From IMG/VR virus record IMGVR_UViG_3300043409_001608, positions 1 through 33,492 of that record: a stretch of DNA of 33,492 nt. One strand, 5' to 3'. A model generated the notes under the pieces. The model was not told the DNA's origin. It searched no databases and worked only from the letters and a program-made list of their open reading frames with translations. This document shows positions 1 to 33,492 of this stretch, in pieces (position 1 is the first letter of the stretch; every line of letters starts with the position of its first letter). The position numbers were made by a program, and so were the translations under genes. This DNA is from a virus.

Positions 1-353
1 CGACAGGTGAAACGCACGCGAAGCGCGGCGCAATCTGGACTTGCGCCAACCCTAGCGCAGAAGACGCCGCGAAGCCGTGCGGGATGAAAGTTTACGGAGA
101 GTTCCCGCCGCATTGTTCATTCTGCAAGGGGCAGGCCGACAACCCGGCGACGATACCCGACTTTATGGCCGACATGGATTGCCCGCATCTGCTATCAGTT
201 GCCACGAAAGAGATACCGACAGGCTGTTGCGGCGGCGGTACGACGGCTATTGAGTTTGGAGATTGTGAGCTTTTCGGCGCGTGTTCGATCGTAGGACACC
301 AAAAAACAACGGCCTGCTTTAGGTGCAAATTGCGACCGGGCGGCAGCGCATAG
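1..353 (+). CDS. Cys-rich distal tail-region protein, 5' end cut by the window
   Basis: Open reading continues in frame from base 3 to the TAG at 351-353; the first bases match the interior of a second copy at 32769-33152, which shows the full N-terminus, so this copy lacks about nine residues. It is rich in paired cysteines (CSFC, a GCC pair, a final CxxC) and could bind zinc or be disulfide-bonded. I do not recognise the family. It sits directly before a fibre-like gene, and its stop codon TAG forms part of the CATAGATA motif. Compared with the second copy it lacks a four-residue insertion near the C-terminus and differs mostly in the middle third. Confidence 0.7.
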   Translation, partial: TGETHAKRGAIWTCANPSAEDAAKPCGMKVYGEFPPHCSFCKGQADNPATIPDFMADMDCPHLLSVATKEIPTGCCGGGTTAIEFGDCELFGACSIVGHQKTTACFRCKLRPGGSA

Positions 354-356
354 ATA
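349..356 (+). promoter_or_regulatory. CATAGATA motif, candidate late promoter (copy 1)
   Basis: Exact CATAGATA, preceded by GCG, overlapping the TAG stop of the upstream gene and ending 4 nt before the ATG at 361. No Shine-Dalgarno sequence lies in front of that ATG. If it is a -10 element, transcription would start at or beside the ATG and give a leaderless mRNA. Confidence 0.55.
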
Positions 357-360
357 GAGC

Positions 361-879
361 ATGGCACAAAAGCTATTAAATTCGGCCGCGAGCACGCTAG
401 CCGCCGAGATTACGGACGCCGCTACGTCTATCGTCGTCGCAAATTCGGCTACCTTCCTGCCCGGCACGGCCGGTAGCTTCCGCGTGAAGATCGACGACGA
501 GCTTTTGATTGTTTCGTCGATCAGCGGCAACACGCTGACCGTGACGCGCGGAGCCGAGAGCACCACGGCGATAGGCCACGACGCAGGCGCGACCGTTCAA
601 GCCGTGTTGACCGCCGCGAGCCTAGCCGCCGCGATCGCCGAGAGCGCAGGCGGGGGCGGTTCGCCGATCGCTTGGAACGAGACGCCGACCGGGAGCGTAA
701 ACGGGAGCAATACCGTGTTCACGCTAGCCAATCCACCCGACGCGGGCTTGATGCTTTTCCGTTCCGGAGTTTGCTTGCGACCCGGCGCAGGGCACGACTA
801 CACGTTGAGCGGCTCGACCATCACATTCGCGACCGCGCCGGAAACCGGCGAAAACATCCTCGCAACTTACCAATACTAG
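361..879 (+). CDS. Fibre-like distal tail protein A
   Basis: 172 aa. The N-terminal half (about 1-95) is a beta-rich, Ala/Ser/Thr-rich module; a GGGG linker at about 97-100 precedes a C-terminal module (about 106-172) containing NGSNTVFTLAN and ending in a Tyr-rich ATYQY. The same C-terminal module closes the next gene (928-2220), so it is probably a shared tip or attachment domain. The start is the ATG 4 nt after a CATAGATA motif, without a ribosome binding site. A diverged second copy begins at 33160. The role as a fibre or tail-tip protein is inferred from composition and position at the end of the tail genes; no enzymatic motif is seen. Confidence 0.65.
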   Translation: MAQKLLNSAASTLAAEITDAATSIVVANSATFLPGTAGSFRVKIDDELLIVSSISGNTLTVTRGAESTTAIGHDAGATVQAVLTAASLAAAIAESAGGGGSPIAWNETPTGSVNGSNTVFTLANPPDAGLMLFRSGVCLRPGAGHDYTLSGSTITFATAPETGENILATYQY

Positions 880-927
880 CGCGCGCCCGACTTATAGGGC
901 CGGCTTGACTCGTGAAAGGTTTGAGAC

Positions 928-2220
928 ATGGCAGCAACGGAAATTGGCGGCGGGCAAATCAAGGACGGCGGAATTAGTGACGCCGACATTGCCGCAGACG
1001 CCGCGATTGAAGGCAGCAAGCTAGCCGCCGCGAGCGTGACCGCTACACAGTTAGCAAGCGGCGCAGCGGCCGGCAACCTCGGGGCGGGCGAGATCACCGA
1101 GACGTTTATCGCCGACGGAGCCGTGACAGGTGGGAAGCTAGCCGCAGGGGCAGCAGTTGCAAATATCGGCGCTGGTGGAATCACCACGAATGAAATCGGT
1201 GCTGGTGCGGTCGATCTCGCTTCGCAAGTGTCAGGTGTCTTACCTAACGCCTCTGTCGCGTTGACAACCGGAACTTTACTTGTCGGCACGTCGGGTATTG
1301 GCTCCGAGTTGTCGCTTGCTGCTGGTCAGATTATCATCGGCGATGCGGGTGGTGCTGTCGTAGCCGTCACGCCGAGCGGTGACGTTTCGATGGATAGTGC
1401 CGGTGTGTTCACCGCTGCTGTATCACTGGGCTCCCTTACAGTGACTACGGGTGCCTTGGTTACGGGTGCTGCCGGTGTCGGTGCTGAATTCTTAATGACC
1501 GATGGTCAGATCATCGTTGCAAACGCCGCCGGTGAAGCTGTCGCACTCGCAATGAGTGGTGACGCAACGATTAGCAACACTGGCGTGCTTACTCTCTCCG
1601 CTGGTGCTGCCATCGCTAACATCGGTGCTGGTGGAATTACTTCCACGGAACTCGCTGCTGGTGCTGCCGTCGCAAACATTGGTGCGGGCGGAATCACCGG
1701 GACCGAACTAGCCGCAGGCGCGACGGCGGGCAATATCGCGGCTGGTGACATTACTAGCGCGATGCTTGCCGACGGCGCGGTAGACCTGGAAGGCACCAAG
1801 ACAACGGGCAACCTCTCGGGCGCGCGAGTCATCTTGACGACCGGCGCTATCATCGTCGGCAACGGTTCTGGCGTTGGCTCCGACCTCACCCTAGCCGCCG
1901 GGCAAATCATCGTAGGGAGCGCCGGAGGAAATGCCGTAGCCGTCACGATGAGCGGGGACGCAACGATTAGCGACGCCGGCGTTGTAACCGTCACCGCCGC
2001 CGGCGCTACGTTAGTTGACGGAGAGACGCCCGCCGGAGTAATCAACGGGAGCAATGCCGTATTTACGCTGGCAAACGTGCCGACCGCCGCGAGCGAGCAC
2101 GTCTACTTAAACGGCCTGAGACAAAAAAGCGCCGACGACTACACGATAGTGACGGACGAAATAACATTCACCACAGCGCCGCCAAACGGTTCTAACCTGT
2201 TAGCCGACTATCGCTACTAG
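928..2220 (+). CDS. Repetitive tail fibre protein B
   Basis: 430 aa, low complexity, almost no Cys or aromatic residues until the C-terminus. Repeats of the type GAxxANIGAGGIT and LTTGxLLVGxxGxGSELxLAAGQIIxG alternate along residues 50-350, as in the beta-repeat shafts of phage fibres. The last 65 residues form the same NGSNxVFTLAN module as the preceding gene and end in ADYRY. An AAAGG ribosome binding site lies 8 nt before the ATG. Base usage changes inside the gene: about 1140-1690 uses GCT and GGT codons heavily, while both ends use GCC, GCG and GGC like the rest of the window, suggesting recombination. The function as a receptor-binding or side fibre is inferred. Confidence 0.7.
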   Translation: MAATEIGGGQIKDGGISDADIAADAAIEGSKLAAASVTATQLASGAAAGNLGAGEITETFIADGAVTGGKLAAGAAVANIGAGGITTNEIGAGAVDLASQVSGVLPNASVALTTGTLLVGTSGIGSELSLAAGQIIIGDAGGAVVAVTPSGDVSMDSAGVFTAAVSLGSLTVTTGALVTGAAGVGAEFLMTDGQIIVANAAGEAVALAMSGDATISNTGVLTLSAGAAIANIGAGGITSTELAAGAAVANIGAGGITGTELAAGATAGNIAAGDITSAMLADGAVDLEGTKTTGNLSGARVILTTGAIIVGNGSGVGSDLTLAAGQIIVGSAGGNAVAVTMSGDATISDAGVVTVTAAGATLVDGETPAGVINGSNAVFTLANVPTAASEHVYLNGLRQKSADDYTIVTDEITFTTAPPNGSNLLADYRY

Positions 2221-2259
2221 GACCGAACAACAGCAACCGCCGCCGAGGCGAAAAAGCAA

Positions 2260-2622
2260 ATGCCGACAAAAATACATCTATCGCAGTTATTTGACGACAT
2301 AGGCACGTCGATTACCGACGCGCAGGCCGACGCCGACGCAGCGCAGGGCGACGCGACGACCGCGATCGCCGACGCCGCCACGGCCCAGGCCGCCGCCGAC
2401 GCCGCCGACGCGGCCGCCGCACTAGCAGACGCGGGAGCAACGACCGCCCTTGCCGACGCCGCGACCGCGATCGCCTCGGCGGCCGACGCCCAGGCCGACG
2501 CAACGACCGCCCTTGCCGACGCCGCCACGGCCCAGGCCGCCGCCGACGCCGCCGCCGCGACCAACGGCACGCAAGAAACCACGCTCACCGATCACGAAGG
2601 CCGGATCGCCGCCCTAGAGTAA
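2260..2622 (+). CDS. Ala-rich coiled-coil tail fibre segment
   Basis: 120 aa. After a short N-terminus (MPTKIHLSQLFDDIG) the protein is nearly all Ala, Asp, Thr and Gln in imperfect repeats such as ADAATAQAAADA, then ends with a heptad-like segment LTDHEGRIAALE. Such Ala/Asp repeats form trimeric coiled-coil shafts in phage fibres. Fibre proteins with an E-x-R-I-x-x-LE segment usually continue beyond it, so this gene may be a short or truncated form. It ends 9 nt from the end of the convergent integrase gene, the junction between virion and lysogeny modules. Start: ATG after a purine-rich GAGGCGAAAAAGC. Confidence 0.6.
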   Translation: MPTKIHLSQLFDDIGTSITDAQADADAAQGDATTAIADAATAQAAADAADAAAALADAGATTALADAATAIASAADAQADATTALADAATAQAAADAAAATNGTQETTLTDHEGRIAALE

Positions 2623-2631
2623 TCGCCGCGC

Positions 2632-3567
2632 CTACGTCGCCTCGTGGAGGCCGCGAGCGAAGACGACGCTAGACGGTTCGCCGACGGCCTTTGTCGGATC
2701 GAGATAGCTAGCGACCGTAACCCGCCGCGAGCTATGGCCGAGCGCCGCCGTGGCATCGCCGCCGGCCGCTTCGAGCATCGTAGCGAATGTACGCCGCAAC
2801 GCTTGAGGCTTAAAGCGACGACCCGACGGCAACCCGGCGCGCTGCAATAACTTGCCATACCGCAGGTAGAACGCGCCCGACTTGTGACCGCGCAACCACG
2901 GCAGGGCGAACACGTCAGCGCCGCCGCCGGTATAAGGCCGGAGGGCTTCGAGGGCTTCGAGCACGACCGGCGGCAGGAAGTACGCCGCCGATTGCTTGCC
3001 ACCCTTGCGATACGCCGCCGGAATAGATAGCCACCCGTCGGCCGCGAGCCATTCCCATTTGATACCGAGGGCGGCGCTAGTACGTTCGCCGGTATACAGA
3101 AAAAGCAGATGGAGCGCCGACCACCACAGCGCCGCCGGGCTAACGCCGACGGTTCCGGTCGTCGTGCGGCACGCAGCTAGGAGCTTATCGAGTTCAGCAC
3201 GCCCCCAGGAGCGCGGAGCGATCGACGCAGGCGCGAGCGTCGGCACGTCTACGAATTCCGGTATATGGCGCTTCCTAGCCGCATAGTTGGCGATCGCTAA
3301 GAGCTTCGAGCGCTCTTTGTCGACCGTATGACCGGCGCGACCTTGCGCGAGCCGATGCGCAAGGAAGCCGCAAAGCACCTCGTCGCAGAGATCATCGAGC
3401 CGCGCAGGCCGTTCGAGATATTCGCCGAGACGTGCAATCGTGAGCCGATGAAGAATCGAAGTTTGCGCCGACTTGCCGAGCAAGCGACGCGGCGCGAAGA
3501 CTCGCGCGAAATAATCAGAAAGGAGCATACAAACGGAGGTGTTGGGCGTGTTGTTTGTGCGACTCAT
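2632..3567 (-). CDS. int: Tyrosine recombinase / phage integrase
   Basis: 311 aa from the ATG at 3567, where an SAM-like core-binding half (about 10-110) is followed by the catalytic half. Visible active-site residues: Arg I in TGER (R162), a Lys in the beta hairpin (K191 in KGGKQ), Arg II in QALRR (R258), His III in LGHSS (H278) and the nucleophile Tyr in SYLDP (Y288). The usual His of HxLR is Gln (Q255). It should integrate and, with the divergent excisionase-like protein, excise the prophage. An in-frame extension to 3834 runs through the intergenic repeats and looks non-coding. Just before the ATG is the 12-bp palindrome AGGGTTAACCCT, a possible operator. Confidence 0.9.
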   Translation of the reverse strand: MSRTNNTPNTSVCMLLSDYFARVFAPRRLLGKSAQTSILHRLTIARLGEYLERPARLDDLCDEVLCGFLAHRLAQGRAGHTVDKERSKLLAIANYAARKRHIPEFVDVPTLAPASIAPRSWGRAELDKLLAACRTTTGTVGVSPAALWWSALHLLFLYTGERTSAALGIKWEWLAADGWLSIPAAYRKGGKQSAAYFLPPVVLEALEALRPYTGGGADVFALPWLRGHKSGAFYLRYGKLLQRAGLPSGRRFKPQALRRTFATMLEAAGGDATAALGHSSRRVTVASYLDPTKAVGEPSSVVFARGLHEAT

Positions 3568-3579
3568 AGGGTTAACCCT
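3568..3579. promoter_or_regulatory. Perfect 12-bp palindrome before int
   Basis: AGGGTTAACCCT lies immediately upstream of the int ATG (on the - strand). A perfect palindrome abutting a start codon could bind a dimeric regulator or cap the int ribosome binding site. No second copy was seen nearby. Confidence 0.35.
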
Positions 3580-3670
3580 TAAGCATTGCACACAATCCGT
3601 TGACGTGAGGGAACTTTCTCCCCCTGTTGTGATGATGCGCGGCGGATGTTCCTGTCCACCGCATTTGAGC

Positions 3671-3683
3671 GCCGACCGTCGGC
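3671..3683. repeat. Short inverted repeat in the int-xis interval
   Basis: GCCGACCGTCGGC: two 6-bp arms around one base. It lies between int and the excisionase-like gene, so it may be an operator half-site pair or part of the attachment region. Confidence 0.3.
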
Positions 3684-3691
3684 ACTCACAC

Positions 3692-3783
3692 ATTGAACTA
3701 CGCCAATCGGGCCGGGCGCGATTCGTCGCGGTAACGGTTTTGCTTCCGTTACTTGTCACCCCGGCCCGGTTGGCTTGTTCAAT
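3692..3783. repeat. Large nested inverted repeat between int and xis
   Basis: The left arm 3692-3716 (ATTGAAC, then GCCAA, then CGGGCCGGG) pairs with the right arm 3760-3783 (CCCGGCCCGG, TTGG, GTTCAAT) with only a few mismatches. Inside is a second perfect hairpin, 3731-3737 GTAACGG against 3746-3752 CCGTTAC. The 254-base interval 3568-3821 otherwise holds no gene. It could be attP arm and core sites, a regulator-binding region or a structured RNA; the sequence does not decide which. Confidence 0.5.
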
Positions 3784-3821
3784 ATTTCCCATAGCGGTAC
3801 TATAAGCAGGAGCAAACCCCG

Positions 3822-4028
3822 ATGGAACTTCCAAAGATGATGATTTCAGTAGAGACGGCCGCCGAGCTTATTGGGGTAACCGTTTCCCGCGTGCGCCAGA
3901 TGCTACGCGCCGAACAGTTAGCCGGCGTCAAACTCAGCGAACGAGCCTGGATTGTTGACGAGCGCTCCGCAAAGCGAGCCGCTAAAACGCCGCATTCTGT
4001 AGGGCGGCCGCGCACAGGCTCAAAATAA
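3822..4028 (+). CDS. Excisionase-like small HTH protein
   Basis: 68 aa. Residues 8-52 match the helix-turn-helix pattern of the excisionase/MerR-type family: ISVETAAELIGVTVSRVRQM followed by a wing ending in AWIVDERSA. The basic tail (SKRAAK, GRPRTGSK) would contact DNA. AGGAG lies 9 nt before the ATG. It diverges from int across the repeat-rich interval, the usual place for a directionality factor or a lysogeny switch regulator. It might instead act mainly as a transcription regulator of int; no separate CI/Cro pair was recognised in the window. Confidence 0.65.
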   Translation: MELPKMMISVETAAELIGVTVSRVRQMLRAEQLAGVKLSERAWIVDERSAKRAAKTPHSVGRPRTGSK

Positions 4029-4041
4029 ATCGCAAGAGACG

Positions 4042-4069
4042 TTGACGCTATTTCCGTTATCGGTAATAA
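4042..4069 (+). promoter_or_regulatory. Candidate sigma-70-type early promoter
   Basis: TTGACG (4042-4047), 16 bp, then TAATAA (4064-4069), in the 191-base gap before csrA. GTTAT-CGGTA-ATAAC across 4056-4070 is an inverted repeat overlapping the -10, a possible operator. It would drive the early operon. Read by eye only. Confidence 0.4.
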
Positions 4070-4219
4070 CCAACGCCCGACGGTTGACGGTTCGCCCGTG
4101 ACAAGGCGAGCCGCCTAACCCGCAGCAGCAAAAAGCTATCTAACAGCGCGCGGCTTTCTACCGCTTGGCACGATGCCACGCCCGCGCGTCTCTCCCCTCA
4201 CGCAAAGGACTGCGCGCCC

Positions 4220-4405
4220 ATGCTCGTTCTAACCCGCAAAGTAGGCGAACGAATTTTAATCGACGGCGGCATTGTGCTGATTGTTACCAGCATCGAACCA
4301 AGCCGCGTCGCTATCGGCATCGAAGCGCCGCGAGCGATCGGCGTACACCGCGAGGAAGTAGCCGCACGGATGAACCCGCCGGCGTCGGACCATCGGAAGG
4401 ACTAA
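4220..4405 (+). CDS. csrA: CsrA/RsmA-family RNA-binding translational regulator
   Basis: 61 aa, full length for the family. It begins MLVLTRKVGERI, as CsrA proteins do, and has the conserved GIEAPRAIGVHREEV segment with the RNA-contacting Arg at position 44. CsrA dimers bind GGA-containing hairpins near ribosome binding sites and block or enhance translation. The ribosome binding site AAAGGA is about 10 nt upstream of the ATG. It is the first gene of the early operon, so it may act early to shift host mRNA use or to control phage leaders. The C-terminal ten residues (NPPASDHRKD) are variable in the family. Confidence 0.92.
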   Translation: MLVLTRKVGERILIDGGIVLIVTSIEPSRVAIGIEAPRAIGVHREEVAARMNPPASDHRKD

Positions 4406-4456
4406 CCGACGCCGCGCATTTTGTTTGAACCCATCACAACGCAAGGAGCGTGAACC

Positions 4457-4648
4457 ATGCAAGAGCAGAAGAAACAGCACCGCGTTTATTTGTTGAACGT
4501 GCAAACGATCGGCGCACAGTGCGGCTACGGCGAAGGCACAACGAAGGCCGAAGCGATCGCAGCCGCGCTAGAAATCGCACGGAAGCGCGACCCCGAGGCA
4601 GTCTACGACGCCGGGCACGTTTTGTTTTGCGGCGGCGTGAACTGTTAG
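4457..4648 (+). CDS. Small protein of unknown function
   Basis: 63 aa with an AAGGAG ribosome binding site 9 nt before the ATG. A hydrophilic start is followed by a strand (HRVYLLNVQTI), a helix (TKAEAIAAALEIARKRD) and a Cys-containing tail (LFCGGVNC), a compact beta-alpha-beta-like layout. I do not recognise the family. It is the second gene of the early operon, after csrA. A longer overlapping frame in the same place (4450-4890) lacks this ribosome binding site and is rejected. Confidence 0.6.
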   Translation: MQEQKKQHRVYLLNVQTIGAQCGYGEGTTKAEAIAAALEIARKRDPEAVYDAGHVLFCGGVNC

Positions 4649-4699
4649 CCGCCGGACGATCGAAGACCACCATTTTAACCCACGAGAAAGAGCGACCGC

Positions 4700-5557
4700 A
4701 TGAGCACCAAGAAGAAAACCCCGAAGGCCGTAGCCGCAGCAGCAGCAGAAACGCCGCCGACTTCACGCCGCAAACTATTGAAGGGAGAGACGCCGCCGAG
4801 CACCGAGGCCGCGAGCGTTGCCGCCGCGAAGCCGAAGCCGAAGAAGGAGAAGAAGCCGAAGAAAGCGCCGGCCGAAATGGTGCGCGTTGAAAAGTACATC
4901 GTCGAACATTGGGAGAAGTGCCGCACGATCGCCGCCGAGATTGAAGCGCTGCAAGCCGAATACAACGGCTTGCGAGAAACCGCCAAGGAAATCAAAGAGG
5001 CCGCGTCGGGCAAGTCGGCAATTCTTCGCCGCATGAACGCCCGAGGGCCGGAGCGCTTGCCGTTGTTCGACCAATCGCCGACGACGCCGACGGCCGCCGC
5101 GCCGGTTGCGAACGACGCGCCGAAGCAAGGCACTTTATTGCCGCCGCCGGCCGCCGACGCCGACGCATGGAAGGCCGCGCCGCTTCGCGAGTCGTTGCAC
5201 AAGCCGGGGAAGACCGTGCTTAACAAGGCGCTCGACGTGCTCACAAAGAAGGGCTTCGACACTATCGGGAAACTCGAAGACCTACGCGCGTCGGGCAACG
5301 GCTACCGCAAGTGGCAAGACGCCGCAAAGGGTATCGGCGACGAGGGAGCGGAGGCGGTTACCGACGCCGTCCTAGCGTGGCTAACCAAGCACCGCGACGC
5401 CGCCGTATTCGCCGCAGCAGCGCCGCAGAAGGCCGCCGTCGTGAAGCCGAGCACCGAGGCCGACGCCGGGCCGACGCTACCGCCTAAGAGCGTGCCGCCG
5501 TTGCCGCGAGGCCCGAGCAAGCGCAAGGCGAATCCGAAGAAAGCCGCCGCGAAGTAG
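4700..5557 (+). CDS. Lys/Ala-rich early protein with a possible helix-hairpin-helix core
   Basis: 285 aa. Both ends are disordered and basic (KPKPKKEKKPKK at about 46-57 and a KRKANPKKAAAK tail). Residues 60-100 form a helical, coiled-coil-like segment (EIEALQAEYNGLRETAKEIK). Residues about 170-232 (NKALDVLTKKGFDTIGKLED through GIGDEGAEAVTDAVLAWL) resemble repeated helix-hairpin-helix units, which bind DNA non-specifically. The function is unknown; nucleic-acid binding is an inference from charge and helix pattern. The ATG follows a weak GAGAAAGAGCG ribosome binding site. Confidence 0.6.
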   Translation: MSTKKKTPKAVAAAAAETPPTSRRKLLKGETPPSTEAASVAAAKPKPKKEKKPKKAPAEMVRVEKYIVEHWEKCRTIAAEIEALQAEYNGLRETAKEIKEAASGKSAILRRMNARGPERLPLFDQSPTTPTAAAPVANDAPKQGTLLPPPAADADAWKAAPLRESLHKPGKTVLNKALDVLTKKGFDTIGKLEDLRASGNGYRKWQDAAKGIGDEGAEAVTDAVLAWLTKHRDAAVFAAAAPQKAAVVKPSTEADAGPTLPPKSVPPLPRGPSKRKANPKKAAAK

Positions 5558-5701
5558 CAGCACGAGACGCAATCGGGCGACCCGAACGCGAACGGGCGCG
5601 CGGTGACCGAGGGAAACACCGCACGACGTTAGGACCGACGGCAGGCGCAACCCTGCCCAGATTGCAACTTACACCAGAACCAAGAGAAGGAGCTTTTGAG
5701 C

Positions 5702-5929
5702 ATGAACGAAAACACGCGACCGATGAACCGACCTTTGCGAACAGTAGCGCCGCGAGACTTCGGAGCGCCAAACGCCGACGCCCGAGCACGAGCGAAGGCC
5801 CGAGCGAACCGCAAAGGCCAGCAATACCGCTTCGCGTGGCCCGAAAATATCCGACGGTTAGCGCGGCTTATCGGCCTTGAGTGCGACGAGGTTGCGCGAG
5901 AACTGGCCGCACAGGAGGCCGGACAATGA
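5702..5929 (+). CDS. Small basic protein of unknown function
   Basis: 75 aa from the ATG at 5702, chosen because GAAGGAG lies 9 nt upstream; the TTG at 5696 would be too close. The N-terminal half is Arg/Ala-rich; the C-terminal half (FAWPENIRRLARLIGLECDE) is helical and may be a small DNA-binding or adaptor segment. Its TGA overlaps the ATG of the exonuclease gene (ATGA), so the two are translationally coupled. Confidence 0.6.
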   Translation: MNENTRPMNRPLRTVAPRDFGAPNADARARAKARANRKGQQYRFAWPENIRRLARLIGLECDEVARELAAQEAGQ

Positions 5930-6768
5930 GCGGCGCGATTGTGTACGACTGCACAAACGCCGACTATCACCGCGACACGACGGCGATAAGTCACAGCGGG
6001 CTAGATTTAGTGATCGAAGACCCGGCGTCGTATCACTTCCGCAAGCTATCGGGCTTGTACGTCAGAGAAGAAACGCCGCAGCATTTCGCAGAAGGTACGG
6101 CGCTCGACGAGGCGCTACTACAAACGGCCGACTACTGCGGCGCAAACGTTGTGCCGGTTCCGCGCGAGGTACTGGCCGCAAACGGCCGCCGATGCGGCGC
6201 GGCGTGGGACCAATTCGCCGCCGAGCACAAAGGGAAAATCTTAGTTGAGCCGACCGCCGAGCTATGGCAATGGGTAAAGGCCGTGCAACGTCACCCGGCG
6301 GCGCGTGCGTTGATCGAATCCGACGGACGCTATCAGGAGTCGATTCTATGGCACGACGATGAGCACGGAGTAAAACGCCGCAGCCGCTTCGACATGATCC
6401 TAGACGGCGAGGATTACATCGTTGACCTGAAGACGAGCCGCACGAGCGCGAGCCTAGCCGAGTGCGTTAAAGAGGTAGCGAAATGGGGCTACCACCGGCA
6501 GGCCGCTTTCTACCAAGACGCCGCCGAGGAAGCCTACAACCGCCGGCCAGACTTCCTATTTATTTTTGTGTCGAAGGTTGCGCCCTACCGCGTGGAAGTC
6601 TTCGAGCTAGACGAAGAATTTATCGAAATCGGGCGCGAGCAAAACGCGCACGGATTGAAGACCTACGCCGAGTGCATGGCGTCGGGTATTTGGAAGCCGC
6701 GAACACATGGCACAGTCTCGAAATTATCGCCGCCGCGTTGGTTGCGATGGGAAAAACAATGGAGCTAA
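5926..6768 (+). CDS. RecE/exonuclease VIII-like PD-(D/E)XK nuclease (DUF3799-type)
   Basis: 280 aa. The nuclease core shows E138 (YQESILW), D156 (RFDMILD), the VDLKT motif with D167 and K169, and the later Q192/Y196 (HRQAAFY), the order seen in RecE- and Cas4-like 5'-3' exonucleases. Such enzymes resect double-strand ends to give single-stranded tails for annealing. The ATG overlaps the previous stop. The following gene (6773) is a typical companion. The C-terminus (LSPPRWLRW) matches the family ending, so the protein seems complete. Confidence 0.82.
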   Translation: MSGAIVYDCTNADYHRDTTAISHSGLDLVIEDPASYHFRKLSGLYVREETPQHFAEGTALDEALLQTADYCGANVVPVPREVLAANGRRCGAAWDQFAAEHKGKILVEPTAELWQWVKAVQRHPAARALIESDGRYQESILWHDDEHGVKRRSRFDMILDGEDYIVDLKTSRTSASLAECVKEVAKWGYHRQAAFYQDAAEEAYNRRPDFLFIFVSKVAPYRVEVFELDEEFIEIGREQNAHGLKTYAECMASGIWKPRTHGTVSKLSPPRWLRWEKQWS

Positions 6769-6772
6769 GAAC

Positions 6773-7882
6773 ATGGCGAACGAATTGGAATTGATGAGCG
6801 ACGACGTTGAACTAGTGCCGACGCGCCTTAGCGACGGTAACGCAGCGCTCGCCGCGCTCGTGCGAAGCGAAGTCGACGGGCAAGTAGCGACGGCGAAGCG
6901 CTACCCGCGCGACGTTATCCGATGCCTTAAGCGCATTCAGACGCTAGCGACGATGGACGAGGAAACGGCCGCCTCGTGCTTTTACACGTTGCCGCGCGGC
7001 GGGAAGACCGTTCAAGGCGAGTCGATCCGACTAGCCGAGCTTGTGCTAGCGAACTACCAAAACATTCGCGCCGGTACTCGCATCGTGGAAGTGTGCGCCG
7101 ATGAGGCTCACCCGCACGTCACAATTCAGGCCGTAGCCTACGACGTAGAAAATAACGCGAGCGTTACCGTGGAGAAGCGCCGCCGCATCACGCCGAAAAA
7201 GGAATGGCAGAAGGACCGCGACGCGCCGCCGAAATATAAGCCGATCGACGAAGACGATATACAGCTAGCCGTGAACGCTTGTTCGTCGATCGCTCTGCGC
7301 GACGCAATTTTTAGAATCATTCCGAAGGCGATCATCAGGCCGATTTACCTTGCTACGAAGCTGGTAGCCGTCGGCGACGCGAGCACGCTAGCCAACAAGC
7401 GCGCCGACGTGATCGAACGCCTAAAAAAAATGGGCGTAACGCAGGATCGAATTTTTGCCGCTATCGAAGTTACGCGCATCGAGGAAGTCGACTTAGACAA
7501 ACTCGAAGCGCTTATCGGCTTCGGTACGGCCGTGCGCGAAGGGGAATTGACGATCGACCGAGCATTCCCAGAGGTAGCGACGACCGGCGGCAAAGTCGGC
7601 GAGTCGAACGCCGCCGCGAGATTCGGCAAGAAGGCCGACGCACCGCCGAAGCTGACCGACGAAACGAAGGCCGCCGACAAGAAGACCGACGCAGCCCCGA
7701 CGGACTCCGCGACGAACGAACGGCTATTGCCGTGGGAGGCGCAAATATCGGAAGCGCCGACCGTGGCCGAACTCGACCGCATTTTGAGCAAGGCCGCCGA
7801 CGGTTCCGGCTTGAAGGCCGCCGAACTAAATAGCGTGATCGAATACACGAAGACCCGCCGCGAGCAGTTGAAGCAGAAATAG
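6773..7882 (+). CDS. Phage recombination-associated protein, candidate exonuclease partner
   Basis: 369 aa. I recognise the pattern of a widespread but uncharacterised phage family found next to RecE-type exonucleases: ATAKRYPRDVIRCLK near the N-terminus, then TLATMDEETAASCFYTLPRG, GESIRLAELV and later NACSSIALRDAIFRIIPKAI. The last 110 residues are a charged, Ala/Lys-rich linker and a short helical tail. A role as single-strand annealing protein or loader is inferred from the neighbour; there is no RecT, Erf or Sak signature that I can see. GGAG lies 8 nt before the ATG; a longer in-frame start at 6707 overlaps the exonuclease gene and lacks a ribosome binding site. Confidence 0.7.
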   Translation: MANELELMSDDVELVPTRLSDGNAALAALVRSEVDGQVATAKRYPRDVIRCLKRIQTLATMDEETAASCFYTLPRGGKTVQGESIRLAELVLANYQNIRAGTRIVEVCADEAHPHVTIQAVAYDVENNASVTVEKRRRITPKKEWQKDRDAPPKYKPIDEDDIQLAVNACSSIALRDAIFRIIPKAIIRPIYLATKLVAVGDASTLANKRADVIERLKKMGVTQDRIFAAIEVTRIEEVDLDKLEALIGFGTAVREGELTIDRAFPEVATTGGKVGESNAAARFGKKADAPPKLTDETKAADKKTDAAPTDSATNERLLPWEAQISEAPTVAELDRILSKAADGSGLKAAELNSVIEYTKTRREQLKQK

Positions 7883-7937
7883 ACCAAGCGACCGACGACG
7901 ACCACCACAACCACCAACAGCACAGGGACCGCAGGAC

Positions 7938-8954
7938 ATGAACACGACGACGACACAAGAAGCGCAGATCGTTAGCTACTCAGTAAGCGACGCCGCGATC
8001 GCAGAACTACGGGAGAAGCTGACCGGGCTAACCGCAGAAAGCCGCGAAGGTTACGAGCAAGTGAAGCAGGGTATCGGCGCTTGTCGCAAGCTGCGCGGCG
8101 AGATCGAAGAAACCCGCGTTGAACTTAAAGCCGAAGCGCTCGAATGGGGGCGCAAGGTAGACGCCGAGGCCGCGCGGTTAAAGTCGCAAATTGTCGAAAT
8201 CGAAAACCCATTGAAGGCCGCAAAGACCGAGGTAGACGAGCGAGCCGAGCGAGCACGCGAAGCCGCCGAACTGGCCGAGGCTAAAGCACTAGCCGACGCC
8301 GAGAAGGCCCGCCGCGAAGCCGAGGCCGCCGAAATGGCCGCAGCCCGCGCGGAACTGGCCGCGATGCGCCGCAAGATCGAAGAAGACCGCGCCGCCGACG
8401 AGCATCGCCGAGCCGACGAGCGCCGGGCGGAACTGGACAAGCAGCAGGCCGAGACCGCCGCCGTGGCCGCGAAGCAAGCCGCCGAAGCCGCCGCGCTGGC
8501 CGCCGAACGTGCCGCGCTGGCCGCCGAACGCAAGGCGATCGACGACGCAAAGAAGAAAGCCGCCGAAGAGGCCGCAGCCGCAGCCGCCGCAGCCGACCGC
8601 GAAGCATTCGAGCAGCAGGCCCGAGAGCAAGCCGAACGCGAAGCACGCGAACGCCTCGAAGCCGAACGCCGCGAAGCCGAGGCCGCCGCCGCACGAGCCG
8701 AGGCCAAACGACTCGAAGCCGAACGGGAGGCCGCCGCGCTTCGACCAGACGCCGCGAAGGTGCGAGCATACGCCGCCGCAATCATGGCCGTACCGCTTCC
8801 GACCTGCACGGCGACCGCCGGCGTTCATTTTGTCGCAAACCTAGCACTCCTCGTAAAGCAGGCCGCCGCACATTGCGAAGACTTCGCCGCGAGTAGCGAC
8901 GCGAAGCCGACGACCCGCCGCAAGACCAACGACAAGCAAACGAACCTTATCTAA
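7938..8954 (+). CDS. Long coiled-coil early protein
   Basis: 338 aa. After about 80 residues with a helical head (YEQVKQGIGACRKLRGEIEE), residues 85-275 are an almost uninterrupted Ala/Glu/Arg coiled coil. The last 60 residues have a folded-looking segment (VRAYAAAIMAVPLPTC) and a basic tail. The layout resembles DUF1351-like or recombination-region coiled-coil proteins of other phages, found next to exonuclease/annealing genes; this is similarity of architecture, not a motif match. Same operon as the recombination genes. Confidence 0.65.
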   Translation: MNTTTTQEAQIVSYSVSDAAIAELREKLTGLTAESREGYEQVKQGIGACRKLRGEIEETRVELKAEALEWGRKVDAEAARLKSQIVEIENPLKAAKTEVDERAERAREAAELAEAKALADAEKARREAEAAEMAAARAELAAMRRKIEEDRAADEHRRADERRAELDKQQAETAAVAAKQAAEAAALAAERAALAAERKAIDDAKKKAAEEAAAAAAAADREAFEQQAREQAEREARERLEAERREAEAAAARAEAKRLEAEREAAALRPDAAKVRAYAAAIMAVPLPTCTATAGVHFVANLALLVKQAAAHCEDFAASSDAKPTTRRKTNDKQTNLI

Positions 8955-8967
8955 GGGGGCCGGACTC

Positions 8968-9249
8968 ATGGACGAACCGACCGAAGCACAGGCCCGCGTT
9001 TACGCCTATTTTCTCGACTACATCGGGCGGCACGGAATACCGCCGACCGTGCGCGACGTAATGCTAGGTATGGGATTCAATAACCCGAACGCCGTAACCG
9101 GGAACATTGACGCGCTAATTCGCAAGGGCAAACTTCGACGCATTAACGCAAACCGTTCGCGCTCCGTTGTACCGACCGAGCAGGGCGCAACGTGCCCGAC
9201 GTGCGGCGCGGCGCAAGAACATCACCGCAAGGAGCTAGCCCAATCGTGA
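8968..9249 (+). CDS. LexA-like winged-helix DNA-binding protein
   Basis: 93 aa. Residues 5-70 follow the LexA N-terminal domain closely: TEAQARVYAYFLDYIGRHGI, PPTVRDVMLGMGF and NPNAVTGNIDALIRKGKLRR, with the basic wing end RSRSVVP. The peptidase half of LexA is absent; a short tail has CPTC and HH, a possible metal site. It is probably a regulator of phage or SOS-like promoters. GGGGG lies about 10 nt before the ATG. Confidence 0.8.
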   Translation: MDEPTEAQARVYAYFLDYIGRHGIPPTVRDVMLGMGFNNPNAVTGNIDALIRKGKLRRINANRSRSVVPTEQGATCPTCGAAQEHHRKELAQS

Positions 9250-9266
9250 GGAACGAAGAAACCAAC

Positions 9267-9497
9267 ATGCTAGCGCTCGTGAAAGGCGAGGAGCGCTACG
9301 TCTTCCTATACACCGACGCCCAGGCCGCCGAGGTACTGCAAACAATCGTCCGCTTCGCCAGCAACCCCGATTTATCTTTCACTTGGTACGACGCCGCCGT
9401 AGTCGCGACCAAGGTACGCAAGCAGGACGAAGAACAACGCGCGAAGAAGTGCGAAGCCGACGCGCTCAAAAAAAAGGGGGGGAGGCCGCCGCGATGA
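9267..9497 (+). CDS. Small protein of unknown function, possible frameshift donor
   Basis: 76 aa from the ATG at 9267. A GTG at 9246 overlapping the previous stop (GTGA) with AAGGAG upstream is an alternative that adds seven residues. The sequence has a strand-helix layout (RYVFLYTDAQAAEVLQTIVR) and a charged tail ending KKKGGRPPR. The run A8G7 at 9468-9482 contains A_AAA_AAG in the reading frame; a -1 slip there would continue into the membrane protein at 9494. No family recognised. Confidence 0.55.
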   Translation: MLALVKGEERYVFLYTDAQAAEVLQTIVRFASNPDLSFTWYDAAVVATKVRKQDEEQRAKKCEADALKKKGGRPPR

Positions 9498-9622
9498 TCG
9501 ACCACTACGCCGCCGCGATCGCAGGCTATGCGGTAATCGTCACCGTGGCCGCCGCGATCGTACTTACGAAGTTTGCAATCTGGACCGCCGCACTAATCAA
9601 ACCACGGAAGGCAAAGCGATGA
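9494..9622 (+). CDS. Single-span small membrane protein
   Basis: 42 aa. A hydrophobic stretch of about 22 residues (AAAIAGYAVIVTVAAAIVLT) followed by a short helix and a basic end (KPRKAKR) predicts one membrane span with the C-terminus inside. The ATG overlaps the previous TGA, and the G-run plus GGAGG upstream can serve as its ribosome binding site. It can also be reached by a -1 frameshift from the previous gene. The role is unknown; an early membrane protein could be an exclusion or anchoring factor. Confidence 0.6.
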   Translation: MIDHYAAAIAGYAVIVTVAAAIVLTKFAIWTAALIKPRKAKR

Positions 9623-9939
9623 GCACAGCACACGCACGAACCGCCGACCCGAGCACGTCACACGAGGCCGCGCGAAACATCGCCGGGCTACCGTCGGAGC
9701 TAGCCGTTTTGACCGCGCTAGCCGACGGCGAGGCGACCGACGAGCAAATAGCCGAGCGCGTGCAAGCCGGCCGGTTGCTAAACGGTTGGCCGAACTGGTC
9801 GCCGGGCAGACTTCGCGACGCGCGGCTATGTCTGCAACGTCGCGGCCTCGTGAAGCAAGTCACCGACGCCGACGGACGACCGATTCTAGGGCTGACCATG
9901 CGGAGCGGCAAAACACGAAAATGGCGACTAGCGACCTAG
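9619..9939 (+). CDS. Winged-helix phage protein
   Basis: 106 aa, ATGA overlap with the previous gene. It begins ARTADPSTSHEAARNIA, a signature start of a common phage family of small winged-helix proteins. A helix-turn-helix-like region follows (EATDEQIAERVQAG to SPGRLRDARLCLQRRGLVKQ), then a wing ending TRKWRLAT. It is probably DNA-binding; whether it is a regulator or a replication accessory is not known. Confidence 0.7.
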   Translation: MSTAHARTADPSTSHEAARNIAGLPSELAVLTALADGEATDEQIAERVQAGRLLNGWPNWSPGRLRDARLCLQRRGLVKQVTDADGRPILGLTMRSGKTRKWRLAT

Positions 9940-9983
9940 CCGCAGCAGACACCGACAGCACCAGCAACTAACGAGGTTTGATT

Positions 9984-10256
9984 ATGTTGGCACACCACAC
10001 CGCGAAGATAGACGACGAAACGCTACGCATGATGAAAGCAGAGATAGACCCCGAGACGGCAGCACAGGCGCGCGCCACGATGATAGCCGGCGCATTTATC
10101 GCCGACGAAATAAACCGACTAACAAACAACGTAGCCGGCGAATTTATCGCGCAGGCAATAAACCGACTGGCCCGCGCAATCGAAACGCTAGACATTCCGA
10201 GCAAGGCAGCACCGACCACACGGGCCGCCGCTAGTGCTCGACCGCCGACGCAGTAG
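9984..10256 (+). CDS. Small helical protein of unknown function
   Basis: 90 aa from the ATG at 9984 (CGAGG about 8 nt upstream; the TTG at 9978 is too close). Two related helical segments, AGAFIADEINRLTNN and AGEFIAQAINRLARA, look like an internal duplication. The tail is disordered (Ala/Pro/Thr). No family recognised; it lies between a winged-helix gene and the DNA methylase in the early operon. Confidence 0.55.
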   Translation: MLAHHTAKIDDETLRMMKAEIDPETAAQARATMIAGAFIADEINRLTNNVAGEFIAQAINRLARAIETLDIPSKAAPTTRAAASARPPTQ

Positions 10257-10303
10257 ACCGAACGAAGCGACCGACACCAACAACCGAAGCAGGAGCAACG
10301 CAG

Positions 10304-11383
10304 ATGCCCGAAGAAACCTTGACCACAGCGCCCGAGATAGACACGACGATAATTGACGCAATGGACCGCGTGCGACGAGTGAACGACGGCGAAGAACCGA
10401 GCAAAGTCTACGCCGAGCTTTTGAAATACCACGGCTACGAAGGATTATACGCAATCGCTTACAGCATGCGCGAGGCCGATCATAAAACACTAGCCCGCGC
10501 CTACATCGCCCAGCGCAAGACCGCCGCGCCCGTCGCTTCGCCGTTGAAGTGGCACGGCGGTAAATCGTATCTCGCCGCGAAGATCGTAGCCATGATGCCG
10601 ACCCACACGCACTACGTCGAACCGTTCGCCGGCGGCTTGTCCGTTCTACTCGCGAAAGAGTCGGAAGGCGTAAGCGAAGTCGTGAACGACGCGCACCGCG
10701 ACCTTACGAACTTTTGGGAAGTGCTAGGCTTGTGGGCTAGGTTTCTTCAATTCAAACGAGACGCCGAGGCAATCCCGTTCTCAGAGTCAGCGTATCGCCG
10801 CGCCGTAATACGACTCGCGAAGCCGTGGGCCGCAGCAACGACGCCCGCGAGCCTAGACGACGTGATAGAGCGCGCCGTTGCATTCTTCGTTGTATGCCGT
10901 CAATCACTGGCCGGCCGGATGAAGGGCTTTGCAACGCTCAGCCGCACGCGCACCCGGCGCGGCATGAACGAGCAGGCTAGCGCGTGGCTTACGACCGTTG
11001 ACGGACTCGACGCCGTGCATGAGCGCTTGCGCCGCGTTGTGATTCTCAACCGCGACGCGCTCGACGTGATCCGACAGCAAGACGGGCCGGAGACGCTGTT
11101 TTATCTCGACCCGCCTTACCTTCACGCGACCCGCGCCACGACCGGAGAGTATGCGCACGAAATGACCGACGAGCAGCACGCCGAACTACTGACCGTGCTA
11201 GGACAGATCAAAGGCCGCTTCTTGCTCAGCGGTTACCGCAGCGAAATCTACGACGAGGCCCACGCCGCTTACGACTGGAACCGCGCCGACTTCGACCTAC
11301 CGAATAACTCGGCAGGCGGCGAGACAAAGCGCCGCATGATCGAATGCGTCTGGACGAACTACGACCCCGCCGCAAGCGAGTAG
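10304..11383 (+). CDS. D12-class DNA N6-adenine methyltransferase (Dam-like)
   Basis: 359 aa. The SAM-binding motif PLKWHGGKSYLAAKIVAMMP (about 80-99) and VEPFAGG are followed by a target-recognition middle part and the catalytic DPPY (269-272), as in Dam and phage T4 Dam. About 75 residues precede the catalytic domain, longer than Dam, and may be a separate helical domain. It should methylate adenines, likely protecting phage DNA or marking an origin. The specificity cannot be read, but GATC-containing palindromes (GCGATCGC) are unusually frequent in this window. CAGGAG lies upstream of the ATG. Confidence 0.88.
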   Translation: MPEETLTTAPEIDTTIIDAMDRVRRVNDGEEPSKVYAELLKYHGYEGLYAIAYSMREADHKTLARAYIAQRKTAAPVASPLKWHGGKSYLAAKIVAMMPTHTHYVEPFAGGLSVLLAKESEGVSEVVNDAHRDLTNFWEVLGLWARFLQFKRDAEAIPFSESAYRRAVIRLAKPWAAATTPASLDDVIERAVAFFVVCRQSLAGRMKGFATLSRTRTRRGMNEQASAWLTTVDGLDAVHERLRRVVILNRDALDVIRQQDGPETLFYLDPPYLHATRATTGEYAHEMTDEQHAELLTVLGQIKGRFLLSGYRSEIYDEAHAAYDWNRADFDLPNNSAGGETKRRMIECVWTNYDPAASE

Positions 11384-11388
11384 AGAAC

Positions 11389-11628
11389 ATGGCCCGGCTA
11401 TCAAAAGACGAACGCGACCGAATCAGCGCCGTTGAGGCTTGCAAAGAACTGACGGCGCTGTTGTCGCCCCTCGTGGGCTTCCCCCTGCACCTCGAAGCGA
11501 TAGCCGGGCCGTTTCTCAAACCAGGGGCCGCGATGAGCCTAGCGAGCGCCCAGGCCGCAATAGAGACGCTCAGGAAGACGACAACCACAGCAGCACGGAA
11601 TAGCAGCACAGGAAGAAAACCGGAATGA
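11389..11628 (+). CDS. Small protein of unknown function
   Basis: 79 aa from the ATG at 11389, 5 nt after the methylase stop, with only a weak purine-rich ribosome binding site. A helical N-terminus (LSKDERDRISAVEACKELTA) is followed by a central hydrophobic stretch and a Thr/Ser-rich tail. It overlaps the next gene by ATGA, so it is probably translated with the replication initiator. Confidence 0.5.
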   Translation: MARLSKDERDRISAVEACKELTALLSPLVGFPLHLEAIAGPFLKPGAAMSLASAQAAIETLRKTTTTAARNSSTGRKPE

Positions 11629-12482
11629 GCAAGAACCGCGACCACGCATATAACCCGTTGCTTAAAAGCTATCCCGACAGCGACAAGGTTAACGACGTAT
11701 CGGAAGGGGCCGAGTGCTTGTACTGCCGATTGATCGCGCAGAGCGACGACGCAGGCCGGTACTCAGCCGAGCCGCTTTGGGTCTTGGCGCGATTATTTAC
11801 TACCCGAATGGCACACGGGTTGAATGCCGAAGCCGTCGCGGAACGCATCGACGAGTTAGCCCGCGTCGGGCTTATTGAGCTATACGAAGTGGGGGGAAAG
11901 CGATACCTGCAAATCGTTGACGTTTTCAAGACGGTACGGAAGGACGTTAAGCAGAAATTCGTTTACCCGCAACCACTTACCGAAAGAGTAACGGATACGG
12001 CCCGCGTGCGTAACGGATACGGCCCGCTAGACCAGACCAGACCAGACCTAGAACTAGAACAGACCTTTAAGAACCCGACCACCGAGCCGCCAACGAAGCG
12101 CGCGCCAGCAGCAACCGAGTCGCCGAAAGAAAGTCGGGCTTCTAAAAATTCGATTCTGACGCCGGAAGCGCTCGCCGACCTGCACAAGCTACGAGCGTGG
12201 TATGAGCACGAGCAGGCCCGCCCCGACTCGAAGGTAGAGGCGAGCGAATCATTCTGGACGAATACCCAGGCCGCCGCCGCGAAGGCGAGCACCGCCGAGG
12301 GAATCGCCGACCGCGTGGCGCTTTTCAAATTCATCGTATTTGGGCGCAAGTGGAGCTACCTACGCGCCGCCGACGACGAGCTAGCCGCAAGTCTACGGCT
12401 ATCGCTCAACCGAGCCGACCGCAACGCAAGCGCGGCATTTTTGGAACAGCTAAGCACTATCGGCAACATGCCCAAGGAGTAG
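11625..12482 (+). CDS. Phage replication initiator-like protein
   Basis: 285 aa. Residues 1-110 form a winged-helix-like domain (ECLYCRLIAQSDDAGRY, AERIDELARVGLIELYEV, KRYLQIVDVFKTV) typical of phage replication O-type and DnaD-like proteins. A low-complexity linker with QTRPDLELEQT follows, then a helical C-terminal domain. The linker DNA carries 18-bp direct repeats in different reading frames, resembling the origin inside the lambda O gene. No helicase or DnaC-type loader was recognised nearby, so the host helicase would be recruited. Confidence 0.65.
   Translation: MSKNRDHAYNPLLKSYPDSDKVNDVSEGAECLYCRLIAQSDDAGRYSAEPLWVLARLFTTRMAHGLNAEAVAERIDELARVGLIELYEVGGKRYLQIVDVFKTVRKDVKQKFVYPQPLTERVTDTARVRNGYGPLDQTRPDLELEQTFKNPTTEPPTKRAPAATESPKESRASKNSILTPEALADLHKLRAWYEHEQARPDSKVEASESFWTNTQAAAAKASTAEGIADRVALFKFIVFGRKWSYLRAADDELAASLRLSLNRADRNASAAFLEQLSTIGNMPKE
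11988..12027 (+). repeat. Two 18-bp direct repeats inside the initiator gene (candidate iterons)
   Basis: GTAACGGATACGGCCCGC occurs at 11988-12005 and 12010-12027, a 22-bp period (about two helical turns, not a multiple of three). A run of CAGAC-type pentamers follows directly at about 12030-12047. Because the copies are read in different frames, the repeat is conserved as DNA rather than protein, as expected for initiator-binding sites. Confidence 0.55.
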
Positions 12483-12487
12483 GAACG

Positions 12488-12724
12488 ATGGCAAAGGGAC
12501 AACCCGCGCACCGCATGGCGCTAGTATTCGCCGCCGATCGAATCGAAGACGCCAAGCAACGCGCCAGACAGCTAGAGCGCCGAGAATTCAAGCGACGCGA
12601 GCACATGCACGAGAAAGACCGAGCAGCAACCGCCGACCGACTTTCTACGCTTGCGACAATCCAGAACTGCCTAGAAGCCGCCGCGCAAGCGATCGAACAG
12701 CACCGAAGCACCGACCCGAACTAA
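12488..12724 (+). CDS. Small charged helical protein
   Basis: 78 aa, start chosen by AAGGAG ahead of the ATG at 12488. It is nearly all helix and highly charged (DAKQRARQLERREFKRREHMHEKD), likely a coiled coil or nucleic-acid-binding accessory. It lies directly behind the initiator gene. No family recognised. Confidence 0.55.
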   Translation: MAKGQPAHRMALVFAADRIEDAKQRARQLERREFKRREHMHEKDRAATADRLSTLATIQNCLEAAAQAIEQHRSTDPN

Positions 12725-12758
12725 CGCCGCAACCGCAACCCCACGAAAGACTAGAACC

Positions 12759-13481
12759 ATGCACGACAGACCCCCCGCGAATTGTTGCAATCATCACGAG
12801 GGCGCGAGCGCCGAGGCCGCGCAGAACATCACGAGCGCCGAAGCGCGACACGAGTACGGCGAGCCGCCGCCGTTCATGCCGGGCGACGTGCTCACCTACG
12901 CCGAAGGTTCGACCGCCTGCCCGTTTGAGATTGTCGATTGTGTTAAGCAAGTGGCACACGGCTACATCCCGTGGATTGTCACCGAGCAAGACGGAACGCG
13001 CCATTACGCGAAAGACCTTAAGCTAGTTCGCAGCGCCGCAGAGCGCCAAGCCGCCGCAGCAGCGCCGACCGTTCCCGAGACGAGGGAGACGCACACCGCC
13101 GCCGATCGGTTCGCCGACGCGATCATAGACGCCGCGCAGGAGTGGGAGCGACATAGCGACACCGCCGCGAGCGAATTGATTAAGTATCTAAACAAGCAAC
13201 TATCGCCGTTCTACGCTACCGCGTACTCCGACGGTTACGCCGCCGGACACAATGTCGCGCTGGACAAAATCCGAGCCGCGAACGCGCTAGCCAAGGCCGC
13301 CGAAGACGCGATTCTCGTACTACGCGAACGAGCCGCCGACCGTCAAAACCGAATCATAGACCTAGAACGCGAAGCGAACGAATTGCGCATTCGCATAGCA
13401 AACGCGCGCTATCAGTTGGAGGAGCAGCAGCACACAATCGCCGCGCTAAAGCACGACCAGAGCAAAGGGGGTGCGCGTTGA
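12759..13481 (+). CDS. Early protein with C-terminal coiled coil
   Basis: 240 aa. Residues 30-90 form a beta-rich module (FMPGDVLTYAEG, PFEIVDCVKQVAHGYIPWIV), possibly SH3-like, followed by an Ala/Thr linker. Residues 170-235 are a coiled coil (DRQNRIIDLEREANELRIRI). A Cys/His-rich start (NCCNHH) could bind metal. Its TGA overlaps the TTG start of the resolvase gene. Function unknown. Confidence 0.6.
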   Translation: MHDRPPANCCNHHEGASAEAAQNITSAEARHEYGEPPPFMPGDVLTYAEGSTACPFEIVDCVKQVAHGYIPWIVTEQDGTRHYAKDLKLVRSAAERQAAAAAPTVPETRETHTAADRFADAIIDAAQEWERHSDTAASELIKYLNKQLSPFYATAYSDGYAAGHNVALDKIRAANALAKAAEDAILVLRERAADRQNRIIDLEREANELRIRIANARYQLEEQQHTIAALKHDQSKGGAR

Positions 13482-13990
13482 AAATCCTAGCACTCGACCC
13501 CGCGCTAGTTTGCGGCTTCGCTCACAGCGACGGCGCTAGCGGAGTTTGGAACCTTGCCGAAGGAGGGACCGGGCACAACGGCTTGCGCCTCGTGCGCTTC
13601 CGCGACCAACTACGCCGAGCGCTAGCGCTTTGGGCTTGCGATCTTATTGCCTACGAAGATGCCGGCTTTGGTTCGCCGAACCCGAACATTCAAGCGATGC
13701 ACAACGAGTTGCGCGGAATTATAAAACTCGTCGCCGCCGAGGCCGGAGGCGTCGCGACCGTCGGCTACGTTCCTACGTCGATTAAAAAGTTTGCGACCGG
13801 AGACGGACGCGCGAAGAAACCGGCGATGATCGCCGCCTACGCGCGGCACTATCCAGAGCAACAAATTATGGACGACAACCACGCCGACGCGCTTTGGCTT
13901 CTGCGCTTCGCCGAGCACCGAGCGAGCGAAGAACAAACGCACGGCGTTGCTATCACGAAGAAAAAAAGACGCGACCCGCTCAGGCGCTAA
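13478..13990 (+). CDS. RuvC-like Holliday junction resolvase
   Basis: 170 aa with an RNase H fold and the RuvC order of acidic residues: D7 (LALDPA), E60 (IAYED), then D133 and D137 in DDNHADALW. These coordinate the metals that nick Holliday and branched DNA, which a phage needs for recombination and for clearing DNA before packaging. It starts at TTG 13478 overlapping the previous TGA, behind AAAGGGGG. It is the last gene before the terminator at 14024, closing the early operon. Confidence 0.8.
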   Translation: MKILALDPALVCGFAHSDGASGVWNLAEGGTGHNGLRLVRFRDQLRRALALWACDLIAYEDAGFGSPNPNIQAMHNELRGIIKLVAAEAGGVATVGYVPTSIKKFATGDGRAKKPAMIAAYARHYPEQQIMDDNHADALWLLRFAEHRASEEQTHGVAITKKKRRDPLRR

Positions 13991-14023
13991 GCGATCGCCG
14001 CGCCGCCGAACTTTGCACTATTT

Positions 14024-14055
14024 AGCCCGCTAGGAGCGATTCTAGCGGGCTTTTC
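14024..14055 (+). terminator. Strong intrinsic terminator closing the early operon
   Basis: Perfect 10-bp stem AGCCCGCTAG / CTAGCGGGCT with an 8-nt loop, followed by TTTT. It lies 33 nt after the resolvase stop. The next ATG (14057) is only a few bases beyond it. Confidence 0.85.
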
Positions 14056-14056
14056 T

Positions 14057-14392
14057 ATGCGCCGACGGTTACCGCCGAGGCCGCGCGACTACTGGACAGG
14101 CGCAACTATTCAAATCGGGAGAGGTTGCCCAAGATTATTAGACGACCTGCACCGCCGCACGCCCGGTTGCGACTTTATGCCCCTCGTTCCGACCGCCGCC
14201 GGCTTCCGAATCACAGGCCCGCTAGCGATCGGACGCAGCGCGGTAGCGATCGACGGTTACGACTTCGAGCAGATCGCCGCCAAGGTTATCGAGCGTTGGC
14301 GAGCGCTGGCATTCGAGACGACGGGCGGCGAGTGCCGCGAAGCGACCGACGCACAAATAGAAATCACTTTAGGGAGGCCGCCGCGTGATTGA
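14057..14392 (+). CDS. Protein of unknown function directly after the terminator
   Basis: 111 aa if the ATG at 14057 is used, but that ATG follows the T-run of a terminator and has no ribosome binding site. A shorter form from a downstream start, such as the ATG at 14177, is possible. The N-terminus is Arg/Pro-rich; the rest looks folded (FRITGPLAIGRSAVAIDGYD, then a helix with IERWRALAF). No family recognised. Its end overlaps the next gene by 8 nt. Confidence 0.5.
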   Translation: MRRRLPPRPRDYWTGATIQIGRGCPRLLDDLHRRTPGCDFMPLVPTAAGFRITGPLAIGRSAVAIDGYDFEQIAAKVIERWRALAFETTGGECREATDAQIEITLGRPPRD

Positions 14393-14765
14393 GTACATGC
14401 AAGCAGGTTACGCCGCCGCAACATCGCCGACGAATTTTAGAATTATCTTCGCCGTGCTCGTGGCCGCCGTCGGCGCTTATCTGGCATTCGGCGAGCACCT
14501 AGCCGCATGGTGGAAGAAGACGCAAGCCGACATTGCCGCGAAGAAGACCACGAGCAGCAGCGCCAAGGCCGCCGACGCCAACGCCGACCTCGTGGCAGGC
14601 TTCGAGCACGTTCTAGCGCTGAAGGTAATTCAAGAGCGCCAGCAACTACGCAGCCCCGAAGAAATCGAAGCCGCTTTTATGGCCGGCCTTAGTTCGATTT
14701 ATAAGCCGAGCACGACGCCGACGAAGACGCCGAGCGCCGACCTTCCGCCGCTTAGTTCCATGTAG
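14385..14765 (+). CDS. Single-span membrane protein
   Basis: 126 aa from GTG 14385 with AGGGAGG 7 nt upstream. Residues 18-40 (FRIIFAVLVAAVGAYLAFGE) form one membrane span; the remainder is a soluble helical part (ADLVAGFEHVLALKVIQERQ) and a Pro/Thr-rich tail. It is the first clear member of a row of small membrane proteins flanking a cysteine peptidase, probably a lysis or envelope-acting cassette. It could be a holin-type or anchor protein; the sequence does not decide. Confidence 0.6.
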   Translation: MIEYMQAGYAAATSPTNFRIIFAVLVAAVGAYLAFGEHLAAWWKKTQADIAAKKTTSSSAKAADANADLVAGFEHVLALKVIQERQQLRSPEEIEAAFMAGLSSIYKPSTTPTKTPSADLPPLSSM

Positions 14766-14822
14766 AGCGCCAGACGCCCGACCGACCGACACGAGAACAC
14801 GACCACAACGGAAGCCGCAGAC

Positions 14823-15230
14823 ATGAACCGCAGAACCTTTGCCGGGCTTCTGTTGCTAGCCGTCGCCGCTTTCCTAGCCGTCGGGCAGGGAACGCTAACC
14901 GACTCGATCGGACCACAAGCCGCGCCGCGCGTGCTCGTGATCGAAGAAAGCGCCGAGCGTGGAAAGCTGACGCCCGAGCAACTATCTATTCTGCACGGGA
15001 CCGCGCCGGGCACATTCGCCGCGATCGCCGCCGAGGCGTGCGGGCCGAGCGGCTTTATCGTGCTCGACAAGGACACCGACCCGGCCAAAATGCCCGACTG
15101 GGTGCGCCTAGCATTTTCGCAGCCGTCGCAAGTCGTGCCGCGATTTATCATCGTGCGCGGTAACCGCCTTACGCTGCACGCGCTGCCGAAGGATACCGCC
15201 GCCGCGATCGAACTATTGAAAAGAGGCTAG
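14823..15230 (+). CDS. Membrane-anchored or exported thioredoxin-fold-like protein
   Basis: 135 aa. The N-terminus (NRRTFAGLLLLAVAAFLAVG) is a signal peptide or signal anchor. Residues 35-135 show a thioredoxin-like order of strands (VLVIEES, GFIVLDKDTD, VVPRFIIVRGNRLTLHAL) with a cis-Pro-like VP, but no CxxC, so redox activity is unlikely. It lies just before the peptidase gene and may assist it at the envelope. Fold assignment is tentative. Confidence 0.55.
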   Translation: MNRRTFAGLLLLAVAAFLAVGQGTLTDSIGPQAAPRVLVIEESAERGKLTPEQLSILHGTAPGTFAAIAAEACGPSGFIVLDKDTDPAKMPDWVRLAFSQPSQVVPRFIIVRGNRLTLHALPKDTAAAIELLKRG

Positions 15231-15234
15231 CGCC

Positions 15235-16050
15235 GTGCTTTATAAAAACGAGATCGTATACGACGACAGCAACGCCGCAGAATTGACGCCGGACGAAGAA
15301 GGCGTCTTAATGGTAAACGGCGAAGCGCGCCACTTGTGCGCCGTTATGCCGAACGCCGCCGCCGTGCCGTCGATTACGCTGGCCGCCGCCGGTATCCCGA
15401 AGATACCGCGCAACGAGTGGAGCGCCCGACTTAAGGAGCAGACCGAACGCCGCGCCCGCGTAAGCGACTTTTGCGACTTCGACCCGCTCAACCAAGGCCG
15501 GCACCTATCATGCTGGGGCGAGGGCACCAACGGAGCAGCGCGAACGCTTCGACGAATTCAGCGGCTACCGTTTGTGGCGCTTTCTACGTCTTCAATAACC
15601 GTGCCGGTTACGGGAGGCGTCGACCGTGGAGGTTGGGAAGGCGATAGCCTGCGCGTCGCGACCGAAAAGGGACTTTGCCGCGACGCTATTTGGCCGACCA
15701 ACGCGATAGATACGCGCTACATGCGACGCGAAGACGTGGCCGCCGACCGCGCGAACTTTAAGGTTCTCGAATGGATTAACGCCGGGCGCGACTTCGACAC
15801 CTACGCGACGTGCTGCCTACAAACCATGACAGGCCCATTCGCCTATACGTGGATGCGCCACGTTATGCAAATTTGCGACCTCGTGGAAATCGAGGCCGGT
15901 AGCTTCGGACTTCGCAACCGAAATTCTTGGGGCGCGTGGGGCGCGAAGAACGACCACGGAAAGTATGGCTTCGCAGTTTATCGCGAAGGCCCGCGCGGAA
16001 CGCCGACGAGCGGCTACATGGCCCGACAAATTACCGCCTACATCGGTTAA
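15235..16050 (+). CDS. Papain-like (C1A-type) cysteine peptidase
   Basis: 271 aa from GTG 15235, with AGAGG 8 nt upstream. The four papain-type active-site positions can be seen in order: Q87 (LNQGRH), C93 (SCWGEG, compare SCWAFA), H209 (RHVMQICDLVE) and N230 in the hallmark NRNSWGAWG. A GGWEGDSLRVATEKGLC segment matches the central GG...GLC part of the family. An N-terminal region of about 60 residues may be a propeptide-like part. In this cassette of membrane proteins, and with no lysozyme or amidase visible, it may act on the host envelope at lysis or entry; it could instead process virion proteins. Confidence 0.72.
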   Translation: MLYKNEIVYDDSNAAELTPDEEGVLMVNGEARHLCAVMPNAAAVPSITLAAAGIPKIPRNEWSARLKEQTERRARVSDFCDFDPLNQGRHLSCWGEGTNGAARTLRRIQRLPFVALSTSSITVPVTGGVDRGGWEGDSLRVATEKGLCRDAIWPTNAIDTRYMRREDVAADRANFKVLEWINAGRDFDTYATCCLQTMTGPFAYTWMRHVMQICDLVEIEAGSFGLRNRNSWGAWGAKNDHGKYGFAVYREGPRGTPTSGYMARQITAYIG

Positions 16051-16064
16051 GGGAACGCGAACGC

Positions 16065-16406
16065 ATGTCCGAGATATTTACCTTTGCGGAACATCTTATC
16101 GACAAGGTGGGGCCGCTTGTCGTCTTCCTCGTCGCGCTCGTGGCCGTCGGGTTGTACGTCGCCTACCGCGTTAGTGTTTGGTTTCAGCCGTTAGCCGAAC
16201 GACTGGTAAGCGCGCACCTAAATTTTGTAGAGACGACCGCCGGGCTACTGCCGACGATCGACAAGAAGGTAGAAGACCACGCGCGACAAAACGACGAGCA
16301 CGCCGAGCACCTACAAGCGCACACGCAAAAACTGCACGAGATACACGCCTACGCGCGCGAGATACATCAAACCGTTGTAAAGCCGGGACGATGCGAGACT
16401 TCATAG
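16065..16406 (+). CDS. Membrane protein with cytoplasmic coiled coil, holin/spanin-like layout
   Basis: 113 aa from the ATG at 16065 (AAGGGA upstream). One strong span (about 14-36, LVVFLVALVAVGLYVAYRV), then a helical, His/Glu-rich segment (VEDHARQNDEHAEHLQAHTQ) likely forming a coiled coil. The size and layout resemble phage holins or inner-membrane spanins. It follows the peptidase gene. Role inferred from layout and position. Confidence 0.55.
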   Translation: MSEIFTFAEHLIDKVGPLVVFLVALVAVGLYVAYRVSVWFQPLAERLVSAHLNFVETTAGLLPTIDKKVEDHARQNDEHAEHLQAHTQKLHEIHAYAREIHQTVVKPGRCETS

Positions 16407-16558
16407 ACTCATTCTGCTTTCACTTATTCGGGCACTCGATTATTGCCGCATCATTCGGCACCGATTCGCTAGCCGGCGTGGCGCTAGGAATCATCGTCGC
16501 ACTAATCGGCCCGCCGCCGCCGCCGGAACAGACCGAAACCGACCACAAGCCGAGGTAA
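16391..16558 (+). CDS. Very small membrane protein
   Basis: 55 aa, starting inside the end of the previous gene (16-nt overlap, GGGACG upstream). It has a hydrophobic centre (SLAGVALGIIVALIGPPPPP) giving one span and a charged, Pro-rich tail. Member of the lysis-like cassette; no family recognised. Confidence 0.5.
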   Translation: MRDFIDSFCFHLFGHSIIAASFGTDSLAGVALGIIVALIGPPPPPEQTETDHKPR

Positions 16559-16562
16559 CCAC

Positions 16563-17234
16563 ATGGCCGCATTTATCACAATCGCCGTTTCAATCCTGAC
16601 GCAGTTATTCGCCGCCGCCGTCGCCATTTTCCGCGCTATCCCGTGGACGAGTTGCGTACCGCTTTGGCTCGTGGCCGTGCTCACCGTCGCCGCGTGGCAC
16701 TTCGGAGGCGCTTCGGACGAGAACCGAGCCGACGGCGTGGAGCGTACCCCGATTGTGCGCCCCGATCGCCCGCGTATTTTCCCGATTTTTAACCGAGCAC
16801 CCGCCGCGAGCGCCGCCGATTGTATTTGCGTCGACTGCACTTGCATTGAATGCCCGACCGATTGCCCGACGCCCGACGACACGAAGAAAGCGCACATCGT
16901 AAACGCCGACGGAACGCAAGAACACAGGCCGCTAACGCCCGACGAAGAAGAACAGCTAGCGCCAATGACCGAGGCCGAATTCATCGCGTTTCAACAGTGG
17001 TTGAAGACGCAGCCGCGCCGCTCTTATATCGACGGCCGACTTTTACCCGTGCCCGATCCAATCAGCACACCGCAAGACGACGAGCAGGCCGCCGACGAAG
17101 AACCGAAGGCCGCCGCAGCCGTTGCACCACGAACACAAGCGCCGCAGCCGTCGCGCAGTTATCGCGCCGCCGGCCTATTTGGCTTCCGCCGCTTGCCGGG
17201 CGCTAGCTCGTGCGGGCCGAACGGTTGCCGCTAA
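16563..17234 (+). CDS. Membrane protein with a dense cysteine cluster
   Basis: 223 aa. There are two hydrophobic segments near the N-terminus (about 3-25 and 33-47), then a soluble domain with CICVDCTCIECPTDC at about 87-101, a spacing fit for zinc or iron-sulfur binding or for disulfides if exported. The C-terminal 110 residues are acidic, then Pro/Ala-rich, ending SSCGPNGC. The family is not recognised. It ends the cassette that starts at 14057. Confidence 0.55.
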   Translation: MAAFITIAVSILTQLFAAAVAIFRAIPWTSCVPLWLVAVLTVAAWHFGGASDENRADGVERTPIVRPDRPRIFPIFNRAPAASAADCICVDCTCIECPTDCPTPDDTKKAHIVNADGTQEHRPLTPDEEEQLAPMTEAEFIAFQQWLKTQPRRSYIDGRLLPVPDPISTPQDDEQAADEEPKAAAAVAPRTQAPQPSRSYRAAGLFGFRRLPGASSCGPNGCR

Positions 17235-17257
17235 CCGATCGCCGCCGCCGCGATCCA

Positions 17258-17265
17258 CATAGCTA
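17258..17265 (+). promoter_or_regulatory. CATAGCTA, near-match to the late motif
   Basis: Seven of eight bases match CATAGATA. It sits in the 63-base gap before the sigma-like gene, 32 nt before its ATT start, a distance like that of the leadered copies. It may place the putative late factor under its own control; a chance match is possible. Confidence 0.25.
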
Positions 17266-17297
17266 CCGCTGCGCGATCGCCGCCGAGGGAGAAGCCG

Positions 17298-18173
17298 ATT
17301 TTACAAGCCGCAACACCCGACGCAGCCGCCGACGATAAACCGTCGGGCTACTTCGACCGCATCACCGCCGGCGAATTGTTCGAGCAGTACCGCGAGGCGC
17401 ACGCGACCCGCGAGAAGCTGACCAAACGCGCCGCCGTGCTCGTGCGGAGCGCCGCCGCCGTGCGCCGCCGCAAGACGCAGCAAACCGAACGCCGGACGCC
17501 GAGAAAGACCAAGGCCAAGAAAGAACCGCCGCGACGCCGCGAGCTATCGCTATCGCACATACGCGCCCGACTGCGCACCGTAAACCGCCGCTATGCCAAG
17601 TTGCGCGAGCAAGTCGCCGCCGTCGGTTATTCGGTGGCTTCGCACTACTGGCCGCGCTTTTACATTCGACAACCCCGCGAGCGCGACCACCACGAGGCCG
17701 CCGCGCACTCGATCGACATACCGCCGACCGACGACGCCGATTGTATCCAGGCCGCCGCCTGCCGCGTGCTAGCCGTCGCGCACCGCTTCGCGCCCGATCG
17801 CGGGACGCTTCTAAACTTCCTGACGAAAGTTTGTCAAAACGAATTCCGCCTCGTGATCCGACGAACGCAGCACCGCAGCATAGCGCTGGCCCGCTACGCC
17901 GACGCCATGCGAGCCGACCCGCAGAAGCGCGAGCAGCAGGCCCGCCACGAGGCCGCCGGAGTAGAACCGCCGCCGTCGGTTGTCGTCGTCGCCGACCTAT
18001 CGAAGCTGGAGCGCCCGACCGCCGCCTACGCGACTTATAGCCGCGACGACGAAGCCGCCGCCGTACACTTCCGCGAACACGAGCAGACGCCGAGCCGCGA
18101 ACCCACGAGGCCGCTAACCATGCGCCGGCTACTTGAGCACCGCCGAGGCCGCCTACTATTGGCGAACGCATGA
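17298..18173 (+). CDS. Sigma-factor region-2-like protein, candidate late transcription factor
   Basis: 291 aa from an ATT at 17298, chosen because GAGGGAG lies 6 nt upstream and the residues from there read like coding sequence (LQAATPDAAADDKPSGYFDR). The next in-frame start, TTG 17376, has no ribosome binding site. Residues about 145-190 (DDADCIQAAACRVLAVAHRF, then DRGTLLNFLTKVCQNEFRLV, IRR) follow the ECF sigma region 2 pattern: acidic-D-x-x-Q, RFxPxRG, FLxxVxxN, RR. No clear region 4 is visible, as in T4 gp55. The N-terminal 90 residues are strongly basic. It lies at the border of early and late genes, fitting a late-gene activator. An unrelated helical protein remains possible. Confidence 0.5.
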   Translation: MLQAATPDAAADDKPSGYFDRITAGELFEQYREAHATREKLTKRAAVLVRSAAAVRRRKTQQTERRTPRKTKAKKEPPRRRELSLSHIRARLRTVNRRYAKLREQVAAVGYSVASHYWPRFYIRQPRERDHHEAAAHSIDIPPTDDADCIQAAACRVLAVAHRFAPDRGTLLNFLTKVCQNEFRLVIRRTQHRSIALARYADAMRADPQKREQQARHEAAGVEPPPSVVVVADLSKLERPTAAYATYSRDDEAAAVHFREHEQTPSREPTRPLTMRRLLEHRRGRLLLANA

Positions 18174-18445
18174 CCGAGCACATTAAGCAGTTCAGACCGC
18201 CGACATTGAAGACCGCGACGCCCGCAGGCCGTCGGGCCGATATTGCCTTTTATATGTCGCCGCGCTGGAAGGCGCTACGAAAGCTATTCATAGACCGCAA
18301 TCCGTTGTGCGAAGTCTGCGAACGAGCGATCGCGAACCAAGTACACCACAAGAAGCCGCGCAAGGATTACCCCGAGCTTTCCTACGAGTGGTCGAACCTG
18401 CAAGCGCTTTGCCGACCTTGTCACTTGAAGCAAGAAGAACGCTAG
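18170..18445 (+). CDS. HNH endonuclease near the terminase
   Basis: 91 aa, ATGA overlap with the previous gene. C47/C50 (CEVC), H59/H60 (QVHHKKP), N76 (SNLQALC) and C81/C84/H85 (CRPCH) form the treble-clef HNH site. HNH proteins of this size next to terminase genes help the terminase cut at cos in HK97-type phages, and a repeat-rich non-coding block lies just downstream. The start and length are normal for the family. Confidence 0.88.
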   Translation: MTEHIKQFRPPTLKTATPAGRRADIAFYMSPRWKALRKLFIDRNPLCEVCERAIANQVHHKKPRKDYPELSYEWSNLQALCRPCHLKQEER

Positions 18446-18456
18446 GAGCGCCGCAC

Positions 18457-18612
18457 ATGCTAACGCCGCAGCCGTTCGACCCATTGAACCCGAGAGGGAT
18501 AGATAAGACGAGCCGTTACGACGAGGAAGCGAAGGCCTTTCAGTGGCTTGCATTGGTAGTCGTCGACTTGGTTGCATTCGTGACCTTTGCCGCTATCGCA
18601 CTAACGAGATAG
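18457..18612 (+). CDS. Small single-span membrane protein
   Basis: 51 aa with TAGGAG 8 nt upstream. A soluble N-terminus (DKTSRYDEEAKAFQW) is followed by a C-terminal span (LALVVVDLVAFVTFAAIALT). No family recognised. It lies between the HNH gene and the repeat region. Confidence 0.55.
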   Translation: MLTPQPFDPLNPRGIDKTSRYDEEAKAFQWLALVVVDLVAFVTFAAIALTR

Positions 18613-18615
18613 CCG

Positions 18616-18652
18616 ACGAGTTGTTACCAGTTGAACGAGTTGTTACCAGTTG
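18616..18652 (+). repeat. Tandem repeat, 18-bp unit x2
   Basis: ACGAGTTGTTACCAGTTG at 18616-18633 and 18635-18652 (19-bp period), just after the last gene of the HNH group. First of three tandem-repeat families in the non-coding block before the terminase genes. Confidence 0.75.
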
Positions 18653-18685
18653 CCGGAGTTGGCGAACGGATGGCGAACACCCGCC

Positions 18686-18715
18686 GAACGATGGTGAACG
18701 ATGGTGAACGATGGT
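18686..18715 (+). repeat. Tandem repeat, 10-bp unit x3
   Basis: GAACGATGGT three times without spacing, preceded by degenerate relatives (GAACGGATGG at 18664). The 10-bp period matches one DNA helical turn, as expected for a protein-binding array. Confidence 0.75.
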
Positions 18716-18731
18716 GAAGCAGCACGAACTA

Positions 18732-18777
18732 AAAACCGTAGATAAAACCGTAGATAAAACCGTAGATCGACGGTTTT
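18732..18777 (+). repeat. Tandem repeat, 12-bp unit x3, ending in an inverted repeat
   Basis: AAAACCGTAGAT at 18732, 18744 and 18756. The last AAAACCG (18756-18762) pairs with CGGTTTT (18771-18777) across an 8-nt loop. It may be a terminase or regulator binding site or, as RNA, a weak hairpin. Confidence 0.75.
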
Positions 18778-19030
18778 GAACGATGCCCGAGCACCGCCGC
18801 CGAGCCGAAAAAGTCGACCAGGGGGGAGGGGCCGCCGGAGGGTAAAAACGGGGGTTGTCGGATAACTGTACGCCAGCGCGCGTGAAATTCTGCAAGATGC
18901 GCGACCGTGGAGGGGGTCAAAACAGCAGGGGACCGACCGCCGCGCGCAAATTCACGAGACGACGAGCACACGAAACGCCGTAAATCACGGCACTTGAAGA
19001 AGCCGACAACCAGGCGTAACAGGCCGGACC

Positions 19031-19735
19031 ATGTTCAACGATCTAAAGACGCTCGACGCCGCAGAACTGACGCTAGACGCCGCCGAGTTTGTTTGCGCAG
19101 GGACCGACGCCGAGGCCGGACAAATGACGCGGCAAGAGTGGGAGAGGGAAGCCGACACGGGGCTACAACAGGCCGTTACCGAAATCAACGGCGAGTTGAT
19201 GCTAGACACCCGCGAGATTAAACGCAGCTTTCACGACAAGCGCCGAGCCGCACACGCCGCCGAGGTTATCGAGAGGATACCGCACCCCGACGAGGGCCGG
19301 CACATCGTAGTAGGCAGCAGCTTCGCCATGTTCGACTGCTTGGCCGCCGTGCTACAGATCGCGGCGACGACCGCCGACGAGGTGACTATATCTACGCTCA
19401 GCTTTAGCAAGCTGAACATCTTGGCGCTTTGCAAGTTGCTCGACGCCGGCACCGTCGCGCGGGTTGTGCTTGCGTGCTCGCATTACTTCGCGGCTAGCTC
19501 AAAGCCTATTTGGCAGATCGCCGCCGAGCAGCTTACCGAGAAGCGCGGGCAGCTTGTGATAACGTCGCGCACGCACGCGAAGATTCTGGCTATCAAGCTG
19601 ACCGACGGCCGAGCCGTTACGGTCGAATCGTCGGCGAACCTGCGCTCGTGCTCGAACATCGAGCAAATGACCGTCTACGGTTGCCCGAGGTTGTACGACT
19701 TTCATGCCGGATGGATTCGAGGCTTAGCACAATGA
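19031..19735 (+). CDS. PLD-like (HKD) domain protein next to the terminase
   Basis: 234 aa. The C-terminal half resembles a single phospholipase-D/HKD nuclease half-site: SRTHAKILAI (H182, K184) and, 15 residues on, ESSANLRSCSNIEQM (E199, S201, N203), with strands VTISTLSF and VVLACSH earlier. The Asp of HxKxxxxD is replaced or displaced, so activity is uncertain. The N-terminal 80 residues are acidic and helical. Its TGA overlaps the small terminase ATG, so the two are co-translated. Related proteins occur beside terminase genes in other phages, role unknown. Confidence 0.6.
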   Translation: MFNDLKTLDAAELTLDAAEFVCAGTDAEAGQMTRQEWEREADTGLQQAVTEINGELMLDTREIKRSFHDKRRAAHAAEVIERIPHPDEGRHIVVGSSFAMFDCLAAVLQIAATTADEVTISTLSFSKLNILALCKLLDAGTVARVVLACSHYFAASSKPIWQIAAEQLTEKRGQLVITSRTHAKILAIKLTDGRAVTVESSANLRSCSNIEQMTVYGCPRLYDFHAGWIRGLAQ

Positions 19736-20232
19736 AACCAGGACCGAAGCCGAAGCCGACCGCGCTAAAGAAGTTGGCGGGCAACCCAGGACAACGCCGC
19801 TTGTCGGACGACGAGCCGACGCCCGAGGCAGCAGCACCGGAGCGCCCGTCATTCTTGAGCGAGGCCGCCGCCGCCGAGTGGGACAAGATCGCGCCGAAGC
19901 TAGTGGCAATGGGCGTGCTATCGACGGCCGACGCCGCCGCGTTGGCGCTCTACTGCGAATACTACACGCGATGGCAGGACGCCGAGAAGAAGCTACGCGA
20001 GGGCGGGCACGTCGTGAAGGTAAACGGGCAGGTTATGCCGTCGCCTTATCTGTCCGTCGCGAACAAGGCCGCCGAAATGTTGCTAAAGCTGACCGGCGAA
20101 TTCGGGCTAACGCCGTCGGCCCGCACCCGAGTACGCGCCACGAAGGCCGGAGCGAAGCCGACGAGCGCCGCAGAGTCGAAGCCGAAGCGCGGCAAGTGGG
20201 AGGGCATCTTGAAGATGCCGGCCAGTGGCTAA
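19732..20232 (+). CDS. Terminase small subunit, P27-like family
   Basis: 166 aa. It begins MKPGPKPKPTALKKLAGNPG, the standard start of P27-type small terminases. Helices with EAAAAEWDKIAPKLVAMGVL and LALYCEYYTRWQDAEKKL follow, then VKVNGQVMPSPYLSVANKAA and a basic tail. It recognises the packaging site on phage DNA and hands it to the large subunit. The ATG overlaps the preceding stop; its end overlaps the large-subunit GTG. Confidence 0.93.
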   Translation: MKPGPKPKPTALKKLAGNPGQRRLSDDEPTPEAAAPERPSFLSEAAAAEWDKIAPKLVAMGVLSTADAAALALYCEYYTRWQDAEKKLREGGHVVKVNGQVMPSPYLSVANKAAEMLLKLTGEFGLTPSARTRVRATKAGAKPTSAAESKPKRGKWEGILKMPASG

Positions 20233-21769
20233 GTACAACGCCGCCGCGCAGCAGGCGATTACCTTCATTGAAACGCTATCGTTAGTGGGCGATCGGTCGG
20301 GCGATCCGGTCAAGCTACTACCGTTCCAAAAGCAAATCATCGCGACGATTTTTGGAAAGCTGGACCGCAAAGGCCGGCGGCTTATCAAGCGCGCCTTTCT
20401 ATTCCTTCCGCGCAAGCAGGCGAAGACGTTTCTTGTCGCTTGCATCGTTCTCTATTGGCTGTTGGGCCGAGGGCTGCGCGGTCAACAATGCTTGAGCATC
20501 GCGAACGACAAAGAGCAGGCGGCGCTACTGTTCCGCATGGCGCAACAGATCATAGAGCAAGACGAAGACCTTGGAGAGTTTACGGAAATCGTGCCGAGCA
20601 CGAAGCGCATAACCGTACCCGCCGCCTATTCGTTTTATTCCGCGCTTTCGAGCGAGTCGACGACGAAGACCGGCTTTAATCCGTCGCTCGTCATCATCGA
20701 CGAGGCGCAGGATATTCGCGACGCCGACCTAGTGAAGAACATCACCACGGGCCGCACGGAGCGCGACGACTATCTAACTATCTTCGTCGGCACGGCGGGC
20801 AAACGGAAAGACACGCCTTTCTATGCCGAGTACGAGTACGCGAAGAAGTGGAAAGCGGGAATTATCAAAAATGAGAACTACGCCGCGTGGATTTATGAGG
20901 CCGACGAGGGCGACGATTGGGAGAGCGAGAAGACTTGGAAAAAGGTAATGCCCGCTTACGGCAAATTCTGCAAGCCGTCGAGCGTGCGCGAAGAATACGA
21001 ACTAGCGAAGCAGATGGAGCACAAGAAGGGCGACTTCCTGCAATACCTATTGAACGTCTGGCAAGTGTACGCAGGCGTGAAGTGGGTAAGCGACGACGTT
21101 TGGATGCAGAACGCAGCGCCGCCGCTTCACGATGCCGCCGAGTATTGGGCGGGCTTCGACGGCGCGAGCGTGCGCGATACGTCGTCGCTCGTGTTGTACG
21201 GCAAGAACTCGCGCGGCTTGTGGGACGTGATCCCGTTTGTTTGGGTATGCCGTGCGCAAGTTGAGGCGCGAACCGGGACGGAGTTTAGCTACGAGCCGTG
21301 GGAACGCGCCGGCTACCTTCGAGTGACCGAGGGCTACGCGCAAGACCAAGAACGCATAGCGAAAGACATTGAAGAAATAGCGACGCGCTACAAGATTCGG
21401 CAAACGTCAGTTGACCGCGCCGGGCTTTCGTGGCTCGCCGGTAAGTTTCAAGCGATCGGAATTAACCCCGTCGGCTTCGCTCAGAATGTTATGGCGCAAT
21501 CGGAGCCGATCAAATTACTAGAGCGGCAAGCGCTGCGCCGCGAGCTATGCCACGGCGGGCACCCTGTCTTGCGTTGGATGGTCAACAATATCAAGACCTA
21601 CACCGACGGAGCCGACAACATGAAATTCACGAAGAAGCACAGCGAAGACAAAATCGACGCCCCGCAGGCGCTCGCAAACGCCGCCGGTATCGCATTCCCC
21701 ACGCTCAGCGCCGAGGAATTCGGAGCCGGGCAGAGCGTCTACGAGTCGCGCGGCTTGCTCGTGCTGTAG
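20225..21769 (+). CDS. terL: Terminase large subunit
   Basis: 514 aa. ATPase: Walker A variant LPRKQAKT (61-68) and Walker B with catalytic Glu in VIIDEAQD (D159, E160). The C-terminal nuclease half shows an acidic centre in FDGASVRDTSSL and a late Asp in KIDAPQALANA. It drives DNA into the prohead and cuts it. It starts at GTG 20225 overlapping the small-subunit stop by 8 nt. Full length for the HK97/YmfN-type family. Confidence 0.95.
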   Translation: MAKYNAAAQQAITFIETLSLVGDRSGDPVKLLPFQKQIIATIFGKLDRKGRRLIKRAFLFLPRKQAKTFLVACIVLYWLLGRGLRGQQCLSIANDKEQAALLFRMAQQIIEQDEDLGEFTEIVPSTKRITVPAAYSFYSALSSESTTKTGFNPSLVIIDEAQDIRDADLVKNITTGRTERDDYLTIFVGTAGKRKDTPFYAEYEYAKKWKAGIIKNENYAAWIYEADEGDDWESEKTWKKVMPAYGKFCKPSSVREEYELAKQMEHKKGDFLQYLLNVWQVYAGVKWVSDDVWMQNAAPPLHDAAEYWAGFDGASVRDTSSLVLYGKNSRGLWDVIPFVWVCRAQVEARTGTEFSYEPWERAGYLRVTEGYAQDQERIAKDIEEIATRYKIRQTSVDRAGLSWLAGKFQAIGINPVGFAQNVMAQSEPIKLLERQALRRELCHGGHPVLRWMVNNIKTYTDGADNMKFTKKHSEDKIDAPQALANAAGIAFPTLSAEEFGAGQSVYESRGLLVL

Positions 21770-21774
21770 CGCCG

Positions 21775-21782
21775 CATAGATA
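21775..21782 (+). promoter_or_regulatory. CATAGATA motif, candidate late promoter (copy 2)
   Basis: Exact motif in the 17-base gap after the large terminase stop, ending 4 nt before the portal ATG. No ribosome binding site precedes that ATG. Confidence 0.55.
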
Positions 21783-21786
21783 TTCC

Positions 21787-23553
21787 ATGCTAAAAGCACT
21801 TATCCGCCGCGTGTTCCGATCGCTCGAAAATCCTTCGCAATCGCTCAGCGGTTGGCGCGCCGGGCCGAACGTGCTAGCCGGCGTCGATATTGATGAAACG
21901 TCGTGCCTATCTCATTTGCCGGTATACGCCGCCGTCAACCGAATCGCTAGCGACATGGCGCTACTAGACCCGCAACTAGAAGACACGCAGGCCGACGGAA
22001 CGCGCCGCATTGCATCCGAGCACCCGCTAGACCGGATTCTCTCAGTGACGCCGGACGGGGAAATAACCTCCGACCGTTGGCGGCAATCACTATTTGGGCA
22101 CGTTAGAACGTGGGGCAATTCCTATCACGAGATTGAATACGACGTGACGACGTGGACGGTAAAGGCCGTGCACATTTTGAACCCTAGCCGGATGAAGGTA
22201 AACCGCACCGAGCTAGGGACGATCGACTACGAGTACCACGACCAGCGCGGCGGCGTCACGCACCTGCCGCCGTGGAAGGTTCTGCACTTCGCCGGGCTAG
22301 GCTTCGACGGCCTCGTGGGATATTCGCCAATCGCACTAGCGCGCGAGACGCTTGGACTAGGCAAGGCCGCCGACTTATTCGGCGCGTCGTTCTTCGGACA
22401 AGCCGCACGCCCCGCCGGCATGTTGAAGACCACCAAGAGCCTAAGCGATCAGGCCGCTAAGCGACTGCGCGCCGACTTCGAGCAAATGTATGCCGGCGTA
22501 TTCAATACCGGGCGCATCATCGTAGGCGAAGACGGGATGGAGTTTGTACCTATCTCGATTCCGCCGAACGATGCGCAGTTTATCGAAACGCGCCGCATGA
22601 GCATTGAAGACGTAGCGCGGCTATTCGGCATTCCCGCGCACAAAATCGGAGGCCCGGCGGCTACGGGCAACATCGAAGAACAAAACATCGACTACCTACA
22701 AAGTACGCTTCTCGGGCTTTGTAATATGTTCGAGGGCGAAATTAGGTTGAAGCTGTTAAGCGGCCCAGGCGATCGAACGCTTCGAGTCGCGCACGACTTC
22801 AAAAAGCTATTGAAGGCGAACGCCGCCGCGCGAGCGCAGTACAACGCGACCGCGATTCAATGGGGTTGGGCGACCCGCAACCGAGTCGCGCAGGATGAAG
22901 GCTACGCACAGTACAAGGGCGGGGAAGCGCCTTTGCTTCCGCTTAATATGGTACAGATCGGCCCCGACGGCTTGCCGCTTCCGAACCCGACGCCGCCGCA
23001 ACCGGCAACGCCGACGACGAGCGCCGCCGCTTCGACTTCGACCGAGGTAAACGACGGCCGCAGCATCGGGCCGGCTAAAGCATTCGGCGCGGAATATCTC
23101 GAAGCGCTCAACACACAAACGGCGCTACTTCGGTCGCTCGTGAAACCGACGCCGCCGACGCCGGACGCGAGCGCCGCCGCGCTCGAAGCCGTTAAGGCGA
23201 TCGCCCGCGCCGAGCTATGCCGATCGCTACGCCGCGAGGCCGCCGCAATCGCCCGTGCCGCCGCAAAGCCGAACTTTCGCGAAGCGATCCCCACGCTATG
23301 CGAAGAACACCGCGCCTATCTGGCCGAGGTTATGGCCCCGAGCCTAGCCGCGCTGGCAACCGTGGGCGGTATGCAGATCGACGCCGCCGCGCTGGCCGCC
23401 TCGTGGAGCGAGCGCAGCGCCGCCGACCTCGTGGAACTCGAAGCCGTGACGATCGCAGGGCAGCGCCCGGCCGCCGTTGCCGGACTGGCCGAGCTATGGC
23501 GATCGCGCATAGATACGGTATGGCAAACGCAAGCAAAGAGCGCCGCTATCTAA
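21787..23553 (+). CDS. Portal protein, HK97-type
   Basis: 588 aa. Residues 1-400 carry portal features (SHLPVYAAVNRIASDMALLD, WGNSYHEIEYD, MKVNRTELG, then MSIEDVARLFGIPAHKIGGP and NIEEQNIDYLQSTL). It forms the dodecamer through which DNA enters and to which the tail connects. The C-terminal 170 residues are Ala/Pro-rich, then helical (SLRREAAAIARAAAKPN), longer than many portals. The ATG at 21787 follows the CATAGATA motif. The end overlaps the protease gene by 34 nt in another frame. Confidence 0.94.
   Translation: MLKALIRRVFRSLENPSQSLSGWRAGPNVLAGVDIDETSCLSHLPVYAAVNRIASDMALLDPQLEDTQADGTRRIASEHPLDRILSVTPDGEITSDRWRQSLFGHVRTWGNSYHEIEYDVTTWTVKAVHILNPSRMKVNRTELGTIDYEYHDQRGGVTHLPPWKVLHFAGLGFDGLVGYSPIALARETLGLGKAADLFGASFFGQAARPAGMLKTTKSLSDQAAKRLRADFEQMYAGVFNTGRIIVGEDGMEFVPISIPPNDAQFIETRRMSIEDVARLFGIPAHKIGGPAATGNIEEQNIDYLQSTLLGLCNMFEGEIRLKLLSGPGDRTLRVAHDFKKLLKANAAARAQYNATAIQWGWATRNRVAQDEGYAQYKGGEAPLLPLNMVQIGPDGLPLPNPTPPQPATPTTSAAASTSTEVNDGRSIGPAKAFGAEYLEALNTQTALLRSLVKPTPPTPDASAAALEAVKAIARAELCRSLRREAAAIARAAAKPNFREAIPTLCEEHRAYLAEVMAPSLAALATVGGMQIDAAALAASWSERSAADLVELEAVTIAGQRPAAVAGLAELWRSRIDTVWQTQAKSAAI
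23508..23515 (+). promoter_or_regulatory. CATAGATA motif, candidate late promoter (copy 3)
   Basis: Exact motif with GCG in front, lying inside the 3' end of the portal gene and ending 4 nt before the protease ATG. Its conservation within coding sequence, at the same spacing as intergenic copies, argues against chance. Confidence 0.55.
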
Positions 23554-24098
23554 CGCAAGAACTTCGAGCGAAGCGCAGCAACGGCGGCGCGACGATCGAA
23601 GGCTACGCCGCGAAGTTTGGCATTGTCAGCGAAGACCTAGGCGGCTTCCGCGAAGTCTTAATGCCGGGTTGCTTCGACTTGGACAAGTCGCCCGACGTTA
23701 TTTGCAACTACGAACACGACGATTGCGCGATTCTAGGGCGCACATCGAGCGGCACGCTAAAGATTGCCGCCGACGAGGTAGGGCTACGCTTCGAGTGCGC
23801 GGCACCGCCGACCGCACTAGGCAACGACGTTTGCGCGTTGATCGAACGCGGGGACTTAAAGGGCAATTCTTTTGCCTTCGAGGTAGCCGAGGGCGGCGAA
23901 GAATGGGGCAAGGCCGACGACGGTTTACCGCTGCGCAAAATCACGCGCTGCCTTCTGTACGACGTGGCCATAGTCGTTCACCCCGCCTACGCCGACACCG
24001 AGCTAGCGCTACGCAGCTTGGCGCAGGCGCAGACGCCGCCGACCCCGCGAAACGTGAATTGTGCGGCACGGCTACGGCTTGCCGAGGCTTGCGCATAG
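23520..24098 (+). CDS. Prohead protease, HK97-type (U35)
   Basis: 192 aa. GYAAKFG and FREVLMPGCF near the N-terminus, then the catalytic His in NYEHD (H66) and Ser in GNSFAF (S117), with DVAIVVHPAYADTE at the end of the fold. It cleaves the scaffold domain of the capsid protein during maturation. The ATG at 23520 lies 4 nt after the CATAGATA motif, inside the portal gene. Its stop TAG is part of the next CATAGATA copy. Confidence 0.93.
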   Translation: MANASKERRYLTQELRAKRSNGGATIEGYAAKFGIVSEDLGGFREVLMPGCFDLDKSPDVICNYEHDDCAILGRTSSGTLKIAADEVGLRFECAAPPTALGNDVCALIERGDLKGNSFAFEVAEGGEEWGKADDGLPLRKITRCLLYDVAIVVHPAYADTELALRSLAQAQTPPTPRNVNCAARLRLAEACA

Positions 24099-24101
24099 AT
24101 A
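24094..24101 (+). promoter_or_regulatory. CATAGATA motif, candidate late promoter (copy 4)
   Basis: Exact motif with GCG in front; its TAG is the protease stop codon. It ends 69 nt before the capsid ATG, which has its own ribosome binding site (AAGGTG), so the mRNA would carry a leader. Confidence 0.55.
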
Positions 24102-24170
24102 GACCGCGCAGGCGAACGACGAACGGACACCTAGCGCAATACCGCAAGTATTCGCAAGCAAGGTGAACCC

Positions 24171-25445
24171 ATGAAGACCGCGATCATTGAGAAGCGCCAG
24201 CAACGCGCCAAAGCCGTACACGACGCCCGCGCCATCCACACCCGCGCCGAAACCGAAAAGCGCGACATGAGCGCCGAAGAGCGCAAGAACTTCGACGACC
24301 TTATGGCCGTCGTCGACACGTTGGCCGACGAAATCGCCGCGCTTAAGGCCGGCGAAGAAGGCGAAGAGCGCGACGAAGACGAAGACAAGAAGAAGGCCGA
24401 CGCCGAACGGCTCGAAGCCGCCGAACGCGCCGCCGAAGAAGACGGCAAGACCGGCGAACGCCGCGCCCCGCGTGGCACGCCGGAACAACGCGGCGGCCCC
24501 GACCGCGAGCAGCGCTACGCCGTTGCCTATCGCAACTGGCTGCGCAGCGGCATCGAAACGCGCGACCTTTCCCTAGGCACGAACAACGCCGGCGGCTTCC
24601 TTGTGACGCCGACGCAAATGTCGAAAGACCTCGTTGTAGCGCTCAACAACCTCGTTTTCGTGCGCGGCTTGTGCGACATCGAGACGTTGACCGAGGCCAA
24701 ATCGTTAGGCGTGCCGCAAATCACGACCGACGTAAGCGACGCCGACTGGACCGCCGAAGTGCCGACGCTCACGGCCGATTCTTCGTTGGTTCTCGCCCGC
24801 CGCGACTTGTCGCCGAACCTGCTTTGCAAGTTGGTACTTGCTTCGCACCGCCTGTTGAATAACAGCGCGCTGCCGGAGCAAGTCATCATGCAGCGGCTTG
24901 CGTACAAATTCGCCGTCAGCGAAGAAAACGCATTCTTAAACGGTAGCGGCAGCGGCCAACCGTTGGGCATGTTCACCGCGAGCGCGTCGGGCATCCCGAC
25001 GAGCCGCGACGTGACCGCCGCGAGCGCGACGACGTTCGTAGGGGACGAGCTTATCAACGTCGCTATGAGCATTCCGGCGCAGTATGCCAAGTCGGCTAGC
25101 TTCGGCTGGATCATGCACCGCGACGCCGTGAAGATCGCCCGCAAGCTGAAAGACGGTCAGGGGCAGTATCTCTGGCAAATCGGCATTGGCAACGATCGGC
25201 CGGACACGCTATTAGGCTACCCGTTGTACCAAAGCGAGTACGCCCCCAACACGTTTACGACCGGGCTTTACGTCGCCTTGTTGGGCGATATGAAGTCATA
25301 CAAAATCGCCGACGTGGCGAACATGGAAGTTCAGCGCCTCGTTGAACGCTACGCCGACAGCAACCAAATCGGCTTCCTCGGGCGGCGCTATCTCGACGCT
25401 TCGCCCGTGCTGCCGAACGCCTTCGCGCGTCTCAAGTTGGCATAG
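24171..25445 (+). CDS. Major capsid protein, HK97 fold
   Basis: 424 aa. Residues 1-118 are a charged coiled-coil delta domain acting as scaffold, removed by the protease. The mature part starts near YAVAYRNWLRSG and shows HK97-fold landmarks (NNAGGFLVTP, an extended E-loop region, FLNGSGSGQPLGMF, ASFGWIMHRDA, LLGYPLYQSE). Codon use differs from neighbours: CTA for Leu occurs only about twice, against half of all Leu codons in the exonuclease gene, fitting high expression. A terminator follows at 25488. Confidence 0.96.
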   Translation: MKTAIIEKRQQRAKAVHDARAIHTRAETEKRDMSAEERKNFDDLMAVVDTLADEIAALKAGEEGEERDEDEDKKKADAERLEAAERAAEEDGKTGERRAPRGTPEQRGGPDREQRYAVAYRNWLRSGIETRDLSLGTNNAGGFLVTPTQMSKDLVVALNNLVFVRGLCDIETLTEAKSLGVPQITTDVSDADWTAEVPTLTADSSLVLARRDLSPNLLCKLVLASHRLLNNSALPEQVIMQRLAYKFAVSEENAFLNGSGSGQPLGMFTASASGIPTSRDVTAASATTFVGDELINVAMSIPAQYAKSASFGWIMHRDAVKIARKLKDGQGQYLWQIGIGNDRPDTLLGYPLYQSEYAPNTFTTGLYVALLGDMKSYKIADVANMEVQRLVERYADSNQIGFLGRRYLDASPVLPNAFARLKLA

Positions 25446-25487
25446 TCAAACCCTATCCGGCGGCTTGGCGTCGTCGGTCGCTCCGAG

Positions 25488-25521
25488 GCCCGGCGGGAGT
25501 AAATCCCCGCCGGGCTTTTTC
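25488..25521 (+). terminator. Intrinsic terminator after the capsid gene
   Basis: Perfect 10-bp stem GCCCGGCGGG / CCCGCCGGGC, 9-nt loop, then TTTTT. Seven bases later comes a CATAGATA motif, so transcription is stopped and apparently restarted. Confidence 0.88.
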
Positions 25522-25527
25522 GTGCGC

Positions 25528-25535
25528 ATAGATAT
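25528..25535 (+). promoter_or_regulatory. CATAGATA motif, candidate late promoter (copy 5)
   Basis: Exact motif with GCG in front, directly after the capsid terminator and 39 nt before the ATG at 25575. This is the clearest case for promoter function, because the genes downstream need a new start of transcription. Confidence 0.65.
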
Positions 25536-25574
25536 TCAGACCGAACAACACAACCCCGCCCCCATTGGTGACAC

Positions 25575-25841
25575 ATGGCCGCAGACGGAACGATTAGCGC
25601 GAAGGTTCAACACGTTGACGGCGGCAACCGCTTAGTTATTGCGTCGGGCGGAACGCTCGAAATCGCATCGGGCGCGACGCTGACCCTGCCCGCCGGTACG
25701 GCCGCCGCCGGTAGCGCCCCGCTCAAGTTGCCCGCCGGCACAGTGATGACCACGCCCGAGCCGGGCGCATTCGAGACGAACGGAACGGCGCTTTACTGGA
25801 CGAACGCCGCCGGCGTGCGCAAAACCATCACCATTACCTAA
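25575..25841 (+). CDS. Small beta-rich structural protein, possible capsid decoration protein
   Basis: 88 aa, beta-rich, with GGNRLVIASGGTLEIASGAT and APLKLPAGTVMTTPEPGAFE. The pattern of short strands and Gly/Thr turns is found in phage decoration proteins and in fibre modules. The position directly after the capsid gene and the leadered late motif suggest an abundant head protein; a small tail part is the alternative. The ribosome binding site is weak (GGTGAC). Confidence 0.55.
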   Translation: MAADGTISAKVQHVDGGNRLVIASGGTLEIASGATLTLPAGTAAAGSAPLKLPAGTVMTTPEPGAFETNGTALYWTNAAGVRKTITIT

Positions 25842-25910
25842 GCAGGCCGCCGGACACGAGGCCCGACGAAGACGCCGCGCTATCGCTCGACGTTCACCCC
25901 AGGCGAGACG

Positions 25911-26549
25911 ATGAGCAATTCACTATACGCGCAACACGTTATCCCGTCGGGACTCGTCGTCGTGACGCCGCCGGCTTCCGAACCCGTAACCGTCGCCGAG
26001 GCGAAGCTATGGATTCGGCAAGAATCGGACTTCACCGCCGACGACGCGCTAATAGGTGAACTAATTCAGACGGCGCGAGTATTCGCCGAGGCGCACCAGC
26101 GCCGGACGCTAATTTTAACGACGTGGGCTTATTCGCTGGATTGTTTCCCGTCGGGCGGTTGGAACTGGACGCAGCCGGGCGCGGCTATCTTTCTACCGAT
26201 GCCGCGACTCGTGAGCGTTACGAGCCTAGCCTATGTCGACCAGACCGGCGCGACGCAGACGCTGAGCAATACGCGCTACACCGTCGACACGCGATCGCAG
26301 CCGGGGCGCGTCGCGCCTATCTTTGCGCAGCCGTGGCCGGTTGTACGACCGCAGGCCGCCGCCGTCGTCGTGACCTATACAGCAGGTTACGCGAACGCCG
26401 CCGCCGTGCCCGCGCCGACGAAGACCGCTATCAAACAACTCGTGGCGCACTGGTACAGAAACCGCGAAGCCGTCGGCAACGCAGGCGATGAGGTTGCGCT
26501 ATCGGCTAAGCGCTTGCTAGACGCCGACGCCGTGGGGGGCTTGTACTAA
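25911..26549 (+). CDS. Head-tail connector protein, HK97 gp6-like
   Basis: 212 aa. VTVAEAKLWIRQESDFTADD, LIGELIQTARVFAEAHQRRT and the late VVVTYTAGYANAAAVPAPTK followed by HWYRNREAV are hallmarks of the gp6/YqbG-type connector that forms a ring under the portal. An AGGCGAG ribosome binding site lies before the ATG. It is followed in order by joining and terminator proteins, the standard siphovirus order. Confidence 0.88.
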   Translation: MSNSLYAQHVIPSGLVVVTPPASEPVTVAEAKLWIRQESDFTADDALIGELIQTARVFAEAHQRRTLILTTWAYSLDCFPSGGWNWTQPGAAIFLPMPRLVSVTSLAYVDQTGATQTLSNTRYTVDTRSQPGRVAPIFAQPWPVVRPQAAAVVVTYTAGYANAAAVPAPTKTAIKQLVAHWYRNREAVGNAGDEVALSAKRLLDADAVGGLY

Positions 26550-26550
26550 C

Positions 26551-26889
26551 GTGGCCGACGACCTGCACGCAATCGACGCCGGTAGTCTGCGCTTCCGCGT
26601 GGATATACAGACCAACGCGCCGACGACCACGAGCAAAGGCGAGCATCTCGAAGGCTGGACGACGACCGTAAGCCGTTGGGCTTCTATCACTCCAGCCGCC
26701 GGGCAATTCTTCACCGCGAGCGAACAGATACGGAATTCGGTATCGCACAAAATCGTAATTCGGTACTACGCCGGATTGACGCCGCGCCACCGCCTCAAAT
26801 TCGGTAGCCGCATCTTCTCGATTCTATCCGTACTCGACGAGGGCGAACTACACGCGCGCCAGACCATCCTAGCGACCGAGGTAGTCTAA
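26551..26889 (+). CDS. Head-tail joining (stopper) protein
   Basis: 112 aa from GTG 26551, just after the connector stop. GSLRFRVDIQ near the start, a WTTTVSRWASITP turn, SHKIVIRYYAGLTPRHRLKF and RIFSILSVLDEGE match the phage head-tail adaptor family (SPP1 gp16/HK97 stopper type). It closes the connector channel. The start codon has no strong ribosome binding site, so coupling to the connector gene is likely. Confidence 0.85.
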   Translation: MADDLHAIDAGSLRFRVDIQTNAPTTTSKGEHLEGWTTTVSRWASITPAAGQFFTASEQIRNSVSHKIVIRYYAGLTPRHRLKFGSRIFSILSVLDEGELHARQTILATEVV

Positions 26890-27401
26890 TGTCGTGCTGC
26901 ACACTCGGCGCGCTTGCGTCACCGCTTCCGCTTCCGCTGGCCGTCGCCGTATGCCCGACGATCGAGCTTAGCGACTACACGCTAGAAGCAGGGCTAAAAA
27001 CCTACCTACTAGGCAAAGCCGCGATTGAGTGCCTTATTGCCGCGCGATTCTTTCCCTACATCGTGCCGCGCGACGTAGAGCGCGCGGGCTATCCCTGCAT
27101 TACCTACGAGCTAAACGACGCGCCGACCGAAGCGATAACCGGGCAATCCGGCGCGAGCGCCGCACAGGTTGACTTGTCATGTTGGGCGCAGACCTTCGAG
27201 GCCGCGACCGCACTAGCGCGAGAAGTACGCAAGGCGCTGCAAGGCTATCAAGGTTGGGCGGGCTTGTGCGGCATTGTCGCTTGCCACTACGAGAGCGCCG
27301 ACGACGAGGCCCAGGAACCGAAGGACGACAGCGGCGCTTACTGGTACGCGCGGACGCTTACCTTTTCCGTCGTCTACGTCGTGCCGCTTCACACGTTCTA
27401 G
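26889..27401 (+). CDS. Tail terminator/completion protein, DUF3168-like
   Basis: 170 aa; ATG overlaps the previous stop by one base (TAATG). From about residue 33 the pattern fits DUF3168-type tail terminators: GLKTYLLGKAAIECLIAARF, FPYIVPRDVERAGYPCITYE, AAQVDLSCWAQTFEAATALA. The first 30 residues are hydrophobic and unusual for the family, so the true start may lie further in, although no better ribosome binding site was seen. It caps the tail tube at the head end. Confidence 0.75.
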   Translation: MSCCTLGALASPLPLPLAVAVCPTIELSDYTLEAGLKTYLLGKAAIECLIAARFFPYIVPRDVERAGYPCITYELNDAPTEAITGQSGASAAQVDLSCWAQTFEAATALAREVRKALQGYQGWAGLCGIVACHYESADDEAQEPKDDSGAYWYARTLTFSVVYVVPLHTF

Positions 27402-27408
27402 CGCCGCG

Positions 27409-27416
27409 CATAGATA
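27409..27416 (+). promoter_or_regulatory. CATAGATA motif, candidate late promoter (copy 6)
   Basis: Exact motif with GCG in front, between the tail terminator and tail tube genes, 33 nt before the tube ATG. AGGA in the leader serves as ribosome binding site. Confidence 0.55.
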
Positions 27417-27449
27417 GACCGACGCACACAACGCACAGGATCAAGACAA

Positions 27450-27899
27450 ATGCCGTTTAATTTCACAATCCCCGGCTTAGGTTGCGAGGTTTCCTACTGC
27501 ACGACCGAGGGCGGCACCTACGTTGACGTAGGGCAGCTAAAGTCGATCGACGGGACCAACTCCGAGGTTGGCATGTTCGATAGTACAGGCCTTGCGTCGG
27601 CCGCCGGCGAACAAATCCCGACGCTTTTCCGCGCGGGCGAATTCGGCTTTAAGGTGATCTTCGACCCGGCGAACACTACACACGTCGCGTTACACGCCGC
27701 GCACGTCGCCAAAACTTTGCTGTATTGGAAGCTGACCTTTCCTAACCCCGTCGGCCCCGGCGCAACCGCACCCGGTAGCCCGAAGGTTTATTCTTTCCCC
27801 GCTTGGGTTAAGTCGTTCGCTACGAGCGGCTATGAAGTAGAGGGCGGCGTCGAGGGCGCTTGCGGGCTTGCAATCACCGGAGCCGTTACGCTTGGCTAA
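27450..27899 (+). CDS. Major tail tube protein
   Basis: 149 aa, beta-rich, with VSYCTTEGGTYVDVGQLKSI, then SEVGMFDSTGLASAAGEQIP and FGFKVIFDP, the pattern of lambda gpV-type tube subunits. Position between the tail terminator and the chaperone pair supports this. Like the capsid gene it rarely uses CTA for Leu, consistent with high expression. Its end overlaps the chaperone start by 8 nt. Confidence 0.88.
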   Translation: MPFNFTIPGLGCEVSYCTTEGGTYVDVGQLKSIDGTNSEVGMFDSTGLASAAGEQIPTLFRAGEFGFKVIFDPANTTHVALHAAHVAKTLLYWKLTFPNPVGPGATAPGSPKVYSFPAWVKSFATSGYEVEGGVEGACGLAITGAVTLG

Positions 27900-28233
27900 T
27901 CTCCGCGACCGCCTGAAAGAAACCACGAAGCCGCGACTTGTGCCGACGACGCTAGCCGGCGTCGCTTGCTTCCTGCGCCGTTGGAACGAGCGCGAGCAGA
28001 TCGAATGGGCGATAGAATGCCAGACCGCCGCAAAGGAAGACTTCGACGGCGAGAAAGTCGACTTCTATACGAAGTGCAAAGCGATTGCCCGCAGCCTATG
28101 CGACGAACACGGCGAGCTAGTGTACGCCGACTATCTCGAAGTAGCCGAGCACGATAGCGACGCGCTAGACCCCGTATTTGACGAGGTGATCGCGCTGCAA
28201 TCCCGAGCGAACGCCGACGCTAAAAAAAACTAG
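27892..28233 (+). CDS. Tail assembly chaperone (gpG-like), zero-frame product
   Basis: 113 aa from TTG 27892, with CCGGAG about 10 nt upstream, overlapping the tube gene. Helical (LAGVACFLRRWNEREQIEWA, later AIARSLCDEHGELVYADYLE). It ends at a TAG directly after the slippery run at 28222-28230. By analogy to lambda gpG it coats the tape measure protein and recruits tube subunits. A TTG at 27868 is an alternative start without a better ribosome binding site. Confidence 0.82.
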   Translation: MANLRDRLKETTKPRLVPTTLAGVACFLRRWNEREQIEWAIECQTAAKEDFDGEKVDFYTKCKAIARSLCDEHGELVYADYLEVAEHDSDALDPVFDEVIALQSRANADAKKN

Positions 28234-28574
28234 CGGCTAGCGTTACGCTCGATTTTTGCCTACGACTTGCGCGCGAGCTTGGCTACACGCTGCGCGACTT
28301 GCTCGACAGCATGGGCGAAGGCGAGCTAGAGCTATGGTATGAGCACGCCAAAGGGCAACCGCTTAGCAACCCTTGGTTACAAACGGGAGTAATCGCGAGC
28401 ACCGTTGCGAACTACGCCGGGCGCATCGCTACGAAGTTTGCAGACGCGGAAATGTATTGCCCGATTTATCGCGACCCGCAGACGCCCGCGCAGCTAGAAG
28501 CCGCCATGCTGGCCGCATTCGCCGCCGGCGGTATCGAGGTTATCGACACCCGACCGAAGGAGGCCGCCGCGTGA
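27892..28574 (+). CDS. Tail assembly chaperone gpG-GT-like fusion by -1 frameshift
   Basis: 227 aa if ribosomes slip -1 on A_AAA_AAC at 28224-28230: 113 residues from the first frame, then 114 from the frame that is open from 28230 to 28574. The added part (CLRLARELGYTLRDLLDSMG, ELELWYEHAKG) matches the T-domain type of chaperone. The only starts for the second frame (TTG 28299, ATG 28311) lie inside this domain, which argues for frameshift expression rather than a separate gene. Both products are needed in a fixed ratio in lambda-like tails. Confidence 0.82.
28222..28230 (+). promoter_or_regulatory. Programmed -1 frameshift site
   Basis: GCT AAA AAA AAC TAG in the zero frame: the canonical heptamer A_AAA_AAC followed at once by the stop. 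A GCGGCTAGCG region just downstream may form a small stem. Confidence 0.82.
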
Positions 28575-28990
28575 TCGACTTCACCTGCAAGGTAGACGAT
28601 AGGGCGCTAATCAAACAGCTTGAGGCGCTAGGATCGAAGTGCAAACCGATTTTGCGGAAGGCGCTACGACCGCTGGCCGCCGAGGTGAAAAAAGCCGTAA
28701 AGCCGTTAGCGCCGAAACGCACGGGAGCGCTACGCAAGTCGCTAGCCGTCGTGCCGATCAAAAGCCGCCGCTTTTATACAATCGGCTTCCGCATATTCAG
28801 CCGCTACAAGAGCACCGACGGCGGCAAACCGAAAGCCTACGCATTCGCGCCGGAGTACGGAGTAAAGAAAGGCCGAGGCGTGCAACCGGGCCGCGAATTC
28901 TTCAAGAAGGGGGCCGCGATCGCCGCCGCCTACGTTCCCCGCTGCAAACAAGCGATCGCCGACGCGATCGCCGCCGCATTCAACAAGTAG
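28571..28990 (+). CDS. HK97 gp10-like minor tail/neck protein
   Basis: 139 aa from GTG 28571, overlapping the preceding stop (GTGA), with GAAGGAGG 8 nt upstream. The helix LRPLAAEVKKAVKPLAPKRT, then GALRKSLAVVPIKSRRFYTI, FAPEYGVKK and GREFFKKGAAIAAAYV follow the gp10-like pattern. The usual place of this family is before the tube gene; here it lies after the chaperones, an altered order. Confidence 0.7.
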   Translation: MIDFTCKVDDRALIKQLEALGSKCKPILRKALRPLAAEVKKAVKPLAPKRTGALRKSLAVVPIKSRRFYTIGFRIFSRYKSTDGGKPKAYAFAPEYGVKKGRGVQPGREFFKKGAAIAAAYVPRCKQAIADAIAAAFNK

Positions 28991-28999
28991 AAGGCGTGG

Positions 29000-29007
29000 C
29001 ATAGATA
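29000..29007 (+). promoter_or_regulatory. CATAGATA motif, candidate late promoter (copy 7)
   Basis: Exact motif, here preceded by TGG instead of GCG, ending 4 nt before the tape measure ATG. No ribosome binding site. Confidence 0.55.
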
Positions 29008-29011
29008 GAAC

Positions 29012-30796
29012 ATGGCACGCTCAGCGTTAAACGTACTCGTCGGCGCAACGATAACCCCGCTGCAAAAGCAGCTAAAGAAGGGCGTCGGCCTCGTCAAAGA
29101 CTTTGGACGAAGCGCGAGCAAAGCCGTGGCCGGTTCCGGCGGCATCGGGGGCGCGATCGCCGGGCTAGTAGGGGGCGTCACCGTCGCCGCCGGCCTCAAA
29201 ATGGCGATAAGCAAATATCGCGAGGCCGAAACGGCAGGCGCACGGCTCACCAGCACGCTAAAGGCCGGAGGGAACGCCGCCGGAGTATCGACCGGGCAGG
29301 TTCTAGGCTTCGCTAAGCAAATGCAAGCGACGACCGGAATAGCCGTTAGCGCGACTATGGCCGCCGCCGCCGAGCTAGGCAAGGTCGACAACATCAAAGG
29401 CCCGAACTTCAACGAAGCGATTAAGCAGGCCGCGAACTACGCCGCAGTAGTCGGCGGCGACGTGACGAGCGCGAGCAGCACACTAGCCGGAGCGCTGAAG
29501 AACCCGCGCGAAGGTTACCTAGAATTGGCCGCCGCCGGCGTGCGCTTTTCCGATGCGCAGATTGACGCGCTGCAGACCATGCAAGCGACGGGCGACATGG
29601 CCGGAGCGCAAAACGTAATTCTCGAAGCGATGCGAGCGCAGTACGAAGGCGCAGCCGAGGCCGCAGGCGGAACGCTCGACGGTTCAATAAATAAACTTTG
29701 GGGCAGCGTAACAAATTTAGCCGCAACCATCGGCGAAGCGCTGGCCCCGTATCTAAAGGCCGCCGTCGGAACTCTAACCGAGTGGACGGCAGGCTTAGAC
29801 ACCGCCGCGACGAAAAACGGAGCTATCGAAGCCGCCGCCGTCGCCGTCGGTTGGGTTGTCGACGGTATGCAAGTCTTAAACGCCGCGTGGAAAGCAGGCG
29901 AGGCGATCGCCGCCGGACTTATCGCCGTCCTAACGACCGGGTTTAAGTGGGCGACGCAGGCCGTTCTAGCCGTCGTCGAAGCGCTCGAAATGATCCCCGG
30001 CACAAGCAAGACGAGCAGCGCCGCTATCAAAGGATTTTTGGCCGAGGTTGAAAACTTCGAGGCCGCCGCGTACCAAAACACCGCCGACGCCGCCGACGAA
30101 GTAGAAAAGGCGTGGGCGAAGCCGTGGGCGTCGGCCAAGACCGATACATTTTTTACGAAGGTTGCGACCGACACGAAGAAGACCGCCGCCGCCATGACCG
30201 AGCTAGGCAGCGCGGTTAAGGCCGGCCCCGTGGCCGCAATGAAACAGTTGAGCGCCGAAGCGATCGAAGCGCAGAAAAGCGCTACCGGCATGGTGCGCGA
30301 GATGAAGCAGAAGCTAGAGAGCTTCGGGCTAGACGACTGGCAGGCCCAGGCGAACGCGCTGCAGAAGAAAGGCGCGACCGCCGGGCAAGTCGGCGAGGTT
30401 AAGAAACTCGGCGCACAGTTGAAGGGCAAAGAACTAGCGCAATCGCTAGAAACGCCGTTTGAGAAATTCGGGCGCGAGATGAAGAAGTTGAGCGACCTAG
30501 CCGCCGCCGGCGGTATCGGAGGCGTCGACCTAGAACGCGCTAAGACGGCGCTAGTTAGCGACCTGCAAGGCGCACTACCCGACGAGAAGATAAGCGCAGG
30601 CGGGCCGATCATGGCCGGCTCACAAGAAGCGAGAAGCGCGTTGTTGAGTTACCAAGGATTGTCGCGCAAGAACGACCCGGCGACGCAGGCGCTAAAGCTG
30701 CAAGAGCGCCAAGCAGAAGACCAGAAGCTAGCCACGTTGTACCTACGCAAACTGGCGACCGGCGGCGGCGGGCTATTACCCGCGCCGGCATTCTAA
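29012..30796 (+). CDS. Tape measure protein
   Basis: 594 aa, the longest virion protein apart from the portal. Mostly helical and Ala-rich, with a Gly-rich hydrophobic span (IGGAIAGLVGGVTVAAGLKM) at about 45-64, a conserved AELGKVDNIKGPNFNEAIKQ region, and a Lys/Glu-rich C-terminal half. It sets tail length and passes into the host at injection. At about 0.15 nm per residue the tail would be roughly 90 nm, an estimate. The ATG follows the CATAGATA motif. Confidence 0.9.
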   Translation: MARSALNVLVGATITPLQKQLKKGVGLVKDFGRSASKAVAGSGGIGGAIAGLVGGVTVAAGLKMAISKYREAETAGARLTSTLKAGGNAAGVSTGQVLGFAKQMQATTGIAVSATMAAAAELGKVDNIKGPNFNEAIKQAANYAAVVGGDVTSASSTLAGALKNPREGYLELAAAGVRFSDAQIDALQTMQATGDMAGAQNVILEAMRAQYEGAAEAAGGTLDGSINKLWGSVTNLAATIGEALAPYLKAAVGTLTEWTAGLDTAATKNGAIEAAAVAVGWVVDGMQVLNAAWKAGEAIAAGLIAVLTTGFKWATQAVLAVVEALEMIPGTSKTSSAAIKGFLAEVENFEAAAYQNTADAADEVEKAWAKPWASAKTDTFFTKVATDTKKTAAAMTELGSAVKAGPVAAMKQLSAEAIEAQKSATGMVREMKQKLESFGLDDWQAQANALQKKGATAGQVGEVKKLGAQLKGKELAQSLETPFEKFGREMKKLSDLAAAGGIGGVDLERAKTALVSDLQGALPDEKISAGGPIMAGSQEARSALLSYQGLSRKNDPATQALKLQERQAEDQKLATLYLRKLATGGGGLLPAPAF

Positions 30797-30814
30797 CCGA
30801 GGCAGAGCAACGCT

Positions 30815-31699
30815 ATGGCCGTCGTTGACGTTATCGAGCAGACGCACCTACGCGCAGGGACCGCGCCGTATAACGCGCCCGGTACTGCCGTGCGCGTGTT
30901 CGCCGTAATAACCAACAACAAGGCCGACGGCGACGGCGTTGTGTTGTCGACGACGTACACCGGCGCAGACGGTAGCGTTGTACCGACTCTGCGCGACCCG
31001 CACCCGACGCGCACTATCTTGCGCGTATCCGAGAAGTCGGCGCGGCAGGCCGACGACAAAAACGGCCTTATCTGGGAGGTAACCGTAAGCTATGCCTACC
31101 TTCCGCCGTTCTATTACCCGTGGGACGAACCCGCTATCACCAGTTGGGACGCTTCGAGCGTAGACACGCTATTCGAGCGCGACATAGACACCGGGAAACA
31201 TATCAAGAATAGCGCCGGGCAACCATTCGACCCCGCGCCGACCGTGTTGCGTTACGACAGCGTGTTGACCGTCACGAAGAACCTAGCGAGCTTCGCCGAT
31301 TCCGTTATCAAGACCTACGGAGGGACGACGAACAACGCGACGTTCTACGGCCACGCGCAAGACTACGTTATGTGCATTCCCCCGAAGGTATCCGATCAAC
31401 TCTACACGTCGCCGCTTGGCGTTATCACGACGTACAAAGCCGTGACGCTTCAATTCATGTTCCGCAATCCTGATATTGGTATCAGTTGGCAACCGAAGCT
31501 ATTAGACGCCGGATTCTGCAAGCTAGTTAGCGGTAGCCTCGTGCCAATCACGATAGGAGGCCGCGAGCCGACGACGCCCGTACCGCTCGACGGTTCCGGT
31601 ATGCCGCTATCACCGCCGACGGGAACGCCGACGTTTATTGACGCGCGCGGCTATCCGCGCAGCACGTTCGCCACACTTCTAGCGCTCGTGGGGTTGTAA
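30815..31699 (+). CDS. Distal tail protein of unknown family
   Basis: 294 aa, beta-rich, with an N-terminal strand-rich part (RTILRVSEKSARQADDKNGL, WEVTVSYAYLPPFYYPWDEP) and later NNATFYGHAQDYVMCIPPKV, LQFMFRNPDIGISWQPKLLD and a Pro/Gly-rich end. It directly follows the tape measure gene, where distal tail or tail-tip proteins lie. I do not recognise the family. The end shares one base with the next ATG. Confidence 0.6.
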   Translation: MAVVDVIEQTHLRAGTAPYNAPGTAVRVFAVITNNKADGDGVVLSTTYTGADGSVVPTLRDPHPTRTILRVSEKSARQADDKNGLIWEVTVSYAYLPPFYYPWDEPAITSWDASSVDTLFERDIDTGKHIKNSAGQPFDPAPTVLRYDSVLTVTKNLASFADSVIKTYGGTTNNATFYGHAQDYVMCIPPKVSDQLYTSPLGVITTYKAVTLQFMFRNPDIGISWQPKLLDAGFCKLVSGSLVPITIGGREPTTPVPLDGSGMPLSPPTGTPTFIDARGYPRSTFATLLALVGL

Positions 31700-32037
31700 T
31701 GGCCGAGCAACTGTACGGCCTTACGAAGTCGCAGCTAGGCCGCCTCGTGGCTGCGCTTAAGCGGCTCGACGCAATCCCGCACGGCCAGGGCGGCGGCGCG
31801 AGCAACTATCGGCCGCCGGCGTACAACGTCGCCAAGTTTAAGTTGCAAGAAGACCTAACCGACGCAGGCGAGGCCGCCGCTAAGTTTTGGTATCAGAGCA
31901 CCGAGGGCGACGAAGTACAAATTCAGCCGTTCGGCGTGGGCGGCACGGTCCCCGAAGGCGACATAATCGCCGCTTTTTGGTGGGACGGAGAATGGCACTT
32001 TCTAGCCGCCGAGGCTTGCCCGGGCGCAGGCGAATAA
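31699..32037 (+). CDS. Small tail-region protein
   Basis: 112 aa; ATG overlaps the previous stop (TAATG). A helical start (LTKSQLGRLVAALKRLDAIP) is followed by a Gly-rich linker and beta strands (GDIIAAFWWDGEWHFLAAEA). It may be a tail-tip adaptor. The next gene starts directly after the stop. No family recognised. Confidence 0.6.
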   Translation: MAEQLYGLTKSQLGRLVAALKRLDAIPHGQGGGASNYRPPAYNVAKFKLQEDLTDAGEAAAKFWYQSTEGDEVQIQPFGVGGTVPEGDIIAAFWWDGEWHFLAAEACPGAGE

Positions 32038-32772
32038 ATGGTAATTCCTTCGCGCTGTTGTTGCGGCTCGTGCGCCATCTTCGAGGGCGACCCCGACCCG
32101 GCTTATCCGGCAACCAATCTAAGCACCGCATACAACGCGCCCGCGTTTATGCAGATGGTCTTGAGCGGCAACGCGCATACTTCGCCTTGGCTCAACCCAT
32201 CGCCGCCGGTATTCCCCGCGACTTACATACCGCATTGCTGCAACGATTTTAACGACGTAGTGCCGCTATACAGCACCGCCTACGGACAGGCGAGCACGTC
32301 GCCGATTTTATTCGCCGCGCCCGTGCTGACCTGCCCGCCGATTCCGATCGAGCGCGTGAAGTGCCTTTTGCAATGGTGGGGCGCTTTTGCGTGCGAGAGC
32401 GATACGTCGCCCGGGACCATGCTATCTACGTCGTCGTTTGCGCGTTTTGTTTCGACGTTCTTTTTTAAGGACAAGGATAACGACGAGGTTTGGCTAGGCG
32501 TCGGGCTAATGGCTTGGGATTCTTTGCCGGCTGGCTCAGGCTATCACTCCGTAAGCGCGGCCGCATTCGGCTACCTAAACCTAGGCGTCGGCTTAGTCGA
32601 TCCGACCGGCGGCCCGTGGGTTGTACCTATCACGAGTCCGGCGGCTTGTGAGCTAAACCCCTTTGTCGATGTGCTCGACGCTCGATTAAGTGGCAGCACC
32701 GCCGCGAATATGTGGCGCGTAAATTCATGTTGGGACACCACGCCCGGCGTTGTGACGATTACCCCGCTATGA
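32038..32772 (+). CDS. Cys-rich tail-region protein
   Basis: 244 aa starting immediately after the preceding stop. It begins with a tight Cys cluster (SRCCCGSC) and has later CC and single Cys residues (IPHCCND, AACEL, VNSCWD), then a beta-rich body (VWLGVGLMAWDSLPAGSGYH). It could be a disulfide- or metal-stabilised tail-tip or receptor-binding part. Its TGA overlaps the next ATG. No family recognised. Confidence 0.6.
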   Translation: MVIPSRCCCGSCAIFEGDPDPAYPATNLSTAYNAPAFMQMVLSGNAHTSPWLNPSPPVFPATYIPHCCNDFNDVVPLYSTAYGQASTSPILFAAPVLTCPPIPIERVKCLLQWWGAFACESDTSPGTMLSTSSFARFVSTFFFKDKDNDEVWLGVGLMAWDSLPAGSGYHSVSAAAFGYLNLGVGLVDPTGGPWVVPITSPAACELNPFVDVLDARLSGSTAANMWRVNSCWDTTPGVVTITPL

Positions 32773-33152
32773 CCTGCAATTTTGTTGCGACAGGTGAAAC
32801 GCACGCGAAGCGCGGCGCAATCTGGACTTGCGCCAACCCTAGCGCAGAAGACGCCGCGAAGCCGTGCGGGATGAAAGTTTACGGAGAGTTCCCGCCGCAT
32901 TGTTCATTCTGCAAAGGGCAGGCGAACAACCCGGCGACAATACCCGACTTTATGGCCGACATGGATTGCAAGCACTTGCGCCGCATCGGCACCAAGGAGA
33001 TAGCAACAGGATGTTGCGGCGGCGCGACGACGGCTATTGAGTTTGGAGATTGTGACCTATTCGGCGCGTGTTCGATCGTAGGACACCAAAAAACGACCGC
33101 CTGTTATCGGTGCGAATTCCGACCCGCAAACCAAGCAGGCGGCAGCGCATAG
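32769..33152 (+). CDS. Cys-rich distal tail-region protein, complete copy
   Basis: 127 aa, 12 cysteines, beginning MTCNFVATGETHAKRGAIWT from the ATG that overlaps the previous stop. CSFC, GCC, GDC, GAC and a final CYRC suggest one or two metal or disulfide sites. It is the full-length relative of the truncated gene at the start of the window: identical over the first 127 bases shared, then diverged, with a four-residue insertion (ANQA). The TAG stop is part of CATAGATA copy 8. Confidence 0.7.
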   Translation: MTCNFVATGETHAKRGAIWTCANPSAEDAAKPCGMKVYGEFPPHCSFCKGQANNPATIPDFMADMDCKHLRRIGTKEIATGCCGGATTAIEFGDCDLFGACSIVGHQKTTACYRCEFRPANQAGGSA

Positions 33153-33155
33153 ATA
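33148..33155 (+). promoter_or_regulatory. CATAGATA motif, candidate late promoter (copy 8)
   Basis: Exact motif with GCG in front, overlapping the TAG stop and ending 4 nt before the ATG at 33160: the same arrangement as copy 1, conserved although the surrounding sequence has diverged. Confidence 0.55.
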
Positions 33156-33159
33156 GAGC

Positions 33160-33492
33160 ATGGCACAAAAGCTATTAAATTCGGCCGCGAGCACGTTGGC
33201 CGCCGCGATTACCGACGCCGCTACTTCTATCGTCGTCGCGAATTCGGCTACCTTCCTGCCCGGCACGGCCGGTAGCTTCCGCGTAAAGATCGACGACGAG
33301 CTTTTGATTGTTTCGTCAATCAGCGGCAACACGCTAGCCGTTACGCGCGGAGCCGAGGGAACCACGGCGATCGGCCACGATGCGAACGCCACGGTTCAAG
33401 CCGTGTTGACCGCCGCGAGCCTAGCCGCCGCGATCGCCGAGAGCGCAGGCGGGGGCGGTTCGCCGATCGCTTGGAACGAGACGCCGACCGGG
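33160..33492 (+). CDS. Fibre-like distal tail protein A, second copy, 3' end cut by the window
   Basis: 111 residues visible. It matches the gene at 361-879 from the first codon, with scattered substitutions, many silent (for example gtg/gta and cta/ttg changes), and is identical over the last 99 bases of the window. It may be a true duplicate or the other allele of the same gene across a circular junction. Confidence 0.65.
   Translation, partial: MAQKLLNSAASTLAAAITDAATSIVVANSATFLPGTAGSFRVKIDDELLIVSSISGNTLAVTRGAEGTTAIGHDANATVQAVLTAASLAAAIAESAGGGGSPIAWNETPTG

Follow-up and report, generated by a model that had tools for sequence, protein, structure and literature searches.

A directional nine-base motif as a probable -10-only late promoter in a temperate siphovirus

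An exactly repeated nine-base sequence, GCATAGATA, stands before the head and tail genes of a temperate siphovirus of about 33 kb, and we consider it quite probable that it is a directional, -10-only late promoter for these genes. The sequence-only reading had proposed such a promoter, and this is still the best reading given the confinement of the motif to one strand of the morphogenesis region, a terminator next to one of its copies, the lack of a -35 element and its retention at 7/7 sites in a relative. The window, by which we mean the whole stretch of DNA analyzed (33,492 nucleotides, IMG/VR record IMGVR_UViG_3300043409_001608), was compared throughout with this relative, the 18.4-kb IMGVR_UViG_3300017747_003074 (here G001), whose terminase, portal, capsid and tape measure proteins are 84-96% identical.

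The motif and its seven loci

Searches against PHROG and Pfam identified an HK97-type siphovirus with the following genes (start positions unless a range is given).

2632-3834, - strand: integrase
4220: CsrA
5881: exonuclease VIII
10304: DNA methylase
11625: replication protein
13478: RuvC
18170: HNH, followed by TerS
20225: TerL
21787: portal
23520: protease
24171: major capsid, followed by connectors
27450: major tail protein
29012: tape measure, followed by fibre-like proteins

A prophage-based host search, with terminase and capsid against bacterial genomes, yielded a single hit, a distant relative of the capsid from a Clostridiales MAG. The motif contains no GGA, an observation that touches on the idea of CsrA as its ligand.

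The octamer CATAGATA occurs in eight exact copies in the window, all on the + strand (starts at 349, 21775, 23508, 24094, 25527, 27409, 29000 and 33148), where dinucleotide shuffles predict 0.25 copies and never exceeded 2 in any of 100 shuffles. The motif is thus real and non-random, and the count and strand given by the sequence-only reading hold, with the copy it placed at 25528 moved to 25527. Since the base directly 5' of the octamer is G in 8/8 copies, the exact core is the nine-mer GCATAGATA; GCG, previously given for seven of the eight, precedes six in the alignment. No further column is invariant within 25 nt of the aligned copies. There was little sign of degenerate copies of the core: the few one-mismatch matches are scattered over both strands of the genome, and none in the whole genome lies at a virion-gene start. 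The copies are located as follows.

348..356, + strand: GCATAGATA, allele a of the fibre-gene copy, same locus as 33147-33155; ATG at 361, gap 4
21774..21782, + strand: GCATAGATA before the portal gene; ATG at 21787, gap 4 (5 in G001)
23507..23515, + strand: GCATAGATA within the 3' end of the portal gene, before the head maturation protease; ATG at 23520, gap 4
24093..24101, + strand: GCATAGATA at the protease stop codon, before the major capsid gene; ATG at 24171, 69 nt away, Shine-Dalgarno (SD) present
25526..25534, + strand: GCATAGATA directly behind the capsid-gene terminator; gene at 25575, 40 nt away, SD present
27408..27416, + strand: GCATAGATA before the major tail protein gene; ATG at 27450, 33 nt away, SD-like AGGA
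28999..29007, + strand: GCATAGATA before the tape measure gene; ATG at 29012, gap 4
33147..33155, + strand: GCATAGATA before the fibre-like gene, allele b; ATG at 33160, gap 4

Positions 1-693 of the window align end to end with positions 32788-33492 at 91% identity, and identity is complete over exactly 127 bases where the overlap begins or ends on one side and over 99 on the other side. These two lengths are k-mer settings often used by assemblers, and the pattern would be as expected of a circular-genome contig that passes twice through a strain-variant bubble. G001 reads across the junction, from homologues of the tail genes through a single motif copy and the fibre gene into homologues of the integrase and HTH genes (window 2623-4218). 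The genome is most likely circular and about 32.79 kb long, with the copies at 349 and 33148 most likely two strain alleles of one site. Because the contig ends overlap and G001 bridges them with a single copy, we count these two as one locus, for a total of seven, and eight independent copies were rejected. The claim of eight loci is corrected accordingly; the five copies described as lying exactly 4 nt before an ATG are all present in the window but represent only four of the seven loci, and a 4-nt gap is not fixed, given the 5-nt gap at the portal copy of G001.

Other parts of the earlier description stood. A head or tail gene lies downstream of each copy, the genes in question being those for portal, protease, major capsid, the product of the gene at 25575, major tail protein, tape measure and fibre. 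The 23508 copy lies inside the portal ORF, and three copies supply the upstream stop codon, the TAG of the ORFs ending at 353, 24098 and 33152. All seven loci fall inside an 11.4-kb arc of the 32.8-kb circle (p about 0.01). CATAGATA is absent from the early region, and no copy of the motif was found at the probable lysis genes (14057-17234, their lysis role assigned by eye only).

Conservation and signs of transcription initiation

G001 keeps the motif at 7/7 equivalent sites, with seven copies on its + strand, none on its - strand and none elsewhere in its 18.4 kb, which answers the search of both strands of a relative that had been suggested as a check. The late regions of the two phages are about 89% identical in DNA, and at this identity 53% of octamers are unchanged, so that conservation of the motif is by itself suggestive and weak, not a proof. 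At six of the copies the homology between the window and G001 continues through the motif. The fibre gene says more than conservation: here the DNA 5' of the motif is unrelated and homology starts at about AGCGCATAGATAGAGCATGG, and because it begins at the motif, the motif belongs to the downstream fibre gene.

Beyond this pair, six phages with 41-47% capsid identity and several with 29-37% showed no clear excess of CATAGATA, and a search for some other repeated signal in its place found none in phages over the 29-47% range; the repeated octamers inspected in distant relatives lie mainly within coding sequence. A search of IMG/VR for GCGCATAGATA-N4-ATG returned 62 stretches, a number attainable by chance, among which only G001 carries several one-strand copies in keeping with the pattern, and a search for GCATAGATAGARCATGGC matched only G001 and one 107-kb contig. 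With a lysis-region protein as bait, no relatives covering the early genes were found. The feature is known from two phages, judging by these searches.

Two further elements of the genome bear on how the late genes are transcribed.

25486..25521, + strand: intrinsic terminator after the major capsid gene, a hairpin followed by TTTTT, kept in G001
3775..3803, + strand: early sigma-70-type promoter of the HTH gene, TTGTTC-N17-TACTAT (TTGCCG-N17-TACAAT in G001)

The terminator (-30.4 kcal/mol, z -5.0; -34.5 kcal/mol, z -6.7 for its counterpart in G001) stops a few bases short of the 25527 copy, and this position means that the downstream genes need a restart of transcription, or else antitermination. 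A consensus scan of the + strand from 18000 to 33492 found no sigma-70 promoter (TTGACA-N16-18-TATAAT-like), and no conserved -35 was found near the motif copies. CATAGA, in the motif, matches TATAAT at 3/6 positions. In contrast to the late motif, the promoter of the early HTH gene is of the sigma-70 type, and it is conserved in G001.

Translation signals divide the genes into two groups. Where the motif and the ATG are only 4 nt apart, which is so at four genes, the octamer occupies positions -12 to -5 and there is no SD, an absence with a permutation p of 5e-5 for the -16 to -4 region and of 0.005 for the whole 20 nt, in agreement with the earlier description of these starts as SD-less. The three genes with the ATG 33-69 nt from the motif have a normal SD of their own. 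The split supports the suggestion that the close sites yield leaderless mRNAs, and we lean towards leaderless mRNAs at all four close genes. The base at octamer position +5 is a purine at 7/7 loci in the window, with a pyrimidine just before it at 6/7; G001 shows the purine at 6/7 loci, its portal copy being off by one.

Counted against the promoter reading, beside the restriction of the motif to two phages and the modest weight of its conservation, are the lack of a copy at the probable lysis genes (14057-17234) and the absence of the AT-rich segment that follows the octamer in T4.

Proposed mechanism, candidate recogniser and rival explanations

Taken as a whole, GCATAGATA is probably the sole conserved core of a late promoter, located at -10 and used without a -35. 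Transcription would start at the purine 5 nt after the octamer. For the portal, protease, tape measure and tail-fibre genes this purine is the A of the ATG and the mRNA would be leaderless, whereas a start at the equivalent purine would provide the mRNAs of the major capsid, 25575 and major tail protein genes with a leader of roughly 29-65 nt that includes the SD. The single assumption of a start at the +5 purine therefore accounts for both groups. Tentatively, the promoter may be read by host core RNA polymerase together with a phage-encoded protein related to sigma region 2, for which the window offers one candidate.

17376..18173, + strand: ORF with weak similarity to sigma-70 region 2 (profile matches), candidate late sigma factor

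The frame of this ORF is open as far upstream as an ATT at 17298, which follows GAGGGAG, and its codon usage is gene-like (0.24 vs -0.35 for the antisense ORF). Within it, the stretch of residues 117-191 resembles sigma-70 region 2 in the NCBIfam sigma70-ECF profile TIGR02937 (E=2e-4) and the ORF matches Pfam Sigma70_r2 PF04542 (E=0.0093, or 0.0014 for the segment), all under the curated cut-offs, and shuffled and reversed versions gave no sigma match. Pfam places a ferritin-like family (MiaE) slightly above sigma for the same ORF. An hhalign comparison of the ORF with a small sigma profile, eight sigma factors in all, gave no signal over decoys, and a fold search with AlphaFold2 models, which were too poor to decide, lent no support to a sigma fold. 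No relatives of the ORF were found in viral contigs or annotated phages, the 18.4 kb of G001 lie outside this part of the genome, and annotations around distant terminase, portal and capsid relatives included no named sigma factor by the terminase. The ORF sits before HNH-TerS-TerL, a position equal to that of the RinA/Ltr late regulators in staphylococcal phages (PMC13123087). On these profile matches the chances that the ORF is a sigma factor are roughly even, and that it recognises the motif is possible but somewhat doubtful. A sigma protein limited to region 2 would fit a -10-only promoter, as T4 gp55 does (PMC2988020).

The near-fixed 4-nt gap to an SD-less ATG at 4/7 loci would also suit a translation element, in which the motif acts in the mRNA beside the AUG and is bound by the ribosome or by a phage RNA-binding protein; the Start-Associated Sequences (SAS) of cluster K mycobacteriophages are likewise asymmetric, one-stranded and 3-7 bp before starts (PMC3203893). 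We nevertheless regard such an element as improbable. At three of the seven loci the motif is 33-69 nt away from the ATG, beyond the reach of a start-codon element, and the genes there have their own SD; the motif has no SD core, and what the genes behind the terminator call for at that copy is a promoter and not a translation signal. Still more remote is the notion of an RNA processing site in a long late transcript or of a recombination-boundary or module-linker sequence. The motif copies do lie at gene borders, and the one at the fibre gene coincides with the homology breakpoint between the two phages, but homology is unbroken through the other six, the portal-internal and terminator-adjacent copies are left unexplained, and a single late transcript would end at the capsid terminator unless antitermination occurs.

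The remaining rival keeps the promoter and gives up the phage sigma: a housekeeping or alternative sigma factor of the host, perhaps with a phage activator, would read the motif. The proteins searched included no recognisable phage RNA polymerase, the sole sigma candidate is weak, and an activator working with host sigma is common in temperate phages (RinA/Ltr, PMC13123087). However, CATAGA agrees with TATAAT at only half of its positions and comes without a -35, the phage has an early promoter of the ordinary sigma-70 type, and there is no second conserved site for an activator within 25 nt of the motif; we judge recognition by host sigma to be rather unlikely. Comparably unlikely, in its full extent, is the most far-reaching form of the phage-sigma reading, by which a small temperate siphovirus unrelated to T4 would encode its own region-2-only sigma factor and with it guide host RNA polymerase to seven exact GCATAGATA -10-only late promoters for leaderless mRNAs of some virion proteins and leadered mRNAs of others, an independently evolved T4-style switch in which promoter placement sets the mode of translation.

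Comparison with known systems

Late promoters of the T4 family consist of the octamer TATAAATA at -10 with no -35, and depend on gp55, gp33 and gp45 (PMC2988020). The motif shares with them the single AT-rich octamer, here at a presumed -10 position, the lack of a -35 and the many copies before virion genes and, as a candidate only, a reader protein limited to sigma region 2. It differs in that its octamer matches TATAAATA at 6/8 positions, an invariant G stands in front, no AT-rich segment follows, and the gap is 4, compared with about 5 in T4; the phage, moreover, is a temperate 33-kb siphovirus. The PHROGs and Pfam searches, which covered only part of the small ORFs, revealed neither a gp33 co-activator nor a gp45 sliding clamp.

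In the Thermus phage phiYS40, middle and late mRNAs are mostly leaderless (PMC3594737), and P23-45 has extended -10 middle and late promoters (PMC7403470); both have late-gene promoters that lack a -35, as is proposed here. These two phages, however, use host sigma (in P23-45, gp39 displaces sigma region 4) and lack GCATAGATA, and only 4/7 units would be leaderless here. By analogy, the present arrangement would join late promoters like those of T4 with leaderless late mRNAs of the phiYS40 type; we do not claim membership of the T4 system. The earlier statement that no described phage system has this arrangement was too strong in view of the -10-only promoters of the T4 family (PMC2988020) and the leaderless mRNAs of phiYS40 (PMC3594737). 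The literature searched contained no mention of CATAGATA together with phage and promoter.

The SAS of cluster K, with the consensus GGGATAGGAGCCC and an AGGAG, lie 3-7 bp before starts (PMC3203893) and share with the motif the form of a short, asymmetric one-strand repeat a few bases before ATGs, which sometimes contains the upstream stop codon. Their neighbours are non-structural genes and their presumed role is in translation, whereas the motif is found by structural genes, has another sequence without AGGAG and has 3/7 copies at 33-69 nt from the ATG. For bacterial leaderless genes the published mark is a TA-like -10 box located about 12 bp upstream of the start codon (PMC3160421). The likeness here is a proposed promoter box, placed so that transcription would begin at the ATG; the core of our motif is not TANNNT, and its sequence is exactly repeated and phage-specific. 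RinA and Ltr activate one promoter that yields one long late transcript (PMC13123087), in contrast to the seven promoter-like sites described here.

What is new, as far as the sequence can tell, is that a temperate siphovirus of 33 kb would combine both known halves, one exact motif serving leaderless as well as leadered genes. Where late control has been studied in small temperate siphoviruses, it mostly relies on one late promoter and an activator or antiterminator, as with RinA/Ltr (PMC13123087). If our reading is true, a temperate siphovirus of ∼33 kb has a dispersed, exactly repeated late promoter, and it would allow an easy test of whether one promoter can give leaderless or leadered mRNA by its distance to the ATG alone. 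The motif would also mark the late genes of close uncultured relatives from their sequence.

Genome form and contig ends

The two ends of the contig (positions 1-693 and 32788-33492) align with 91% identity over their full length and are perfectly identical at the extremes of the repeat, over 127 bases at one end and 99 at the other. The record is classed as linear because this repeat is inexact. The genome is most likely circular and about 32.79 kb long, with two strain alleles at the contig ends. In the 18.4-kb close relative G001, the terminus consists of tandemly repeated 63-bp units that are almost identical to one another (18149-18412 on its own sequence), and this repeat probably broke that assembly.

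Transcription units and candidate regulators

Three features of the window are listed here.
4220-4405: phage-encoded CsrA homologue (PF02599, E=9e-18)
14024-14056: hairpin of 12 pairs followed by TTTCT
15235-16050: candidate papain-like cysteine peptidase

The hairpin with its TTTCT stretch stops where the gene at 14057 begins, in the region of the probable lysis genes, so a second transcription unit, without the late promoter-like motif CATAGATA, probably starts close by. Within this region, the candidate peptidase was recognized by eye from N-S-W-G-A-W-G close to the C-terminus and matched nothing in PHROG and Pfam searches; it is possibly the lysis enzyme.

For the sigma-like ORF (17376-18173, +), the open frame extends upstream to an ATT at 17298-17300 preceded by GAGGGAG, and codon usage is gene-like back to this point, so the gene may use this rare start codon. 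The CsrA homologue might regulate phage translation.

Site bias

Against zero-order expectation, whole-window counts were high for GCGATCGC (20 versus about 1) and CGATCG (60 versus 10.6) and low for CCWGG (20 versus 113), CCGCGG (0 versus 27), and GGATCC (0 versus 10.6), a bias that hints at avoidance of host restriction.
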